Source: Bacillus sp. ISL-45 (GTDB lineage Bacteria; Bacillota; Bacilli; Bacillales; Cytobacillaceae). Taken from it: a DNA stretch of 64,000 bases. Made by a program: the position numbers and the translations under genes. The first letter of the stretch is position 1. Each line of letters begins with the position of its first letter. The notes under the pieces were generated by a model. That model made no database searches, had not been told where the DNA came from, and was given only the letters and a program-made list of their open reading frames with translations. Below, one piece after another: positions 1 to 64,000 of the stretch. The DNA is taken from contig NZ_JAGGQQ010000011.1 in the NCBI RefSeq assembly GCF_018613195.1, positions 1 through 64,000 of the forward strand, in the 5' to 3' direction.

Positions 1-75
1 TAAGGGTACGAAAAGCTCAGACTAGTACCCTTATAGAAGTCGAAAGGGGCGCATAAGGGTACGATTAATGGAAGA
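1..75. repeat. Dispersed TAAGGGTACGA palindromic repeats
   Basis: A hairpin at 1-33 is formed by TAAGGGTAC and its complement GTACCCTTA, and another TAAGGGTACGA copy begins at 55. The same core builds the 53-bp tandem array at 30044-30462 and a hairpin at 56692-56729. The rest of 1-271 holds no gene; at 92-112 it has three CCCTGA units. The element may continue to the left of the window. Confidence 0.6.
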
Positions 76-271
76 GCCCCCCATTTTTTACCCTGACCCT
101 GACCCTGACCAACTTCGGAGGCTATAACAGAAGTTGAAACCCGAATGCGTCACACCCCACCAAACGATTCGAAAACTACTTTTAATCATGATATTATAGA
201 ATGGTGTAAATAAAGGGTCCTAGAAAGCCTTTCTTTACGACTAAGCCTAATAGAATGATGGAGTTGGTATT

Positions 272-727
272 ATGAAATGGGTGGCAGCAGATGTAGAAAT
301 GTATCAGAAAGCTGCTGAGTATGTAGACACAGTAATCGTCCCGCTCTTGCCAGTTTCTTTTGGTGAGGATATGAAACAAAATGCTTCAATGGCGGAATTC
401 ACTGGAATCCTTACATCACAGTTGGAGAAGCAGTTTCGGGGCCGAATCTTCCTTTTGCCTGATTTTGTATACATAAAGGAAAATGAGGGAAGCTTGGACG
501 CTTTGAAGGAGTGGGAGAACACTCTATTGGACAAGCAATTCAAACATATATTTTATGTGACGTCGGACAGCCGCTGGAGGCAGCAGGAAAAAGAGCTGAG
601 TGGAAATGTTTTATGGCTTCCGTCCTTGTCTTTGGAGCATATGCAGGAGCAGCAGAAAATTGCCATAGTGGATGACCAGGTAAAGCAATTATTATCTTTG
701 TTCACAGAGAAATGGGAAGAAGAATAA
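272..727 (+). CDS. ypiF: YpiF family protein (DUF2487)
   Basis: A 151-residue protein with no signal peptide or membrane segment. Its length, sequence and position directly before qcrABC match the YpiF/DUF2487 family of Bacillaceae, whose biochemical function is not known. The start ATG follows a GATGGAG ribosome binding site. In B. subtilis ypiF also precedes qcrA, but here a 155-bp gap separates them, so qcrABC probably has its own promoter. The name rests on family resemblance and synteny; a role in assembling or regulating the bc complex would be only a guess. Confidence 0.85.
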   Translation: MKWVAADVEMYQKAAEYVDTVIVPLLPVSFGEDMKQNASMAEFTGILTSQLEKQFRGRIFLLPDFVYIKENEGSLDALKEWENTLLDKQFKHIFYVTSDSRWRQQEKELSGNVLWLPSLSLEHMQEQQKIAIVDDQVKQLLSLFTEKWEEE

Positions 728-882
728 TTCAGTGTTATTTTTATCACTGCAAAAAATGTTTTCAACATAGTATTATATTGATTTTGTAATGAGATTGATA
801 TATCATGGTTATGTCCTAGTTTTAAAATGTGTTTAAATTATGTCCGTTGGGGACTTAACTTGGGAATAGAGGGGGGAATAGC

Positions 883-1389
883 GTGAGTAAGCATCGTGTT
901 TCAAGACGTCAATTCTTAAACTATACTCTAACAGGTGTAGGCGGTTTCATGGCTGCAGGGATGCTGATGCCAATGGTTCGATTTGCCGTTGATCCTGTAC
1001 TAAAGGGTGAAGATGCGGGAGATTTTATCGCGACTCCATTGAAGGTCGCAGACATCACAAATGAACCGCAAAAAGTCAACTTTACTTTCACACAAAAAGA
1101 TGCATGGTATGAATCTGAAGAAACTGGAACTGCCTGGGTATTCCAGAACGAAGGCGGGGAGATTGTTGCCCTGTCGCCAGTATGTAAACACCTCGGTTGT
1201 GTAGTAGACTGGAATACGGATAAGAAAAATCCGAATATGTTCTTCTGTCCTTGCCACTACGGCCTTTATGAAAAGGACGGTACAAATGTGCCGGGAACAC
1301 CGCCGTTGGCACCATTGGATGTATATCCAACAAAAGAAAAAGACGGGTTCCTTTATGTAGGAAAAGCCGAACCACGAAAGGGGGCGTAA
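883..1389 (+). CDS. qcrA: Menaquinol:cytochrome c reductase, Rieske iron-sulfur subunit QcrA
   Basis: Rieske [2Fe-2S] subunit of the Bacillus b6c-type menaquinol:cytochrome c oxidoreductase, which takes electrons from menaquinol and passes them towards the c-type haem of QcrC. The N-terminus has a twin-arginine-like motif (SRRQFL, residues 7-12) followed by a hydrophobic segment, as expected for a Tat-exported, membrane-anchored Rieske protein. The two cluster loops are CKHLGC (C101, H103, C106) and CPCHYG (C122, C124, H125), so both Cys and both His ligands are present. It starts at a GTG after a GGGGGGAAT stretch. At 168 residues the length is normal. First gene of qcrABC; qcrB starts 3 bp after its stop. 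Confidence 0.97.
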   Translation: MSKHRVSRRQFLNYTLTGVGGFMAAGMLMPMVRFAVDPVLKGEDAGDFIATPLKVADITNEPQKVNFTFTQKDAWYESEETGTAWVFQNEGGEIVALSPVCKHLGCVVDWNTDKKNPNMFFCPCHYGLYEKDGTNVPGTPPLAPLDVYPTKEKDGFLYVGKAEPRKGA

Positions 1390-1392
1390 TCT

Positions 1393-2067
1393 TTGTTAAA
1401 CAAAATTTACGATTGGGTAGATGAGCGTTTAGATATTACGCCTTTGTGGCGCGATATTGCAGACCATGAGGTACCCGAGCACGTTAACCCGGCGCACCAC
1501 TTTTCTGCGTTCGTGTATTGCTTTGGCGGTCTGACGTTTTTCATCACTGTCATTCAGATTCTTTCTGGAATGTTCCTGACAATGTATTATGTGCCGGACA
1601 TCAAGAATGCATGGGAATCTGTTTATTATCTTCAAAATCAGGTAGCGTTCGGACAAATTGTCCGTGGTATGCATCACTGGGGAGCGAGCCTTGTCATCGT
1701 AATGATGTTCTTACATACGCTCCGCGTGTTCTTCCAGGGCGCTTATAAGAAACCTCGTGAATTGAACTGGGTAGTCGGAGTTTTAATTTTCTTCGTAATG
1801 CTGGCTCTTGGCTTGACAGGATACTTGCTTCCATGGGATATGAAAGCTTTATTCGCAACTAAGGTTACATTGCAGATTGCAGAAGCTGTTCCGTTGATTG
1901 GGCCATACATTAAAACATTGCTTTCCGGTCATTCAACGATCGTTGGTGCTCAAACTTTGACTCGTTTCTTCGCGATTCACGTATTCTTCCTGCCTGCTGC
2001 ACTACTAGGCTTGATGGGAGCGCACTTCCTGATGATTCGTAAGCAAGGTATTTCTGGTCCATTGTAA
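1393..2067 (+). CDS. qcrB: Menaquinol:cytochrome c reductase cytochrome b6 subunit QcrB
   Basis: Membrane cytochrome b6-type subunit (224 residues, four TM helices) that binds the b haems and forms quinone sites with QcrC. Helix-borne histidines are visible in GMHHWGAS and in FFAIHVFFLPAA, and there is the conserved GYLLPWDMKA stretch. The start is TTG, preceded by GAAAGGGGG that overlaps the end of qcrA, indicating translational coupling. It is nearly identical to the known Bacillus protein in length and sequence. The split b6/subunit-IV arrangement typical of Firmicutes is kept, with the second half fused to cytochrome c in QcrC. Confidence 0.97.
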   Translation: MLNKIYDWVDERLDITPLWRDIADHEVPEHVNPAHHFSAFVYCFGGLTFFITVIQILSGMFLTMYYVPDIKNAWESVYYLQNQVAFGQIVRGMHHWGASLVIVMMFLHTLRVFFQGAYKKPRELNWVVGVLIFFVMLALGLTGYLLPWDMKALFATKVTLQIAEAVPLIGPYIKTLLSGHSTIVGAQTLTRFFAIHVFFLPAALLGLMGAHFLMIRKQGISGPL

Positions 2068-2135
2068 AATTCGAATGAAAAGATTGTGCGAATTGAGTTT
2101 CGCTCAATGATACGGAAAAAGGAGGGGATTGCTCG

Positions 2136-2894
2136 ATGCATCGTGGTAAAGGTATGAAGTTCGTGGGTGACTCACGTGTCCCTGCAGAACGTAAGCCTAA
2201 TATTCCGAAAGATTACTCGGAATACCCTGGCAAAACGGAAGCGTTTTGGCCTAACTTCCTGTTGAAGGAATGGATGGTTGGTGCTGTTTTCCTAATCGGA
2301 TACTTGAGCTTGACTATTGCTCATCCGTCTCCGCTTGAGAGGATTGCCGATCCGACTGATACAGCGTATATTCCATTGCCAGACTGGTATTTCTTATTCT
2401 TATATCAATTGCTTAAATATTCATATGCTTCTGGTCCTTATACAGTTATTGGAGCTATTGTCATCCCGGGTCTTGCATTTGGTGCGCTTTTGCTTGCTCC
2501 ATTTATTGACCGTGGACCTGAGCGTCGCCCGTCAAAGCGTCCGCTTGCGACAGGCTTTATGCTATTATCAATCGCTGCAGTTTTCTTCCTAACTTGGGAA
2601 TCTGTTGCGCACCATGACTGGGAAGCAGCCAAGAAACAGGGGCAGATTGTGGATGTCGAAATCGACAAGAACTCTGATGGATACAAGATTGCACAAGCGC
2701 AAACTTGTACTTCATGCCATGGCGGCGAACTGGCGGGTGGTGCTGCAGCGCCAAGTTTGTTAGATACAAAAATGAATGCTGAAGAAATTGCTGATGTTGC
2801 CAAGAATGGTAAAGGAAGCATGCCTGCGGTCTTTAAAGGAACCGACGAGGAACTTCAGACACTTGCTGAATTCATCGACGGACTGAGCAAGTAA
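2136..2894 (+). CDS. qcrC: Menaquinol:cytochrome c reductase cytochrome b/c subunit QcrC
   Basis: A fusion of a subunit IV-like membrane domain and a C-terminal cytochrome c domain, characteristic of the Bacillus bc complex. Residues ~45-155 contain about three TM helices with the Qo-site motif PDWYF (82-86; PEWY in other bc complexes). The periplasm-facing c domain has CTSCH (C191, C194, H195) and a likely axial Met229 in GSMPAVF. Length 252 is normal. A strong AAAGGAGGGGAT site precedes the ATG. Last gene of the operon, followed immediately by a terminator. The likely electron acceptor in this window is the ba3 oxidase at 52.9-55.2 kb, though other oxidases will exist elsewhere. Confidence 0.97.
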   Translation: MHRGKGMKFVGDSRVPAERKPNIPKDYSEYPGKTEAFWPNFLLKEWMVGAVFLIGYLSLTIAHPSPLERIADPTDTAYIPLPDWYFLFLYQLLKYSYASGPYTVIGAIVIPGLAFGALLLAPFIDRGPERRPSKRPLATGFMLLSIAAVFFLTWESVAHHDWEAAKKQGQIVDVEIDKNSDGYKIAQAQTCTSCHGGELAGGAAAPSLLDTKMNAEEIADVAKNGKGSMPAVFKGTDEELQTLAEFIDGLSK

Positions 2895-2900
2895 TATGTC

Positions 2901-2935
2901 AAAGAACCTGTAAGGTAACTTGCAGGTTCTTTTTT
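2901..2935 (+). terminator. Terminator of qcrABC
   Basis: The inverted repeat AAGAACCTG … CAGGTTCTT is followed by a T run, just after the qcrC stop codon. Confidence 0.9.
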
Positions 2936-3106
2936 ATGCGGAAAGTATTCGTGTTGTCATATGGAATTTGTCCTTTGGGTAATTCAAGAACAAAAATGAA
3001 TTAAATACGTATACGCAAGGAAGCCCTGAATGGAAAGGAAGACTTGGTTTATTTTCTATAAACTGTAATAATAGTAATAGATAACTTGGGAATGGAGATA
3101 GTCAAA

Positions 3107-3712
3107 ATGATCAAAAGAATATACCCTTTGCTAGGGGATAGATCCGTATTATGGCTGTTATTTTGGGTGAATGTTTTAGGGACAGCTTACGGGTACTATT
3201 GGTACAAATGGCAGCTTATCGATACGCCGCCAGAATTCCTTCTATTTGTACCAGATAGTCCGACTGCCAGTTTGTTTTTTGTTTTCGTTCTAGGGGCATT
3301 CCTGATGGGGAAAAACTGGCCGCTTATGGAAGCATTGGCTATCGTTAGCCTAGTCAAATATGGCCTTTGGGCGGTAGTCATGAATTTAATGGTGTTCTTC
3401 GTTTCAGGACAGCTCGATTGGATTGGGCTTATGCTGATGGCATCTCATTTTGCTATGGCAGTGGAAGGGGTCTTATATGCCCCTTTTTATCGAATGAAAC
3501 CATGGCATTTGATTACAGCTGCGGTTGTACTTCTTCATAATGAAATCATTGATTATGTTTTTGAAATGATGCCAAGGTACCATACGCTAGATTTATACAT
3601 GGACCAGATCGGGTATTTTACATTTTGGCTGAGCATCTTCTCAATCGCTGTTGGATATTACTTCGGGCTGCGGCCGGGGCGATTCTCCCTTTCATTAAAA
3701 AGATCAAGATAG
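3107..3712 (+). CDS. ypjA: YpjA family membrane protein (DUF1405)
   Basis: An integral membrane protein of 201 residues with about six hydrophobic segments and short charged loops, matching the YpjA/DUF1405 family by sequence and by place between qcrC and ypjB. Function unknown. I choose the ATG at 3107 because GGAGAT lies 7 bp upstream; TTG 3086 and ATG 3092 in the same frame have no ribosome binding site. The family's persistent neighbourhood with qcrABC suggests a link to membrane energy metabolism, but nothing in the sequence proves it. Confidence 0.85.
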   Translation: MIKRIYPLLGDRSVLWLLFWVNVLGTAYGYYWYKWQLIDTPPEFLLFVPDSPTASLFFVFVLGAFLMGKNWPLMEALAIVSLVKYGLWAVVMNLMVFFVSGQLDWIGLMLMASHFAMAVEGVLYAPFYRMKPWHLITAAVVLLHNEIIDYVFEMMPRYHTLDLYMDQIGYFTFWLSIFSIAVGYYFGLRPGRFSLSLKRSR

Positions 3713-3781
3713 CCCCCGAATGTTGGTCTAACCTTGTCCACCCTCTCATACATTTTAATAGTATTTAGAGGGGGGACAGGA

Positions 3782-4579
3782 ATGAGGGCAAAATACCTTT
3801 TATTCATTTCGGTGCTATTATTATTGATTGCGCCGTTCGCAGCATACGCAGAACCACAGTCGCCTGTTGAAGAACTGGACAATATATCAGACCAAGCGCT
3901 GCAAATGGTTAAACTCCACCGTTATGAAGATGCAAACAGGTTGTTGAATCATTTTTCAGAAGAATTCTTGCTAGTCACAGGAGATGGACGGCCTTTTACT
4001 ATGGATGAACTGCGGATTATCACTGTGGCACATGATGAAGCAATTGAAGCTGTAGCAAACGCGGACCTGGGACATGCCGAAAGGATGAACAGGGTTACAA
4101 AATTCAGGCTGGTCATTGATGCGATTGCCTCCACGCACCAGCCATTATGGACAGAGATGGAAGGGCCCATCATGACGGTTTTCAATGATATGAAGACAGC
4201 TGCATATGAGGGTGACAATGACCAATTCCATTCGAACCTTAATTCGTTCCTGTCTTTATACAATGTAATTTATCCAAGTATGAAGATTGACATCAATCCG
4301 GAAAGGATCCAAAAAGTTGATGCCAAAGTAAGTTTTATTGACCAGTATCGGCCCCAAGTATTACAAGAGGCTTCCAGCAAGGAGGAACTTGAAATGCTTG
4401 AATCGGATTTGCAAAACATCTTTGATGATATGACAGAGGATGAAGCAGACCCTTCACTATGGTGGGTAATGATTTCCACTGGAAGTGTCATTATTCTTAC
4501 ATTGTCCTATGTGGGTTGGAGAAAATATAGAGGCGACAATGACAAAAAAAGAAATGTGCAAAAAGAACATAAGAATTGA
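3782..4579 (+). CDS. ypjB: Sporulation protein YpjB
   Basis: Member of the Bacillus YpjB sporulation family, 265 residues. It has an N-terminal signal peptide (MRAKYLLFISVLLLLIAPFA, cleavage likely after AYA), a long helical extracytoplasmic region, one C-terminal TM segment (about WWVMISTGSVIILTLSYVGW) and a short basic cytoplasmic tail, so it should be anchored with most of its mass outside the membrane. The ATG at 3782 is preceded by AGGGGGGACAGG; upstream in-frame starts lack a binding site. The precise function in spore formation is not known. Confidence 0.85.
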   Translation: MRAKYLLFISVLLLLIAPFAAYAEPQSPVEELDNISDQALQMVKLHRYEDANRLLNHFSEEFLLVTGDGRPFTMDELRIITVAHDEAIEAVANADLGHAERMNRVTKFRLVIDAIASTHQPLWTEMEGPIMTVFNDMKTAAYEGDNDQFHSNLNSFLSLYNVIYPSMKIDINPERIQKVDAKVSFIDQYRPQVLQEASSKEELEMLESDLQNIFDDMTEDEADPSLWWVMISTGSVIILTLSYVGWRKYRGDNDKKRNVQKEHKN

Positions 4580-4640
4580 CACCGTATTCTAGTATTTATA
4601 AAATAGTGATAACATCAAGAGATGTAAGGGGAGGTACTAG

Positions 4641-5318
4641 ATGTCCACGTTAATCTATTTTGCGCTTATTATTTTGATCCCATTATGGGCTCAATTCAAG
4701 GTAAAAGGAGCATACAAGAAATATTCACAGGTCGCTTCTTCGTCCCAAATGACGGGCGCAGAGGTGGCTCGTAAAATTCTCGATGATAATGGTTTATACA
4801 ATGTTGGCGTCGAGGAAACCAGAGGTTATTTAAGTGACCACTATGACCCTCGTTCGAAGGTTGTCCGTCTATCTTCAAATAACTTTTTTGGGCATTCAGT
4901 TGCAGCAGCTGCAATTGCTGCTCACGAAGTAGGCCATGCGATGCAGGATGCGGAGGATTACTCATTCCTTCGCTTCCGCCATGCACTTGTCCCAGTGGCA
5001 AGCCTAGGTTCAAACTTTTCCTGGATACTGATCCTGATTGGGATTTTTGCTCAATTAAGCGGATTGCTTTTACTAGGTATTCTTTTCATGGCCGCTGCTG
5101 TTGTTTTCCAAGTGGTAACTTTGCCGGTTGAATTCAATGCATCCAACCGTGCAATGGAACAGGTGGTTTCAGCAGGGATCATCAGGAATGATGAAGAAAG
5201 AGAAACAAAGAAAGTATTGAATGCTGCTGCATTGACATATGTAGCTGCGGCCGCTGTTGCGGTACTGGAACTTGTTCGTTTAGTAATGATTTACACAGGG
5301 ATGACTAGCGAAGAATAA
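4641..5318 (+). CDS. yugP: Membrane zinc metalloprotease, YugP family
   Basis: A 225-residue membrane protein with an N-terminal TM helix, a soluble stretch carrying the zinc-protease signature HEVGH (residues 95-99) and about three further TM helices. This matches the YugP family of neutral zinc metallopeptidases. The second half contains E and N residues after helix 3 (LPVEFNASNRA) that are conserved in the family and probably give the third zinc ligand. AGGGGAGG precedes the ATG. In B. subtilis yugP lies elsewhere; here it is between ypjB and the YitT gene. Substrates are unknown. Family assignment is firm; the symbol is by homology. Confidence 0.85.
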   Translation: MSTLIYFALIILIPLWAQFKVKGAYKKYSQVASSSQMTGAEVARKILDDNGLYNVGVEETRGYLSDHYDPRSKVVRLSSNNFFGHSVAAAAIAAHEVGHAMQDAEDYSFLRFRHALVPVASLGSNFSWILILIGIFAQLSGLLLLGILFMAAAVVFQVVTLPVEFNASNRAMEQVVSAGIIRNDEERETKKVLNAAALTYVAAAAVAVLELVRLVMIYTGMTSEE

Positions 5319-5320
5319 AA

Positions 5321-5350
5321 AAAATCCGGACATAGATCCGGATTTTTTTT
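5321..5350. terminator. Bidirectional terminator between yugP and the YitT gene
   Basis: AAATCCGGA … TCCGGATTT is flanked by an A run on the left and a T run on the right, so it can end transcription from both converging genes. Confidence 0.85.
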
Positions 5351-5410
5351 GTGTCTGGGAAGATAAACTCCACTTTGAGAATGCCCCCTGGCCCCAGGTC
5401 CTGTACGTTT

Positions 5411-6283
5411 TTATCTTTCTAAAGGAAGCTTATTTTCATCCAGCGTAAATCCTTCACCCAGGACATCATGGACAACGGTAACCGATACAAATGCGTGGGG
5501 ATCCACAGAATTAATGACACTTTTCAGTCGGACGATTTCATTCTTGGCGACAACGCAGTAAAGAACATCTCTTTCCGCTTTGGTATAAGAGCCTACAGCT
5601 TTGAGGCTGGTGACTCCGCGGTCCATTTCTTTCATGATTTTCGCTGCAATATCCTCATTCTTCTCCGAGATGATCATAGCTCCTCTGGCAGCATACGAAC
5701 CTTCCTGCATAAAGTCAATCACCCTGGCCCCTACAAAAACGACGACAAGCGTATACATGGCTTCCCTGTAGTTCAAGTATGTAATAAGTGAAAGTGTAAT
5801 GACACCAAAGTCGAACATGAACATTGTCCTGCCCATTGTCCATCCAAAATACTTTTGCGCCAGCCTTGCGATAATGTCGACTCCGCCCGTAGTCCCTCCG
5901 TAACGGAAGATAATACCAAGGCCGATGCCGATGAACACGCCCGCAAATAAGGCCGCTAAAAACAAATCCTCATATAATGGCATCTCGATTTGATATTTTT
6001 GGAATATGCCCAGGAAAATGGAGACACCCACTGTGCCAATGATGGTGTAAATAAATACATTCCGGCCAAGCAGCTTCCAGCCTATGAAAAAAAGCGGCAA
6101 GTTCAATAACAAGTTCGTGATTGAAGGAGACCAGCCAAATACGAAATAAAGCAAAAGTGTAATACCAGTAAAGCCACCCTCTGCCAGGTTATTTTGCATA
6201 TTGAAATGAACAAGACCGAATGAAAAAATAGCCGCACCAAGCAAAATGAAGAAGATGTTTTTGAATTTTAAGCCGTTTAGCAC
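5411..6283 (-). CDS. ypjC: YitT family membrane protein (YpjC-like)
   Basis: A 290-residue YitT-family protein: five to six N-terminal TM helices (GGFTGI…, GLGIIFRYGGTTGGVDI) followed by a soluble C-terminal DUF2179-type domain (about residues 215-285) with GSYTKAERDVLYCVV and VTVVHDVLGEGF. These proteins are widespread in Firmicutes and usually annotated as putative transporters without proven substrates. It is transcribed opposite to its neighbours. AGGAGG lies upstream of the ATG. The ypjC symbol rests on position next to ypjD; paralogues (yitT, yvjA, yqfU) are common, so the symbol is less certain than the family. Confidence 0.8.
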   Translation of the reverse strand: MLNGLKFKNIFFILLGAAIFSFGLVHFNMQNNLAEGGFTGITLLLYFVFGWSPSITNLLLNLPLFFIGWKLLGRNVFIYTIIGTVGVSIFLGIFQKYQIEMPLYEDLFLAALFAGVFIGIGLGIIFRYGGTTGGVDIIARLAQKYFGWTMGRTMFMFDFGVITLSLITYLNYREAMYTLVVVFVGARVIDFMQEGSYAARGAMIISEKNEDIAAKIMKEMDRGVTSLKAVGSYTKAERDVLYCVVAKNEIVRLKSVINSVDPHAFVSVTVVHDVLGEGFTLDENKLPLER

Positions 6284-6559
6284 GAATTATTCCTCCTAAT
6301 AGTACGACTGAAGTTTTACCTTATAAAGCGCTTATATTATATAAAATATAACCAACAAGGGCAATCTTTTACAGGGGAGGATGGAAGAGTCGGAATCTTC
6401 TATGTTCCATGCCGCGTAATGAGGCAGGCTTAATTGGTGGTATAAAGCTTTTTCGCCGGTATGTTCAGGATTAGTTTGAAATAAAAATATTTGTCAAAGC
6501 ACCTCCATTAAGCTAACATCGATATAGATATACATACAAATAAAGGTTAGGTGAGTTTC

Positions 6560-6892
6560 TTGAGTGAAAATAAAACGATAAAAGAACTCCAGCAGGAAGT
6601 GGATACTTATATAAGCCAATTTAAAGAAGGTTACTTCAGTCCGCTTGCATTGACTGCACGCATGACCGAGGAGCTCGGGGAGCTGGCTCGTGAGGTTAAC
6701 CATTATTATGGCGAAAAGCCAAAGAAAAACGATGAAAAAGAAAAGACAATTGAAGAAGAGCTGGGAGATATGCTGTTTGTTATGATTTGTTTTGCCAACT
6801 CTTTAAATATAGACCTTGAAGAAGCACATAACATAGTCATGGAAAAGTTCAATACAAGGGACAAAGACCGCTGGACGAGAAAAGACAGCTAA
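6560..6892 (+). CDS. ypjD: MazG-like nucleotide pyrophosphohydrolase YpjD
   Basis: A 110-residue all-helical MazG-type protein. The conserved metal-binding pattern is visible as [10 protein letters not shown] and, 30 residues later, [11 protein letters not shown], i.e. ExxE and ExxD motifs that bind Mg2+ for hydrolysis of nucleoside triphosphates to monophosphate and pyrophosphate. I choose the TTG at 6560 (AGGTGAG 5 bp upstream); the resulting [10 protein letters not shown] aligns with the start of B. subtilis YpjD, while the GTG at 6551 would add three residues. First gene of the dapB-mgsA-bsh-cca-birA operon; role probably nucleotide-pool cleaning. Confidence 0.88.
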
Positions 6893-6906
6893 AGGAGACT
6901 AAATAT

Positions 6907-7707
6907 ATGGAAAAAGTAAAAATTGTTATTGCAGGACCAAGAGGAAGAATGGGTAAAGAGGCTGTCAATTTGGTGCTCGGGACGGATACATATGAACTTG
7001 TTGGCGTTGTCGACAGAAAATATGAAGGAATGAAACTTGGCGAGCTCGAGGGGTTTCTGGATAGTGATGCCCTCATTTATACGGATTTCGAGAAATGTCT
7101 TCAAGAAGTAAAGCCAGACGTCTTGATTGATCTGACGACACCTGAAGTAGGCATGTTCCACACAAGGACTGCTTTGAAATATAAAGTTCGCCCCGTAGTA
7201 GGGACAACAGGGTTCAGCAAGGAGAACCTTGAAGAACTTGAACAGCTTTGTGCTGAACAGGAAACAGGCTGTATCATCGCTCCAAACTTTGCAGTCGGGG
7301 CGATTTTGATGATGAAATTCTCACAAATGGCAGCCAAATACTTCAGTGACGTCGAAATCATTGAACTTCATCATGACCAGAAGCTGGATGCACCATCTGG
7401 CACAGCAGTCAAAACGGCCCAAATGATCTCTGATGTACGTGAACCGAAAAAACAGGGCCATGCTGACGAGAAGGAAACGATTCAAGGTGCCCGCGGTGCG
7501 GATTATGAAGGCATGCACATCCACTCTGTAAGGCTTCCTGGACTGATTGCCCATCAGCAAGTATTATTCGGTGCTGACGGACAAACCTTGACGATACGCC
7601 ATGATTCATACAATCGAAGTTCCTTTATGTCTGGAGTCAAACTTGCGGTGGACACAGTTATGAAAGTGGACGCTTTTGTTTACGGATTAGAGAATATCAT
7701 TGAATAG
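6907..7707 (+). CDS. dapB: 4-hydroxy-tetrahydrodipicolinate reductase DapB
   Basis: Catalyses the NAD(P)H-dependent reduction of 4-hydroxy-tetrahydrodipicolinate to tetrahydrodipicolinate in lysine, meso-diaminopimelate and (in sporulating cells) dipicolinate synthesis. The N-terminal Rossmann motif is GPRGRMG (10-16). The substrate-binding/catalytic segment [15 protein letters not shown] (about 153-167) contains the active-site His-His pair and Lys of the family. Length 266 is normal. AAGGAGACT precedes the ATG. It follows ypjD by 14 bp and is followed by mgsA with 10 bp between them. Confidence 0.97.
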
Positions 7708-7717
7708 GGGAGAAACC

Positions 7718-8149
7718 ATGAACATTGCCTTAATTGCCCATGATAAAAAGAAAGACGATTTAGTGGGGTTCGCAGTCGCTTATAAGGAGATTTTCGAAAA
7801 GCATACATTATTCGCAACCGGTACTACAGGGTTGCGAATCATTGAAGCAACTGGTTTGGAAGTGGCGAGATTTCAATCTGGCCCGCTTGGCGGCGACCAG
7901 GAAATCGGCGCACGAATAGCCAACAATCTAATGGACGCAGTGTTTTTCTTCAGGGATCCATTAACTGCCCAGCCGCATGAACCTGATGTGACTGCCCTGG
8001 TTCGGTTATGTGACGTATATTCTGTTCCGCTTGCGACCAATATGGGAACAGCGGAAATTCTTGTCAAAGGAATTGAAAGAGGAGACCTGGATTGGCGAAA
8101 TATAGTGAAAGAAGAAACTGGTGATGAAAATGGAAGCAATGAAGCTTGA
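7718..8149 (+). CDS. mgsA: Methylglyoxal synthase
   Basis: Converts dihydroxyacetone phosphate to methylglyoxal and phosphate, a bypass of lower glycolysis used when sugar phosphates accumulate. The 143-residue protein has the phosphate-binding ATGTTGLR and [12 protein letters not shown] stretches and the catalytic [14 protein letters not shown] segment. The ATG at 7718 is preceded by GGGGAGAAA. Its placement next to bacillithiol genes makes sense: bacillithiol helps detoxify methylglyoxal and other electrophiles. The last bases overlap the start of bshB1. Confidence 0.96.
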
Positions 8150-8846
8150 TATTCTGGCATTTGGTGCCCATGCCGATGATGTGGAAATCGGCATGGGCGG
8201 TACAATCGCAAAATATGCTGCTGAAGATAAATGGATTGGGATTTGTGATTTGACCAAAGCCGAAATGTCTTCGAATGGAACAGTAGAGATCAGGAGCCGC
8301 GAAGCGAATGAAGCAGCCGGCATTCTCGGAGTGAAGATGAGGGAAGCACTTGACTTGCCGGACAGAGGCTTGTTTTTAAAGGAAGAATACATAAGAAAAA
8401 TTGTTAGAGTGATCAGGCGAAACACACCGGACATAGTTTTTGCACCTTATCTTGACGACCGTCATCCTGACCATGGCAGCTGTGCCCGCCTTGTTGAGGA
8501 GGCGGTCTTTTCGGCGGCAGTAAGAAAATATGATGAAGATCATGGGCTGACACCACATAGGACAAAAGCTTTATATTTTTATATGATCAATGGATTCCAT
8601 AAACCTGATTTTGTTGTTGATGTTTCGGATTTTATCAATTTAAAAATCAGTGCACTGAATGCTTACGAAAGCCAATTCGTGAAAGGCGCAGCCACTTTTG
8701 ACACCCCGCTGGTGAACGGCTATATCGAAACAGTCGAGGCGCGTGAAAAATTATTCGGCAAGGAAGTCGGCGTCGCATATGCCGAAGGCTTTATGTCCAA
8801 AAAACCATTGTTAATCCATAAGGATTTGTTAGGGGAAGGAAAATGA
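8130..8846 (+). CDS. bshB1: Bacillithiol biosynthesis deacetylase BshB1
   Basis: Zinc-dependent deacetylase of the LmbE/PIG-L family that removes acetate from N-acetylglucosaminyl-malate, the second step of bacillithiol synthesis. The family motif AHADDVEIG gives H14 and D17 as metal ligands with D16 as catalytic base; the third ligand is in DRHPDH (about 111-115). The start is ambiguous: GTG 8121, ATG 8124, ATG 8130 and ATG 8139 are in frame; 8130 gives a length closest to the known protein. The gene overlaps the end of mgsA by about 20 bp and ends with the ATGA overlap into bshA. Confidence 0.95.
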
Positions 8847-9982
8847 AGAAATTAAAAATAGGCATCACCTGTTACCCGACGGTGGGGGGATCTGGTGTTG
8901 TCGCAACAGAACTTGGAAAGCTTCTGGCAGAGAAGGGTCATGAGATCCATTTCATTTCATCGAGCCTCCCCTTCAGGCTAAAGAAAATGTACCGAAATAT
9001 TTATTCTCATGAGGTAGAGGTCAATCAATACTCAGTATTTCAATATCCACCATACGACATTGCGCTGGCCAGCAAGATTGCAGAGGTCGCCGTCATGGAA
9101 AATTTAGATGTCCTCCACGTCCATTATGCGATTCCCCATGCTGTGTGTGCCATTTTAGCCCGCCAGATGAGCGGACGTGATCTGAAGATTGTCACTACGC
9201 TTCACGGTACCGATATTACCGTACTTGGATATGATCCATCTCTAACTGATGCCATTCGCTTTGGTATTGAAAAATCGGATGTTGTTACAGCAGTATCTAA
9301 TTCGCTTATCCAGCAAACCTATGATTTGATCAAACCGGAAAAGGAAATTAACTGTGTGTACAACTTCATCGACACTCGTGTCAACAAACGCAGCGATTCC
9401 ACAGATCTTAGAAAAGAATATGGAATCCTTCCTGAAGAGAAAGTGGTCATCCATGTATCCAACTTCCGGCCAGTTAAAAGAGTTCCAGATGTCATTAAAA
9501 CATTCGCAGGAATCGCAGAAAAAATGCCGGCCAAGCTTTTGCTTGTAGGAGATGGACCGGAAATGAAGGCTGTCTGCAATCTTGCAAGTGAGCTGGGGAT
9601 TCGCGACAAAGTACTGCTTCTTGGAAAGCAGGAAAGAGTTGAAGAGCTTTATTCATTAAGTGATTTGATGCTTCTTCTTTCAGAAAAAGAAAGTTTCGGA
9701 CTGGTTGCTTTAGAAGCTATGGCTTGTGGCGTACCATGTATCGGGACGAATGTAGGAGGTATTCCAGAAGTGATCGTGGACGGAAAGACCGGATACATTT
9801 GCGAATTAGGAAATATCGAAGAGATAACAGAAAAAGCTGTCAATATACTCTCAAGTGCGGAAATCCACAAGCGTTTTGCTGAGAATTCGATTGAACGGGC
9901 AGAAAAGAGCTTCAGCGCAGAACAAATCGTATCTCAATATGAAGGAATCTATTATAATATCGTTGGGCAGGATGTACAATGA
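8843..9982 (+). CDS. bshA: N-acetyl-alpha-D-glucosaminyl L-malate synthase BshA
   Basis: GT4-family glycosyltransferase (379 residues) that joins GlcNAc from UDP-GlcNAc to L-malate, the first step of bacillithiol synthesis. The N-terminal [14 protein letters not shown] loop and the C-terminal donor-binding segment with an EX7E pattern ([10 protein letters not shown], about residue 283) followed by [14 protein letters not shown] are typical of the family. It overlaps bshB1 by ATGA and cca by ATGA, so the three genes are translationally coupled. With bshB1 next door, the first two steps of bacillithiol synthesis are in one operon; bshC is not in this window. Confidence 0.96.
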
Positions 9983-11187
9983 TTGGCGAACCATTCATAC
10001 AGGCTGCACCTGTCCTCCAGTTAATTGAGAATGCTGGTTTTGAAGCGTATTTTGTCGGCGGTTCGGTAAGGGATCATATCCTCGGCCGCGAAATATCCGA
10101 TGTTGATATTGCTACCTCAGCGTTACCTGAGGAATTAAAACGGATCTTTCCTAAAACCAATGATGTGGGAATTGAACATGGAACGATTCTGGTCCATTAT
10201 AAAGGCGGTCACTATGAAATCACGACCTTCCGTTCCGAACAAAATTACTCTGATTTCCGAAGACCGGATAAGGTTTCTTTTATTCGGTCTTTACAAGAGG
10301 ATTTACAGCGTCGCGATTTCACGATGAATGCAATTGCGATGGATAAAGAAGGGAAGATTATTGACCCTTTTGCGGGCAAGGAAGCAATAAATAAAAAGGT
10401 GATTGTGACTGTAGGCAACCCTGATGAACGCTTCGGTGAAGATGCATTAAGGATGCTGAGGGCTGTAAGATTCCAGTCACAATTATCTTTTTCGATTGAA
10501 AAGTATACTTTAGAATCCCTTGCAGCTCACTGTCATCTGCTTGAGAATATTGCGGTTGAACGTAAAACTGTTGAGTTTGAAAAATTGCTTATGGGGCCTG
10601 GCAGGAGCGAAGCGGTTCAATTGCTGGCGAATAGCGGGATGATTCAATTTTTGCCGGGATTGAAAAATCATAGTGATGAAGTAAAACGCTTTTCGAGCCG
10701 AATAAGGAAGAACTTCCGACTGACAGAGTCCTGGGTCCTGTTAGTATTTGAATTAGGGCTGAAGGACAAGGAAATAGATGATTTCCTGAGAGAATGGAAG
10801 CTTCCAGTGAATAAAATTAAAAGGATCAACAAAATTCATTCATTGTTATTACATCGCCTTGAAAATGACTGGAGTCTGGGACTGGTTTATAAGGCAGGTC
10901 TCGAAGATGCGATAAGTGCTGAAATAGTGCATGCGTCCCTCCATAACAATAGTGGCAGCGACGAAGAAATCAGGGGTTTGTATGAGCGGCTTCCGATTAA
11001 GCACCGTAAGGAATTGGAGGTAACGGGAAATGATGTCATGGCATGGCTGGATAAACACCCGGGTCCGTGGCTGCGAGACATTCTTGAAGAAATCGAACGT
11101 TCTGTAATCTATGGCGTCGTGCCAAATGAGAAGGAGAAAATAAAGGAATGGCTGAGCGCGTTCAATCAGAAATCAGAAAAAAATTAA
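9979..11187 (+). CDS. cca: CCA-adding tRNA nucleotidyltransferase
   Basis: Adds or repairs the 3'-CCA end of tRNAs. The class II nucleotidyltransferase head domain is intact: GGSVRD (27-32), the two metal-binding aspartates of DVD (41-43), then RRDFTMNA, followed by the neck stretch with [12 protein letters not shown]. The C-terminal half is the helical body/tail. At 402 residues it has the usual length for the Bacillus enzyme, which incorporates both C and A. Start overlaps bshA (ATGA); the end overlaps the start of birA by 40 bp, which is unusually long but not rare in this operon. Confidence 0.96.
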
Positions 11188-12143
11188 TAGATGCATTTAC
11201 GAAAAACGAAACTGAATACCTATCCGGACAACATCTCGCTGACATTGCTGGCTGTACACGCACAGCCGTCTGGAAGCACATCGAGGAACTTCGCAAGGAA
11301 GGCTTTCAGTTTGAAGCGGTTAGAAGAAAAGGATATAAGATCATCTCTATCCCGGACAATATGTCTGCAGATAAAATAAACCTTGGTTTGAACACTGAAT
11401 TCTTAGGCAGGAATCTTCATTACCATGACAGCGTGGAATCGACTCAGAAGATAGCGTATAAGATGGCTTATGAGCAAGCTGAAGAGGGAACTGTTGTGAT
11501 TGCCGAAGAGCAAACTGCAGGCAGAGGCAGAATGGATCGCAAATGGCATTCTCCTAAATATTCAGGGATATGGATGAGTCTCATCCTAAGACCGAAAATC
11601 CCCATCCCGAAAGCACCGCAGCTGACATTGATTACGGCAGTTGGAGTGGTGCAGGCCATAGAGGAAGTAACAGGCTTACTGCCCGAAATTAAATGGCCCA
11701 ATGATATTCTCATCAACGGCAAGAAAATAACCGGGATCCTTACCGAGCTACAGGCGGAATCCGATCAGATCAATTCTATCATCATTGGAATCGGCATCAA
11801 TGTAAATACAGGAATAGAAGATTTTCCTGAAGATATTCGATCAATTGCTTCGTCGCTAGCGATAGAGTCTGGCAAAATAATCGACAGGGAGAAATTGATC
11901 CGAACGATTTTAGAAAAACTGGAGAAATTGTATTTGCTTTATCTGGAGAAGGGCTTTTTTCCAATAAAGCTGATGTGGGAAAGCTACGCGATAAGCATCG
12001 GTAAACAGATCACTGCAAGGACACTAACAGGTGAAATCAAGGGGAAAGCCATCGGAATCACTGAAGATGGAGTTCTTTTGATTGAGGATTCAGCAGGGGA
12101 GGTTCATAATATTTACTCGGCTGATATCCAAATCGAAGGTTAA
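11148..12143 (+). CDS. birA: Biotin-protein ligase / biotin repressor BirA
   Basis: Bifunctional protein that attaches biotin to carboxylase carrier domains and represses biotin genes. An N-terminal winged helix (about residues 5-65, GCTRTAVWKHIEELRKEG) precedes the ligase domain with the biotinyl-adenylate loop GRGRMDRKW (about 125-133), KWPNDILI, and GIGINVN; a small C-terminal SH3-like domain ends the protein. The 331-residue length is normal. The ATG at 11148 lies inside cca, 11 bp after a GGAG. Last gene of the ypjD-birA run. Confidence 0.95.
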   Translation: MAERVQSEIRKKLIDAFTKNETEYLSGQHLADIAGCTRTAVWKHIEELRKEGFQFEAVRRKGYKIISIPDNMSADKINLGLNTEFLGRNLHYHDSVESTQKIAYKMAYEQAEEGTVVIAEEQTAGRGRMDRKWHSPKYSGIWMSLILRPKIPIPKAPQLTLITAVGVVQAIEEVTGLLPEIKWPNDILINGKKITGILTELQAESDQINSIIIGIGINVNTGIEDFPEDIRSIASSLAIESGKIIDREKLIRTILEKLEKLYLLYLEKGFFPIKLMWESYAISIGKQITARTLTGEIKGKAIGITEDGVLLIEDSAGEVHNIYSADIQIEG

Positions 12144-12386
12144 AATCGTTGTGTAGCCAAAAAAGCGGTCATTTGCTATAATCAATCTGGGCGGTATCGA
12201 AAGAACTGCACCTTGTTGACTTTTTTATAAAAAAAATAGTTCTGCCTGGATCCGGTAGCGGACTGGGACAGAGGGATGAAACAAGTACAGGCTTCAAAGG
12301 GTCCTTCTGGCATAGATGGGTCCTTTTTTAGTGTCTGGCATTGATGGATTGTTTTATCTCCTCTTCAGAAAAAGGGAGGAATGAAA
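12144..12386 (+). promoter_or_regulatory. Structured leader between birA and panB
   Basis: This 243-bp gap contains several possible stems: AGAACT (about 12200) with AGTTCT (about 12238) around an AT-rich inner hairpin, GCCTG (12244-12248) with CAGGC (12288-12292), and the terminator at 12296-12330. The terminator sits after a conserved-looking purine-rich segment and 57 bp before panB, so it could either end the birA operon or work as an attenuator for panBCD. A pan-motif RNA is known upstream of panB in Firmicutes, but I cannot confirm a match by eye. Confidence 0.35.
12296..12330 (+). terminator. Terminator or attenuator before panB
   Basis: AAAGGGTCC pairs with GGGTCCTTT over nine pairs (two are G-U) and is followed by more T residues. 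It ends the birA operon or attenuates panB. Confidence 0.7.
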
Positions 12387-13223
12387 ATGAAACAAACAAC
12401 TGATTTCTTAAAAATGAAGCAAACAGGCAACAAGATTGTCATGGTGACGGCCTATGATTATCCTTCAGCGAAGCATGCCGAACAGGCTGAAGCAGATATG
12501 ATCCTCGTAGGTGATTCCCTTGGTATGGTCGTGCTGGGCTATGATTCGACTGTACCGGTGACAATGGATGATATGGTCCACCATTCGAAGGCTGTCAGGC
12601 GAGGAGCGGGCAATACGTTCATTGTTGTCGATTTGCCATTTATGAGCTATCATCTGTCAATCAAAGACACGCTTATAAACGGTGCGAGAATCATGCAGGA
12701 AACTGGGGCAAATGCTGTTAAATTAGAAGGTGCCGATGAGGTCATTGATCATATAAACGCACTGACCAGGGCAGGAGTGCCTGTTGTAGCGCATCTTGGC
12801 CTCACTCCGCAATCTGTAGGTGTACTTGGCGGATATAAAGTGCAGGGGAAGAGCGCGGATGCGGCAAAGAAATTAATTGCTGACGCAAAAAAATGCGAAG
12901 AGGCAGGTGCCTTTGCAGTTGTGCTGGAATGCGTTCCTAAACAGCTTGCTGAACAAGTCAGCCGGGCCCTTACAATCCCGACGATTGGGATCGGGGCTGG
13001 AGCAGAGGTTGACGGCCAGGTGCTTGTATACCACGATATCATTACCTATGGCGTAGACCGTGTCCCGAAGTTCGTGAAACAGTATACGAATGTAAATGAA
13101 TTGATCTCTTCAGGGCTCAATGCCTATGTATCCGAAGTCAGACACAAGGCATTCCCGGAAGATAAACATAGCTTTACCATGAAAGAAGAAGAATTGCAGG
13201 CATTGTACGGGGGAAAAGAATGA
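12387..13223 (+). CDS. panB: 3-methyl-2-oxobutanoate hydroxymethyltransferase PanB
   Basis: Ketopantoate hydroxymethyltransferase, first committed step of pantothenate (vitamin B5) synthesis, using 5,10-methylene-tetrahydrofolate to hydroxymethylate 2-ketoisovalerate. Family motifs: [20 protein letters not shown] (Mg2+ and substrate binding), HLGLTPQS and GIGAG. I choose the ATG at 12387 because GGGAGG lies 7 bp upstream; the ATG at 12381 is too close to it. Length 278 residues. It overlaps panC by ATGA. Confidence 0.97.
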
Positions 13224-14068
13224 AAATCATTAGAACAATCACCGAGATGCAGGAACAGATGAAAAGATTGAAATCTGAAGGGAAAACCATTGGTTATGTA
13301 CCAACCATGGGTTTCCTGCATGAAGGCCATAGATCACTGATGAACAGGGCACGTCCGGAAAATGATGTGGCTGTCCTGAGCATTTTCGTGAACCCTCTCC
13401 AATTCGGCCCTGCGGAGGATTTGGATGCCTATCCGCGGGATTTTGAGCGCGACCATAAAATTGCGGAAGCTGAGGGAGTGGATTTTATTTTCTATCCATC
13501 TGCGGAAGAAATGTATCCTGGGAATGCTTCAATCAAGGTTTCTGTTGTTGAGCGGACAAATGTACTTTGCGGCAGGTCAAGGCCAGGGCATTTTGACGGA
13601 GTAGCAACAGTTCTTTTCAAACTGTTCAATATCATACAGCCAACAAGGGCATATTTTGGCCTGAAGGATGCTCAGCAGGTCGCAGTGGTCGATGGCCTGA
13701 TCAAGGATTTTAATTTTCCGATCGAATTGATTCCGGTTGAAACAGTTCGTGAAGAGGATGGTCTTGCAAAAAGTTCAAGGAATGTCTATTTAAATGACGA
13801 GGAAAGAATACAGGCAGTGGAACTTAGCAAAAGCCTGAAGATGGCTAAACTCGCCATTGACAATGGTGAAAGAAATGCTGATGAACTCGTTAGATTGATG
13901 AAAAATCATATAAATGAGAATACGACCGGCACAGTAGATTATATTGAAATCTATACCTATCCTGAGCTGCAGGAGTTGGAGACATTGAAGGGGAAAGTCA
14001 TCATTGCCCTTGCTGTGAAGTTCTCAAAAGCCAGATTGATCGATAATACTATTTTAGAAGTAGAATAA
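13220..14068 (+). CDS. panC: Pantothenate synthetase PanC
   Basis: ATP-dependent condensation of pantoate with beta-alanine. The nucleotidyltransferase signature is MGFLHEGH (HIGH-like HEGH, residues 34-37), with the KMSKS-like loop at KSSRNVYL (about 183). FGLKDAQQ and NPLQFGP are further family signatures. A 282-residue protein of normal size. Start overlaps the stop of panB (ATGA), so the two are coupled; panD follows after 22 bp. Confidence 0.97.
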
Positions 14069-14090
14069 CTTAAATAGGGGGATATATTCC

Positions 14091-14477
14091 ATGTTCCGCA
14101 CCATGATGAATGCTAAAATACATCGAGCAAGAGTAACTGAGGCCAATCTGAACTATGTAGGCAGCATCACCATTGACAGCGATATTTTGGACGCAGTCGG
14201 TATGGTTGCTAATGAAAAGGTTCAAATTGTAAATAATAATAATGGCGCGCGTTTTGAAACGTATATTATTCCGGGGGAAAGAGGGAGCGGCGTTGTGTGC
14301 CTAAATGGAGCAGCAGCTCGTCTGGTTCACGAGGGTGACGTTGTGATTATCATTTCTTACGCGCTTGTTGCGGAAGAGAAGGTTCCGTCTCATCAGCCAA
14401 AAGTAGCATTGATGGATGAGAATAACCGTATAGTTGAGATGCTTCATGCTGAACCTGAGAAAACGGTATTCCTATAA
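14091..14477 (+). CDS. panD: Aspartate 1-decarboxylase PanD
   Basis: Makes beta-alanine from L-aspartate for PanC. It is made as a proenzyme that cleaves itself between Gly24 and Ser25 (motif YVGSIT), converting Ser25 to the pyruvoyl cofactor; both residues are present. Length 128 is standard. AATAGGGGGAT precedes the ATG. Last gene of panBCD, followed by a terminator. Confidence 0.97.
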
Positions 14478-14482
14478 ACAAG

Positions 14483-14511
14483 AAAACTCCCGTGCCATCG
14501 GGAGTTTTTTC
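14483..14511 (+). terminator. Terminator of panBCD
   Basis: AAAACTCCCG … CGGGAGTTTT followed by T residues, 6 bp after the panD stop. Confidence 0.92.
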
Positions 14512-14704
14512 ATACCGTTAGTCTGTATACTCTTTGGCATGGCCTTAGAGGACTTGGGTGAGGGGCTTCCGGAAAAGAATTACATACAGAAGGATGACCA
14601 GATATTTTGCCTGATACGGCTAAAAGAATAATCCAATTGCATTTATAATGGTCATAATAAGACTAAGCCTGTTACATAGGGATTTCGAAGGTGGATTATT
14701 CCAT

Positions 14705-14832
14705 GTCCCAATGAGGGCGATTGGAACATGAAATGGAATGTCCGGATGGAAAAAGTGTCCCAATGAAGGCGATTGGAACATGAAATCAAATTTCTGAATT
14801 TAAAAAGTGTCCCAATGGGGGCTATTGTAACA
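14705..14832. repeat. Three 52-bp tandem repeats upstream of dinG
   Basis: GTCCCAATG starts at 14705, 14757 and 14809, exactly 52 bp apart. Each unit has the inverted repeat CCAAT-N7-ATTGG near its start and an A-run (AAAAAGT) near its end; the third copy is truncated after the palindrome. The gap 14478-14916 otherwise holds only the panD terminator and presumably the dinG promoter; I see no gene in it. Confidence 0.75.
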
Positions 14833-14916
14833 GCGTTAAAGATACTGTCACGCTTTCACTTTCGTATTTTTTGTGATACGGTTTTGTTTGACTGAATGTT
14901 AGAGGTGTATTGTAGA

Positions 14917-17712
14917 ATGAGCCAAAAATTTGTGGTTGTAGATTTAGAAACAACGGGTAATTCCCCGAAAAAGGGTGACCGTATTATACAATTTGGAGCC
15001 GTGATCATTGAGGATGGGAAGATTACTGGACGATTCTCCTCGCTTGTCAATCCATTGCAGGAAATTCCTGCTTTCATTGAGGAGTTGACCGGAATTTCGG
15101 ATTCAATGGTGAAGGATGCTCCATTATTTGAGGAAATCGCTCCACAGATTTCTGATATGCTTGAAGATGCGTATTTTGTGGCTCATAATGTTTTATTTGA
15201 TCTTTCGTTTTTACAAGATGAATTATTAAGCTCTGGCCAGGAAGGTTTTTATGGCCCGGTTATAGATACAGTGGAAATGGCAAGAATCCTTTATCCGTCT
15301 GCTGACAGTTATAAATTGACAGATTTGGCCGCAAGGGAGAAATTGCATCATGACCGCCCTCACCAGGCTGATAGTGATGCACAAGTGACGGCAGAGCTGC
15401 TCCTGATTATGCTCGACGCTGTAAAATCCTTGCCGCTGGTCACAGTCAAGGAGCTGGCAAAGCTTTCGGAGGGACTGAAGAGCGATCTTCACTTAATTTT
15501 TGATGATGTATTGACTGTGAAGGAGAGCAGGCTGGAAGAACTGCCTGATCATCTTGAGGTCTACCGGGGGATTGCTTTGAAAAAGAGGAACAAAATCCGA
15601 AAGGTTGTTCAAAGTACTATTGAGTATCCTGAATCTTTGGTAGAAAAAAAGATCTTACTTCAAAAAGCTTTTTCTGGCTATGAAATCAGGCATGGGCAGT
15701 TCGAGATGATGGACTGCGTGCGTGAAGCATTCTCCAAGAATGGCCATGCTTTGATTGAAGCAGGAACGGGAGTAGGAAAGTCTCTTGGTTATTTAATCCC
15801 AGCGGCAATATTTGCGTTGGAAAGCAATAAACCAGTTGTAGTCAGTACTTACACTACACAGCTTCAAGAGCAGCTCCTGTTCAATGACGTTCCGAAACTC
15901 GCTCAGGTAATGGGAACATCCATAAATGCAACGCTGATTAAAGGCAGGAACAACTATATCAGCATGGCCCGGTTTGAGCAATCCCTAAGGGAAGTAGAGG
16001 AAAATTATGATACAGCCCTTACTAAAATGCAAATCCTTGTATGGCTTACGCAAACAGAAACTGGAGATTTTGATGAACTCAACTTGTCTAGCGGGGGCAT
16101 GCTCTTCTGGGGTAAAGTGAAAAATGAACGTGCACTATTCCTCAAGACAAAGCACTGGGAAGGCCATGATTTTTATCAAAGGGCGGTTGAAAAAGCACAG
16201 CATGCGGATATTCTGATCACGAACCATTCCATGATGCTTGCCGACCTTGTTTCAGACAAAGGTCCGTTACCGAATTATGACTATGCCGTACTCGATGAAG
16301 GTCACCAGTTCGAAAAAGCGGCAGGAAAGTACTTTGGGAAATCACTGGATTATCTCGCTGTCAGACTAGTACTTAATCAGCTTGGGCTATATGATCAAAA
16401 CCAGCTGTTCTATAAATTGGAGACTCTGCTGAACCATAATAACGGCGATTTTAATTCCGGCAGACTTCATTCGTTTGAAATCAATCAGTTGATTTCCGAC
16501 CTGGTATACGAAACAGAGGAACTATTCAAGCTTGCGGGAACCTATGCAAGAAAAACGCTGAAGAATAAAACTCATGGCAGCAAAATACATGCAAGCATGG
16601 TTCCGGACAGGGATAATCGAATATGGAATGCATTGAAGACAACCGCCGAAAGGTTTTATTTTCACTTAAAGGATTTAATCTCGGCTTTGGAGGAAAGGCT
16701 GCTTGAGGCTGGGAAAAGCTCTCAGCAATATACAGGCGTTCAGCAATCAATCCTTGAAGAGGTTGTACAAGTTAAAGAAGACTTGGAACAAATTTGCATT
16801 ACGGCCAGGACTCTTTTTATGGATGATAGCGGCTATGTGAGATGGATCGAGGCAGATATGAGGGCTTTACAAAATTCAACGACCATTTTTTCACGCCCTG
16901 TTTATGTATCTGATTATTTGGCAGAACAATTCTTTGCGAAAAAAAGAAGTGTAGTTGTTACCTCTGCAACCCTGTCTGTTAATAATTCCTTTACTTTTAT
17001 CAAAAAGGAATTGGGAATCCGGAATACGCTTATGGAAAAGCAAATACCATCGCCGTTTTCTTACGGTTCCCAGGTCAAGCTTGTTGTCCCTGATGACTTG
17101 CCGGATATAAAGTCTGTTTCCAATGATGATTATGTTGCAGCCGTTACCGAACATATCATATCGATTGCAGAAGCAACTAAAGGCAGGATGCTGATTTTAT
17201 TTACTTCCCATGAGATGCTGAAAAAGGCTTATGAATTGATCAAGGAAAGCGGCCTCCTGGAAGAATATATTTTGATTGCCCAGGGTATTACTGCAGGCAG
17301 CAGGACAAGACTGACCAGGAATTTCAAGCGATTTGAGAAAGCGATTCTATTTGGGACCAGCAGTTTCTGGGAGGGTGTCGATATTCCGGGTGAGGACCTG
17401 TCCTGCTTGATCATTGTGAGGCTTCCATTTACACCTCCTGATGAACCAATTACAGCAGCGAAATGTTCCTTGATCAAGGAAAAGGGGGGCAGTCCTTTTT
17501 CTGAACTATCCTTGCCTGAAGCCGTCTTGAGATTTAAACAAGGATTCGGAAGGCTAATCCGTACATCAAATGATAGAGGTTTGATTTTTGTCTTCGACCG
17601 AAGGCTTGTTACAACTTCTTATGGAAGAGCCTTTTTACATTCCGTACCTGATGTTCCAGTTGAAAAAAGGTCTATAACAGAAATAGTCGAAATGATTCAT
17701 GATTGGCTGTAG
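14917..17712 (+). CDS. dinG: DinG-family helicase with 3'-5' exonuclease domain
   Basis: A 931-residue protein with an N-terminal DEDDh exonuclease domain (VVVDLETTG, D9 and E11) and a C-terminal XPD/DinG-like superfamily 2 helicase: Walker A EAGTGVGKS (281-289), Walker B box DEGH (460-463; DEAH in most relatives), and the late motifs GTSSFWEGVDIPG and QGFGRLIRT. I do not see the four-cysteine Fe-S cluster of E. coli DinG, in line with the Firmicute form, which is reported to act mainly as an exonuclease. The ATG at 14917 has AGAGGTG 9 bp upstream; an in-frame ATG at 14896 does not. Monocistronic, preceded by the 52-bp repeats. Confidence 0.93.
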   Translation: MSQKFVVVDLETTGNSPKKGDRIIQFGAVIIEDGKITGRFSSLVNPLQEIPAFIEELTGISDSMVKDAPLFEEIAPQISDMLEDAYFVAHNVLFDLSFLQDELLSSGQEGFYGPVIDTVEMARILYPSADSYKLTDLAAREKLHHDRPHQADSDAQVTAELLLIMLDAVKSLPLVTVKELAKLSEGLKSDLHLIFDDVLTVKESRLEELPDHLEVYRGIALKKRNKIRKVVQSTIEYPESLVEKKILLQKAFSGYEIRHGQFEMMDCVREAFSKNGHALIEAGTGVGKSLGYLIPAAIFALESNKPVVVSTYTTQLQEQLLFNDVPKLAQVMGTSINATLIKGRNNYISMARFEQSLREVEENYDTALTKMQILVWLTQTETGDFDELNLSSGGMLFWGKVKNERALFLKTKHWEGHDFYQRAVEKAQHADILITNHSMMLADLVSDKGPLPNYDYAVLDEGHQFEKAAGKYFGKSLDYLAVRLVLNQLGLYDQNQLFYKLETLLNHNNGDFNSGRLHSFEINQLISDLVYETEELFKLAGTYARKTLKNKTHGSKIHASMVPDRDNRIWNALKTTAERFYFHLKDLISALEERLLEAGKSSQQYTGVQQSILEEVVQVKEDLEQICITARTLFMDDSGYVRWIEADMRALQNSTTIFSRPVYVSDYLAEQFFAKKRSVVVTSATLSVNNSFTFIKKELGIRNTLMEKQIPSPFSYGSQVKLVVPDDLPDIKSVSNDDYVAAVTEHIISIAEATKGRMLILFTSHEMLKKAYELIKESGLLEEYILIAQGITAGSRTRLTRNFKRFEKAILFGTSSFWEGVDIPGEDLSCLIIVRLPFTPPDEPITAAKCSLIKEKGGSPFSELSLPEAVLRFKQGFGRLIRTSNDRGLIFVFDRRLVTTSYGRAFLHSVPDVPVEKRSITEIVEMIHDWL

Positions 17713-17820
17713 GACCGCTGCGTATATTCTGCGTAGGTGAAAACTGCCTTTTTTAAAAAGCTTTTTATAATTTCAGCTAAATGACGCACTCTAAAGCTAG
17801 AAGTAATTGGAGGAGTATAC

Positions 17821-18651
17821 ATGAAGCTGATATTAGCAATCCTGGCATTTATGAATTGGTATTATTTCCCGTATGAATCTCCTTCTTCTCCTGTAGAGGT
17901 TGAAGGAGTGGATGTCAACCTGAAAAGAAACGAATTGGCCTTTACTTTTTTAGCAATCAGCGATGGAGAGGCTGCGCTAATCCAGCACGCCAATGGGGAT
18001 AATATACTGGTCAACACGGGTGGAAAGGGTACTTTAAAAGAGCTTGAAAGGCTGCTCGCTCTTTTTCATGTTAAGGATTTATCGACGATTATTTTAACAG
18101 CGAATACAGCGCAGGAAAACCTCGGACAAATTATCGAGAAATATAATGTTCGCCGGATATTTACCGGGAAAGCTGGTAATCAGGTCCTTACAGAAGTTTC
18201 AATTCCGACGGAAGTGAAGGTTCAAAGCTGGAAGCAGGGAGAATTGTTAAAGCTAATGCCAGGATTGACTGCTGAGGTCATTTTTGATGGCAGTGAAGAA
18301 AATGAAGGGACGGATATTTCTTTTCAATTTTTCCATCATCAGATTTTTTATATTAGTTCGGCTAGCCATGCTTCAGAGCAAGCTTTTCTTGCCGAACCAT
18401 TGAAGAATGTCAATATAGTGAAATTGCCTTTCTTTGCTGCAAAAGGATCGTTTTCTGATTTGCTGATCGAGCATTTAGACCCACAACTCGCAGTAATCTT
18501 TAAATCCAATTCGATTAAACCCGACCCGGATTTAGTGGAAATGCTCCATGAAGCCTGGATTGATGTTTATTTCACAAAGCAGCATGGTACTGTTACAATT
18601 AAGCTTACCGATTCAACCTATGATGTCATAACGATTTTGAGCGAAGAATAA
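17821..18651 (+). CDS. Metallo-beta-lactamase-fold protein (ComEC C-domain type) lacking all metal ligands
   Basis: A 276-residue protein with a short hydrophobic N-terminus (signal peptide or anchor) followed by a fold that lines up with the metallo-beta-lactamase domain of ComEC/Rec2. FLAISDGEAALIQ stands for the usual DVGQGDAxLI, NILVNTGG for ILIDxG, and IILTANTAQENLGQI for ILTHPHADHIGG. Near the end, VKLPFFAAKGS stands for LKVPHHGSK. Every histidine and aspartate of the HxHxDH and HHGS motifs is replaced, so it should not bind catalytic metals. GGAGGAG precedes the ATG. It sits alone between dinG and ypmA. Probably a binding or structural pseudoenzyme; function unknown. Confidence 0.75.
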   Translation: MKLILAILAFMNWYYFPYESPSSPVEVEGVDVNLKRNELAFTFLAISDGEAALIQHANGDNILVNTGGKGTLKELERLLALFHVKDLSTIILTANTAQENLGQIIEKYNVRRIFTGKAGNQVLTEVSIPTEVKVQSWKQGELLKLMPGLTAEVIFDGSEENEGTDISFQFFHHQIFYISSASHASEQAFLAEPLKNVNIVKLPFFAAKGSFSDLLIEHLDPQLAVIFKSNSIKPDPDLVEMLHEAWIDVYFTKQHGTVTIKLTDSTYDVITILSEE

Positions 18652-18695
18652 AAGCTGCACCTTCCTAGCTGAAAAAATCACTTCTGAAATGACCA

Positions 18696-18738
18696 AATGG
18701 CTAAAGAAAAACTGCGCATAAAATGCGCAGCCATTTTT
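18696..18738 (+). terminator. Terminator after the MBL-like gene
   Basis: Nested stems AAATGGCT … AGCCATTT and CTGCGCAT … ATGCGCAG, followed by T residues. Confidence 0.85.
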
Positions 18739-18891
18739 AATGTTTTGGACTAGAAAAGTTTTTTGTGTGGCAGTAATACTCTTACCAGTGAGGGCCATCT
18801 CCTGATATAATAAGTGGTATTAATTCTATTGTTGCCAGTTGAACGCTCATATATAAATGACAAAAATTGTGTTAGAGGAGAGGGAACAGTC

Positions 18892-19062
18892 GTGGAAAGC
18901 AAAATTGAAGTAGTCTCAACCGTGAAAGTCCAGAATAGTCCTGATTTATATAAAATAGTAGATGCCCTTAACAGGACATTGAAGCGTGATGATCTTATGT
19001 TCGGTCTTGCACTGGATCAGGATGATAAAGAAATAGCAGTTTTCACCATTTACCGAACATGA
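18892..19062 (+). CDS. ypmA: YpmA family small protein (DUF4264)
   Basis: A 56-residue soluble protein, MESKIEVVSTVKVQNSPDLY…, ending FTIYRT, same length and sequence pattern as YpmA of B. subtilis, where it also precedes ypmB and aspB. Function unknown. It starts with GTG at 18892 after GAGGAGAGGGA; upstream in-frame codons would add an unrelated hydrophobic stretch without a binding site. Likely co-transcribed with ypmB and aspB. Confidence 0.9.
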   Translation: MESKIEVVSTVKVQNSPDLYKIVDALNRTLKRDDLMFGLALDQDDKEIAVFTIYRT

Positions 19063-19132
19063 TATTAAGAGTAATTGGCATGACCTGCTGTTTTGTTAAG
19101 CAGAAAAGAGCATACATAAAGAAGGGATACAT

Positions 19133-19618
19133 GTGAAGAAATGGATATTTTTCAGCATTCTCATTATTGCTACAATAACGGGGATTCTGATCAATGTATA
19201 CTTAAACGCTGTTGAGCCAGTCAAGGCAGCAGAAAAAGAGGCTGTACAAATTGCGTTAAAGGAAACAAACCTTACCGATTTCACAAACTTCAGTTTGTAC
19301 AGCGGAGAAGAAACGTATTATGTGATGACCGGAAAAAATGCCAAAGAAGAAGCTGTTTATGTATGGATCAATGAAAAAAACAGCGAAGTTATCACAAGAA
19401 ATGCTAAAAATGGTATCACGAAAAAAGAGGCTTTAAATAAACTATATCAGGAAAAAAATCCGAATGAAATCATTGAAGTAAGGCTCGGTATGGCCAGAAT
19501 ACAAAAGACGGACAGGCCCGCATGGGAAATCTTTTACCGAAACAACAGCGACACAATCAATTATTATTATGTCGATTTTGATACGGGGGAAAAACTCAGG
19601 GCTATTGATAATTTGTAA
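19133..19618 (+). CDS. ypmB: YpmB family membrane-anchored protein (DUF5590)
   Basis: A 161-residue protein with an uncleaved N-terminal TM segment (about residues 3-24) and an extracytoplasmic region made of two PepSY-like repeats (…KNAKEEAVYVWINEKNSEV… and …ARIQKTDRPAWEIFYRN…). Such domains often regulate peptidases at the cell surface, but the function of YpmB is not known. It starts with GTG at 19133; AGAAGGGA lies upstream. Position between ypmA and aspB matches B. subtilis. Confidence 0.88.
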   Translation: MKKWIFFSILIIATITGILINVYLNAVEPVKAAEKEAVQIALKETNLTDFTNFSLYSGEETYYVMTGKNAKEEAVYVWINEKNSEVITRNAKNGITKKEALNKLYQEKNPNEIIEVRLGMARIQKTDRPAWEIFYRNNSDTINYYYVDFDTGEKLRAIDNL

Positions 19619-19683
19619 GTCCTGTGGAAAATTTTGGAGTTTACAGGACGTCATACATGTAAAAAAACATAGGAGGTAAAGGG

Positions 19684-20871
19684 ATGGAGATCCAGTTAGC
19701 CAGCAGAGTGGGAGCGCTCACTCCTTCATCAACTTTGGCAATTACCGCAAAAGCAAAAGAATTGAAAGCGCAAGGGAAAGACGTGATTGGACTCGGAGCA
19801 GGAGAACCAGACTTCAACACGCCGCAGCATATTATCGATGCTGCTGTAAAGTCAATGAATGAGGGCTTCACAAAGTATACACCATCTGGCGGACTTCCAG
19901 ATTTGAAAAAGGAAATCGCAGCTAAGTTAAAAAAAGATCAAGGACTTGACTATCAGCAGAATGAAATCATTGTGACTAGTGGAGCTAAGCATGGTTTGTA
20001 CACACTTTTTCAGGTATTGCTCAATGAGGGAGATGAAGTCATCATTCCGATTCCTTACTGGGTCAGTTACCCAGAGCAGGTCAAGCTTGCAGGCGGGAAT
20101 CCGGTTTACGTCGAGGGACTGGAGCAGAACAATTTCAAGATTACTCCGGATCAATTGAAGGAGAAGGTCACAGAAAAGACAAAGGCAGTGATCATCAATT
20201 CTCCTAGCAACCCTACCGGGATGGTTTATTCTCAAGAGGAATTGCAGGCCCTTGGAGAAGTCTGCCTGGAAAAGGGCATCCTGATCATTTCGGATGAAAT
20301 CTATGAAAAATTAATTTATGGAGATGCTGAACATTTCTCGATTGCCCAGCTTTCAGCAGATCTGAAAAAGCAGACCGTCATCATTAATGGTGTTTCCAAA
20401 TCCCATTCAATGACAGGATGGAGAATTGGCTACGCAGCAGGTGACAGCGGAATCATCAAGGCAATGACCGACCTGGCAAGCCACAGCACGTCAAATCCGA
20501 CTACTCCGGCACAGTATGCAACCATAGCTGCATATGCAGGAGAACAGGATGCCGTGGAAACAATGCGTTCAGCGTTTGAAGATAGGCTGGAAATCATCCA
20601 TGGAAAACTGAACGACATTCCAGGGATCAACTGCATTAAGCCACAGGGAGCGTTTTACCTGTTCCCGAATGCAAAAGAAGCAGCACTGATGTCAGGCTGC
20701 AAGGATGTAGATGAGTTTGCAGAAGTGTTGCTTACAGAAGCCAATGTTGCGGTTGTTCCTGGCTCTGGATTTGGAGCTCCAGACTATATGCGACTATCAT
20801 ATGCAACCTCCCTTGACCAGCTGGAGGAAGCTGTCAGCAGGATCCATAAGTTCATTGAAAGCCGGGTTTAA
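19684..20871 (+). CDS. aspB: Aspartate aminotransferase AspB (class I, subgroup Ib)
   Basis: PLP-dependent transaminase interconverting aspartate/2-oxoglutarate and oxaloacetate/glutamate. Motifs: the cofactor-binding SNPTG, the DEIYEKLIY stretch, and the Schiff-base lysine K239 in SKSHSMTGWRIGY. Length 395 is normal. A perfect AGGAGG site precedes the ATG. In B. subtilis the next gene is asnS, whose substrate asparagine derives from aspartate; here that gene is missing and aspB is followed by a terminator and a dispersed repeat. Confidence 0.94.
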   Translation: MEIQLASRVGALTPSSTLAITAKAKELKAQGKDVIGLGAGEPDFNTPQHIIDAAVKSMNEGFTKYTPSGGLPDLKKEIAAKLKKDQGLDYQQNEIIVTSGAKHGLYTLFQVLLNEGDEVIIPIPYWVSYPEQVKLAGGNPVYVEGLEQNNFKITPDQLKEKVTEKTKAVIINSPSNPTGMVYSQEELQALGEVCLEKGILIISDEIYEKLIYGDAEHFSIAQLSADLKKQTVIINGVSKSHSMTGWRIGYAAGDSGIIKAMTDLASHSTSNPTTPAQYATIAAYAGEQDAVETMRSAFEDRLEIIHGKLNDIPGINCIKPQGAFYLFPNAKEAALMSGCKDVDEFAEVLLTEANVAVVPGSGFGAPDYMRLSYATSLDQLEEAVSRIHKFIESRV

Positions 20872-20984
20872 ATCAGGCAGCGTGGATCAGCGGGTTAGAA
20901 CATGAACGTGAATCGAATTCTATTCCCTAGGTTGCTGAACCGTCCTAATCAATAATAATATCTGTTTCAGAGGTGTATTTAAAA

Positions 20985-21026
20985 AACAAAAGGCCCGTAT
21001 ATTGAAAGGCCTTTTGTTTTGTTTTT
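20985..21026 (+). terminator. Terminator of ypmA-ypmB-aspB
   Basis: AACAAAAGGCC … GGCCTTTTGTT followed by a T tract. It lies where asnS would be expected. Confidence 0.88.
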
Positions 21027-21062
21027 TAGAAGGAATTTGTTACTTTCCATAGGATTCATATT

Positions 21063-21133
21063 CCAGCTCCAGACGTGGCGCTTTTTGGCGGACAGCGCTT
21101 GTCGGGGCTGAACGAGGCGCTTGCGCTTTTTTT
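21063..21133. repeat. GC-rich dispersed repeat, copy A
   Basis: Contains CCAGCTCCAG at the left and CTTGTCGGGGCTGAACGAG followed by GCGCTTGCGC and a T run at the right. Related copies are at 27724-27810 and 41194-41489. It fills most of the aspB-dnaD gap (20872-21231), which has no gene. Confidence 0.7.
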
Positions 21134-21231
21134 CTTTTCGCTATTTTTCGACTAATTTCCCTTTTTAATCTTTTTCTATTTTATTACCAGCCGGGCTTGT
21201 TCATGCTATACTATGAAAAGAGGTGTCCGGA

Positions 21232-21939
21232 ATGAAAAAAGCAGATTTGTTAGATTGGCTGAAAGAGGGGAATGTTACAATTCCAGCTGTATTGCTTACG
21301 CAGTACAAAGAAATGAGATTGAACGAACAAGAATTGGCACTACTACTTCATGTATTCTATTTTTCTGAAAAAGGAAATGAATTTCCTACGCCTACGGAAC
21401 TTGCAGCCCGCATGACGATATCGGCTTTCGAATGTACCGATTTGCTCCGAGCACTGATTCAAAGAGGGTTTATATCGATAAGCGACGGGAACTCCACGGA
21501 CGGAATCAGATATGAAAAATATTCACTGGAACCGCTATGGGAAAAGCTGTTCGATCAGTTTATGCTCAAGCGGAAACAGGAAAAAGAGGTTCTGGACCAA
21601 AAGCAAGAGACGGATTTATATACAACGTTTGAAAGGGAATTCGGCCGGCCGTTATCACCATTTGAATGTGAGTCACTGGCAATGTGGATGGACGATGATC
21701 ACCATGATCCAATCATCATTAAAGCTGCGTTAAGAGAAGCTGTCATCTCTGGCAAATTGAATTTTCGGTACATAGACCGGATTCTTTTTGAATGGAAGAA
21801 GAATGGAATCAAGACAATTGAACAAGCAAAAAGTTATGGAAGGAAATTCAGGCAGCATCAGAGTACGCAAAAGACAGGGAAGGAAGAACCTAAAGTTTCT
21901 GCGAATCCTGTTCCGTTTTATAACTGGCTTGAACAATAA
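21232..21939 (+). CDS. dnaD: DNA replication initiation protein DnaD
   Basis: Primosome component that acts with DnaA and DnaB in loading the replicative helicase at oriC and at restart. The 235-residue protein has the N-terminal winged-helix oligomerisation domain (about 1-125) and the C-terminal DnaD/DnaB2 domain ending with the conserved YIDRILFEWKKNGI motif (about 185-200) and a DNA-binding tail; the final YNWLEQ matches B. subtilis DnaD exactly. I choose the ATG at 21232 with AGAGGTG 6 bp upstream over the GTG at 21223. Followed by a terminator and MITE copy 1. Confidence 0.95.
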   Translation: MKKADLLDWLKEGNVTIPAVLLTQYKEMRLNEQELALLLHVFYFSEKGNEFPTPTELAARMTISAFECTDLLRALIQRGFISISDGNSTDGIRYEKYSLEPLWEKLFDQFMLKRKQEKEVLDQKQETDLYTTFEREFGRPLSPFECESLAMWMDDDHHDPIIIKAALREAVISGKLNFRYIDRILFEWKKNGIKTIEQAKSYGRKFRQHQSTQKTGKEEPKVSANPVPFYNWLEQ

Positions 21940-21946
21940 TTGTAAC

Positions 21947-21975
21947 GAGAGAATTCATCCATTCTCTCTTTTTTT
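21947..21975 (+). terminator. Terminator of dnaD
   Basis: GAGAGAAT … ATTCTCTC followed by seven T residues. MITE copy 1 is inserted directly in the AT-rich tail. Confidence 0.88.
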
Positions 21976-21979
21976 AATT

Positions 21980-22154
21980 GGCTCTTTTCTCAAACTTTGT
22001 TGCTAATGACTGCAAAATAGGATTGAATGGCCTATGTTTAAAATTAAAGCTAATTATGAGGAAAGAGCTTGCACACTTATTTGAACTACAAGATGGCTTT
22101 TAATCACGTTAAAATCGGCTTTAGGATTTTAACAACATCTTTACGATAATAGCC
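21980..22154. mobile_element. MITE copy 1 (175 bp)
   Basis: Flanked by a perfect 8-bp direct repeat TTTTAATT (21972-21979 and 22155-22162). The ends are imperfect terminal inverted repeats: GGCTCTTTTCTCAAACTTTG on the left and, read from the right end inward, GGCTATTATCGTAAAGATG. An internal palindrome GTTAAAATC … GATTTTAAC is present in all three copies. No coding capacity. The 8-bp AT-rich duplication and GGCTCTTT ends suggest mobilisation by an ISL3-type transposase (inference). Confidence 0.85.
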
Positions 22155-22241
22155 TTTTAATTTAAATGGCTCGATTCAGCAGAGTGCACTTAAGGGACAT
22201 TTAAATTTCGGAAGGTTAAATATAGAAAAGTGGTGATAGAC

Positions 22242-22892
22242 ATGCTAAATAAACAACAGATTAGGTTTTCTCTTGATGAAATGGGGAGGATGTTCCCTCA
22301 TGCGCACTGTGAGCTTGTTCACTCGAATCCCTTTGAGCTGGTGATTGCTGTCGCCCTATCTGCGCAGTGCACTGATGCACTTGTGAACAAGGTGACAAAA
22401 AACTTATTCCAAAAATACAAAACTCCTGAGGATTTTTTGAGTGTTTCATTGGAAGAACTTCAGCAGGACATCCGCTCAATTGGATTATATCGAAATAAGT
22501 CGATGAATATCCAGAAGCTTTGCAGGATGATTATAGATGAGTATGGCGGAGAAGTACCGCGGGACAGGGATGAATTGACAAAGCTTCCTGGTGTTGGGCG
22601 TAAAACAGCAAACGTTGTTGTTTCAGTAGCATTTGGAGTACCAGCCATTGCAGTTGATACACATGTAGAGCGGGTGAGCAAGCGTCTGGCTTTTTGCCGC
22701 TGGAAGGATTCAGTTCTTGAGGTTGAAAAGACTCTGATGAAAAAGGTTCCTGAGGATGAGTGGTCAATCACGCATCACAGGATGATTTTTTTTGGACGGT
22801 ACCATTGTAAAGCGCAAAACCCCAAGTGTGAAACATGTCCTTTGCTGGAGATATGCAGAGAGGGCAAGAAAAGGATGAGAGCAAAAGCGTAA
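22242..22892 (+). CDS. nth: Endonuclease III (DNA glycosylase/AP lyase)
   Basis: Base-excision repair enzyme removing oxidised pyrimidines and cleaving at AP sites. Helix-hairpin-helix LPGVGRKTANVV with the catalytic lysine (about K121) and catalytic aspartate in AVDTHV (about D139); the [4Fe-4S] cluster ligands are C189-x6-C196-x2-C199-x5-C205. Length 216 is normal. The ATG at 22242 is preceded by GTGGTGA; GTG 22230 in frame is unlikely. ypoC starts at the stop codon (TAATG overlap). Confidence 0.96.
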   Translation: MLNKQQIRFSLDEMGRMFPHAHCELVHSNPFELVIAVALSAQCTDALVNKVTKNLFQKYKTPEDFLSVSLEELQQDIRSIGLYRNKSMNIQKLCRMIIDEYGGEVPRDRDELTKLPGVGRKTANVVVSVAFGVPAIAVDTHVERVSKRLAFCRWKDSVLEVEKTLMKKVPEDEWSITHHRMIFFGRYHCKAQNPKCETCPLLEICREGKKRMRAKA

Positions 22893-23269
22893 TGGATAGA
22901 ATAGATACTTTCTCGCAGGATCGCGACATGGCAGTGGAAAGACTTCTCAGTGAGTGGAATCAGTGTAAGGCCAAGTTAGCCGCTCACTTCAGGAACAGGG
23001 AAAGCGATTTGGCAGAGCCTTTGATGCAGAGGGCGATCCTGCTATTTGAACAGTTCCTTATTCTTTCAAACAGCCTGAATCAGGATGTGCATTCGATTAA
23101 GGATTGTAAAATCAAACCGGTGAATGCAAAAGAAAGGCTTGATTTCATTGTAGCTAGACCAAAACTTTTTCATTCTTATAAACAGCTTGCTGAATTGTTC
23201 GCAGAACAGGAAAAGCAGTTTGCTAAACAAGCAATATTAAACAAATCAAAAAACAAACGTCCTGACTGA
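22892..23269 (+). CDS. ypoC: YpoC family protein
   Basis: A 125-residue, mostly helical soluble protein directly coupled to nth (TAATG), the same order as nth-ypoC in B. subtilis. Function unknown; conserved linkage with nth hints at DNA repair. An in-frame ATG at 22835 would overlap nth by 57 bp; the overlap start at 22892 with AAGGATGAG about 12 bp upstream is preferred. Its stop codon lies in the loop of the bidirectional terminator shared with ponA. Confidence 0.85.
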   Translation: MDRIDTFSQDRDMAVERLLSEWNQCKAKLAAHFRNRESDLAEPLMQRAILLFEQFLILSNSLNQDVHSIKDCKIKPVNAKERLDFIVARPKLFHSYKQLAELFAEQEKQFAKQAILNKSKNKRPD

Positions 23270-23290
23270 TTCAGGACGTTTGTTTTTTTT
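23251..23290. terminator. Bidirectional terminator between ypoC and ponA
   Basis: AACAAACGTCCTGA … TCAGGACGTTTGTT with A residues on the left and eight T residues on the right. The ypoC stop is in its loop, so the two convergent units share it. Confidence 0.93.
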
Positions 23291-23298
23291 AGTAAGGT

Positions 23299-25920
23299 TT
23301 ATGTTCCAGGGGGATTATTCCCATCCCCACCGTCGTCATTATTTTCATCGCCGTTTCCAGCACTATCACCATCGCCAGTATCATCACCATCACCAGTGCC
23401 ATCAGCGTTTCCATTTCCATTTCCATTTCCATTTCCATTTCCATTTCCATTTCCATTTCCATTGCCGTTTCCATTTCCATTTCCATTGCCGTTTCCATTT
23501 CCATTTCCTTCATCATTCTCTTCTTCTTCATTCTCGCCATCTTCCTGTTCTGGCAGGAGTGGTTTTGGAACTTCGACTTTCAGAGTGGCTGGATCAGATC
23601 GCTGTTCGCCACGTATCGCTGTGACTTTGAATGAATAGATTCCGCCCGGAACCGCATTGGCGATTTTCAAGCCTGTCTCAGCTGTCGTGGTCAATTTTTG
23701 TTCAGGACCTTCATCAAGGGATGCGGTAACCTCGAATTGAATATCTCCTTTATTCTCCTGTTCAAATTCCCAGCTTAGGATGATTTCATTTTTCGCTTCA
23801 TCGTATTTTGCTTCAAGCTTTGAAGGAGTTTCAAGCTTTTCGAATTTCTTTGAAGTTTCCTTTGGCACGTTGCCCTTAACAGCCCACTCATAAAGGATTT
23901 CATCCTTCGGAGTATATTCACTCGCTAGCTTTGCAGGCATCGTGCCTTTTTCGATCTTAACTCTTTCTACACTTTTTGGCACGGTAAAGTCCGGAGTATC
24001 TGCATCTTTAGATACATATGACATTAGATCCTTGAAAAGCATTTGTGAGATTTTCTGTTCTGTACCGTAAAGTGCAGTTTTTCTGTCTTTGTAGCCGGTC
24101 CATACGGAAGCAGTATACCTTGTTGTATAGCCTACAAACCAGGAATCAGGGACACCGCCTTTTTTAATTCCCCAATCATTGATTTCATCTTGCGTGTAGT
24201 TTGTTGTACCTGTTTTTCCCGCAACATGAAGGTTGGAGATATTTGCATAAGTTGCACCGGTACCTTGCTTGATTGCAGTTTTAAGCATATCCGAAATCAT
24301 AAAAGCAGTATAATCTTTCATGACGACTTCAGTCTCTGGAGTCAAATCGATTTCAGTCTTGTCACGCAGGACTACCTTTTTAACCGAGTATGGCTCTGTA
24401 AAGAAACCGTTGTTTCCAAAAGCCGCATACGCGCCTGCCATTTCGATCGGTGCAATATCATGGGCCCCGATTGAAGCAGATTCATAGATAGGGTCTTTTA
24501 AAGTCAACCCAAGATTGACTCCAAACTCTCTGGCTTTTTGAGCACCTACAGCCTGGAATGCCTGCAGGGCAGGGATGTTAATTGATTTTGCCAGGGCATT
24601 TCTCATTGTCATGATGCCATTATACTTGTCATTCCAGTTGCCGATTGGCTGGCCATTTGAATAGGTCATAGGCTTATCTTCAAGCATATGATAGGTACCC
24701 CATTGCAAATGCTCTATTGCAGGGCCGTAGTCCAGGATTGGCTTAATCGTTGACCCGGGCTGTCTTTTAACATCAATTGCGTAATTCAAGCCTCGCTTGA
24801 CTTGTTGGTTTCGGCCGCCGCCAATTGCGCGTATTTCCCCTGTTTTTGTATCAAGCAGTGTGATACCAGCCTGCATTTCCTCATTAGGGAATTGTACAGC
24901 AGTATCTGTATTCAGGATATTTTCCACATGTTTCTGTGCATTTTGATCAAGGGTTGTATAAATTTCAAGTCCATCGGAAAAGATATCAAAATCGGTTTTT
25001 TCCGTAACCTCTTCGATCACCATGTCAACAAAGGCATCGAATGGTTCTTCATTCTTATTCTTCCTGTTTTCTTCCTTAACGAGGCTGGATTCAACTGGAA
25101 TCTTTTGTGCGTTTTCTTTCTCTTCCTTTGAAATGAAGCCATGCTGATGCATCAGCAATAATACAGTGTTCCTTCGCTGCTCCGCTTTTTCAGGATTCGT
25201 AAAAGGATTGTAATTATTAGGGCTCTGAGGCATACCTGCAAGCAGGGCTGCTTCATGAAGCTCAAGCTCACTTAAATCATCTTTGCCAAAGTATGTCTTT
25301 GATGCAGTCAGGACACCGTGCATATTTTCTGACATATAAATTTTATTTACATACATTTCAAAGATTTGTTCTTTCGTATATTTCTGTTCCAACTGGTATG
25401 CAAGCCATGCTTCCTGCGCCTTCCTTGAAATCGTTTTTTCAAAGCCGAGGAAGTAGTTTTTGACAACCTGCTGAGTGATGGTAGAAGCACCTTCGGAACC
25501 AAAGCCCTCAGTTATATTTGCTATAACAGCTCCTCCAAGGCGGATGACGTCTATACCATTATGTTTATAGAATCTGACATCCTCTGTTGCTAAAAAGGCA
25601 TTTTCAACTAGTTTTGGTATATCTTCATAAGCAACATAATCCCTGTTCTGGGAGCCTACTTCTGTTACGAGCTTCTTGTCTTTATCATAAATCTTAGAAG
25701 ATATCGGATCTTTTAGCAGGGATTCATCAAGTTTCGGCGTATCCTGTATCATGAATGCAAAGGTGGCGATTCCAGTCAGCATGCCAATGATGCCAAGGGC
25801 GATCAGCGTCAGGAAAATTTTCTTGAACAATCCTTTATTCGCTTTCTTGCCTTGGGGTTTTTTATTCTTGGCCGCCTGCTGTCTTCGTCGCTCCTCTCTA
25901 GTTTGAGGTTTTTGTGCCAT
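23299..25920 (-). CDS. ponA: Penicillin-binding protein 1A (class A PBP)
   Basis: Bifunctional peptidoglycan synthase: a cytoplasmic basic N-terminus, one TM segment (about 35-57), a GT51 glycosyltransferase domain (ATEDVRFYKHNGID, STITQQVVKN), then a transpeptidase domain with the SxxK serine in PGSTIKP, the SIN box in AKSINIP and KTGTT. A fibronectin-III-like domain follows, then an acidic tail with about 17 Gly-Asn dipeptides encoded by a hexanucleotide repeat (plus strand about 23408-23510). The ATG at 25920 gives MAQKPQTREE; TTG 25944 is also in frame. It is downstream of recU with a 31-bp gap, as in B. subtilis. Confidence 0.95.
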   Translation of the reverse strand: MAQKPQTREERRRQQAAKNKKPQGKKANKGLFKKIFLTLIALGIIGMLTGIATFAFMIQDTPKLDESLLKDPISSKIYDKDKKLVTEVGSQNRDYVAYEDIPKLVENAFLATEDVRFYKHNGIDVIRLGGAVIANITEGFGSEGASTITQQVVKNYFLGFEKTISRKAQEAWLAYQLEQKYTKEQIFEMYVNKIYMSENMHGVLTASKTYFGKDDLSELELHEAALLAGMPQSPNNYNPFTNPEKAEQRRNTVLLLMHQHGFISKEEKENAQKIPVESSLVKEENRKNKNEEPFDAFVDMVIEEVTEKTDFDIFSDGLEIYTTLDQNAQKHVENILNTDTAVQFPNEEMQAGITLLDTKTGEIRAIGGGRNQQVKRGLNYAIDVKRQPGSTIKPILDYGPAIEHLQWGTYHMLEDKPMTYSNGQPIGNWNDKYNGIMTMRNALAKSINIPALQAFQAVGAQKAREFGVNLGLTLKDPIYESASIGAHDIAPIEMAGAYAAFGNNGFFTEPYSVKKVVLRDKTEIDLTPETEVVMKDYTAFMISDMLKTAIKQGTGATYANISNLHVAGKTGTTNYTQDEINDWGIKKGGVPDSWFVGYTTRYTASVWTGYKDRKTALYGTEQKISQMLFKDLMSYVSKDADTPDFTVPKSVERVKIEKGTMPAKLASEYTPKDEILYEWAVKGNVPKETSKKFEKLETPSKLEAKYDEAKNEIILSWEFEQENKGDIQFEVTASLDEGPEQKLTTTAETGLKIANAVPGGIYSFKVTAIRGEQRSDPATLKVEVPKPLLPEQEDGENEEEENDEGNGNGNGNGNGNGNGNGNGNGNGNGNGNGNGNGNADGTGDGDDTGDGDSAGNGDENNDDGGDGNNPPGT

Positions 25921-25951
25921 ATATAGTTCATTCCTTTCTCGCAATAAAAAA

Positions 25952-26569
25952 CTAACTAAGTTTATAAAGATAATCGATAATCTTTATATAGTCAATCCTT
26001 GGATGAAGGCCAAGGGGGATCTGATGGCCCACTTTCATGACCTCTTCCTTTGTGATTGACTTCCTGCCGCCAGCTATCATTCGTTCCCAAAAATTAAGTA
26101 AATGGCTGGCTTCGAGCAGATAGATCTCTTCTTCGGTGGAGAAGCGGAGAATCACAAAACATATGCCTTCTTGATCAAGTACGGCTTTCATATGGACTAT
26201 CTGGTGTCCGTGAAAGTTTTTCAAAGGAAAAGATGTTGAAAACTTCGTCTCTTTCGCTTCAAAATCAATGTATTTCCCCTTGTAAACCCCATTATAGTCT
26301 GTAGTAGAAGCTTGTTTAAAGTATGCCTCTTTTATAACTGCTGCACTCCTGCGCGGATAATCCACATTAACGATTTGAACGGGTGTCGGTTTTTTATGGA
26401 TTACCGCTATGCCACGATCAAGATAGTAGGAGTTCGTTTCATTCAGGTCCTCCTCCAATGTCATCCCTCTGTTGCTATAGGCTGAGTTTTTTTGCACCCG
26501 GGCTTTCTTTGCTGGCTCATTACTTGTGTTTGGAGTATATTTCTTTCCATTTGGATAATTGAATATCAA
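25952..26569 (-). CDS. recU: Holliday junction resolvase RecU
   Basis: Structure-specific endonuclease resolving four-way DNA junctions during recombinational repair and chromosome segregation. The 205-residue protein has the catalytic core [20 protein letters not shown] (Asp, Glu and Lys of the nuclease fold) and [14 protein letters not shown]-like N-terminal region (here [14 protein letters not shown]). I choose the TTG at 26569 because GAGGTGG lies 5 bp upstream and the product [11 protein letters not shown] aligns with known RecU; GTG 26578 overlaps that binding site. Operon recU-ponA. Confidence 0.94.
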
Positions 26570-26686
26570 GCTTACCACCTCGCAGACTACTCTATATCAT
26601 ACCAAATATCAACGGACTTTGGTTGAATAAAAAGCCTCATTTCAATTCACCCTATAAAGAACCTATTGAAAAGGAAGAGAAAAGGT

Positions 26687-27679
26687 GTGTCAATAACCCA
26701 AAATCCTCAATTTGACCAACCGACTGACGATGAAGCAGAAGTTCTACAAAAAATCAGACAGGAAACACATGACAGGAATTTAGATAATATCTCAAGAACA
26801 AGAGCATATCTGGATTTCTATCTGGAATATCCAGAAATGATCTGGTCATTCCTGGCCAGCATGGTTTCAAGAAATGGCGGATATAATATGTGCGACCTGG
26901 AGGGAGACTGGTTCCCCAAGTTTCTGGATCCTCCAATCCGCCAGCGTTTGTTCCTAACATATGAAAGGGCGAATTGGCTGATCTTTCGCGATGCCTATTC
27001 TCAGCTCCTTTTATACTCCTATTCGACGAAAAAAAGCTCACCAATGTTTCACTTGCTGAAATTCCTGGATGTTTCGTCTTTTATGGAAAGGGAATGGCAG
27101 ATATTTTGGGAGCATGGAGATAAGAAGAGGCTATTGACTGCTTTGATCATAAATGAACAAAACGTGATTCATAATCCTGTTATAAGGCATCCACTATATA
27201 AAAAGCGAGTATTCAATACCTTGATGTTTTCCTTCGAAGATTATCTTCATTTCAGCACAGTCCTTTTTCCGACGTGCGAGGGAGAACTTTACGGGGCAAG
27301 TGTGAATGGATTCAAATCTGTCAGCAAAAGAATTAACCTTGGAAAGCGGCTTGCATCAATATTGTTTGACAACCGTTACTATCCTTTATTTTTGGAATTT
27401 GCTGTGAATACGGAACATACTGCTTCAAGGCATGATTATGAACAGTACTTTCCTTGTGTTAAAAAAAGAGACACTCCATTCCTTCGCTGTACATACCCAA
27501 TTATTCAGCATCATTTCCACGAGCAAGGTGATTGGTATAAAGAGAGGGGATATCACCAAAAATGGTTCAGCCAGGAAATCAATCACAGGCATCCTGTCCA
27601 CTTGACCGGATGGTACAAAAAAAAACAAAAACAATTACATGCTTTGATTTCGCTGAAGGAGTTATTCACACCGGAATGA
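26687..27679 (+). CDS. yppC: YppC family protein (DUF2515)
   Basis: A 330-residue soluble protein matching YppC/DUF2515 of Bacillus by sequence and by divergent position next to recU. Rich in aromatic residues (several W, Y and F clusters) with no TM segment or recognised catalytic motif. Function unknown. The start GTG at 26687 has GGAAGAG 7 bp upstream; the TTG at 26666 would add a Lys/Arg-rich stretch and has no binding site. Confidence 0.82.
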   Translation: MSITQNPQFDQPTDDEAEVLQKIRQETHDRNLDNISRTRAYLDFYLEYPEMIWSFLASMVSRNGGYNMCDLEGDWFPKFLDPPIRQRLFLTYERANWLIFRDAYSQLLLYSYSTKKSSPMFHLLKFLDVSSFMEREWQIFWEHGDKKRLLTALIINEQNVIHNPVIRHPLYKKRVFNTLMFSFEDYLHFSTVLFPTCEGELYGASVNGFKSVSKRINLGKRLASILFDNRYYPLFLEFAVNTEHTASRHDYEQYFPCVKKRDTPFLRCTYPIIQHHFHEQGDWYKERGYHQKWFSQEINHRHPVHLTGWYKKKQKQLHALISLKELFTPE

Positions 27680-27686
27680 ACAAAAC

Positions 27687-27715
27687 AAAAAAGCAAGGGA
27701 GCTCCTTGCTTTTTG
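27687..27715 (+). terminator. Terminator of yppC
   Basis: AAAAAGCAAGG … CCTTGCTTTTT directly after the yppC stop. Confidence 0.9.
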
Positions 27716-27723
27716 TTTCTTAA

Positions 27724-27810
27724 TCCAGCTCCAGCGCCCAGCCGGTTTTCATTCCCAAGTCGGCATCCTTGAGTCTCTTGTCGGGGCTGAACGAGTCGCT
27801 TACGCTTTTT
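27724..27810. repeat. GC-rich dispersed repeat, copy B
   Basis: Begins CCAGCTCCAGCGCC and ends CTTGTCGGGGCTGAACGAG plus TCGCTTACGCTTTTT. Same family as copies at 21063 and 41194; the middle differs. It lies between the yppC terminator and the 3' end of sspM. Confidence 0.7.
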
Positions 27811-27813
27811 GGT

Positions 27814-27921
27814 TCATTCTGCTGGACGGTTAGGTCCTTCTAATTTTTTGTCGCCATATCCTGTTTTCTTCTCAGCGGTTTTACCAGGCTGCTGTGCAGT
27901 TTTCTGTTGTTTTTTATTCAT
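27814..27921 (-). CDS. sspM: Small acid-soluble spore protein M (SspM)
   Basis: A 35-residue, very basic and polar protein starting MNKKQQKTAQQPGK and ending KKLEGPNRPAE. The C-terminal KKLxGPNRP signature and size match the minor SASP SspM (34 residues in B. subtilis). A strong GGGAGGTG lies 5 bp before the ATG. Upstream on the reverse strand, CAAACTA (27946-27940) and GAATGAA (27968-27962) look like a forespore sigma-G type promoter with slightly short spacing, which fits forespore expression. Too short for routine ORF cut-offs, so easily missed. Confidence 0.82.
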   Translation of the reverse strand: MNKKQQKTAQQPGKTAEKKTGYGDKKLEGPNRPAE

Positions 27922-28176
27922 TTGAACACCTCCCGAGATTAGTTTGTTCATTTGCTGGTTTTTCATTCGGCAATTGCATGTCGAAGGCTGGATAGATTGT
28001 TGCTGAAAAGCACTTTGTTTGGCGAATTCCTTCTAGTTTTGTCAACGTGGAAGGAGGTTTCAGCCAAAAATAGAATTTACAAGTAAAGTTCCTTTATTTC
28101 CGTATCAGATTCTTTGACATGCAGTGAGATCGGTTCTGCCAGCCCAAAAAGTTACTATAGTAAGGAGAGATGTCCG

Positions 28177-28431
28177 ATGAGACCAGGAATTGAAAAAGAT
28201 GAGATTTTAGGGATGTTGACTGACATGGCCCATAGCCTTGAAGTGACAGATATTAACCTGCATGATTCATTGACGGAAATCCGAAAGACAATGTATGGGA
28301 CCCATTCCATGCATTTAGCAGAAACCAGCATTCTTTTAGAAAAAATGGAAGCTAAACTGCCCCAGCCGATGACCCCAGCCTTGCATGCCAAGCCTGAACA
28401 TACATCTTTAAAACTTGAATTGAGTTTTTAA
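28177..28431 (+). CDS. Small conserved protein at the yppD position
   Basis: An 84-residue soluble protein (MRPGIEKDEILGMLTDMAHS…) with a strong AAGGAGAG site. It has helical character in the first 65 residues and a Pro/His-rich tail. By position between yppC/sspM and yppE it could be YppD, but I do not recognise the sequence with confidence. No catalytic motif seen. Followed by its own terminator at 28455-28485. Confidence 0.7.
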   Translation: MRPGIEKDEILGMLTDMAHSLEVTDINLHDSLTEIRKTMYGTHSMHLAETSILLEKMEAKLPQPMTPALHAKPEHTSLKLELSF

Positions 28432-28454
28432 TTTATAATAGAATAGATTCAACT

Positions 28455-28485
28455 AAGTAGCTTTTTAAAAGAAGGCTACTTTTTT
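28455..28485 (+). terminator. Terminator after the small yppD-position gene
   Basis: AAGTAGC … GCTACTT followed by T residues. Confidence 0.75.
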
Positions 28486-28549
28486 GTATTACTGAATCAA
28501 CGAGACACAATAGCGAAACTAAAATAGATTTTAAGAAAGTGTGATGAAC

Positions 28550-28933
28550 ATGGAATTGGAAAATAGTATTCTTACATTGTCCCGGAAATTGCTGGTAAAT
28601 GTGGATACAGCCCATAAAAAATTTCAATATTCTAAGGAAAAGGGAATCAGGGGCGACTTTTATTCGGAAGTAAAGCCATTTGCTGATGAGGTAAAAATAG
28701 CAGCGGATGCCTGGAGAGAATCTGCCGCTAAATGGGTAAGGGATAACAGACCAAAGAACCTCCACGCTAATCAAATCGAAACAGCGGCTGATTATTTGGA
28801 AGTCATCTCTGTTCAGGCTTTTTTTCCTGAAACAAGCAAGAAGAGGTTCCTCGATCAATTACAGTCGGTCGAATTCATTTTAAACAGCATGATTATTGCC
28901 ATTGAAGAAGATTCCGGTCAGCCAGGCAGCTGA
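28550..28933 (+). CDS. yppE: YppE family protein (DUF1798)
   Basis: A 127-residue all-helical protein matching the DUF1798/YppE family, which folds as a helical bundle; function unknown. Conserved-looking stretches are DFYSEVKPFADEV and RPKNLHANQIE followed by KKRFLDQLQSVEFIL. The start is uncertain: ATG 28544 and ATG 28550 are both possible, and a GTGATG stretch that can pair with the extended anti-SD lies just before 28550. Confidence 0.82.
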   Translation: MELENSILTLSRKLLVNVDTAHKKFQYSKEKGIRGDFYSEVKPFADEVKIAADAWRESAAKWVRDNRPKNLHANQIETAADYLEVISVQAFFPETSKKRFLDQLQSVEFILNSMIIAIEEDSGQPGS

Positions 28934-28940
28934 AAATAAA

Positions 28941-28967
28941 GAAGCACCAGTTCTGAACTGGTGCTTC
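28941..28967 (-). terminator. Terminator between convergent yppE and yppF
   Basis: GAAGCACCAGTTC … GAACTGGTGCTTC. The T-rich flank is on the reverse-strand side, so it mainly serves yppF, with weaker use for yppE. Confidence 0.75.
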
Positions 28968-28974
28968 GATCTGT

Positions 28975-29172
28975 TTAGATGGATATTTCTTTCTGTTCCT
29001 CAGGAATGACGGCTCCTTGCAACTCCAGCTCACGAACCAGGTTCCGGTATTCTAAAATGGTAATTTCATTTTGAATGTACGATTTTTTAGTGAAATCAAG
29101 CAATTCATTTACATGTTCAGGAGTATATGCTTTTGTCTCGGCAAAAAGATTTTTCAGTTCGTGAACGTTCAT
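28975..29172 (-). CDS. yppF: YppF family small protein
   Basis: A 65-residue helical protein, MNVHELKNLFAETKAYTPEH…, resembling YppF of B. subtilis in length and in the central EYRNLVRELELQGA stretch. Function unknown. GGAGGAGG immediately precedes an ATG at 29178, which is too close; the ATG at 29172 has proper spacing and is chosen. Confidence 0.8.
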   Translation of the reverse strand: MNVHELKNLFAETKAYTPEHVNELLDFTKKSYIQNEITILEYRNLVRELELQGAVIPEEQKEISI

Positions 29173-29362
29173 ATTCATCCTCCTCCATCATTTGAAATAA
29201 TCGTATCACGAAAATCCAATTGTCATTTATTTTTCAAAAATTGAAACTTCCGACAACATATTTCATCATTAGACAAAACCGGAAGCACCTTCCAGCATTA
29301 TCACCAACTGGGCGGCCATAACATATAATATCGTAATGAAAACCTGGAGGAGGATGTTCGCC

Positions 29363-29938
29363 ATGTTTGGCCGCAGAAATAAGACGAATGCCAGTCATCC
29401 ACAATGGTGGGAAAACCAATATAATTTAGATCCGAACTTTGTAAACGTGAATAATCAAGGTTTGAACCGGCAGCAGCCATACCCTCAACAATATAACGCT
29501 CTACATTGGAATGCGTCGCCAGGAAACTGGCCTAACCAATATATACAGCAGGAAAACCCGGTGAACCCATATATGCAGCAGGGATATCCAATGAACCCGT
29601 ATATGCAGGGAAATGGCTCTTGGAATCAGCCTATTCAAATGGCCGGGAACAAGAATGACTATTCCAAAATGCTTTTCCAGAATCCCCTTGAGCCTGAGGG
29701 TGACCCGATTTACGGTTACTATAATCCACAAAACGATTATCAGAATTTCAATCCCTATCCGCAATATGCATTCATGCCTAAGCAGCCATCCGGCCTGCAA
29801 TCGATTATGAACTCCTTTAAGAGCCAGGATGGGAACTTGGATGTCAACAAAATGGTGGATACGGCTGGACAGATGATGAATGCAGTGACACAGGTTTCTT
29901 CACTGGTCAAAGGACTTGGCGGGATGTTCAAGGTTTAA
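29363..29938 (+). CDS. yppG: YppG-like protein
   Basis: A 191-residue protein with an N-terminal FGRRNK motif, a long Asn/Gln/Tyr/Pro-rich middle (repeated NPYMQ units) and a C-terminal more conserved helix (GNLDVNKMVDTAGQMMNAVT, then SSLVKGLGGMFKV), the architecture of the YppG family. The composition resembles spore coat proteins, and neighbours include spore genes, so a role in the spore surface is plausible but unproven. GGAGGAGG lies 9 bp before the ATG at 29363. Confidence 0.78.
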   Translation: MFGRRNKTNASHPQWWENQYNLDPNFVNVNNQGLNRQQPYPQQYNALHWNASPGNWPNQYIQQENPVNPYMQQGYPMNPYMQGNGSWNQPIQMAGNKNDYSKMLFQNPLEPEGDPIYGYYNPQNDYQNFNPYPQYAFMPKQPSGLQSIMNSFKSQDGNLDVNKMVDTAGQMMNAVTQVSSLVKGLGGMFKV

Positions 29939-30004
29939 GTAAGATGGAGATTTCCTTAATACCTGAACTACTATGAGGGGAATCGAAAGCTATAGGAACA
30001 AAAA

Positions 30005-30039
30005 AACAAGCAGGCCATTTAATTAGCCTGCTTGTTTGT
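30005..30039 (+). terminator. Terminator of yppG
   Basis: AACAAGCAGGC … GCCTGCTTGTT followed by a short T run, just before the tandem array. Confidence 0.85.
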
Positions 30040-30043
30040 TGAC

Positions 30044-30462
30044 CGTATCCTTATGCGAGGGTTTCATCTGCTATAAGGGTACGATAAAGAGGGAATCGTA
30101 TCCTTATGCGAGGTTTTCATCTGCTATAAGGGTACGATAAAGAGGGAATCGTATCCTTATACGAGGTTTTCATCTGCTATAAGGGTACGATAAAGAGGGA
30201 ATCGTTACCTTATGCAAGGTTTATATCTGTTATAAGGGTACGATAAAGAGGGAATCGTATCCTTATGCGAGGGTTTCTTCTGCTATATGGGTACGATAAA
30301 GAGGGAATCGTATCCTTATGCGAGGTTTTCGTTTGCTATAAGGGTACGATAAAGAGGGAATCGTATCCTTATGCGAGGTTTCCGTCTGCTAAAAGGGTAC
30401 GATAAAGAAGGAATCGTACCCTTATGCGAGGTAATCGTCTGCTATATAAGGGTTCAATAAGG
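30044..30462. repeat. Tandem array of 53-bp palindromic units
   Basis: CTATAAGGGTACGA recurs at 30071, 30124, 30177, 30230, 30283, 30336, 30389 and 30442, exactly 53 bp apart, with a partial unit at the left edge. Each unit contains ATAAGGGTACGAT and, nine bases later, ATCGTATCCTTAT, which pair into a 13-bp stem with one wobble. Copies differ by only a few point changes and the last is degenerate. No ORF. The same core occurs at 1-75 and 56692-56729. The 29939-30474 gap contains only this array and the yppG terminator. Confidence 0.93.
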
Positions 30463-30474
30463 ATTTTTATCATT

Positions 30475-30951
30475 TCATTCATCCTGCTCAGACAAAATAT
30501 CAATCTTCTTGCCTTGCTTTTTAGAAACCTTGACTTCAAGCAGCCCGTCACGATAGGCAGCTCGGGTCTTTCTTTCATTGACAGGAACAGAAAAGGGAAT
30601 CGTCCTGCTCAATCGCCGGGTCGAAGCCATGTGCTTCTCCGTTTTGGTGATATCATTGATCTCTGAAGTGACGTCAGTCTGATTGATCAATATGGTAAGC
30701 GAGTTATTAATAATATTGATAGATATTTGGTCTCTCTTAACCCCTGGCAATTCTGCTTTTACTATATACTCCTTTTCTGTTTCATGCAGTACCACATTGA
30801 AGGGTGAATGTGGAAAGGGCTGTCTGAAAAAATCATCAATGCTTTGCAGTATGCCTTTAACCGGCTTCTCTTGTATCAGTTGATTCATAGATTTTAACCA
30901 TTGTTCCAGAGCCTCATGTTTTTTTGGGCGGTCAGGATGGTTGGTTGCCAT
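30475..30951 (-). CDS. Hsp20/alpha-crystallin family protein
   Basis: A 158-residue small heat-shock protein. The alpha-crystallin domain (about residues 50-145) is recognisable from PFNVVLHETEKEYIVKAELPGV and the closing RTIPFSVPVNERKTRAAYRDGLLEVKVSKK, which includes the conserved A-x-x-x-x-G-x-L segment. It should bind unfolding proteins as an oligomer. The ATG at 30951 has GGAGG 9 bp upstream; the ATG at 30960 abuts the binding site. Convergent with the 53-bp array. Confidence 0.85.
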   Translation of the reverse strand: MATNHPDRPKKHEALEQWLKSMNQLIQEKPVKGILQSIDDFFRQPFPHSPFNVVLHETEKEYIVKAELPGVKRDQISINIINNSLTILINQTDVTSEINDITKTEKHMASTRRLSRTIPFSVPVNERKTRAAYRDGLLEVKVSKKQGKKIDILSEQDE

Positions 30952-31094
30952 TGGGAACATCCTCCTCTGCAGGAATTCTTATAATAGGATATGTTAACAG
31001 GAATGTCCCTGTTCAATATTGGTATTTTTTTTACCTTGGAAGGCTTCATCACTTCGCCCTTAATTTTTGAACACTTTGTGAAAAATGCATTTAG

Positions 31095-31110
31095 TGTGAT
31101 TTAGGTCACT
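31095..31110 (+). promoter_or_regulatory. Fnr/Crp-type box of the hcp promoter
   Basis: TGTGATTTAGGTCACT matches TGTGA-N6-TCACA at nine of ten positions. The centre (31102.5) is 29.5 bp before the -10-like TATGCT at 31132-31137, which puts it at about -41.5, a class II activator position. hcp starts at 31174. Confidence 0.85.
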
Positions 31111-31173
31111 TAACAGGATTTTCATCCTCTGTATGCTGAAAAAGTAAATAACGCAGAAGAGGGGAATGCACAT

Positions 31174-32475
31174 ATGTTTTGTTACCAATGTGAACAAACG
31201 CCAACAGGGGGATGTAAAGTTGTTGGTGTATGCGGAAAAGATGAGACTATCGCTAGTCTTCAGGATACAATGATTTTTGCTTTGAAGGGGATTGCAGCAT
31301 ATAGAACACATGCGAACCAGCTTGGCTTCACAGATCCCTTTGTGGACGCTACAACCCATGAAGCATTATATATGACATTAACCAACTCAAACTTTAATGT
31401 TCAAGAACATATCGATATGGCAATGAAGGTTGGCCAGTCAGCTGTACGTGTGATGGAAATGCTTGATGAGGCACACACCAGCCGTCTTGGAATTCCGCAG
31501 CCTGTCAAGGTCAGCCAGAATAAGATTGAAGGAAAAGCAATCGTTGTAACAGGTCACAACCTTTTCGCGCTTGAAGAATTATTGAAGCAAACAGAAGGAA
31601 AAGGAATCAACATCTATACTCACTCCGAGATGCTTCCTGCCCATGGCTATCCAGCATTGAAGAAGTATCCGCATCTAAAAGGGAACATCGGGAAAGCCTG
31701 GTTCGACCAGCGCCGCCTGTTTGAAAAATTCCCAGGAGCGATTCTGGCCACGACAAATTGTGTAATGCCAATTAAAGGTTCATATGCAGACCGTATGTTT
31801 ACATATGAAGTTGCGGGCCTTGAGAATGTGAGCAAAATTGAAAATGATGATTTCTCCATGCTGATCGAAAGAGCATTGGAGCTTCCGGAAGCCAATATGG
31901 AATCCGAAGAAACATTAGTGACAGGCTTCCACCATGAAACAGTGATCGGACTGGCGCCTGAGGTCATTGATGCAGTAAAAGCCGGTAAAATCAAGCGCTT
32001 CTTCGTTATTGCAGGCTGTGACGCACCAGGTAAAGGCGGAGAATACTACCGTGAGCTTGCGACATCACTCCCTCCAGAAGCTGTGATCCTGACAACTTCT
32101 TGCGGAAAATTCCGTTTCAATGATGTAGATTATGGAGTGGTTCCTGGAACAAACATTCCAAGATACTTGGACCTTGGCCAGTGCAATAACTCTGTATCCA
32201 CTGTAAAAATTGCGAAGGCACTTGCTGATGCGTTTGAATGTGACGTTAATGAGCTGCCTGTCAGTATCGTCCTTTCATGGTTCGAGCAAAAGGCTGTAGC
32301 GATCCTGCTTGGATTGTTCAGTCTTGGAATTCAGGATATCCGCATTGGACCTAAGCCGCCTGAATTCATTTCTGGTGGAGTGATGGAAGTACTTCAGGAT
32401 ACATTCAACCTGAAGTTGATCACAACCGCACAGGAAGATATGGAAACGATGATGGGATTAAGCAAAACTGAATAA
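31174..32475 (+). CDS. hcp: Hybrid cluster protein Hcp (hydroxylamine reductase family)
   Basis: Fe-S enzyme of the hybrid-cluster family, linked to nitric oxide and hydroxylamine detoxification under low oxygen. The N-terminal cysteines C3, C6, C14 and C20 (CYQC … GVCGK) bind the first cluster; further Cys (ATTNCVMP, AGCDAPGKGG, TTSCGKFRFND, LGQCNNS) and Glu residues provide hybrid-cluster ligands. At 433 residues it is of the shorter class that lacks an internal helical region. There is no hcr reductase gene beside it. GAGGGGAAT precedes the ATG. The Fnr box upstream predicts anaerobic or NO-linked induction; MITE copy 2 separates the gene from its terminator. Confidence 0.94.
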   Translation: MFCYQCEQTPTGGCKVVGVCGKDETIASLQDTMIFALKGIAAYRTHANQLGFTDPFVDATTHEALYMTLTNSNFNVQEHIDMAMKVGQSAVRVMEMLDEAHTSRLGIPQPVKVSQNKIEGKAIVVTGHNLFALEELLKQTEGKGINIYTHSEMLPAHGYPALKKYPHLKGNIGKAWFDQRRLFEKFPGAILATTNCVMPIKGSYADRMFTYEVAGLENVSKIENDDFSMLIERALELPEANMESEETLVTGFHHETVIGLAPEVIDAVKAGKIKRFFVIAGCDAPGKGGEYYRELATSLPPEAVILTTSCGKFRFNDVDYGVVPGTNIPRYLDLGQCNNSVSTVKIAKALADAFECDVNELPVSIVLSWFEQKAVAILLGLFSLGIQDIRIGPKPPEFISGGVMEVLQDTFNLKLITTAQEDMETMMGLSKTE

Positions 32476-32483
32476 AAAGAATA

Positions 32484-32664
32484 GGCTCTTTTCTCAACTT
32501 TGTTGCTATTGACTACAAAATAGGATTGAAGGGCCTATTTTTATTCGAAAAGTTTCCTCGTTTGTGAGAAAAGAGCATGCAAACTAAATACCGACCTGCA
32601 AAATGGCTTACATTACGTTAAAATCGGCTTTAGGATTTTAACAACAATCTTTACGAAAACAGCC
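32484..32664. mobile_element. MITE copy 2 (181 bp)
   Basis: Flanked by the perfect 8-bp duplication AAAGAATA (32476-32483 and 32665-32672). Left end GGCTCTTTTCTCAACTTTG; right end, read inward, GGCTGTTTTCGTAAAGATTG. Contains the internal GTTAAAATC … GATTTTAAC palindrome. It lies between the hcp stop codon and the hcp terminator; with its duplication it accounts for most of the 340-bp gene-free stretch here. Confidence 0.87.
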
Positions 32665-32673
32665 AAAGAATAA

Positions 32674-32707
32674 GAACGCCCGAAGCATATGCTTCGGGCG
32701 TTTAATT
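32674..32707 (+). terminator. Terminator downstream of hcp and MITE copy 2
   Basis: AACGCCCGAAGC … GCTTCGGGCGTT followed by TAATTAAG; the T run is short. Probably the original hcp terminator, displaced by the MITE. Confidence 0.75.
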
Positions 32708-32815
32708 AAGTTTGCTATCAAATGGTTCACTACTTGTTAAACCGATTTTCTTATTAGCTATGGTGCTTTTTCCGGAAGGCTTTAGAACTTGATAAGTAGT
32801 AAATAGTTTGCGGAA

Positions 32816-33508
32816 TTAAACAAGCTCATCCATCAGAACGTCATGGTTCAATATTATGTTCCCATTTGAATCAGTAGTAATCAGTTCGTCTTTTTTTAAT
32901 TTAGTCAGCGTCCTGCTTACCGTTTCTCTAGTCGTTCCAATCATATTGGCGAGGTCTTTGTTTGTGAAATCAGCCTTTAGCAAAACCGTGCCATTCTCCA
33001 GTTTTTCTCCGTGAAGTTCACCGAGCCTGATCAAAAGCTTAATGATCTGTTCGTATGTGTTGTTCAGGATTTGTGCTTCAAGCCTTTCTTGAAGGTCAAC
33101 GATTTTTTCTCCAAGTACCTTGAATACCTTGATGCTTAAGTGAGGGTTATCAACCAAAACTTTCTCGAACTGCGAAATCGGCACGACAACGAGACTTGCC
33201 TGCTCCAATACCTCGGAATAACCTGGATATCCGCCTTTCCTGAAAAAACCTACGTGCGGGAACATTTCTCCTTTTTTCAAAATGGCCACTATTTGCTCCC
33301 GGCCATTGGCATCGCTTTTATAGATCTTCACTTTTCCTTCATTAATAAAATACACATTTTCAAGCGGATCGCCCTGCATGAAAATATGGCTGTTTTTCTT
33401 CCATTCTCGTGAAATTGATATATCGACAATCTTCTCAAGTTCATGGTCATCAAGATCCCTGAACAAAGAAAATTTAGCCAGGATTCTTTTTATCTCATTT
33501 TTATTCAA
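32816..33508 (-). CDS. Crp/Fnr family transcriptional regulator (paralogue 1)
   Basis: A 230-residue regulator with an N-terminal cyclic-nucleotide-binding-like beta-roll (FMQGDPLENVYFINEGKVKI, GEMFPHVGFFRKG), a long dimerisation helix and a C-terminal helix-turn-helix whose recognition helix GTTRETVSRTLTKL has the E-x2-SR residues that read TGTGA half-sites. The whole protein has no cysteine, so it cannot carry the [4Fe-4S] cluster of B. subtilis Fnr. I choose the TTG at 33508 (GAGGTG 6 bp upstream); this aligns exactly with the start of the paralogue at 43899. Located next to hcp; likely activator of one or more Fnr boxes in this window. Confidence 0.9.
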   Translation of the reverse strand: MNKNEIKRILAKFSLFRDLDDHELEKIVDISISREWKKNSHIFMQGDPLENVYFINEGKVKIYKSDANGREQIVAILKKGEMFPHVGFFRKGGYPGYSEVLEQASLVVVPISQFEKVLVDNPHLSIKVFKVLGEKIVDLQERLEAQILNNTYEQIIKLLIRLGELHGEKLENGTVLLKADFTNKDLANMIGTTRETVSRTLTKLKKDELITTDSNGNIILNHDVLMDELV

Positions 33509-33716
33509 AAAAAACACCTCTATCAGCTGTTTGTCCACTCTATTTTAACAAAAGGCTGATTTAAAAGACATAACAGATTGTTCCGAGAGAGGGGTAAATA
33601 GATATTATTGGAGATGGAAGAGTATGTATTCCAAAAAATAGCAGTTTGATTTATTAAACTTTTATCTTTTGCAACGAACGTTTATTCGGTAAAATAGGAA
33701 TAACGAGGTGAACGCT

Positions 33717-35993
33717 ATGAAGGTCCGGAAAAGCATAAAAGAGATTTTGCAAGAACTAAAGGTTAGTGAATCGGTAAAGAAAAACATCGTCCACTGGCAT
33801 ACGATTGAAGAGAAAGAAGCCAAAACGGAAGAAATGCCAGAAGATTTAAGCGGGATTTTAAAAGCAGCATTAGAAAGACGGGGAATTTCCCGTCTGTACA
33901 CGCATCAGAAGTCCTCTTATGATCAAATCATGCAGGGGCGGAGCATTGTGGCTGTCACGCCGACTGCTTCTGGGAAAACATTGTGTTATAACCTGCCAGT
34001 ATTACAATCGATCATTAATGATCCGAATGCCAGGGCGCTGTATATGTTCCCGACAAAAGCTCTGGCGCAGGACCAGAAGAGTGAGATCAATGAACTGATT
34101 CAGGAGGCGGAGCTGGCAATCAATAGTTATACATATGACGGAGACACTCCGTCTAATATTCGCCAGAAGGTCAGGAGGGCAGGGCATATCGTTATCACAA
34201 ATCCGGACATGCTCCATTCTGCGATCCTGCCGCATCATACAAAATGGGTTTCCCTTTTTGAAAATCTGAAGTATGTCGTCATTGATGAATTGCATATTTA
34301 CAGGGGAGTCTTCGGCAGCCATGTGGCAAATGTCATTAGAAGATTAAAGAGAATCTGCAATTACTATGGAAGCGATCCTGTTTTCATCTGTACTTCTGCT
34401 ACGATTGCGAATCCGCTTGAACTGGCTGAGGGTTTGACTGAAAAGGATATGATCCTGATTGACAATAATGGAGCTCCTTCAGGAAGGAAGCACTTTTTAT
34501 TTTATAATCCTCCAGTCGTCAATATTCCGCTGAATGTCCGCAGAAGTGCAACGCTTGAAACCAGGAGGCTCGCAGGTGAATTTCTGAAAAATAAAATCCA
34601 GACAATCGTGTTTGCTAGAAGCAGGGTGAGGGTCGAAATCCTGCTTACTTATCTTCAGGAGCTGGTCAAACACAAGCTGGGTCCAAAGGCAATCAGAGGA
34701 TATCGGGGCGGCTATCTTCCGACAGAAAGGCGCGAAATTGAAAAGGGCCTCCGTTCAGGTGACATATATGGAGTAGTCAGCACCAATGCGCTTGAACTTG
34801 GTGTCGATATTGGACAGCTACAGGTATGTATCATGAACGGTTATCCGGGAACGATCGCGAGTGCCTGGCAGCAGGCAGGACGGGCAGGGCGCCGGCACGG
34901 GGAATCGGTTGTCATCATGGTGGCCAGCTCCAGCCCGCTGGATCAATACGTTATCCAGCATCCTGCTTACTTTTTTAATCGCAGTCCGGAAACGGCGAGA
35001 ATCAACCCGGACAATTTGATTATCCTGATCGATCACATCAAGTGTGCTTCCTATGAATTGCCTTTCAAAAAGGGCGACACTTTTGGTGCTGCTGAAATTG
35101 AGGAAATACTTGAATATTTGACGGAAGAGCGTATCCTTCACCAGAACGGAGACAAGTGGTTCTGGATGAATGACGCTTTCCCGGCACACAATATCAGCCT
35201 GCGTTCAGCATCACAGGAAAATGTCGTGATCATCGACCAGTCAGATGTAGCAAATGTAAGGGTGATTGGTGAAATGGATACTTTTTCAGCGATGACATTG
35301 CTGCATGAAGAAGCCATTTATCTCCACCAGGGAATACAATTTCAGGTGGAAAAGCTTGATTGGGAGGAAAAGAAGGCGTTTGTCCGTGAAGTGGATGTCG
35401 ATTATTTTACCGATGCCAATCTTGCTGTCCAGCTTAGCGTCCTTGAAGAAGATAAAATCAGGGGCAATGAAGAAACAGAAATCGGCTATGGAGATGTCAG
35501 TGTCAGAGCAATGGCAACGATTTTCAAGAAGATCCGGTTTGAAACACATGAGAATATTGGTTCAGGACCGATTTTCCTTCCGGAAGAGGAGCTCCATACA
35601 AGCTCAGCATGGATATCACTGAACAAAGAGCTTTCGGAGTTCGGCCATGACCGGCTAGAGGAAGGGCTTATTGGGACATCTCAGGCACTAAAACATATCG
35701 CCCCATTATTCGTAATGTGCGATCCCTCTGACGTTCATGTAGTTCCGCAGGTCAAGGCGGCCCATAATGAAAAGCCAACTATCTTCTTTTATGACCGCTA
35801 CCCTGGTGGAATCGGGTTAAGCGAAAAAATATATACCGGAATCGAAGAAATTTTGAACCAAACTAAAAAAATGGTCCTGAATTGCCAGTGTTCAGACGGT
35901 TGCCCATCCTGCATCGGAACGGATACATCTTCTATTCATTCAAAAAATGATGTTGTAAAATTACTGAATTTATTCCTTAAAGCAGCTGTGTAG
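33717..35993 (+). CDS. mrfA: ATP-dependent helicase MrfA (YprA)
   Basis: Superfamily 2 DNA helicase of the Hrq1-like type, which with MrfB repairs mitomycin C adducts independently of UvrABC. Motifs: Walker A TPTASGKT (81-88), DELH (190-193), CTSATIANP, the C-terminal helicase motif QQAGRAGRRHGES and the domain DUF1998 near the end with the four-cysteine cluster CQC…CPSCIG that coordinates metal. Length 758. The ATG at 33717 has CGAGGTG 6 bp upstream; GTG 33708 overlaps it. mrfB follows after 15 bp. Confidence 0.94.
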   Translation: MKVRKSIKEILQELKVSESVKKNIVHWHTIEEKEAKTEEMPEDLSGILKAALERRGISRLYTHQKSSYDQIMQGRSIVAVTPTASGKTLCYNLPVLQSIINDPNARALYMFPTKALAQDQKSEINELIQEAELAINSYTYDGDTPSNIRQKVRRAGHIVITNPDMLHSAILPHHTKWVSLFENLKYVVIDELHIYRGVFGSHVANVIRRLKRICNYYGSDPVFICTSATIANPLELAEGLTEKDMILIDNNGAPSGRKHFLFYNPPVVNIPLNVRRSATLETRRLAGEFLKNKIQTIVFARSRVRVEILLTYLQELVKHKLGPKAIRGYRGGYLPTERREIEKGLRSGDIYGVVSTNALELGVDIGQLQVCIMNGYPGTIASAWQQAGRAGRRHGESVVIMVASSSPLDQYVIQHPAYFFNRSPETARINPDNLIILIDHIKCASYELPFKKGDTFGAAEIEEILEYLTEERILHQNGDKWFWMNDAFPAHNISLRSASQENVVIIDQSDVANVRVIGEMDTFSAMTLLHEEAIYLHQGIQFQVEKLDWEEKKAFVREVDVDYFTDANLAVQLSVLEEDKIRGNEETEIGYGDVSVRAMATIFKKIRFETHENIGSGPIFLPEEELHTSSAWISLNKELSEFGHDRLEEGLIGTSQALKHIAPLFVMCDPSDVHVVPQVKAAHNEKPTIFFYDRYPGGIGLSEKIYTGIEEILNQTKKMVLNCQCSDGCPSCIGTDTSSIHSKNDVVKLLNLFLKAAV

Positions 35994-36008
35994 CGAAGGA
36001 GGGGGAAT

Positions 36009-37286
36009 ATGAGTCTCAAGAATAAATTGAACAGGCTGAAGCCGCATATAAAAAGCGGAGCTGAAAAGCCCAAGACCGAACCGGTTAAAGCGGAAGAAAC
36101 GCCGGAAATCCCATTTCTTGATGTCTGGCAGCAGGAGCAGGTATCCCCCTTCTATTTTGACGGACAATATTGCCTTGTCAGGGAAGTGAGTTATCCACTA
36201 GACCAACAGCACGGCCATTACCAATTCGGCGATTTACTGGAGGCTGTTTCACTGTGGAACAAGGAGCAGACAAAGCATCCGCTTTCTGCATTCGGGCACA
36301 GCCCAGCCGACATGGTATTTTTTGATACCGAAACAACAGGGCTTGGGGGAGGGACAGGCAATACCATCTTCCTGCTTGGCCATGCGTCCATTTCAGGGAA
36401 TTCACTAAAATTGAAACAGCATATCCTGCCAAATCCGGGAGCAGAAGTAGCTCTTTACCAGAGCTTTTTAATGAATGCCGATTACACGACATTGGTTACG
36501 TACAATGGCAAGGCTTTCGATTGGCCACAGGTCAAAACGAGGCACACCCTTGTCCGTGACCATGTGCCAAAGCTGCCTTCCTTTGGCCATTTTGATTTAT
36601 ATCATGCAGCGAGAAGATTATGGAAGCATAAAATTGAGCGGATGAAATTAAGCATTGTGGAACAAGAAGTATTAGGTCTTGAAAGAAAGGATGACATTCC
36701 TGGCTTTTTGGCACCAATGATCTATTTTGACTTTCTGGAGAGAAAAAACCCTGAAGGCTTGCTGGGAGTCATTAGGCACAATGAAACGGATATCCTGTCA
36801 CTATTGACTCTCTATACACATTTAACTTTCCAGATTCTCGGAAGGGACCGTACACAAACACCGCGGGAAACTTACGAGGTGGGACGCTGGTTTTCCTATC
36901 TTGGCGAATCAGATAAAGCGAAGCAAGCGTTCAGCGGGCTTCTAGATGATGGAAATGAGGAAGCGATTTCAGCTAAGCATGCACTGGCTTTTGAGTTTAA
37001 AAAGCATAAAGAATGGCAAGAAGCAGTTGCGCTATGGAAAGAAAGTGCAGCCCAAGGAACGAAAAAGCAGCAGAAAGAAGCGTGCATCGAGCTGGCCAAA
37101 CATTTCGAGCATCGCGAGAAAAACCTTGAAATGGCCATGAAGTATTGCCGGCTTGCTGAAGAAATACACCGCGAAGAAAAAGGTACAACAAAAAAAGACA
37201 TGATTTTTACCGGCGAGCTCGAAAAAAGAATCCTGAGGATTTCCCGAAAAGAATTTCCCGGGCAAGCGCAGAATTCGCCAAAATAA
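36009..37286 (+). CDS. mrfB: Exonuclease MrfB (YprB)
   Basis: DEDD-type 3'-5' exonuclease working with MrfA in mitomycin C lesion repair. The RNase H-like domain begins at MVFFDTETTGLGGGTG (first Asp and Glu about residue 105) with later acidic residues in FGHFDLYHAARR and HNETDILSLL (the final D of the DEDD set). The C-terminal 100 residues are helical and TPR-like. 425 residues. GAAGGAGGGGG precedes the ATG. Operon mrfA-mrfB. Confidence 0.93.
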   Translation: MSLKNKLNRLKPHIKSGAEKPKTEPVKAEETPEIPFLDVWQQEQVSPFYFDGQYCLVREVSYPLDQQHGHYQFGDLLEAVSLWNKEQTKHPLSAFGHSPADMVFFDTETTGLGGGTGNTIFLLGHASISGNSLKLKQHILPNPGAEVALYQSFLMNADYTTLVTYNGKAFDWPQVKTRHTLVRDHVPKLPSFGHFDLYHAARRLWKHKIERMKLSIVEQEVLGLERKDDIPGFLAPMIYFDFLERKNPEGLLGVIRHNETDILSLLTLYTHLTFQILGRDRTQTPRETYEVGRWFSYLGESDKAKQAFSGLLDDGNEEAISAKHALAFEFKKHKEWQEAVALWKESAAQGTKKQQKEACIELAKHFEHREKNLEMAMKYCRLAEEIHREEKGTTKKDMIFTGELEKRILRISRKEFPGQAQNSPK

Positions 37287-37450
37287 ATTGGTTTTATGCC
37301 AGGTTTCGTCACGGAATCCTGAATTGTAACAAAATTTTAACATTTATCCTTTAAAACCTGTAATATCCTGTTGTATGTATGGTTTAGACGTTGTAAAATG
37401 TAAAATTGTATGGTGTTAAAAAAACAATATAATTTTACGGGGCTGGTTTG

Positions 37451-37546
37451 ATGTATAAAGCGGTATTAGTTCTATATTTTGTTGTGATTACTCTCATCGC
37501 TGTGATCTTCAGCGGGTTGAAGGACAACTTTTACACATTCCTCTAA
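37451..37546 (+). CDS. Putative 31-residue membrane peptide
   Basis: MYKAVLVLYFVVITLIAVIF… followed by SGLKDNFYTFL: a single hydrophobic helix with a short polar C-terminus, between mrfB and cotD. Only a weak GGGGCTGGT lies upstream. The neighbourhood (cotD next) suggests expression in sporulation, but this is inference. Coding status is uncertain because of size. Confidence 0.4.
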   Translation: MYKAVLVLYFVVITLIAVIFSGLKDNFYTFL

Positions 37547-37673
37547 GAATTTCACTAAGTGCTTGCACGGGAATTTCTTTTGAAAAATAGGTGTTTTCAT
37601 TAGTACAAGGCGCATCACTTCTACATAGGCTGATAATGTAAACAATAAGTCTAATTGAAAGGAGTTATGCACT

Positions 37674-38006
37674 ATGCACTGCAAGCCAACAAATGTATTG
37701 CCAACAGTAGTTCATCCTACTCAGTGCTGTGTGAACAATAGTTTTACCAATAATGTGGTACCACATGTTCATCCAACACATACTACAAACGTAAACCACA
37801 TCAATTATGATCACGTCCATTATTTCCCGCAAACACAGTCTACGGTTAATCAGGTGACACATCAGAACCACTATGGTGGACTTGGTCCGGTGCCAGGCGG
37901 AGTGGCTCCAGTTGGTCCGAGACCTCGCCCGGGATTCGGCGGACCAGGATTCGGCGGCCCAGGATTTGGTGGACCAGGATTTGGCGGTCCAGGATTTGGC
38001 CGATAA
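37674..38006 (+). CDS. cotD: Spore coat protein CotD-like
   Basis: A 110-residue inner spore coat protein of the CotD family: MHCKP…VLPTVVHPTQCCVNN…, many His and Asn, and HPTHTTNVNH, followed here by five GFGGP pentapeptide repeats encoded by a 15-bp repeat. GAAAGGAG precedes the ATG. CotD is made in the mother cell under sigma-K and GerE in B. subtilis; CATAGGCTG (about 37624) could be an imperfect sigma-K -10 (weak). Next gene is ypsA as in B. subtilis. Confidence 0.88.
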   Translation: MHCKPTNVLPTVVHPTQCCVNNSFTNNVVPHVHPTHTTNVNHINYDHVHYFPQTQSTVNQVTHQNHYGGLGPVPGGVAPVGPRPRPGFGGPGFGGPGFGGPGFGGPGFGR

Positions 38007-38013
38007 AATGACT

Positions 38014-38047
38014 TCAACAAGGGCTCTTGCAGCTCTTGTTTTTTTAG
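38014..38047 (+). terminator. Terminator of cotD
   Basis: AACAAG … CTTGTT with an inner GC-rich part and a following run of T residues. The rest of 38048-38282 shows no gene. Confidence 0.75.
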
Positions 38048-38282
38048 CTCTTTTCGAAGACAGTTACTTGGTCAATCAAGAGTAAAGTATTTCATTACAT
38101 GTGTAGAAGTCTCCTTGAAAAGAGCCCTGACGCTTATAAGACTGTGGAAGCAAAAATATGTTCAGAAAGTACAATCGGTTTGTAAATAGCTATTTTTGAA
38201 AATTTCAGGTGTAATATTTACTGCTAAAAGGGAATACCTTCAATATGGATTTATTTATAATCAATGTTTCAAAGGAGATTAT

Positions 38283-38843
38283 ATGGTAAAAGTAGCTGCG
38301 ATATCTGGTTATAAACCTTTTGAACTTGGCGTATTCCAGCATGATCATCCGTCAGCTGAATACATAAAAATGGCGATAAAGAAGAGCTTGATCCCTTTAA
38401 TTGAGGAAGGACTTGAATGGGTGATGATAAGTGGACAGCTCGGTGTTGAATTATGGGCTGGTGAGGCTGTATTCGAGCTCCAGGAAGAATATCCCGAACT
38501 TAAACTTTCTGTATTCACTCCTTTTCTGAATCAGGAGGAAACTTGGAAAGAGGCCAATAAGGAGTGGTATGAATCAGTGATTGCTGGCGCTGACCATGTT
38601 GATTCCATCACTAAAAAGCCATACGAAAAACCGTGGCAATTCAGGTTGAAGAATCAATTTTTTATAGAGAAAAGCGACTTGTTGGTCTTGCTATATGATC
38701 CTGAAAAAGAAGGCAGTCCAAAATTTATATATGAAACAGCAAAAAAATTCCAAGAAGCAAACGATTATGATATAAGATTAATCACATTGTACGATCTACA
38801 AATGGCGGTTGAAGAGGAACAATTGAAACAGCAGGGTTTTTAA
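38283..38843 (+). CDS. ypsA: YpsA family protein (DUF1273)
   Basis: A 186-residue Rossmann-like protein of the SLOG/YpsA family. Conserved pieces include SGYKPFELG near the N-terminus, [14 protein letters not shown] and the C-terminal [17 protein letters not shown]. In B. subtilis and S. aureus YpsA homologues influence cell division, and the gene lies next to gpsB as here. The ATG at 38283 has AAAGGAG 7 bp upstream; the longer ORF upstream lacks a start signal. Confidence 0.9.
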
Positions 38844-38957
38844 CCATAAATATTTCCTGCAGAACCACATAAATAAGTTTATTAAAAGAAAAATTGACAA
38901 ATCCCCTTGTTTTTGAAAAAATAAATGTGACGATTGGGGTATATTGAGGTGAATGGA

Positions 38958-39257
38958 ATGCTATCCGATAAAATACAGTTAACTGCTAAAGATATTTTAG
39001 AAAAAGAATTCAAAACAGCAATGCGTGGTTACAAACCAGAAGATGTCGATAAGTTTCTTGATATGATTATCAAGGACTATGAAGTTATGCAGCAGGAGAT
39101 CGAGGAGCTCCAACAGGACAATCTTCGCCTGAAAAAGCAACTTGATGAAGCTTCACGCCGACCAAGCACACAGGCGGCCGGCACAACGAATTTCGATATC
39201 CTTAAAAGGCTTTCGAATCTGGAAAAGCATGTTTTTGGGGATAAACTTTACGATTAA
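38958..39257 (+). CDS. gpsB: Cell division protein GpsB
   Basis: A DivIVA-like adaptor that shuttles peptidoglycan synthases, notably PBP1 (ponA, also in this window), between septum and side wall. The 99-residue protein has the N-terminal lipid/PBP-binding domain ([25 protein letters not shown]), a coiled coil (about 35-65) and the C-terminal [17 protein letters not shown] trimerisation segment. GAGGTG lies 6 bp before the ATG at 38958. Confidence 0.95.
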
Positions 39258-39292
39258 TCCAGCATTTGCTAGTTTTTGAAATGTATTACCAT

Positions 39293-39320
39293 TGCTTTTC
39301 AAACCTATATTTCATATAAT
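39293..39320 (+). promoter_or_regulatory. Promoter of rnpB
   Basis: -35-like TTGCTT (39293-39298) and a perfect -10 TATAAT (39315-39320), 16-bp spacer, placing the start near 39327-39334. Confidence 0.7.
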
Positions 39321-39333
39321 GTTTCTTGTAGCT

Positions 39334-39742
39334 GTTAATAACGTTCGGGTAATCGCTGCAGTTCTGCTGCAGAGGAAAGTCCATGCTCGCACAGGCTGAG
39401 ATGCCTGTAGTGTTCGTGCCTGGCCAATTCATAAGCCAGGGCAGTCGGGCTCACGCTCGGCTGACGGCCGGGAAAATGCCTAAGTCGGCAACGATATGGC
39501 ATGAATACCTATAAAAGTGCCACAGTGACGGAGCCTTTCGAGAAATCGGAAGGGTGGAACGAGGTAAACCCCACGAGCGAGAAACCCAAACGATGGTAGG
39601 GGCATCTTCCTGGAGGAACTGAACAAAGGGAAGGACAGATGAGTTCTCATCTGTAGATAGATGATTACCGCCGGAGTACGAGACTTTTGGTCGTTTGCAG
39701 TACAAAGGTACAAAACATGGCTTACAGAACGTTATTAATGGA
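39334..39742 (+). ncRNA. rnpB: RNase P RNA, Bacillus type (class B)
   Basis: Catalytic RNA that removes 5' leaders from tRNA precursors. Nearly identical blocks to the B. subtilis RNA are visible: AACGTTCGGGTAATCGCTGC near the 5' end, GAGGAAAGTCCATGCTCGCA, AAAGTGCCACAGTGACG, GGTAAACCCC, GCGAGAAACCCAAA, ACAGAACGTTA at the 3' end. The order gpsB-rnpB-ypsC is as in B. subtilis. The exact ends are set by comparison with the known RNA, and could shift by a few bases. Confidence 0.96.
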
Positions 39743-39760
39743 TTTGTATGAGTGTTTACT

Positions 39761-39792
39761 AAAGCTCTCCTTTTGCCAGGAGTGCTTTTTTT
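39761..39792 (+). terminator. Terminator of rnpB
   Basis: AAAGCTCTCCT … AGGAGTGCTTT followed by T residues, one internal mismatch. Confidence 0.85.
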
Positions 39793-39862
39793 ATGTATAT
39801 TAAGTCTATTGGGCAAACTTAATAATGGAGTACATAAGATATTGGATATAAAGGGTGAAACG

Positions 39863-41005
39863 ATGAAGAATTTTGATATAATCGCAACCTCTGCTATGGG
39901 TCTTGAAGCAATTGTCGCAAAGGAAGTCCGTGACTTAGGGTACGAATGTCAGGTGGAAAACGGTAAGATCATTTATAAAGGGGACGCCAGGGCGATAGCC
40001 AGAAGCAATATGTGGCTCCGGACCGCTGACCGAATTAAGATCAAAATCGGCGAATTCAAGGCTTATACTTTTGACGAATTATTTGAAAAAACGAAGGCTC
40101 TCCCATGGGAGGATTTTTTACCGGAGAATGCTGAATTTCCTGTTTCGGGCAAGTCAGTGAAATCCAAGCTTTTCAGTGTATCGGATTGCCAGGCAATCGT
40201 TAAGAAAGCTATTGTTGAGCGAATGAGAAAGTCATACAAAACAACAACATGGTTTGAAGAGAACGGGCCATTGTTCAAAATAGAAGTTGCCCTCCTGAAG
40301 GATGTCGTAACACTGACAATAGACACCAGCGGAAGCGGCCTTCATAAGCGCGGTTACAGGACTGGCCAGGGGGAGGCTCCATTGAAGGAGACTCTTGCAG
40401 CTGCCCTGATCATGCTGACCAATTGGAATCCGGACAAGCCCTTTGTCGATCCGTTCTGCGGGTCTGGAACGATTCCGATTGAAGCTGCATTAATTGGTCA
40501 AAATATTGCACCAGGCTTTAACAGAGAATTTGTATCAGAAGGCTGGCCAATTCTTCCTGATTCCGTTTGGGACGAGGTAAGGATGGAATCAGAGGATCTT
40601 GCAAAATACGATCAGCCTCTGGACATCAGCGGCATGGACATCGACCATCGTATGGTAAAAATCGCCGAAGAGAATGCTTTTGAAGCGGGGCTTGGCGATT
40701 TGATTTCCTTCAAGCAAATGCGTGTCCAGGACTTTACGACAAAGAAAGACTATGGCGTCATTGTTGGCAACCCGCCATACGGGGAGCGACTGGGTGAAAA
40801 GAAAGCAGTTGAAGAAATGTACAGCCAGATGGGCAAGGCTTTTGACCCGCTTGACACATGGTCCATTTACATCCTGACTTCCAATGAGGACTTTGAACAA
40901 GTGTACGGAAAGCCGGCAACTAAGAAACGGAAGTTGTTCAATGGGTTCATCCGGACAGATTACTATCAGTACTGGGGTAAACGCCCTCCAAGAGTTGATA
41001 AATAA
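39863..41005 (+). CDS. ypsC: 23S rRNA (guanine-N2) methyltransferase, RlmL/YpsC family
   Basis: SAM-dependent RNA methyltransferase of 380 residues: N-terminal THUMP-like RNA-binding domain (about 1-160) followed by a Rossmann methyltransferase domain with DPFCGSGTIPIEAAL (SAM loop) and the N6/N2-amino methyltransferase motif NPPYGE (about 302). It corresponds to the RlmL half of the E. coli enzyme, which modifies G2445. The ATG at 39863 has AAGGGTGA upstream; the longer ORF would run into the rnpB terminator. Confidence 0.9.
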   Translation: MKNFDIIATSAMGLEAIVAKEVRDLGYECQVENGKIIYKGDARAIARSNMWLRTADRIKIKIGEFKAYTFDELFEKTKALPWEDFLPENAEFPVSGKSVKSKLFSVSDCQAIVKKAIVERMRKSYKTTTWFEENGPLFKIEVALLKDVVTLTIDTSGSGLHKRGYRTGQGEAPLKETLAAALIMLTNWNPDKPFVDPFCGSGTIPIEAALIGQNIAPGFNREFVSEGWPILPDSVWDEVRMESEDLAKYDQPLDISGMDIDHRMVKIAEENAFEAGLGDLISFKQMRVQDFTTKKDYGVIVGNPPYGERLGEKKAVEEMYSQMGKAFDPLDTWSIYILTSNEDFEQVYGKPATKKRKLFNGFIRTDYYQYWGKRPPRVDK

Positions 41006-41010
41006 GACAC

Positions 41011-41041
41011 AGCCTCCTGTATACCAGGAGGCTTTATTTTT
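41011..41041 (+). terminator. Terminator of ypsC
   Basis: AGCCTCCTG … CAGGAGGCT followed by TTATTTT. Confidence 0.9.
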
Positions 41042-41193
41042 TCTGGAAAAATTGAAATATGCAAGATGAAACAGCCTCTAAAAAAACACTAGGCTGACTA
41101 ACAGGAATAAATATGGGGAGAACATCATAAAATACATTTATATCTGTATTTCGTAAAGGATAAGAAAGTACCAACTGTTTACACTTAGATTAG

Positions 41194-41489
41194 TGTCCAG
41201 CTTCAGCGCCTTTTTCATCCCCGAGTGGGCTTCTTCGAGAATCTTGCTCAAAGCGTTAGCTTTGAGCAGCTCGAGACGTTTGTCTAGCTGCGGCTCCTAA
41301 CTCCTCGAGACTCTTCGGTCCTGCCAATGAAGTCAAAGAGCGACTTCACTGTCAGGCCCTCCAGAGCTTGTCGGAGTTGGGCAGTCGCAAACGCTTTTCG
41401 AGTTCGGTCCGCCCAATGAAGTCAAAAAGCGACTTCAGTGGTCGGCCCTCCAACGCTTGTCGGGGCTGAACAAGGCGCTTGCGCATTTC
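41194..41489. repeat. GC-rich dispersed repeat, composite copy C
   Basis: Starts GTCCAGCTTCAGCGCC and ends CTTGTCGGGGCTGAACAAG plus GCGCTTGCGC. Inside are two related ~100-bp modules, each with a TGAAGTC … GACTTCA hairpin and a downstream GAGCTTGTCGG or CGCTTGTCGG element, and a GCTCAAAGC-GTTA-GCTTTGAGC hairpin near 41245. The 41042-41510 gap otherwise has no gene. Confidence 0.75.
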
Positions 41490-41510
41490 TTATGAAACGG
41501 AGGGATGGCA

Positions 41511-41678
41511 ATGAATTATACATTTATCGACTTCCAAAGGATCTTAAAAGCTCTTTCAACTAGTACAGAGGCTTTGCGTAATGAATTCCAGGCTGATGAA
41601 CTCCAGCTGGCAGAATTGCAGGAAGCAGAAAATAACTTTCGGCAGGCATTGTCATTTGGCCTTTCAAATCTTAAATAA
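41511..41678 (+). CDS. Unknown 55-residue small protein
   Basis: MNYTFIDFQRILKALSTSTE… then a Glu/Gln/Leu-rich amphipathic helix that could form a coiled coil, ending LSFGLSNLK. GGAGGG lies 6 bp before the ATG and a very long hairpin terminator follows directly, so it looks like a complete small transcription unit. I do not recognise the family. Confidence 0.6.
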   Translation: MNYTFIDFQRILKALSTSTEALRNEFQADELQLAELQEAENNFRQALSFGLSNLK

Positions 41679-41679
41679 G

Positions 41680-41737
41680 CCAATGCAAAGATGCAAAGAA
41701 CGCTTGAAGCCCAAGCGTTTCTTTGCATCTTTGCTGT
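41680..41737 (+). terminator. Long hairpin terminator after the 55-residue gene
   Basis: GCAAAGATGCAAAGAACGCT pairs with the complementary run after loop AAGCC, giving about 22 pairs with one bulged T; the flank GCTGTTTG is only mildly T-rich. Confidence 0.75.
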
Positions 41738-41765
41738 TTGATTATGAAACCATCATTTCCCCTGA

Positions 41766-42071
41766 TTAAAAACCCTGAAGCAGTCTTTTTCCATCCTCGG
41801 TCATCCGTTCTGGTGTCCAGGCTGGCTCCCATGTCAATTGGACGTCTGCATGGTCAATTTCCTCCATGCCTTGTACGCAATATTTAATGCCGCTGGCGAT
41901 GCTGTCATGAAGTGGGCAGCCCGGAGTTGTCAGTGTCATTAAAATCTTTGCTTTGCGGGGTTCTGGAACATCTATTTCATATATCAAACCTAGATCCACA
42001 ACATTAATATTCAATTCTGGATCGATCACAGTTTTTAAATTTCCCCTGATTTTTTCCAATAATTCATTCAT
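41766..42071 (-). CDS. MIP18/DUF59 family metal-sulfur cluster assembly protein
   Basis: A 101-residue DUF59 (MIP18/PaaD-like) protein: MNELLEKIRGNLKTVIDPEL…, with the family core DPELNINVVDLGLIY and TLTTPGCPLHDSIA containing the conserved cysteine, and the Cys of KYCVQGM. Such proteins support Fe-S cluster maturation (SufT-like). AAGGAGGAG lies upstream. Last gene of the operon 43791→41766 together with two DUF2249 genes and a 12-TM protein, so it may service an iron enzyme of that system. The upstream 23 codons in frame overlap the previous gene and are not used. Confidence 0.85.
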   Translation of the reverse strand: MNELLEKIRGNLKTVIDPELNINVVDLGLIYEIDVPEPRKAKILMTLTTPGCPLHDSIASGIKYCVQGMEEIDHADVQLTWEPAWTPERMTEDGKRLLQGF

Positions 42072-42084
42072 TTCTAACTCCTCC

Positions 42085-43329
42085 TTAAATAGTGACCACT
42101 TTGGCGATAATATAGCTGAATAGGACAGTCCCGATAACAATCAATCCCTGACCGATGTAAAAGACCGGCATCAGCCTGGCAATGAATGAAAGTAATAGAA
42201 GGATCGTCCCGGCAGTAAACAAGATGAAAAGCGGCAGTGCCAGCTTCTCATCCATCATGTCCTTTAACGCAGGCACCTTCTTTTTACCGATTTCCTTGCT
42301 GTATTTATGAGTCCACCACAGGAATGGGACGATCTTATATAGATAACCAATGATACTGAAAGCAATCCAGGCGACTAAATATAGTAAAATAATCGGCCCT
42401 GCCATTTTTGAAAGGAGATTTGCGGCACTTCCTGCAAAAGCGGCAAAGTGGATTAAAGCACCGCAGCCAATCGCAAATAAGGCGAACATGAATGGGCGGT
42501 CAAGCTTCTTCTTCACACGCTTATCAATGATTATTTTGACATGCCAGGTGAAAATCATGAATCCGGCAAATAGCATGAAAGTTCCCAACACTTCAAATAA
42601 ATGGCTGCCCGTTAAGAAGGAAAAGATCAAAATGATAATTCCAACAACATAAACACCGAATACAAATGGTGCCGGTTTCATGGAATACCCATGTGAAAGT
42701 GAGAACATCGGAACCATTTTATAAGAAAAACCAAAGATCAATAATGAGAACCAGCTCACTGTACCCAGCAGGATATGAGTTTTAAAAATAGCTTGATAAT
42801 ACTCTGATGCAAAACCTGACTTCATGCTCAGAACCAATGTGATACCAAGTGTAATTGTTGCCAGGAGAGAAAACAGTGCAGTACCGACGAACAAAGTTAA
42901 GATATTTGGTTTTGCCTGGCTTTTAAGCGTCATGAACATCTGAAATATGAACATCAAAATTCCGAGCAATGTCAGGATTCCTGGAACCAAGGCATCCTGT
43001 GGGCGAAGGTATAATGCTGCAGCGAAAGATACGATTCCTGCAGTCGTTACAGCCAATTGCCAAAATCCAAATTTTTCGTTCCAAATCGGTGTCAGGAATG
43101 CGACAGGGACCAGCTGGTACATGGCACCCATAGCTACCATCAGGGCCCAGCCGAGTACGAACAGATGTGCAGCTGACCAGATTGCCGGCAATCGGAATAC
43201 GCCGGAAACAAGAAGGTCACCGTTCAGCAGGATTAGCAGCTGTGAAAGAATTAACGCGAGCATGCTGAAGCCGATGAATGAAAAAGGAAGCTTTATATTT
43301 GTTTCGTTACCACTTTTTTGCTGAAACAT
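42085..43329 (-). CDS. 12-TM haem-copper-oxidase/NnrS-like membrane protein
   Basis: About 414 residues with roughly 12 TM helices. A segment recurs with the same pattern: HLFVLGWALMVAMGAMYQLV (about residues 58-80), HILLGTVSWFSLLIFGFSYK and a later WIAFSIIGYLYKIVPFLWW, each ending Y-x2-VP-x-F-like; the first two carry a His at the start, as in haem-binding helices of cytochrome oxidase subunit I and NnrS proteins. Other membrane His occur in FTWHVKII and ALIHFAAF. I infer a haem- or copper-binding protein of nitrogen-oxide metabolism. The start is uncertain: ATG 43338 and ATG 43329 are both in frame. Confidence 0.7.
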   Translation of the reverse strand: MFQQKSGNETNIKLPFSFIGFSMLALILSQLLILLNGDLLVSGVFRLPAIWSAAHLFVLGWALMVAMGAMYQLVPVAFLTPIWNEKFGFWQLAVTTAGIVSFAAALYLRPQDALVPGILTLLGILMFIFQMFMTLKSQAKPNILTLFVGTALFSLLATITLGITLVLSMKSGFASEYYQAIFKTHILLGTVSWFSLLIFGFSYKMVPMFSLSHGYSMKPAPFVFGVYVVGIIILIFSFLTGSHLFEVLGTFMLFAGFMIFTWHVKIIIDKRVKKKLDRPFMFALFAIGCGALIHFAAFAGSAANLLSKMAGPIILLYLVAWIAFSIIGYLYKIVPFLWWTHKYSKEIGKKKVPALKDMMDEKLALPLFILFTAGTILLLLSFIARLMPVFYIGQGLIVIGTVLFSYIIAKVVTI

Positions 43330-43334
43330 TTGAT

Positions 43335-43550
43335 TCACCCCGCTTTGCGGGAAATAGTCACGCGATAGCTTCCATCTTCTTGCTGTTCAGTCAAATAAAG
43401 ATATCCTAGTTCATCAAGCTGCTCGAACAGAAACATCGGACGTCGGTCATTGATAATGATAAGCGTCTGTCCTTCCTCAAGCTCCTCCAGCTTTGCCAGT
43501 GTCCGCATCATCGGCTGTGGCGGTTCAAGCCCTCTGTTATCCAGGATCAT
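43335..43550 (-). CDS. DUF2249 domain protein (71 residues)
   Basis: A small soluble protein beginning MILDNRGLEPPQPMMRTLAK with IIINDRRPMFLFEQLDELGY, the DUF2249 pattern (TusA-like alpha/beta sandwich). Function of the domain is unknown; it is often encoded beside or fused to hemerythrin-like and NO-related proteins. It lies between another DUF2249 gene and the 12-TM gene with near-zero spacing, so it is in one operon with them. Confidence 0.82.
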   Translation of the reverse strand: MILDNRGLEPPQPMMRTLAKLEELEEGQTLIIINDRRPMFLFEQLDELGYLYLTEQQEDGSYRVTISRKAG

Positions 43551-43551
43551 C

Positions 43552-43791
43552 TTATTTCCCTCCCTTTTTTGTAAAAGTAATTTTATAATGTTTTGCCTCG
43601 ATTTTTTCGACTACGTGTTCAAATCCCTTTGCTTTTAAAACCCCATACAAGGGGACAGGCTTGAAAGGTGCATGGAGGACCAGTCTGTCATTCAATTCCA
43701 AATCGCCAATGGCTTCCATGATTTTTTGGAAAGGCTCCAGCTTGTTATTTATATCCTCACGCACATCCAATTCTATCGTTCTGTGTTCCAT
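43552..43791 (-). CDS. DUF2249 domain protein (79 residues)
   Basis: MEHRTIELDVREDINNKLEP… then LVLHAPFKPVPLYGVLKAKG, a clear DUF2249 signature (LDVRE, H/ND-APFxPxPL). First gene of the operon 43791→41766. An Fnr-type box and a matching -10 lie upstream (43857-43872 and 43835→43830). CCGAGGAGCTG-like binding site: the reverse strand reads GAGGAGCTG before the ATG. Confidence 0.85.
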   Translation of the reverse strand: MEHRTIELDVREDINNKLEPFQKIMEAIGDLELNDRLVLHAPFKPVPLYGVLKAKGFEHVVEKIEAKHYKITFTKKGGK

Positions 43792-43829
43792 ATCATTCAG
43801 CTCCTCGATACTTTAGTTGGTATGATTAA

Positions 43830-43872
43830 ATGATAATCATTTTCACTCTTTTCTGCCGTGATACGCATCACT
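43830..43872 (-). promoter_or_regulatory. Fnr/Crp box and -10 of the DUF2249 operon
   Basis: Plus strand CGTGATACGCATCACT (43857-43872) is a CGTGA-N6-TCACT palindrome; its centre (43864.5) is 29.5 bp from the start of the -10-like TATCAT (reverse strand 43835→43830). A Fur-like TGATAATCA at 43831-43839 overlaps the -10 and may be coincidental. Confidence 0.8.
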
Positions 43873-43898
43873 TAACCGCAGAAAAATTGCTCTTCCTG

Positions 43899-44588
43899 CT
43901 AAAACAATTCCTGATGCAATTTTTCATGGTCGATCAGATAGTAGCCGTCAGGATCCAAACTTAAGTAATCTTTTTTCTTTAAATGGTTGATGGTTCTGCT
44001 GACAGTTTCCCTGGAAGTACCGATCATGTTGGCAAATTCCTTATTGGTAAAATGGGTGGTCAATTTAAATCCATGTTCCTTCTTTTCTCCATTTGTCTTG
44101 CAAAGGCGGAGTAACAGCATAATGATCTGTTCGTATGTATTGTGAAGAATCTGTTCCTCGAGCCTGGCCTGCAAATCGATGATCTTCTCTCCAAGGACAC
44201 GGAATAACTTAATAGATAGTTCAGGATAGGCAACCAGGATCTCTTCAAATTTAGAGATTGGTACGATGATCATCTGTGTGTCTTCCATTATTTCCGCGTG
44301 GGCAGGGTATTGGCCTTTCCTGAAGAAGCCAGCGTGAGGAAACATTTCACCGGATTCAAGGACAGAAACGATTTGTTCTCTTCCTGATGAGTCGGTTTTA
44401 TAAATTTTCACCTTCCCTGAATGAATGAAGAAAACGCGGTCTAGCGGATCTCCCTGCATGAAAGCATACATTTTATTTTTAAAGAATCTTGGCTGGGCGA
44501 TTTCTATGATCGGATCCAGCTCCTCTGTCGATAATTCTTTGAAAATAGGAACTTCTTTCAATTGCTGTCTGATTTGTGATATATGCAT
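43899..44588 (-). CDS. Crp/Fnr family transcriptional regulator (paralogue 2)
   Basis: A 229-residue regulator collinear with the one at 32816: MHISQIRQQLKEVPIFKEL…, FMQGDPLDRVFFIHSGKVKI, GEMFPHAGFFRKGQYP and recognition helix GTSRETVSRTINHLKK with E-x2-SR. It contains a single cysteine (LLRLCKTNG), so it cannot hold a [4Fe-4S] cluster; sensing by haem or another ligand is possible, as for the NO sensor DNR, but not shown. GAGGAG lies about 9 bp upstream of the ATG. It is divergent from the NO reductase gene and upstream of the DUF2249 operon, the usual place for a local regulator. Confidence 0.9.
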   Translation of the reverse strand: MHISQIRQQLKEVPIFKELSTEELDPIIEIAQPRFFKNKMYAFMQGDPLDRVFFIHSGKVKIYKTDSSGREQIVSVLESGEMFPHAGFFRKGQYPAHAEIMEDTQMIIVPISKFEEILVAYPELSIKLFRVLGEKIIDLQARLEEQILHNTYEQIIMLLLRLCKTNGEKKEHGFKLTTHFTNKEFANMIGTSRETVSRTINHLKKKDYLSLDPDGYYLIDHEKLHQELF

Positions 44589-44657
44589 CTCAATCTGCTC
44601 CTCTATGATTTGATTAAGTATCTGCCGTAAATTTTATCAAGGGAAAGAGGAGGGCTA

Positions 44658-44722
44658 AGTGACCTGAATCATATTTTGACGTTTTTATGAAAATAATTAT
44701 CATTGCTGTGGGAAATATCACA
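44658..44722 (+). promoter_or_regulatory. Two candidate Fnr-type sites upstream of norB
   Basis: Site A, AGTGACCTGAATCATA (44658-44673), has its centre 29.5 bp before AATTAT (44695-44700), the same spacing as the other promoters, but both parts are weaker. Site B, TGTGGGAAATATCACA (44707-44722), matches the palindrome better but lies 52.5 bp before TATGCT (44767-44772), a class I-like distance. Confidence 0.55.
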
Positions 44723-44811
44723 CCCGGCAAATGAGGAACTTCACAAACTAAACATTTCATTCCCATTATGCTTAAGTTGTAAAAAAAAAACAGGGAAGGG
44801 GTGTATGGTAG

Positions 44812-47175
44812 ATGGAAATCCAGCATGGAACATCCTCGAAGGCAGTGGTCAAGAAAAATAGAAACTCACTGCTGAAATCCGTACTCATCATCACATTATT
44901 ACTTAGCTTTACAGTACTCCTGACAGGAGGTTACTGGATCTTTAAAGATATGGCTCCTAGGCCGCTAGAAGTGACAAACGAAAAGGGAGAGGTCATCTTA
45001 ACGAAAGAAAGCATCATGGGAGGGCAGGCTGTCTTCCAGAAATATGGTTTGATGGATTATGGAACTGTATTAGGGCATGGATCCTATATGGGGCCTGATT
45101 ACACGGCAGAGGCACTGAAAATTTATACTGATGGGATGCATGACTTCAAGTCACAAGAAAAATATGGTAAGGGTTTTAAAGCGTTGACGGGAGATGAACA
45201 AACAATCATCCGGGACACTGTCATGAAGGAGATGCGTGAAAACCGTTATGTGCCGGATACCGATAAGCTGGTGCTGACAGAGGCACAAATAAATGGGCAC
45301 GAAAAGGTAAGGGAATTCTATCATACTATTTTTACTGAAGGTGATCAGTGGGGTCTAAAGCCAGGGTTAATTCAGGAAAAACATATGCCGGACGGGGAGC
45401 GAGCCTGGGTATCAAAGGGCGATCAGATTGAGCAAATCGCTGATTTCTTTTTCTGGACAGCATGGCTTTCAAGTACAGAAAGACCCGAAGATGATATTAC
45501 TTATACAAATAACTGGCCATATTATGAGGATGCCGGAAACACTATGTCCTTCTCTGCAATCTGGTGGAGTGGTGCGAGTGTGACCATATTGATTCTATTC
45601 GTAGGATTAATCCTGTTTGTTTTCTACCGTTATCATTTAGGGATGCAAGAGGCTTATACAGCCGGGAACTTCCCGAAAATCGATTTGAGGAAGCTTCCGC
45701 TTACATCCTCGCAATTGAAAACAGGTAAATATTTCGCGGTTGTTTCTGTACTGTTCTTTGTTCAGGCAATGTTCGGAGCGCTGCTCGCTCACTATTATAT
45801 CGAGCCTGACAGTTTCTTTGGAATGAAGTGGGTCCATGATATCCTGCCATTCAATATTACAAAAGGATTCCACCTTCAGCTGGCAATCTTCTGGATTGCG
45901 ACTGCATGGTTAGGAATGGGCATCTTCATCGCTCCGCTGGTCGGCGGGCATGAACCAAAGCGCCAGGGAATACTAGTCGACATATTATTCTGGGCACTAG
46001 TTGTGCTTGTAGCCGGCAGCATGATTGGCCAATGGCTTGGTGCAAACGGCTACCTGGGCAACAATTGGTTCTTATTAGGTCACCAGGGCTGGGAATACCT
46101 TGAGCTGGGACGCATATGGCAGTTCATTCTTGCGACCGGAATGCTGATCTGGCTGTTCATCGTATTCCGCGGGATCAAGAGTGGGTTGAAGAGGGAATCA
46201 GACAAAGGCGGCCTGATTCACCTGTTGTTTTACTCAGCAATTGCCGTGCCAGCATTTTACTTCTTCGCTTTCATGATCAATCCAGGCACACACTATACCT
46301 TTGCTGACTACTGGCGCTGGTGGATCATCCATCTCTGGGTTGAAGGAATATTCGAAGTTTTCGCAGTCGTTGTCATTGGTTTCTTAATGGTCCAAATGAA
46401 GCTAGTCACGAAAAAATCAACAATAAAAGCATTATACTTCCAGTTAATCCTGCTGATGGGAGCAGGTGTCATCGGTATCGGCCACCATTTTTATTACAAT
46501 GGTTCTTCCGAAGTCTGGATTGCGCTCGGTTCTGTATTCTCTGCTCTGGAAGTCATCCCGTTGACCTTGCTCATTCTGGAAGCATATGAACAGTACAAAA
46601 TGATGAGGGATGGGGGAGTTGATTTCCCTTATAAAGGTACATTCTGGTTCTTGATTTCAGTAGCCATTTGGAATCTGGTAGGTGCAGGTGTACTTGGCTT
46701 CCTGATCAACCTGCCTGCAGTCAGCTTCCTTGAGCACGGCCAATTCCTGACACCAGCACACGGCCACGCGGCGATGATGGGTGTGTATGGAATGTTCGCA
46801 GGCGCAGTATTGATCTACTCATTGCGCAATATTGTGAAGCCTGAAAAGTGGAACGACAGGTGGGTTAAATTCATAGTCATCATGCTGAACGCAGGCTTGG
46901 CTGGCATGGTATTCCTGTCATTGCTGCCAGTCGGATATCTTCAGTTAAAAGAAGCATATTTCAATGGTTATGCAGCTTCACGTTCATCTCAGTTCTTACA
47001 GCGGGAAACAGTTGAAATGCTCCTGACGCTGAGGGCAATACCAGATACGATTTTCTTGATTGGTGTTGCTGCGCTGGCAATATTCAGCTTAAAAGCACTC
47101 TTCAATCTCCGTAATGTGACACATAAAGAAGAAGAACAGCTGCCAGTAAAAGATTTGGCTATTGATGAAGATTAA
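44812..47175 (+). CDS. norB: Quinol-dependent nitric oxide reductase (qNorB)
   Basis: Single-subunit NO reductase of 787 residues that reduces NO to N2O with quinol electrons. An N-terminal TM helix and a large extracytoplasmic domain (about 40-240, cytochrome c-like but without CxxCH) precede 12 TM helices. Haem and non-haem iron ligands are seen in GFHLQLAIFW (about 353), IIHLWVEG (about 507), IGIGHHFYYNG (about 558) and HGHAAMMGVYG (about 648). This length and the fused N-terminal domain mark the quinol-type enzyme. GGGAAGGGGTG precedes the ATG at 44812. It is divergent from a Crp/Fnr gene; a terminator follows. Confidence 0.95.
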   Translation: MEIQHGTSSKAVVKKNRNSLLKSVLIITLLLSFTVLLTGGYWIFKDMAPRPLEVTNEKGEVILTKESIMGGQAVFQKYGLMDYGTVLGHGSYMGPDYTAEALKIYTDGMHDFKSQEKYGKGFKALTGDEQTIIRDTVMKEMRENRYVPDTDKLVLTEAQINGHEKVREFYHTIFTEGDQWGLKPGLIQEKHMPDGERAWVSKGDQIEQIADFFFWTAWLSSTERPEDDITYTNNWPYYEDAGNTMSFSAIWWSGASVTILILFVGLILFVFYRYHLGMQEAYTAGNFPKIDLRKLPLTSSQLKTGKYFAVVSVLFFVQAMFGALLAHYYIEPDSFFGMKWVHDILPFNITKGFHLQLAIFWIATAWLGMGIFIAPLVGGHEPKRQGILVDILFWALVVLVAGSMIGQWLGANGYLGNNWFLLGHQGWEYLELGRIWQFILATGMLIWLFIVFRGIKSGLKRESDKGGLIHLLFYSAIAVPAFYFFAFMINPGTHYTFADYWRWWIIHLWVEGIFEVFAVVVIGFLMVQMKLVTKKSTIKALYFQLILLMGAGVIGIGHHFYYNGSSEVWIALGSVFSALEVIPLTLLILEAYEQYKMMRDGGVDFPYKGTFWFLISVAIWNLVGAGVLGFLINLPAVSFLEHGQFLTPAHGHAAMMGVYGMFAGAVLIYSLRNIVKPEKWNDRWVKFIVIMLNAGLAGMVFLSLLPVGYLQLKEAYFNGYAASRSSQFLQRETVEMLLTLRAIPDTIFLIGVAALAIFSLKALFNLRNVTHKEEEQLPVKDLAIDED

Positions 47176-47179
47176 TAGG

Positions 47180-47210
47180 AAAACCGCAAAGCGTTAGCTT
47201 TGCGGTTTTT
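47180..47210. terminator. Terminator between norB and the small zinc protein
   Basis: AAAACCGCAAAGC-GTTA-GCTTTGCGGTTTT with a T run; it also lies at the 3' end of the convergent gene and may work both ways. Confidence 0.9.
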
Positions 47211-47211
47211 A

Positions 47212-47346
47212 TTATGATTTTTGTTCCTCTTCTTTTTCGCATTCAAAACAAAGCACTTTCCCATCTTTATGTACACCATTCAAAAAACCATCCAGGCAAA
47301 AAATCTCTTTTCCACAACGATCGCAGCTGCCAACTAGCTCCTTCAA
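47212..47346 (-). CDS. Small zinc-ribbon-like protein (44 residues)
   Basis: Reverse-strand product MKELVGSCDRCGKEIFCLDG… ending VLCFECEKEEEQKS. Two CxxC knuckles (C8-C11 and C33-C36) predict one bound zinc or iron; a further Cys is at 17. It starts with TTG preceded by GGGGAGGGGAT, a very strong site. It converges on norB and shares its terminator. Below usual gene-calling length. Function unknown. Confidence 0.75.
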   Translation of the reverse strand: MKELVGSCDRCGKEIFCLDGFLNGVHKDGKVLCFECEKEEEQKS

Positions 47347-47459
47347 AAAATCCCCTCCCCTTCATAGAATTCTCTCTAGAAAAAGTAGTTCCTCTATTTT
47401 TTTACAGATCACATTTAGAGGTGACTGAACTTCTCGAATGAAAGAAGTCATAGTTACTC

Positions 47460-47502
47460 TGTGACCGCGCTCACTACAAGTGGGATACAGGAGAATTATA
47501 AT
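47460..47502 (+). promoter_or_regulatory. Fnr/Crp box and -10 of the lone DUF2249 gene
   Basis: TGTGACCGCGCTCACT (47460-47475), nine of ten matches to TGTGA-N6-TCACA. Its centre (47467.5) is 29.5 bp before a perfect TATAAT (47497-47502). Confidence 0.88.
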
Positions 47503-47542
47503 GTAAATGTAAAGGAAATCAGAAATTAAAGGAGAGAGTGAA

Positions 47543-47776
47543 ATGACTTTCAATGTTATTATCAATGTTCCTGATTATGCCCCACGGGAAAAACACCCGA
47601 CCATATTCCAAAACTTTGACTCACTGCACAAGGGGGAATTCATGCAAATCGTCAATGACCATGACCCTAGACCGCTGCAATACCAATTCATGATGGAACG
47701 CCCGGAGTCATTTTCATGGGAGTATCTAGAGGAAGGCCCAGAAACATGGCGAGTGGCAATCGGTAAAACGAAATAA
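47543..47776 (+). CDS. DUF2249 domain protein (77 residues)
   Basis: MTFNVIINVPDYAPREKHPT…, then MQIVNDHDPRPLQYQFMMER and WEYLEEGPETWRVAIGK: the DHDPxPL form of DUF2249 that is often linked to hemerythrin-like and NO-response proteins. AAAGGAGAG precedes the ATG. Monocistronic, with its own Fnr-type promoter and a TTCG-capped terminator. With the two at 43.3-43.8 kb it makes three DUF2249 genes in this island. Confidence 0.88.
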   Translation: MTFNVIINVPDYAPREKHPTIFQNFDSLHKGEFMQIVNDHDPRPLQYQFMMERPESFSWEYLEEGPETWRVAIGKTK

Positions 47777-47805
47777 TTATCTGGAAAACATCCTATGATT
47801 CTATT

Positions 47806-47835
47806 AAACAACAGGTTCGCCTGTTGTTTTTATTT
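47806..47835 (+). terminator. Terminator of the lone DUF2249 gene
   Basis: AAACAACAGG-TTCG-CCTGTTGTTT, a perfect stem with a UUCG tetraloop, then TTATTT. MITE copy 3 is inserted right at its end. Confidence 0.92.
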
Positions 47836-48017
47836 GGCTCTTTTCTCAAACTTTGTTGCTATTGACTACAAAATCGGGTTGAATGACCAATATGTTCTTC
47901 GCAAAGTTGACTCTTTTGTGAAAAAAGAGCATGTCAAACTTAATACCGACCTGCAAAATGGCTTTATTACGTTAAAATCAACTTTAGGATTTTAACAATA
48001 ATCTTTACGAAACAGCC
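47836..48017. mobile_element. MITE copy 3 (182 bp)
   Basis: Flanked by the perfect 8-bp duplication TTTTATTT (47828-47835 and 48018-48025). Left end GGCTCTTTTCTCAAACTTTG; right end, read inward, GGCTGTTTCGTAAAGATTA. The internal GTTAAAATC … GATTTTAAC palindrome is slightly changed in its loop. It takes up most of the 47777-48168 gap, which has no other gene. Confidence 0.87.
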
Positions 48018-48168
48018 TTTTATTTTGTTTCACAATTCATTAAGTTCATAAAGAATACGGCTTCAGCGCACACCCCTTTTAGGCGGGATGGCTTTTAGAT
48101 TTTCTTGAACGTAAAGTTCAGAAAAGTATGATAAGATAGACGAGAAAGAGAAAAATGGGGTGAAATGA

Positions 48169-49677
48169 ATGAGTGAAGTCATGCAAACAGAAAAGAAATT
48201 TTTGGATTATGTCAAAAAAATGGCTGCCTATGGAGAGGCGCTTTCTTTGATTTATTGGGATTTAAGGACAGGAGCCCCAAAAAAGGGAGCAGGTCAGCGT
48301 TCTGAAGTGATCGGAGTACTATCTTCAGAGCTTTTTAACATGTCAACATCAGAAGAAATGGCATCATACATAGCACGACTTTCTAATGAAACAAGTTTAT
48401 CTGAGATTACCCGTAAAACGCTGGATGAGTGCAGAAAGGATTATGACCGCAATAAAAAAATCCCTGCAGAAGAATATCTTGAATATGTGATTCTTCAATC
48501 AAAAGCAGAAAGTGTTTGGGAAGAGGCAAAAGCAGAGTCCGATTTTGAAATGTTCAGACCGTATCTTGAAAAATTGGTGGATACCACTAAGAGATTCATT
48601 GGTTACTGGGGATATGAAGGCAATAAATACAACACCTTGCTCGATATGTATGAACCTGGGGTCACGGTCGATGTTTTGGACCAGGTGTTTGGAGACCTTC
48701 GTGAAAAAATTGTCCCGCTTGTACAGCAGATTTCCAGTTCAACTGCCAAACCTGATACAGAGTTCCTTTTTGAGCATTTTCCTAAAGAAAAGCAGCGTGC
48801 TTTCAGCCTCGAGATCCTAAAGCAAATGGGATATGATTTTGATGCAGGCCGGCTTGATGAAACGGTTCACCCATTCGCAATGGGGCTTAACCCAGGAGAT
48901 GTAAGGGTTACGACGAAATATGATGAAGCAGATTTCAGGACAGCTGTTTTCGGTACCATTCATGAAGGCGGCCACGCTCTTTATGAACAAAACATCTCGG
49001 ATGAACTGGTTGGAACTCCTCTGAGTTCAGGCACTTCAATGGGCATCCATGAATCACAGTCGCTTTTCTATGAGAACTTTGTTGGACGAAATTACTCTTT
49101 CTGGAAGCACAACTACAGCCTGCTGCAGGAGTTCTCTGAAGGACAGTTTACCGGGGTGGAGGCAGAGGAATTCTATCGTGCAATTAATGAGTCCAAGCCA
49201 AGCTTGATCAGGATTGAGGCAGATGAGCTGACATATCCACTCCATGTGATGGTACGATATGAAATTGAAAAAGGCTTATTCAATGATGAAATTGAAGTAA
49301 AGGACCTTCCGCAGATCTGGAATGATAGATATGAACAGTATCTCGGAATCAGGCCGGAAAATGATGCACAAGGTGTGCTGCAGGATGTACACTGGGCAGG
49401 AGGCAGCTTTGGCTACTTCCCATCCTATGCTTTAGGCTATATGTATGCAGCGCAGTTCAAGAATGCTATGCTCAAAGATTTGCCTGACTATGAGGCACTC
49501 CTGGAACAAGGAAATCTTCAGCCGGTTAAAGAGTGGATGACTGAGAAAGTCCATAAGCATGGAAAAATGAAAAAACCGCTTGAAATATTGACTGATGTAA
49601 CTGGAGAGGGACTTAATGCTCAGTACTTAGTCGATTATTTATACGAAAAATACAATAAAGTATATCAGCTGGTTTAA
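48169..49677 (+). CDS. ypwA: Carboxypeptidase Taq-like, M32 family (YpwA)
   Basis: Zinc metallocarboxypeptidase of 502 residues. The catalytic HEGGH (H265, E266, H269) is followed by the second family motif MGIHESQSLFYENF that supplies the third zinc ligand, and by RIEADELTYPLH. Mostly helical cytosolic enzyme that trims C-terminal residues from peptides. GGGGTGAA precedes the ATG. It follows the ypsC region as in B. subtilis, although the NO island has been placed between them here. Confidence 0.94.
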   Translation: MSEVMQTEKKFLDYVKKMAAYGEALSLIYWDLRTGAPKKGAGQRSEVIGVLSSELFNMSTSEEMASYIARLSNETSLSEITRKTLDECRKDYDRNKKIPAEEYLEYVILQSKAESVWEEAKAESDFEMFRPYLEKLVDTTKRFIGYWGYEGNKYNTLLDMYEPGVTVDVLDQVFGDLREKIVPLVQQISSSTAKPDTEFLFEHFPKEKQRAFSLEILKQMGYDFDAGRLDETVHPFAMGLNPGDVRVTTKYDEADFRTAVFGTIHEGGHALYEQNISDELVGTPLSSGTSMGIHESQSLFYENFVGRNYSFWKHNYSLLQEFSEGQFTGVEAEEFYRAINESKPSLIRIEADELTYPLHVMVRYEIEKGLFNDEIEVKDLPQIWNDRYEQYLGIRPENDAQGVLQDVHWAGGSFGYFPSYALGYMYAAQFKNAMLKDLPDYEALLEQGNLQPVKEWMTEKVHKHGKMKKPLEILTDVTGEGLNAQYLVDYLYEKYNKVYQLV

Positions 49678-49699
49678 TAAGATTCTTTTTTAGAAAATA

Positions 49700-49725
49700 A
49701 GATGGCAGTCTTCCTGCCATCTTTT
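49700..49725 (+). terminator. Terminator of ypwA
   Basis: AGATGGCAG … CTGCCATCT followed by TTTTC. Confidence 0.85.
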
Positions 49726-49739
49726 CTGTGGGTGAATGT

Positions 49740-50645
49740 ATGTACGGGAAATTGCCTTATTTTATGATCGCATTTGCTGCGGCAATGTGGGGCCTGATTG
49801 GTTTTTTTGTTAAAGGCCTGAATAATGCCGGGTTCAGTGCTATGGAGATTGTGGCTATCCGTGTGTTGACCGCAGCCATTATTTTGATTCTGGTGGGAAT
49901 TGCTTTTTACCGAAGTCATTTAAAAATCAGGGTGAAAGACTTGTATCTTTTTGTGGGTACAGGAATTTTAAGCATTGTTTTTTTTAATTGGTCTTATTTT
50001 ACGGCAATCAACCTGATGAACATCCCGATTGCTGTAGCTTTACTGTATACTTCTCCTGCTTTTGTTGCGGTTTTATCATTTCTTTTCCTGAAAGAAAGCA
50101 TTAACAGGAGGAAGCTGTTGGCGATTGTCATGACGGTCATCGGCTGCACACTTGCCGCAGGCATTACAGGGCACGGGGGGACGTCATTTTCTGTCTCCAG
50201 TATCCTTATTGGCCTAGGGGCAGGGTTCGGCTACGCTCTTTACAGTATATTTGGCAAGGTGGCATTAAGGCGGTACCATCCTTTTACGGTCACTTTGTAT
50301 ACATTCCTTGTGGCTTCGGCTGCCCTGGCTCCGACAACTGGTATAGTCAGCAAGGCTTCTGTCCTTTTCACCGGGAATGCGTGGCTTTATGCGATAGGCT
50401 TAGGGATCTTCCCGACTGTGATTGCATATTTTGCATACTCCTGGGGCCTTGAAAGGACGGAAAGCAGTACTGCTGCAGTAGTTGCTACACTGGAACCTGT
50501 CATTGCCACCATGCTGGGAATACTGGTGTATGGTGACAGGCTGGGCGGTCTTCAGATGCTCGGATCTGCGTTGATTATCATATCTGTAATATCTATCAAT
50601 ATCTCAATTCCCATCAGGAAGCAAAAAAAGCACTTCACTGTGTGA
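49740..50645 (+). CDS. DMT superfamily transporter (EamA domains)
   Basis: A 301-residue membrane protein with ten TM helices in two EamA repeats, typical of drug/metabolite exporters. Characteristic features: FAAAMWGLIGFFVKG at the start, LLYTSPAFVAVLSFLFLKE at the end of repeat 1 and ATLEPVIATMLGILVYGD at the end of repeat 2. Substrate cannot be told from sequence. The ATG at 49740 is preceded by GGGTGA; GTG 49728 lies inside that stretch. Own terminator follows at 50703. Confidence 0.88.
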   Translation: MYGKLPYFMIAFAAAMWGLIGFFVKGLNNAGFSAMEIVAIRVLTAAIILILVGIAFYRSHLKIRVKDLYLFVGTGILSIVFFNWSYFTAINLMNIPIAVALLYTSPAFVAVLSFLFLKESINRRKLLAIVMTVIGCTLAAGITGHGGTSFSVSSILIGLGAGFGYALYSIFGKVALRRYHPFTVTLYTFLVASAALAPTTGIVSKASVLFTGNAWLYAIGLGIFPTVIAYFAYSWGLERTESSTAAVVATLEPVIATMLGILVYGDRLGGLQMLGSALIIISVISINISIPIRKQKKHFTV

Positions 50646-50702
50646 TTCAATCTCGTTTGAAGTGGTAAAAAAGCAAATAATAAACGCACGAATTAACAGA
50701 GA

Positions 50703-50736
50703 AAGGAGCCTGGTCACAAACCCAGGCTCCTTTTCC
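50703..50736 (+). terminator. Terminator of the EamA gene
   Basis: AAAGGAGCCTGG … CCAGGCTCCTTTT. Confidence 0.9.
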
Positions 50737-50924
50737 TTTAAATTAAAGCACTTTTTGGTTTAGGTAAATTGTTTCACTTTAGATTGTAATCAAAGATTTT
50801 TAGCGAAAAATGCAGATAACTTAGGGGGCAACTAGACAAAGGATTATGTTTTGTGATAAATTATTACAGTAAAAATCCTTTGAAAACTACATATTTTTAA
50901 ATCGATGAAAAGGAAAGTAGTTTT

Positions 50925-51155
50925 TGCTATATTCGATAGCGAGCCGGGGACGGTGGAAGCCTGGCGATGAAGCATAAATGAAGAACACCTTTGAGTTCTA
51001 ACCGAAAGGGATATCGTGAGTAGGCTTAGACGTTTCCAGCACGTTATAGACTGGGATATGCAATAGTAAAGCTGGTCATTTTATGACAATTTGGGTGGTA
51101 CCGCGGAAGTTCAGCCTTTCGTCCCTTTTTTGGGGATAGAAGGCTTTTTTTATTG
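50925..51155 (+). promoter_or_regulatory. T-box riboswitch upstream of asnS
   Basis: The invariant T-box GGGTGGTACCGCG lies at about 51092-51104 and is followed by a terminator whose stem AGCCTTTC … GATAGAAGGCT ends in a T run (51113-51152). Stem I elements with GAGTAGG (AGUA-like) lie near 51018. A plausible Asn specifier codon AAC is at 51000-51002, but I assign it only tentatively. Uncharged tRNA-Asn would stabilise the antiterminator and allow asnS expression. Confidence 0.92.
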
Positions 51156-51183
51156 CAAAAAAATTACCATAAGGAGGCTAATT

Positions 51184-52575
51184 ATGATTAAGACCGTAGT
51201 AAAAGATTTATACAGAAATCAAGAAAATTTTAAAGACAAAACTGTTCAAATTACAGGGTGGATCCGTACGCTACGCGATTCCAAAACCATTGGTTTTATG
51301 GAGTTAAACGATGGAACATTCTTTAAGAGTGTACAAGTTGTTTTTGAAGATACCCTTGATAACTTCAAAGAAATTACAAAGTTGCCTATTAGCTCTTCTG
51401 TTTTAGTAGAAGGTGAATTTGTTCCAACTCCTGAAATGAAGCAGCCGTTTGAAATTAAAGCAACAAAAATTGTAGTCGAGGGATTGTCGGATACAGATTA
51501 CCCTATACAAAAAAAGAGACATACCCTTGAATATTTGAGAACAATCGCTCATTTACGTCCGAGAGCCAACGCCTTCTCAGCCGTCTTCAGAGTAAGATCT
51601 CTTGCATCCTATGCCCTTCATAAATTCTTTCAAGACAAAGGGTTTGTATATGTACATACACCGATTATTACCGGAAGTGATACTGAAGGAGCAGGGGAGA
51701 TGTTCCGTGTAACATCAATGGACTTGAACCAGCTTCCAAAAACCGAAGACGGAAAAGTGGATGACAGTGCAGATTTCTTCGGTAAAGAAACAAACTTAAC
51801 TGTTAGCGGCCAATTAAATGTCGAAAGCTTTGCTCTTGCTTTCCGTAATGTGTATACCTTTGGTCCGACATTCAGAGCAGAAAATTCCAATACGGCACGA
51901 CATGCCTCAGAATTCTGGATGATCGAGCCGGAAGTTGCCTTTGCAGAATTACCGGATATCATGGACCTTGGAGAAGAAATGGTCAAGTATGTCATTGATT
52001 ACGTTTTTGAACATGCACCAGAAGAAATGGCCTTCTTTAACAGCTTTATTGATAAAACACTTATCGAAAGATTGAAGAATGCATTAGAATCCGATTTCGG
52101 ACGCGTTACTTATAGCGAAGCTGTTGAATTATTGAAGAACTCAGATAAGGAATTTGAATACCCTGTTGAATGGGGTACAGATTTGCAAACGGAACATGAA
52201 CGTTACCTTAGCGAGGAAATTTACAAACGTCCTGTCTTCGTAACCGACTATCCGAAAGAAATTAAGGCATTTTATATGCGAGCGAATGAGGATGGCAAGA
52301 CAGTTGCCGCGACAGACCTTTTGGTTCCCGGCATTGGCGAGTTAATCGGCGGAAGCCAGCGTGAGGAAAGAGAAGACGTTCTTGCAGAGCGAATTAAAGA
52401 ACTTGGTATGGCGGAAGAAGATTACTGGTGGTATCTCGAGCTTAGAAAATACGGCAGCACAAAGCATTCTGGTTATGGTATTGGATTCGAACGACTTGTT
52501 ATGTATCTAACTGGAATGAAAAACATCCGCGATGTCATTCCATTCCCTCGTACACCAGGAAATGCAGAATTTTAA
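51184..52575 (+). CDS. asnS: Asparaginyl-tRNA synthetase (463-residue type)
   Basis: Class IIb aminoacyl-tRNA synthetase: N-terminal OB-fold anticodon-binding domain (about 1-110, [20 protein letters not shown]) and catalytic core with motif 2 [20 protein letters not shown], and motif 3 [15 protein letters not shown]. At 463 residues, with the insert around [20 protein letters not shown], it is the type found in clostridia and many Gram-negatives, not the ~430-residue form that B. subtilis has between aspB and dnaD. AAGGAGG lies 5 bp before the ATG. Codons look more AT-rich than those of neighbours. Together this suggests acquisition by transfer. Confidence 0.95.
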
Positions 52576-52597
52576 TTAAAATATGTGTAAAAATGCA

Positions 52598-52627
52598 AAA
52601 TAGGATGCTGAGGCATCCTATTTTTTT
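52598..52627 (+). terminator. Terminator of asnS
   Basis: AAATAGGATGC-TGAG-GCATCCTATTT followed by a T run. Confidence 0.92.
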
Positions 52628-52633
52628 CATGGA

Positions 52634-52738
52634 AGTCGAATAAGCTATTCCATGATGCGGCCCATAACAAGCCTCTTATATTGGTAGGCATCGGGTTATG
52701 TTCGATTTTAATGGCAGGTATTTTGTATGTAAAATAAC
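52634..52738 (+). pseudogene. Possible 3' remnant of a membrane protein gene
   Basis: An open frame without a start reads KSNKLFHDAAHNKPLILVGI followed by a hydrophobic stretch ending ILYVK and a stop (TAA near 52736). It looks like the C-terminal TM segment of a small membrane protein, cut at the asnS terminator. Low confidence. The remaining 52576-52892 gap holds only the two terminators. Confidence 0.3.
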
Positions 52739-52827
52739 AGGGCGGGAATGACAAGATCAGCATGCTAAATAGTGTGATATTAAGTTTTTTATTTATATGT
52801 TAATCGTATAAATGCTGCTAAAACAAC

Positions 52828-52870
52828 AAAAAACAGGGTGAAATTTTTTGCAATTTCATACCCTGTTTTG
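52828..52870 (-). terminator. Terminator of the ba3 oxidase operon
   Basis: AAAACAGGGT … ACCCTGTTTT with an inner GAAATT/AATTTC pairing; T-rich on the reverse strand side. Confidence 0.88.
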
Positions 52871-52892
52871 GTTGATTCATAGAAAGTGTTTT

Positions 52893-54548
52893 TTAGAAGA
52901 ATTTATATCCCTTCGACCCGATCGGTGCATTTTCGATCATATCGATGAACGGTATCGTGTATGCGAAGAGAATCAAAAGGACAGTGATGCCAAGCCATAG
53001 CTTCCAGTTTTCGAATACCATCGGAGTTTTCTCTGCTTGGTCAGCAACTTCTCCAACAGGGAATTCTTCTTCCCCTTTAGGTGCGAAGAATGCAAGGTTA
53101 ATGAAAATGTAAAGGATCAGGATGATTCCAAGGAACAGGATAGATCCGCCGACTGCCTGTGCAACCTGGTAAGGAATCCATTCAGCTGCTTGCTCTGAAC
53201 CGCCGTACGTTGAGAATGAAGAACGGCGTGGAGCTCCAAGCAGACCAGCTGCGTGCATCGCACCGGACATGAATGTCATACCGATTGCCCAAACAATTCC
53301 CTGGATAATGGCTAGTTTATTCATAGCCTTTGTCAAGACCCTGCCAGTCAGGTGAGGGACCAGCCAATAAGAAATCCCAAAGAAAGTAAGGACAACTGAA
53401 GTTGCAAGTGTTAAATGGAAGTGTCCTGTAACCCAGATTGTGTTGTGTACTACCTGGTTCAACTGGTGGGAAGCATTGACTAGTCCACCAGCACCGGCAG
53501 GGATGAATGCAAGCATACCTATGAAAGGTACTGCGAATCGGGCATCTCCCCAAGGAAGCTTTTTCACCCAGCCGAATAGGCCGGTAGATCCTTTAGAACG
53601 GCCAAACATTTCAAATGTCGCAAACAATGAGAATGCGGTCATCAATGATGGGATGACAACAAGGAATGTCAAAATAACCTGAAGGAATTTCCATGCTGGG
53701 TCAATACCTGGTTCCATTAACTGGTGGTGGAAACCAACCGGAATTGAGAACAACAGGAACAGAATGAATGACATTCTAGCTAATGAATCAGAGAAAATCT
53801 TTCCGCCTATAATTTTTGGAACGATTGCGTACCAGGCCATATATGCAGGCAATAACCAGAAATACACAAGCGGGTGGCCGAAATACCAGAACAATGTACG
53901 GCTGACCAATACATCTACACGCTCAACAAGGCCAAGCGACCAAGGAAGCAGCTGGAATAGTACTGTTGCAGCAACACCAATCGTAGCTACGATCCACATA
54001 AGCGTGTTGACGAGTGACATGAAAGTCAACAGCGGGCTAGGCTTTCCAGGATTAGCTTTTCTCCACGAAGAGTAAGCCATGATGATTGCAGCGCCGTCAA
54101 TCCAGCTTCCGACGATCACGAGTGTAAGTCCCAAGTAAAAGAGTGCGTGTGCCTGTAATGGTGCGTAGAATGTATAAAGAACAGAAGCCTGGTTTGTCAG
54201 GATCATGATAGCAGCCATTACAGTACCGATGGTCATCGTCCAGAAACCAATCCAGCCAGTCTTTCGCTGTTTATTTGTTAATGTTCCGGATGTTTTGCTC
54301 ACAAGAGAGAGCTGGAATCCCATAATGAAAAATGTTGTAAGCACGAGTCCAAGTACGACACCATGGATGGTAAGGATTTGGTAATACCCAGTCCATGAAG
54401 GTAATTCAAATTTTCCTGAACGGACAAGTGTCTGGAGCAAACCTGCAAGACCGCCAATTGCAAGAGCGATGAAAGCGACATAAAAGTGGGCCATTGCCAA
54501 TTTGCCGTCTCGGCGGTCAACCTTTGGATTAATTGATTTAGTATTCAT
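52893..54548 (-). CDS. cbaA: ba3-type cytochrome c oxidase subunit I
   Basis: Class B haem-copper oxidase core of 551 residues, about 13 TM helices. Ligands match the Thermus ba3 pattern: haem b His in TIHGVVLGL, CuB His and cross-linked Tyr in FGHPLVYFWLLPAY, the CuB His pair in VGFHHQLMEPG, and the haem a3/b histidines in VTGHFHLT. It reduces oxygen to water with high affinity and pumps protons. Its ATG overlaps the stop codon of subunit II by one base, with GAGGTGG in the end of that gene. Last gene of a three-gene operon. Confidence 0.95.
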   Translation of the reverse strand: MNTKSINPKVDRRDGKLAMAHFYVAFIALAIGGLAGLLQTLVRSGKFELPSWTGYYQILTIHGVVLGLVLTTFFIMGFQLSLVSKTSGTLTNKQRKTGWIGFWTMTIGTVMAAIMILTNQASVLYTFYAPLQAHALFYLGLTLVIVGSWIDGAAIIMAYSSWRKANPGKPSPLLTFMSLVNTLMWIVATIGVAATVLFQLLPWSLGLVERVDVLVSRTLFWYFGHPLVYFWLLPAYMAWYAIVPKIIGGKIFSDSLARMSFILFLLFSIPVGFHHQLMEPGIDPAWKFLQVILTFLVVIPSLMTAFSLFATFEMFGRSKGSTGLFGWVKKLPWGDARFAVPFIGMLAFIPAGAGGLVNASHQLNQVVHNTIWVTGHFHLTLATSVVLTFFGISYWLVPHLTGRVLTKAMNKLAIIQGIVWAIGMTFMSGAMHAAGLLGAPRRSSFSTYGGSEQAAEWIPYQVAQAVGGSILFLGIILILYIFINLAFFAPKGEEEFPVGEVADQAEKTPMVFENWKLWLGITVLLILFAYTIPFIDMIENAPIGSKGYKFF

Positions 54549-55024
54549 TATTCTACCACCTCGATTTTAGACGACATCATGTGGTGGCCGACACCACAAT
54601 ATTCATTACAAACAATCAGGTAATCACCGGCTTTGTCAAACGTGGTGACGTACTCACTGATATATCCAGGCTCAAGCATCATGTTGATATTAGTTCCTGC
54701 AACCTGGAAACCGTGAATGACGTCTTTTGTAGTCGCGATTACTTTCACTTTAGCTCCTTTAGGAACTTCGACCTGTCCAGGGTTGTAGGCAAATGCCGAT
54801 GCCACGAAAACAAGTTCGTAATCCCATTCTTTTCCTTCAACCTTCTTTAGTCCAGGTTTATCGAAAGGTGCTGTAGTATCTACCTTTTCAGGATTGATTG
54901 TTGCCAGGCAGCTCGGAGGCTGGTTGCCTAAATAGAAGGCGCTGACCCCAATAACAGTCAGGAATACGATTAAGGTCGTAATTCCGAATATCAGCCAGAT
55001 TTTTTCAAATTTATGAATATGCAT
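54548..55024 (-). CDS. cbaB: ba3-type cytochrome c oxidase subunit II (CuA)
   Basis: A 158-residue subunit with one N-terminal TM helix and an extracytoplasmic cupredoxin domain carrying the binuclear CuA site: VIHGFQVAG (first His) and CNEYCGVGHHMM (two Cys, His, Met). It receives electrons from cytochrome c, in this genome possibly via the c domain of QcrC and small cytochromes. GGGGAGAAAG precedes the ATG. The single TM helix is typical for class B oxidases. Confidence 0.95.
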   Translation of the reverse strand: MHIHKFEKIWLIFGITTLIVFLTVIGVSAFYLGNQPPSCLATINPEKVDTTAPFDKPGLKKVEGKEWDYELVFVASAFAYNPGQVEVPKGAKVKVIATTKDVIHGFQVAGTNINMMLEPGYISEYVTTFDKAGDYLIVCNEYCGVGHHMMSSKIEVVE

Positions 55025-55051
55025 AACTTCTTTCTCCCCTTTTGGTCTATC

Positions 55052-55201
55052 TTAGAAACGATCAACAAACAAGAAATAAACGCCTACCCAAGTAACGATT
55101 AAAAAGAATCCTAACAAGAAAACGGATGCAAGTGTTCCTTTCAAGGAAGATTGGTCTTCCACCTTTGTATGTGTTTTCTTCCCGATTCCAGGCTGAGCCA
55201 T
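55052..55201 (-). CDS. Cytochrome c oxidase subunit IIa (CoxIIa-like)
   Basis: A 49-residue protein MAQPGIGKKTHTKVEDQSSL… with one TM helix (about 24-45) ending YFLFVDRF. By size, single helix and place as first gene before subunits II and I, it is the subunit IIa of ba3 oxidases, which replaces the second helix missing from subunit II. AAGGGAGTGG lies 6 bp before the ATG at 55201; longer in-frame starts lack a site. Confidence 0.85.
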   Translation of the reverse strand: MAQPGIGKKTHTKVEDQSSLKGTLASVFLLGFFLIVTWVGVYFLFVDRF

Positions 55202-55331
55202 CCCGGTCCACTCCCTTCGTATGAAATGTTCGTTTATAAATGATAAGTACATTTTCATAATACAAAACAATTTGGAAACGTAAATATGGTTTCAGACAGT
55301 TCACAAATTGTTCATACCTGATATATTTACT

Positions 55332-55374
55332 ATGTTAATGGTGAAAACGCGTCAATACAGTGATTTAAGTCACA
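55332..55374 (-). promoter_or_regulatory. Fnr/Crp box and -10 of the ba3 oxidase operon
   Basis: Plus strand AGTGATTTAAGTCACA (55359-55374), nine of ten matches to TGTGA-N6-TCACA. Its centre (55366.5) is 29.5 bp from the start of the reverse-strand -10-like TAACAT (55337→55332). The predicted leader is about 124 nt. The 55202-55565 gap also contains three direct TGTGA repeats near 55389-55421. Confidence 0.8.
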
Positions 55375-55565
55375 TGTAACGATGGGTAAATGTGAAAAAT
55401 CTGTGAATAGATTTATGTGAAAATTTGAGCATATTAGCAAGCAATCAAATCGGGATGTGACAGAACGACTTGACATTTTTAAAAAAGCAATTAGAAAAAC
55501 AGGAATCACCATTCCACGTTTAGCTAATAAACTAATAGAAAATGGATCTATCAGGAAGTGGGTTT

Positions 55566-55691
55566 ATGCAAAAGTATTATTGCGAACATTGCCGCCTCAT
55601 ATATGATGAAATAAGATTATGCAAAAAATGCGGGAGGGCAGCTGAAAAACAAATCTGGATTGAGGTACAAAAGCAGTCCGACGAAAAATAG
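55566..55691 (+). CDS. Small zinc-ribbon protein (41 residues)
   Basis: MQKYYCEHCRLIYDEIRLCK then KCGRAAEKQIWIEVQKQ…: a complete CxxC-x9-CxxC zinc ribbon. AGGAAGTGGG precedes the ATG, and a terminator follows at the stop. Function unknown; similar mini-ribbons are common in Bacillus. An overlapping frame (about 55456-55604, TERLDIFKKAIRKTGITIPR…) is also open but lacks a start signal. Confidence 0.65.
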   Translation: MQKYYCEHCRLIYDEIRLCKKCGRAAEKQIWIEVQKQSDEK

Positions 55692-55712
55692 CACCTGGTT
55701 TGGTGCTTTTTC
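55687..55712 (+). terminator. Terminator of the 41-residue gene
   Basis: AGCACC … GGTGCT followed by TTTTT. Confidence 0.75.
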
Positions 55713-55792
55713 GTATTCGCAGGCGAGATATCCTGATTTTCCCGGACAATATGTTAAAATTAAGTCAATTTTAGAACGGGAGGATGATGTGA

Positions 55793-56566
55793 ATGTTTTT
55801 GCCATCTTTTGATTTGAAAGGTAAAACAGCAGTAGTGTCAGGTGCTGGCAGAGGGATTGGCCGAGCGATTTCAATCGGTCTGGCTGAAGCTGGAGCAGAT
55901 GTTGCCTTACTTGCACGCACGGAGGAAGATCTCAAAGAAACATCTTCGGTAATTAAAAAAATGGGAAGAAAGACTCTGGTGCTGCCAACAGATGTGACAA
56001 AAAGGGATCAAGTACATAATTCGATTTCTACAGTAAGGTCTGAATGGAAAAAGATTGATATTCTTGTCAACAATGCGGGTATGAACATCCGTTCAAAGGC
56101 TCTGGAAGCAACGGATGAAGAATGGCAAACAATCATGGATACCAATCTGAAATCTGCCTTCATGATGTCCCAGGAAGCGGGAAAAATCATGAAGGTACAG
56201 GAATCAGGAGGCAAAATCATTAATATTGCGTCTGTAGCGGGGCAAGTAGCCCTCAGGACGGGCGTGGCCTATGCGGCAACTAAGGCAGCCCTTATGCAGA
56301 TGACAAAGGTGCTTGCGATGGAATGGGGACAATACGGTATCAATGTGAATTCAATCGGTCCATGGTACTTCAAAACGCCTCTGACTGAAAAGCTATTGGC
56401 CGACGAAGCGTATGTGCAGGATATCCTGGCAGTTACACCATTGAAGCGGATCGGGGAGTTGCCTGAGCTTGTGGGGCCGGTGGTATTCCTAAGCTCAGAT
56501 GCCGGGAATTATGTCACTGGACAAACCCTGTTTGTAGACGGTGGAATGACGATCCATGGTTTTTGA
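55793..56566 (+). CDS. SDR family oxidoreductase
   Basis: A 257-residue classical short-chain dehydrogenase/reductase: cofactor loop GAGRGIG (17-23), NNAG motif, catalytic Ser147, Tyr160 and Lys164 (SVAGQ … YAATK), and the C-terminal GQTLFVDGGMTIHG. The sequence resembles gluconate 5-dehydrogenase and glucose 1-dehydrogenase-like enzymes. LARTEE after beta-2 suggests NADPH preference (Arg after the second strand). GGGAGGATGATGTGA precedes the start. The substrate cannot be inferred from its neighbours. Confidence 0.88.
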   Translation: MFLPSFDLKGKTAVVSGAGRGIGRAISIGLAEAGADVALLARTEEDLKETSSVIKKMGRKTLVLPTDVTKRDQVHNSISTVRSEWKKIDILVNNAGMNIRSKALEATDEEWQTIMDTNLKSAFMMSQEAGKIMKVQESGGKIINIASVAGQVALRTGVAYAATKAALMQMTKVLAMEWGQYGINVNSIGPWYFKTPLTEKLLADEAYVQDILAVTPLKRIGELPELVGPVVFLSSDAGNYVTGQTLFVDGGMTIHGF

Positions 56567-56691
56567 TTGCCTGATAAAATAGACTTACTGTAAGCAGTAG
56601 TTTGTTTACTGTATTGTCCTGAAAATGTTATTGAGGAGCAAACTGTAAAAAAGTGGATTTGCATGCTTAATAGTAACTTTACGCTTGAATA

Positions 56692-56729
56692 ATACCCTTA
56701 TGGAGGAGGAATGACTTCCATAAGGGTAT
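56692..56729. repeat. Perfect hairpin with ATAAGGGTA core
   Basis: ATACCCTTATGGA pairs perfectly (13 bp) with TCCATAAGGGTAT around a 12-base loop. The ATAAGGGTA core is shared with the array at 30044-30462 and with 1-75. Confidence 0.7.
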
Positions 56730-56901
56730 CTTTCTGCTTGAACGATATCGAAATGTAATTATCCATTACCCGAAAAAGATCCGCGAGGTTTAAAACGGTA
56801 AAAGCAGGTACTCTGCTTCGTACAAAAGAAGCCATTGAGGTAAAAACAGACAGTCTTCTAAGAAATATAATGTCAACTGGTAATGATTTTATAATGTACA
56901 A
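56711..56901 (+). pseudogene. Possible broken small gene in the SDR-bpsA gap
   Basis: From an ATG with GGAGGAGGA upstream the frame reads MTSIRVSFCLNDIEM, an in-frame TAA, then a protein-like stretch ending RTKEAIEVKTDSLLRNIMST GNDFIMYKA. It may be a decayed regulator gene or chance. The 56567-57071 gap otherwise contains the hairpin above and a terminator at 56954. Confidence 0.25.
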
Positions 56902-56953
56902 GGCTTGAGTGCATTGTATAATGAACTTGCACAGCAACTCCTTCAAAACGTTA

Positions 56954-56987
56954 GGCTTTCCCTTATTTGTGGGGAAAGCTTTTTTTC
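56954..56987 (+). terminator. Terminator in the SDR-bpsA gap
   Basis: GGCTTTCCC … GGGGAAAGCT then a long T run. Confidence 0.85.
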
Positions 56988-57071
56988 GTTTCAGTCCAAG
57001 TCTAGTTTGACTGTATACTCTCTGGGTAAATGGAAAAAGTAACCGTACATAGATGTGAGGAGAGTATAAAC

Positions 57072-58157
57072 ATGCCAAGAGTTATATCCATCGCAGAAGC
57101 TGTGCCGCCATTTTCAATAGAGCAGGAAAAGGTAATGGATTTTGCAGAAAAGCTATTCAAAGAATCCTTTAAAGATATAAATAGGCTGCTAACTGTATTT
57201 CAGAATGGCCAAATCGAGAAACGCCATTTTGCTAAAAATCTTGATTGGTTTGAAAGTGACCATACTTTTGAAGAGAAGAATAATGCCTATATTGAGGCAG
57301 CTGTGGAACTAGGAGCACAAGCAATCTCGAATTGCCTGAAAAGTGATGAGTTTTTAAAAAACCAAGTACATCTTGAAGAAATCGATGCTATTTTTACTAT
57401 CAGCAGCACGGGTGTGTCGACCCCAAGCATTGATGCGAGAATAATGAATATCCTGCCATCATCTCAATATACTAAAAGGATCCCAATCTGGGGTCTTGGG
57501 TGTGCTGGTGGGGCAGCTGGACTGTCGCGAGCCTTTGAATATTGTCTGGCATACCCGGAGGCAAAGGTTCTGGTGCTGTCAATTGAATTATGCAGTTTAA
57601 CCTTCCAGCGTAATGACCGTTCAAAAAGCAATCTGATTGGAACTTCACTGTTTGCGGATGGGGTTGCGTGCGCCCTGGTCTGTGGTGATGATTCCGGCTA
57701 TGAGAATATCATGAAAAAAGATGCTGCACCTAATATTATCGGCACTCAGTCAACAACCATGCCTGACTCTGAGGATGTCATGGGCTGGGAAGTGAAAAAT
57801 GAGGGACTTTATGTCGTGTTTTCCAAGGATATACCGACGATCATCGAAAACTGGCTTCAGCCTAATGTTTTAAGGTTTTTGAACAGCAATAACCTTGACG
57901 TTCCGAATCTCGATCACTTCATTGCGCACCCAGGAGGAAAGAAGGTCCTGGATGCCTATGTTTCTGCTCTCAAATTCCCTGAAGCAATGACCAGGACATC
58001 AATGGAGGTCTTAAAAGATTATGGGAATATGTCTTCAGCAACAATACTGTATGTATTAAAAAGGTTCATGGAGACAGCGGAGGCAGGCGATCTTGGACTG
58101 GGGGCAGCCTTAGGACCCGGATTTAGCTCCGAATTGCTTTTGATGAGGTGGGAATAA
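57072..58157 (+). CDS. bpsA: Type III polyketide synthase BpsA
   Basis: Chalcone/stilbene-synthase-type enzyme of 361 residues that in Bacillus condenses long-chain acyl-CoA with malonyl-CoA to alkylpyrones. The catalytic triad is complete: Cys144 (GLGCAGG), His286 (IAHPGG) and Asn319 (DYGNMSSAT). The GLGAALGPGFSSELLLM end is typical. The ATG at 57072 has AGGAGAG 7 bp upstream. bpsB follows 1 bp later. Confidence 0.94.
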   Translation: MPRVISIAEAVPPFSIEQEKVMDFAEKLFKESFKDINRLLTVFQNGQIEKRHFAKNLDWFESDHTFEEKNNAYIEAAVELGAQAISNCLKSDEFLKNQVHLEEIDAIFTISSTGVSTPSIDARIMNILPSSQYTKRIPIWGLGCAGGAAGLSRAFEYCLAYPEAKVLVLSIELCSLTFQRNDRSKSNLIGTSLFADGVACALVCGDDSGYENIMKKDAAPNIIGTQSTTMPDSEDVMGWEVKNEGLYVVFSKDIPTIIENWLQPNVLRFLNSNNLDVPNLDHFIAHPGGKKVLDAYVSALKFPEAMTRTSMEVLKDYGNMSSATILYVLKRFMETAEAGDLGLGAALGPGFSSELLLMRWE

Positions 58158-58158
58158 C

Positions 58159-58728
58159 ATGGTGTTCCTCATATTTATCGGATTAATCATCTTTCAGAGG
58201 CTGACAGAACTAGTCATAGCCAGAAAAAATGAAGCCTGGATGAAAGCACAGGGAGCAATAGAGTTTGGGCAGGGGCACTATCCCGCAATGGTGTCAATCC
58301 ATACAGCTTTTTTCATATTTTTTATCCTGGAAGTGATCTTCTTTGATAAAAACCTGTCAGGATATTGGCCGGCATTACTTGCTTTGTTTATTTTTACGCA
58401 GGTGATGAGAATTTGGTCACTCTCTTCATTGGGAAGGTTCTGGAATACAAAGATCATCATTCTTCCAGGAGCTAACGTCATCAAAAGAGGACCATATAAA
58501 ATCATCAAGCATCCAAACTATTTAATTGTAGCAATAGAATTGATTGTTATTCCTTTAATGTTCAATGCCTATATCACAATGGCAGTCTTCACCTTGCTGA
58601 ACATCCTGATTTTATCGATCAGGATTCCTGCAGAGGAGAAGGCGTTGCGAGAGTTGACCATGTATGAATCTGAATTCTCGAATCAGGGTCGGTTCGTCCC
58701 GAATTTGTTAAATAAGTGTGACAATTAA
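58159..58728 (+). CDS. bpsB: Isoprenylcysteine carboxyl methyltransferase-family protein BpsB
   Basis: A 189-residue membrane protein with about five TM helices and the ICMT/PEMT-type C-terminal SAM-binding region (RGPYKIIKHPNYLIVAIE and EEKALRELTMYESEF). In B. subtilis BpsB (YpbQ) O-methylates the alkylpyrones made by BpsA; the direct pairing with bpsA supports the same role here. The start is 1 bp after the bpsA stop, with AGGTGGG at the end of bpsA. Confidence 0.92.
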   Translation: MVFLIFIGLIIFQRLTELVIARKNEAWMKAQGAIEFGQGHYPAMVSIHTAFFIFFILEVIFFDKNLSGYWPALLALFIFTQVMRIWSLSSLGRFWNTKIIILPGANVIKRGPYKIIKHPNYLIVAIELIVIPLMFNAYITMAVFTLLNILILSIRIPAEEKALRELTMYESEFSNQGRFVPNLLNKCDN

Positions 58729-58738
58729 TCTGCTTCCA

Positions 58739-58792
58739 TTGAAAATGATAATCAATAGTGCTACACTTTCCTTGAGATGAAAATTATTCTCA
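58739..58792 (+). promoter_or_regulatory. Fur-type promoter of the 28-residue peptide gene
   Basis: -35 TTGAAA (58739-58744), 17-bp spacer, -10 TACACT (58762-58767). Fur-like box 1 TGAAAATGATAATCA (58740-58754) overlaps the -35 and spacer; box 2 TGAAAATTATTCTCA (58778-58792) lies just past the start site. Each has two mismatches to the 7-1-7 consensus. Confidence 0.72.
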
Positions 58793-58826
58793 GTTAAAAA
58801 AGAACCTTAAGGATGGTGTCGTACCA

Positions 58827-58913
58827 ATGGTTTCCATGTTAGTTGTTTCTACCATAGCAGCTTACTCCTTACTTATGAAATATGTATTGAGCAATGTACT
58901 AAAACCACATTAA
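58827..58913 (+). CDS. 28-residue hydrophobic peptide with a Fur-type promoter
   Basis: MVSMLVVSTIAAYSLLMKYV then LSNVLKPH: one TM helix with a short basic tail. AAGGATGGTG lies upstream of the ATG and a strong terminator follows 22 bp after the stop. Promoter, operator-like boxes, binding site, ORF and terminator make a complete monocistronic unit of about 200 bp. No family is recognised. Likely expressed under iron limitation (inference). Confidence 0.65.
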   Translation: MVSMLVVSTIAAYSLLMKYVLSNVLKPH

Positions 58914-58934
58914 AAAACAGATTCTCAATTAGAT

Positions 58935-58964
58935 GAAAGCCCGGACTAAGTTCGGGCTTTTTCT
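58935..58964 (+). terminator. Terminator of the 28-residue peptide gene
   Basis: AAAGCCCG … CGGGCTTT followed by a T-rich tail. Confidence 0.9.
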
Positions 58965-59108
58965 TTTTGTCCATTTGTCAGTGCTTTTCTAGGTTGATTA
59001 ATGTATTTGTTTTACTTTTTCTAAGAGGCGAAAATGTAATTATAGGAAAAGACCGAAAAATCATATAAAATAAAGTTATTCACAATTTTGTCACAAGGGG
59101 TTAGAGGA

Positions 59109-62100
59109 ATGGGCCAGACTATTGCACAGCAAGATCATAAGCTTCTTGGAAAGATTTTATCTTTATATAATTTAATGAATTCAAATCACGATGACGATAC
59201 AGCTGAAAAAGTAAAGGAATTGGGAAGGAAAGCAGTTGAGGAGGAATTTTCAATTGCTTTTTGCGGACACTTTTCTGCAGGGAAGTCGAGCATGATCAAC
59301 AGGCTGATCGGCGACAATATCCTGCCCTCAAGCCCAATTCCGACCAGTGCGAACCTGGTACGGATTAAGTCAGGTACTGAATATGCAAAGGTCATCTTCA
59401 AAGACGGCGGCTCACGCTTATATCCGGCACCATATGATTATGAAACTGTCAAAACTTACTGCAAGGATGGCGAGCAAATCCAGGCTATCGAAATCAGCCA
59501 TAATGGTGCGGAGTTTCTGGAACAGGCCGTCATCATGGACACACCTGGGATCGATTCCACTGATGATGCCCATCGGATTGCCACTGAATCGGCGCTCCAT
59601 CTTTCAGATATCGTGTTTTATGTGATGGATTATAACCATGTCCAATCTGAACTGAATTTCCTTTTTACGAAGGAATTAACAGATGCAGGAAAAGAACTAT
59701 ATTTGATTATCAACCAGGTCGACAAGCACCAGGATGCAGAATTGTCTTTTGAGCAGTTCAAGACGAGTGTTGAAAATTCTTTTGCTGACTGGGGAGTAAA
59801 ACATGCGGGGATTTTTTATACATCGCTGAAAGCCCCTGAATCGCCACATAATCAATTTCAGATACTCCTTTCGTTTATCATGGAGCGGAAGAACAAGAGA
59901 AAAGAAATACTGCCAGTTTCGATTTTTAAGTCGATGGAAAAATTGACCGAGGATCATTTGGCGCATCTTCATCAGAATGTCTCTGAAGAAATCGATCAAT
60001 TTGAAACAATCCTCGAAGGGCTTTCGGACAGTGAAAGGCAACAGCTGTCATATGAACTGGATAATTTAAGGATGAATATTGAAAAAATCCAGGGTGAACG
60101 GGATCCTGAACGTGAATTCCGGGATGGACTCAATGATATTCTAAAAAGCGCCTATCTAATGCCATTCCAGACAAGGGAGCTGGCGGAGGCTTATCTTCAG
60201 TCAAGGCAGCCAGACTTTAAAGTGGGTTTGCTATTTTCAAAACAAAAAACGGAACAGGAACGAACAGCAAGACTCGACAGTTTCTATCGAGACCTCGAGG
60301 ATAAAGTTCAATCCCAGCTCGACTGGCATATCAAGAACTTTTTATCCGAGCTGTTCAAGAAACATAATCTTTCGCAGACCGAGCTGCAGACATCAGCCAA
60401 TAGCTTTAAGATTGAGTTCCAAACCGAGCTGCTATCTGGAGCCGTCAAGTCTGGTGCAAGACTTTCAGGAGACTATGTTCTCAATTATACTAACGACGTG
60501 GCGGAAGCATTGAAGAATCTTGCAAGAAGAAAGCTGGAGCCCATCAAGGAAAAGTTCATCGGCTATGTAAAAGGTCAGGATGATGAGGAGATAAATGAAA
60601 TTCTCAAGAAAGAAGAACAACTCGCGAAGCTTTTCTCAGCGTGGAAGGCATTGAATGTCATTCTGGAAAACCTGGCCGAGCAACGCAGGTTCGTATCAGA
60701 AATTCTGTATGGTCAACCGACAGAATATCAAGAGGAAGCGTATCTGATTTTTAAGGCTGCCGAAGACGAGCCAGAAGTGATCGTAACTGATGATATTGCC
60801 TCCTCAAACACTGCGAAGGAAGTGACCGATCCTTTAGTACAGGAAGCTCCTGTCGAGCAAGGCGGGATTGAGATTGCACAATTTCATGAGAAACAACAGA
60901 AGCTGGTAAGAAAAATGAATTTTACATCTGAACAGATCGAGAATATACCTGGCTTGAAAAAAATCGCCCGTGAATTAAAGGATAAAGCCTCAAGGTTAAA
61001 GGAAAGAGAATTTACTGTTGCCTTGTTCGGGGCATTCAGCGCTGGGAAGTCCTCTTTCGCAAATGCTCTGGTAGGGGAACGGATTTTGCCGGTATCACCA
61101 AATCCGACAACTGCTGCCATCAATAAAATTAAACCGGTGACAAATGAGAATCCTCACGGAACGGTCATTGTCAAAATAAAAAGTGCCAGTGAATTACTGA
61201 AAGAACTGGACCGCTCTCTGGGATTATTCGGCAAGAACACGACTGATTTCGAACGAGCGATCGATCAAATCAATAGTCTTAATTCCGAGGATAGCGGTTA
61301 CAGTGCCGCAGAAAAAACGCATTACTCATTTCTCCAGGCTTTTGCCAAAGGATTCAGTGATTTTAAAAATAGTTTCGGCGAGAAGCTTTTTGTTGATCTT
61401 GAATCATTCCGAGGCTATGTTGCTGAAGAGGAAAAATCTTGTTTTGTTGAATGGATAGAGGTCTATTATGATTGCGAACTTACAAGAGAGGGGATCACTT
61501 TGGTTGATACGCCTGGTGCCGATTCAATCAATGCCCGCCATACAGGAGTTGCCTTCGATTATATCAAGAATTCGGATGCTATTTTATTCGTAACCTACTA
61601 TAATCATGCCTTCTCAAAAGCGGATAGGGAGTTCCTGATCCAGCTGGGCAGGGTCAAGGATACCTTTGAGCTTGATAAAATGTTTTTCATTGTCAATGCC
61701 GTTGATTTGGCGAATTCGGAGGAAGAGCAGTCAGCCGTATTAGAATATGTGAAAGACCAGCTTGTCCAATATGGCATCAGGAAGCCTCATCTGTTCCCAG
61801 TTTCAAGTTTGAATGGCTTAAATGCTAAGTTGGATCAAGAGACTGGTGGAGACCAGCTTTTTAATCGATTTGAAAAGGCATTTTATTCATTCATTGCCAA
61901 TGACCTTATGAATATGGCTGTTGAGTCTGCAGAGGCAAAATGGCGTCAGGCTGTCAATGTGATCGAGGAAATGATTAGGTCGGCAGAAGAAGACAAGGCT
62001 GCAAGGACTGATAGGCGGAGGAAGCTATTATCACAAAAAGAAGAAATGCTGAGCGTTTTATCCGAGAAGCAACCGGCAGTGCTTAAGGATCGTCTTGTCC

Positions 62101-62762
62101 AAGAAAGCGATGAATTGACATATTATATTCGCCAGCGTGTCTTCATCAGGTTTGGGGAATTCTTTAGGGAGGCCTTCAATCCAGCGCTTTTGAAGGACGA
62201 TGGGCGCAATATGAAGAAGGCTCTTGAAACAGCGCTTGATGAATTGATTGAGAGCATTGGATATGACCTGGCTCAGGAAATGAGGGCCACCTCATTAAGG
62301 GCCGAGGCGTTTATTTTACGGATATTGAAAGAGTTCCAGGAAGCTTTGTCAGCCGAATTGCTGAAAATTAATTCTTCGGTTTCTATTTCTGCCACAGAAA
62401 ATGGTCCATTAACCGGAGTAGACTTTGAAACAGCATACCAGGACATCGATCATGCGATATTCAAGAAGACGCTTGGAATGTTCAAGAATCCCAAATCCTT
62501 CTTTGAGAAAAATGAAAAGAAATTAATGGCAGATGAACTTGAAAAGCTTTTACACGGACCTGCAGAGGATTATCTTGAAAAAGAGAATGCAAGGCTGAAA
62601 GACCACTACCTTCCTGAATTAGATCGTGAGTTTGAGAAAGTCCAAAAGGATTTTTCAGAGCAGATCACCGAGTATTTCGAAGGAATCACCTCTGCCCTTG
62701 ATGATAATTTCTCTATCGATACTGTGAAAGCTGCATTGATGAATATAAAAAACGATCAATAA
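59109..62762 (+). CDS. dynA: Bacterial dynamin DynA (double dynamin)
   Basis: A 1217-residue fusion of two dynamin-like GTPase modules, as in B. subtilis DynA (YpbR), which tethers and fuses membranes and helps protect against pore damage and phage. Module 1: P-loop GHFSAGKSS (53-61), DTPG (about 145), NQVDKH; module 2: P-loop GAFSAGKSS (about 639-647), DTPGAD (about 798), NAVDLA. Each is followed by long helical stalk regions; about residues 570-600 link the halves. The ATG at 59109 has AAGGGG 8 bp upstream; TTG 59088 has none. It shares no operon with bpsAB (own promoter region after 58964). Confidence 0.94.
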   Translation: MGQTIAQQDHKLLGKILSLYNLMNSNHDDDTAEKVKELGRKAVEEEFSIAFCGHFSAGKSSMINRLIGDNILPSSPIPTSANLVRIKSGTEYAKVIFKDGGSRLYPAPYDYETVKTYCKDGEQIQAIEISHNGAEFLEQAVIMDTPGIDSTDDAHRIATESALHLSDIVFYVMDYNHVQSELNFLFTKELTDAGKELYLIINQVDKHQDAELSFEQFKTSVENSFADWGVKHAGIFYTSLKAPESPHNQFQILLSFIMERKNKRKEILPVSIFKSMEKLTEDHLAHLHQNVSEEIDQFETILEGLSDSERQQLSYELDNLRMNIEKIQGERDPEREFRDGLNDILKSAYLMPFQTRELAEAYLQSRQPDFKVGLLFSKQKTEQERTARLDSFYRDLEDKVQSQLDWHIKNFLSELFKKHNLSQTELQTSANSFKIEFQTELLSGAVKSGARLSGDYVLNYTNDVAEALKNLARRKLEPIKEKFIGYVKGQDDEEINEILKKEEQLAKLFSAWKALNVILENLAEQRRFVSEILYGQPTEYQEEAYLIFKAAEDEPEVIVTDDIASSNTAKEVTDPLVQEAPVEQGGIEIAQFHEKQQKLVRKMNFTSEQIENIPGLKKIARELKDKASRLKEREFTVALFGAFSAGKSSFANALVGERILPVSPNPTTAAINKIKPVTNENPHGTVIVKIKSASELLKELDRSLGLFGKNTTDFERAIDQINSLNSEDSGYSAAEKTHYSFLQAFAKGFSDFKNSFGEKLFVDLESFRGYVAEEEKSCFVEWIEVYYDCELTREGITLVDTPGADSINARHTGVAFDYIKNSDAILFVTYYNHAFSKADREFLIQLGRVKDTFELDKMFFIVNAVDLANSEEEQSAVLEYVKDQLVQYGIRKPHLFPVSSLNGLNAKLDQETGGDQLFNRFEKAFYSFIANDLMNMAVESAEAKWRQAVNVIEEMIRSAEEDKAARTDRRRKLLSQKEEMLSVLSEKQPAVLKDRLVQESDELTYYIRQRVFIRFGEFFREAFNPALLKDDGRNMKKALETALDELIESIGYDLAQEMRATSLRAEAFILRILKEFQEALSAELLKINSSVSISATENGPLTGVDFETAYQDIDHAIFKKTLGMFKNPKSFFEKNEKKLMADELEKLLHGPAEDYLEKENARLKDHYLPELDREFEKVQKDFSEQITEYFEGITSALDDNFSIDTVKAALMNIKNDQ

Positions 62763-62776
62763 AGGTTGTATGAGGG

Positions 62777-62962
62777 ATGACCAGTAACCGATTTCATGCA
62801 TGTGCTACTTGTGTTAATTTTCAGGCTGAAAAAATTGATGGGAAAATGAAATATCATTGCCTAAGGCTGGGCTATGAAACCAAAAGCCACTATCAATTCA
62901 ACTGCTGGGATCCAAAGGAGCATGTAAAAAAATTGATGGTCCAAAAACAAACGAAGGAGTGA
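62777..62962 (+). CDS. Cys-rich small protein (61 residues)
   Basis: MTSNRFHACATCVNFQAEKI… has C9, C12, C28 and C43 with neighbouring His residues, a likely zinc site. It lies 14 bp after dynA and its end nearly meets the rhodanese gene, so the three may form an operon. No family function known to me. GAGGG lies close to the ATG, and AAAGG 11 bp upstream. Confidence 0.7.
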   Translation: MTSNRFHACATCVNFQAEKIDGKMKYHCLRLGYETKSHYQFNCWDPKEHVKKLMVQKQTKE

Positions 62963-62967
62963 ATGCC

Positions 62968-63804
62968 TTGAGAAATCATGTTGATTCAAAATGGCTTAAT
63001 GATCGTCTGGGAGACAAGGATACAAGAGTCGTCGATTGCCGATTCAAGCTGGGGAATCCTGATGAGGGCAGGCTTCTATATGAACAAAGCCATATTCCAG
63101 GCGCTGTTTATTTCGACCTGGAAAAAGATCTTTCTGGTTCGGTCGGGGAGCATGGCGGCAGGCACCCTCTCCCTGAAACAAGTCAGTTTAAAGAGAAGCT
63201 TCAGAATGCTGGAATCGATAATGAAACAACAATCGTTGTCTACGACGGAAAGGAAGGAGCATTCGCATCAAGGATGTGGTGGCTTCTTCAATACGTTGGA
63301 CATGAGAAAGTCTATATCCTGAACGGAGGCTTCGACGCGTGGAAGAAGGCAGGGTATCCGACTGAGGAATCCGTAACGCATTATCAAAAGACAAATTACA
63401 CGATAAATGAAAATAACGATATGCTGGCTTCCTATGAAGAGGTGAAAGATATTGCACTTGAAGGGAATGGGAGTGCTATCCTTGTTGATTCCCGGGAAAG
63501 CAGACGTTACCTTGGAATCGAGGAGCCAATTGACCGGATTCCCGGCCATATCCCGACAGCGATTAATAAACCTTGGATGGACGGCTTTGAAAATGGTTTT
63601 TTTAAGCCTCGGGACGAGCAGGAAAAGAGATTTAAAGACCTAGATTTTAGCGAGCCAATCATCGTTTATTGCGGCTCAGGTGTTACGGCAACGCCTAATT
63701 ATATCGCCTTAAAAGAAGCTGGATTCAAGAATGTCAGACTCTATGCAGGAAGCTACAGCGATTGGGTTTCTTATCATGAAAATCCCGTTTCCAAAAGTGA
63801 ATGA
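62968..63804 (+). CDS. Sulfurtransferase (two-domain rhodanese)
   Basis: A 278-residue protein with an inactive N-terminal rhodanese domain (HIPGAVYFDLEKDLSG; YDGKEGAFASRM in place of the Cys loop) and an active C-terminal domain with Cys235 in YCGSGVTATP. The CGSGVT loop is typical of 3-mercaptopyruvate/thiosulfate sulfurtransferases (SseA-like). I choose the TTG at 62968 with AAGGAGTG 6 bp upstream over GTG 62959, which overlaps that site. Confidence 0.9.
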   Translation: MRNHVDSKWLNDRLGDKDTRVVDCRFKLGNPDEGRLLYEQSHIPGAVYFDLEKDLSGSVGEHGGRHPLPETSQFKEKLQNAGIDNETTIVVYDGKEGAFASRMWWLLQYVGHEKVYILNGGFDAWKKAGYPTEESVTHYQKTNYTINENNDMLASYEEVKDIALEGNGSAILVDSRESRRYLGIEEPIDRIPGHIPTAINKPWMDGFENGFFKPRDEQEKRFKDLDFSEPIIVYCGSGVTATPNYIALKEAGFKNVRLYAGSYSDWVSYHENPVSKSE

Positions 63805-63896
63805 TGTTTTGGGGAAAAGTCGCTTTGACTCAGTCTGGTTAGATGATTGAAGAATGGTTATTTTCGGAATATACAAGGGAACACCTATAATTGTGT

Positions 63897-63902
63897 TATA
63901 AT
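63897..63902 (+). promoter_or_regulatory. Putative -10 element of the last gene
   Basis: TATAAT within GTGTTATAATATC, about 80 bp before the next start codon. Confidence 0.5.
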
Positions 63903-63981
63903 ATCAAAGTTGACTTTCACATTAAGGCATCAAGCTTTTTAAATAAAGCAATGGCTCAAAATTCTCATTGGAGGTGCCAGC

Positions 63982-64000
63982 TTGGAAAATAATAAAACTT
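63982..64000 (+). CDS. Start of a gene cut by the window end
   Basis: TTG start after GGAGGTG (5-bp spacer), reading MENNKT. Only six codons are visible, so the product cannot be named. Confidence 0.55.

Follow-up and report, generated by a model that had tools for sequence, protein, structure and literature searches.

In Bacillus subtilis, Fnr sites lie at –41.5 and ywiC is an Fnr target; the Fnr regulon of this species was reportedly described by Reents in 2006. DNR/HcpR-type sites are of the TTGA type, the DNR/NnrR site being TTGAT-N4-ATCAA, and COG4309, which is mentioned below, we take to be DUF2249. A table in the available part of PMC8151001 lists the Fnr consensus TGTGAN6TCACA, citing the paper on B. 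subtilis Fnr as its source. According to the accessible text of Rodionov 2005 (PMC1274295), the Crp/Fnr-family regulators DNR/NnrR and HcpR control hcp, hmp, dnrN and nor, COG4309 is co-transcribed with nor genes, and NO control in Bacillus is attributed to NsrR, whose sites precede hmp alone. Three further systems are relevant, as far as the available parts of the respective papers go: HcpR of Porphyromonas binds haem via Met68 and perhaps His149 (structure in PMC12750200), the Thermus DUF2249 protein DrpA needs DnrT for its expression in nitrate respiration (PMC6282519), and in the B. licheniformis fnr2-qnorB-dnrN cluster a Crp/Fnr gene lies beside a quinol NO reductase gene (PMC4719734).

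The locus studied here lies in a window (the whole stretch of DNA that was analysed) of 64,000 nucleotides from Bacillus sp. ISL-45. As in the B. subtilis Fnr regulon, its half-sites are TGTGA...TCACA in class II position and a ywiC-like gene is among the predicted targets, but here the targets are mainly NO defence genes and oxidases and the linked regulators lack iron-sulphur cysteines. As in the DNR/NnrR and HcpR regulons, Crp/Fnr-type boxes are found at hcp, hmp, norB and DUF2249 genes, whereas the half-site is TGTGA with a six-base gap rather than TTGA-type; the window boxes are GTGA-N6-TCAC, or have ATGA in the first arm, and do not fit TTGAT-N4-ATCAA. The two regulators encoded in the window, P0001 and P0002, are likened to this family on the basis of linkage and sites. 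A DUF2249 protein under a regulator, predicted here, is shared with Thermus DnrT/DrpA, but DrpB is a 273-aa protein and not a 12-TM protein, and the available part of PMC6282519 does not describe a fixed-spacing regulon. Finally, a Crp/Fnr gene adjoins an NO reductase gene in a Bacillus here as in B. licheniformis; the accessible text of PMC4719734 does not describe sites or a regulon for that cluster. The layout is of a known kind, and the gene set and the two likely control proteins appear to be undescribed in the literature searched.

Box and –10 spacing in the window and genome-wide

All four boxes of the earlier note on this DNA, before hcp, the DUF2249 operon, the lone DUF2249 gene and the oxidase operon (Table 1), are exact GTGA-N6-TCAC palindromes, and its claim of one common distance between box centre and –10 is borne out on both strands, as a TANNNT hexamer starts at precisely 29.5 bp from the centre at all four, on the strand of the downstream gene. 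At this distance from the –10, the box centres are predicted to lie near –41.5, which is the geometry of class II Crp/Fnr promoters. The window contains five exact GTGAN6TCAC sites, of which the fifth (22308) lies within an ORF and has no TANNNT at 29.5 bp. Two weaker candidate sites before norB, one with the same spacing, had been proposed as well and were both recovered, and the box before the P0002 gene is an addition to that list. The shared architecture therefore stands while the number of five promoters does not, since there are at least six sites in the window and more genome-wide.

Table 1. Coordinates of predicted promoter elements and of genes in the window
Feature	Position	Strand	Remark
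Crp/Fnr-type box, hcp	31095-31110	+	TGTGATTTAGGTCACT, written towards gene; class II position
–10 hexamer TATGCT, hcp	31132..31137	+	predicted start ~31144
hcp, hybrid cluster protein	31174..32475	+	Prismane PF03063
P0001, Crp/Fnr regulator	32816..33538	–	without any Cys; convergent neighbour of hcp
DUF59/FeS_assembly_P protein	41766..42140	–	PF01883; last gene of DUF2249 operon
P0003, 12-TM protein	42085..43338	–	haem-copper-oxidase-like fold
DUF2249 protein 2 of operon	43335..43550	–
DUF2249 protein 1 of operon	43552..43791	–
–10 hexamer TATCAT, DUF2249 operon	43830..43835	–
Crp/Fnr-type box, DUF2249/12-TM/DUF59 operon	43857-43872	–	AGTGATGCGTATCACG, written towards gene
P0002, Crp/Fnr regulator	43899..44588	–	without Fe-S Cys cluster; adjoins norB
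–10 hexamer TAAAAT, P0002 gene	44631..44636	–
Crp/Fnr-type box, P0002 gene's own	44658-44673	–	TATGATTCAGGTCACT; TAAAAT at 29.5
Second, weaker norB box	44707-44722	+	TGTGGGAAATATCACA; 23 bp upstream of norB box
norB class II box	44730-44745	+	AATGAGGAACTTCACA; TATGCT at 29.5
–10 hexamer TATGCT, norB	44767..44772	+
norB, single-chain NO reductase	44812..47175	+	NorB_cytochrome_c-like + COX1
Crp/Fnr-type box, lone DUF2249 gene	47460-47475	+	TGTGACCGCGCTCACT, written towards gene
–10 hexamer TATAAT, lone DUF2249 gene	47497..47502	+
P0004, lone DUF2249 protein	47543..47776	+
Oxidase subunit I (COX1)	52893..54548	–	label ba3-like by eye
P0006, oxidase subunit II (COX2)	54548..55024	–
P0008, short membrane protein	55052..55201	–	first oxidase-operon gene; possibly subunit IIa, by eye
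–10 hexamer TAACAT, oxidase operon	55332..55337	–
Crp/Fnr-type box, oxidase operon	55359-55374	–	TGTGACTTAAATCACT, written towards gene

A genome-wide scan for –10 hexamers covered all 57 exact GTGAN6TCAC palindromes, which in both orientations amount to 114 oriented sites. It resulted in a sharp peak at 29.5 bp, where 16 of the 114 sites have a TANNNT; the 24 other distances average 2.46, and no other distance from 20.5 to 44.5 bp has more than six (Poisson P 8.5e-9; 2.1e-7 after 25-fold correction). Removing the four boxes from which the spacing had been read leaves 12 sites with P 1.1e-5 (2.7e-4 corrected for 25 distances), which backs the view that this shared geometry is unlikely to arise by chance. 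Of the 16 –10 hexamers, 15 match TATAAT at four or more of six positions. Because the palindrome is not enriched genome-wide (114 oriented listings versus 110 for the backwards pattern), the signal lies in the fixed spacing and its conservation and not in the palindrome count. The longer TGTGAN6TCACA with one mismatch occurs 117 times versus 71 backwards, a difference that we set aside; other palindrome-binding factors may contribute to it.

A gene lies directly downstream of 14 of the 16 sites, and most of these genes fit NO, nitrite or low-oxygen metabolism. Outside the window the sites precede genes for hmp, truncated haemoglobin, RIC, hemerythrin, a nirB-like and a ywiC-like protein and a second oxidase, with the Pfam domains of the targets including Globin+FAD/NAD (hmp), Bac_globin, ScdA_N+Hemerythrin (RIC), Hemerythrin, YwiC and COX2; the names ba3-like, MiaB-like, nirB-like and nitrate-reductase-like were assigned by eye, on the basis of sequence or Pfam domains. 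Behind C1:290580, the first protein (L002) had no Pfam match, and by eye it looks like a nitrate transporter. Two of the 16 sites are without a sensible target: no ORF of at least 50 aa starts in the ~400 bp downstream of C12:334922, and at C23:529283 the –10 is poor (3/6) and a convincing gene is missing.

Conservation and linkage among relatives

The class II geometry proposed in the earlier note is supported by its retention across genera: in relatives the arms, the 21-bp gap length and the –10 are kept while the gap sequence diverges. For the lone DUF2249 gene a box with a –10 at 29.5 bp is present in 28 of 30 loci (best 30 of 33 matches listed, own genome included), with mean pairwise identities of 99% in the arms, 33% in the gap and 94% in the –10, those of the arms and the –10 being partly fixed by the search rule. 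The same arrangement is found in 29/30 hcp loci (best 30 of 44 matches listed) and in 27/30 loci of the ba3-like oxidase (best 30 of more than 100 cox2 matches listed), again with the own genome included. A further set of named loci, the best 80 of 218, was picked by the 12-TM protein (hence present in 80/80 by construction) and includes Mesobacillus, Neobacillus, Cytobacillus and Robertmurraya. Here the norB box is kept in 36/37 loci, the box before the P0002 gene in 51/56 and the cox2 box in at least 14/24, some upstream regions of the latter ending at the locus edge. The DUF2249 operon has its own box in 16 of the 56 loci in which a P0002 gene precedes it and in 22 of the 24 without a P0002 gene, as if one promoter served either gene order.

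The regulator genes are linked to their putative targets. In 27 of the 30 hcp loci the fetched hcp flank contains a P0001-type gene (at least 50% identity); together with the site at hcp in 29/30, this reproduces the HcpR-like arrangement of a regulator gene beside hcp and a site in front of it. Beside norB there are likewise a cluster-less Crp/Fnr gene and sites, and norB may be controlled by P0002. Among the 40 non-genus genomes common to both searches, counted by eye, a P0001/P0002-type regulator (at least 50% identity) occurs in 14/14 with a close hcp and in 8/26 without (Fisher 2.2e-5), where hcp was scored as present at 78% identity or more, G033 (two pieces) counting as present and G029, G062 and G067 (43–45% hcp) as absent. 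Common descent also contributes to the shared linkage and sites, so that these relatives do not count as independent.

Assignment of promoters to regulators by co-occurrence failed for the oxidase, as its box does not track P0001/P0002: where the genome has no close P0001/P0002 relative, three of seven cox2 loci carry it, and where the genome has one, 4 of 11 loci lack it. The three of the former seven loci that have the box come from genomes whose Fnr match is weak (E 1e-39 to 1e-53), and the box is missing from G058, which has a good Fnr match, and from three loci of genomes without an Fnr match. Control of the oxidase by Fnr would agree with this pattern at least equally well.

Candidate regulators and competing explanations

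The genome encodes six Crp/Fnr paralogues that share the R-E...R triad of predicted DNA-contact residues, the recognition helix for TGTGA. In P0001 and P0002 this triad consists of R193, E194 and R198, each at least 95% conserved in both groups and presumably with the same roles as in CRP. The four other paralogues have C-terminal CENCP/CQNCS-type cysteines, whereas P0001 and P0002 lack the C-terminal iron-sulphur cysteines of Bacillus Fnr, with 0–2 Cys per protein in P0001-type rows and 1–4 in P0002-type rows, the commonest being Cys163 (48/54 P0002-type rows). The earlier label Fnr-type is thus appropriate for the site and not for the two regulators of the window. Because six paralogues share the triad, any of them could act at a given promoter. 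For the same reason, and because of the behaviour of the oxidase box, the proposal that all of these genes form one response is supported only as far as hcp, norB, the DUF2249 genes and the ba3-like oxidase have one promoter architecture in common.

Judging from sequence, we consider it likely (probability roughly 0.7) that this is a class II Crp/Fnr regulon for NO and low oxygen, with the cluster-less P0001 and P0002 as the most likely activators of a signal response that we infer. An activator dimer would bind GTGA-N6-TCAC, its R-E...R recognition helix reading the two arms, and would contact RNA polymerase where the –10 is 29.5 bp from the box centre. Predicted targets in the window are hcp, norB, the P0002 gene, the DUF2249/12-TM/DUF59 operon, the lone DUF2249 gene and the ba3-like oxidase, joined elsewhere by hmp and the other genes listed above. 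P0002 (beside norB, and putatively autoregulated) and P0001 (beside hcp) would be the dedicated activators, with nitric oxide or reactive nitrogen species as their probable signal, and the four iron-sulphur Fnr paralogues may read the same sites, adding oxygen control. The pair most likely works like DNR/HcpR. Such a switch family is predicted to turn on genes for NO detoxification, iron-sulphur repair and low-oxygen respiration, and would place in one circuit with norB and hcp the three DUF2249 proteins, the 12-TM haem-copper-like protein and the DUF59 protein. For a group of Bacillaceae this provides two candidate NO regulators and a regulon that can be tested. A more far-reaching version, which we put forward tentatively and at less than even odds, is that P0001 and P0002 are the first members of a Bacillaceae branch, so far undescribed, of Crp/Fnr activators that sense NO without an iron-sulphur cluster and act on the same –41.5 boxes as iron-sulphur Fnr, so that oxygen and NO would converge and the DUF2249 and 12-TM proteins would be new NO-handling parts.

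It could also be that one architecture serves two or more responses, in which P0001/P0002 act on hcp, norB and the DUF2249 genes and iron-sulphur Fnr acts on oxidases and nitrate genes, with specificity coming from sensor signals and outer bases and not from the core box. The outer bases do vary, being TATGA at the P0002 gene, mostly AATGA at norB and TGTGA..TCACT at the oxidase, and are largely kept per promoter in the genus, and an oxidase box that does not follow P0001/P0002 is consistent with such a division; however, neither the box cores nor the six recognition triads differ appreciably and no target proved exclusive, and we give this possibility somewhat less than an even chance. If instead the sites belonged to the iron-sulphur Fnr paralogues alone, in a plain oxygen-controlled regulon as in B. 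subtilis with P0001/P0002 otherwise employed, this would account for the four cysteine-bearing paralogues, for the ywiC-like gene (ywiC being a B. subtilis Fnr target) and for the three oxidase boxes in genomes with a weak Fnr match and no close P0001/P0002 relative; sorted by Fnr match, the oxidase loci tell somewhat for it. The Fnr consensus quoted in the available part of PMC8151001 points the same way. We nevertheless regard Fnr acting alone as unlikely, as a box of this kind also precedes the P0002 gene in most loci, P0001/P0002-type genes are both linked to hcp and found together with it in genomes, and G023, a genome with no iron-sulphur Fnr match at E 1e-30, retains the 29.5-bp spacing at its boxes before hcp, DUF2249 and oxidase genes. 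G023 has three HTH_Crp_2 proteins over the cut-off, and because two of these lack both a Cys cluster and the full R-E...R triad only its P0001-type gene fits; close to the N-terminus, however, its reading frame contains a TGA, which weakens G023 as an Fnr-free test to support and not proof.

That the boxes are due to chance or to another palindrome-binding factor, e.g. Rex, would agree with the lack of palindrome enrichment, but is very improbable given the fixed spacing and its conservation. A repressor would have no need of a fixed –41.5 position. In addition, none of the four window boxes shows the GTGAA..TTCAC pattern of the Rex site, TTGTGAAW4TTCACAA (available part of PMC2883068). Finally, His85 is invariant in both groups of cluster-less regulators, in 54/54 P0002-type and 31/31 P0001-type rows (53 and 27 distinct sequences, respectively).

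Box spacing in the window and across the genome

The earlier note had described TGTGA-type palindromes before hcp (hybrid cluster protein; 31095), an operon of DUF2249, 12-TM and DUF59 genes (43857), a lone DUF2249 gene (47460) and the ba3 oxidase operon (55359), all at the spacing of a class II activator site. Re-reading the sequence confirmed all four boxes, each with its -10 hexamer, and the distance from the box centre to the first base of the hexamer is indeed 29.5 bp in all four, on the coding strand of the next gene. The exact inner arms GTGA-N6-TCAC are common to these boxes, and the fifth exact GTGAN6TCAC site in the window (n = 5), at 22308, lies inside an ORF and is without the 29.5 geometry. 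Both candidate sites noted for norB, one of them with the same spacing, are also present. The intergenic region (44589-44811) between norB and P0002, a neighbouring Crp/Fnr gene, holds three boxes for two divergent genes, and the middle box could be a tandem site to the norB box. With ATGA in one arm, the P0002 and norB sites are not counted among the exact palindromes.

To ask how often this geometry occurs, the exact palindrome was searched for in the whole genome (4.6 Mb, 27 contigs), giving 32 + 82 = 114 oriented sites, i.e. 57 palindromes, and the flanking DNA was read at every one. TANNNT stands at 29.5 bp in 16 of the 114, with at least 4/6 matches to TATAAT in 15 of these, while each of the 24 control spacings between 20.5 and 44.5 gave a count of 0 to 6 (mean 2.46; Poisson P = 8.5e-9, or 2.1e-7 corrected for 25 distances). 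Removing the four original sites leaves 12 (P = 1.1e-5; 2.7e-4 with the 25-distance correction), which supports the view that chance is unlikely even without the examples that suggested it. The palindrome itself is not over-represented across the genome, and the geometry is therefore the evidence.

We named the genes behind these 12 further sites by Pfam (see table). Two sites have no convincing target downstream; a gene lies directly downstream at 14/16 sites when the window's four are included, and most but not all of these genes fit NO, nitrite or low-oxygen metabolism. The sites of the proposed five-promoter set are real, but the set is too small, with 16 genomic sites at 29.5 plus those of norB and P0002. 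One 20-kb stretch of the genome (L093, C22:114000-133900) carries two Fe-S Fnr paralogues together with three class II boxes, before the RIC, ywiC-like and radical SAM genes.

Boxes of the norB/P0002 region and further genomic targets at 29.5 bp
Feature	Position or locus	Strand	Details
Box before P0002	44658-44673	-	TAAAAT at 29.5
Box before norB	44730-44745	+	TATGCT at 29.5
Middle box, norB/P0002 region	44707-44722		23 bp above norB box
Hemerythrin protein
Flavohaemoglobin			Globin + FAD/NAD domains
Truncated haemoglobin			Bac_globin
Pyridine nucleotide-disulphide oxidoreductase			Fer2_BFD; nirB-like, by eye
YwiC-like protein	L093
Radical SAM/SPASM protein	L093
RIC	L093		ScdA_N + Hemerythrin
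401-aa protein			no Pfam match; adjoins nitrate-reductase-like start (by eye)
Second oxidase operon	L030, G000:C5:17734		short membrane protein, COX2, COX1-like start
UPF0004/radical SAM protein	L037, G000:C23:144663		MiaB-like by eye (tRNA modification); box ~210 bp upstream

Conservation of the promoters and the 12-TM protein

Across this genome and 60 relatives (genus, family, order) we kept the 30 top-ranking loci per search and scored a motif with at most one arm mismatch and TANNNT with at least 3/6 matches at exactly 29.5. It was found before hcp at 29/30 loci, before the lone DUF2249 gene at 28/30 and before cox2 (ba3-like oxidase subunit II) at 27/30. Mean pairwise identities of arms, gap and -10 are 100, 47 and 91% for hcp (28 loci), 99, 33 and 94% for the lone DUF2249 gene (28 loci) and 100, 76 and 94% for cox2 (26 loci), the arm and -10 values being partly set by the search rule and the constant length and high match rate being independent of it.

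A search with the 12-TM protein gave 218 loci, of which we read the best 80 (Mesobacillus, Neobacillus, Cytobacillus, Robertmurraya and others). Both operon DUF2249 genes are present in 80/80 of them and DUF59 in 79/80; 58 have a P0002 match, 62 the lone DUF2249 gene and 38 norB. Among these best 80 loci the box stands at 29.5 before the P0002 gene in 51/56 (plus 1/1 partial match), before norB in 36/37, before the lone DUF2249 gene in 59/61 and before cox2 in at least 14/24. A separate box precedes the DUF2249 operon in 16/56 loci with the P0002 gene versus 22/24 without it, often as TATGA...TCAC, a form otherwise found before the P0002 gene; on one simple interpretation, the regulator gene has been inserted between promoter and operon, or lost from there.

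We take COG4309 to be DUF2249. COG4309 has been associated with nor genes that NnrR or NsrR controls in Proteobacteria (PMC1274295), a Thermus DUF2249 protein depends on DnrT (PMC6282519), and a Crp/Fnr gene adjoins qnorB in B. licheniformis (PMC4719734). The promoter architecture is of a known kind and the membership mostly coherent and conserved, and a description of this regulon was not found in the open-licence literature among the matches listed, as far as their excerpts extend. Overall, the original observation is confirmed for a set larger than claimed.

For the 12-TM protein itself (P0003), Pfam gives a COX1 match that is weak and below cut-off. Its predicted model (pLDDT 84.6) resembles the folds of cbb3 oxidase and cNOR in Foldseek (top match E 2.3e-7; E 3.7e-5 for NO reductase 3o0r; TM about 0.6-0.7). 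In haem-copper oxidases most metal ligands lie in helices 7 and 10. The invariant histidines are H58, H188, H216, H266 and H297, and none falls in helices 7 and 10 as counted on the model; P0003 thus appears haem-copper-like in fold but is probably neither a standard oxidase nor a standard NO reductase.

Candidate regulators and signal

HTH_Crp_2 matches 14 places in the genome, the best seven being full-length Crp/Fnr proteins. The C-terminal cysteines of Bacillus Fnr are present in four of the seven and absent from P0002 and from P0001, the Crp/Fnr protein encoded beside hcp; the cysteines and the R-E...R triad are both missing from the seventh protein (L082). All six others, P0001, P0002 and the four Fe-S Fnr paralogues, carry R-E...R in the recognition helix, and therefore the core box cannot tell their sites apart. 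The designation of the regulon as Fnr-type suits the TGTGA-type box but not P0001 and P0002, which the missing cysteines set apart from Fnr and which are likely NO regulators.

A P0001-type gene lies within the hcp flank at 27/30 hcp loci, and outside the genus a P0001/P0002-type protein is found in 14/14 genomes with a close hcp versus 8/26 without. In two relatives, G023 and G047, no match to Fe-S Fnr was found at E 1e-30, and in G023 neither of the two other HTH_Crp_2 proteins over cut-off has the cysteine cluster or a complete triad; G023 nevertheless keeps the boxes before hcp, DUF2249 and cox2. However, its P0001-type gene (L353), which adjoins hcp, contains an in-frame TGA close to the N-terminus; the G047 copy is intact. 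The targets proposed to form one response have a common, conserved architecture, but the distribution of cox2 boxes counts against a single regulator: where a genome has no close P0001/P0002 relative, 3/7 loci have a box, and where it has one, 4/11 loci do not. Among those seven, the Fnr match is weak in the genomes of the three boxed loci; a box is absent from the three loci whose genomes gave no Fnr match, and also from that of G058, where the match is good. Fnr control of the oxidase fits this small set at least as well as control by P0001 or P0002.

The P0001-type gene of G047 has beside it an hcp-type box (L354, about 2490-2505) with its -10 at 29.5, but the 5-kb L354 stretch contains no hcp ORF, as if hcp had disappeared and only its promoter remained.

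The targets, and the analogy with DNR and HcpR, suggest NO as the signal of P0001 and P0002. Porphyromonas HcpR uses Met68 and perhaps also His149 (PMC12750200). In the proteins here His85 is invariant (54/54 P0002-type and 31/31 P0001-type rows; 53 and 27 distinct sequences). One cysteine, Cys163, occurs in 48/54 P0002-type rows.
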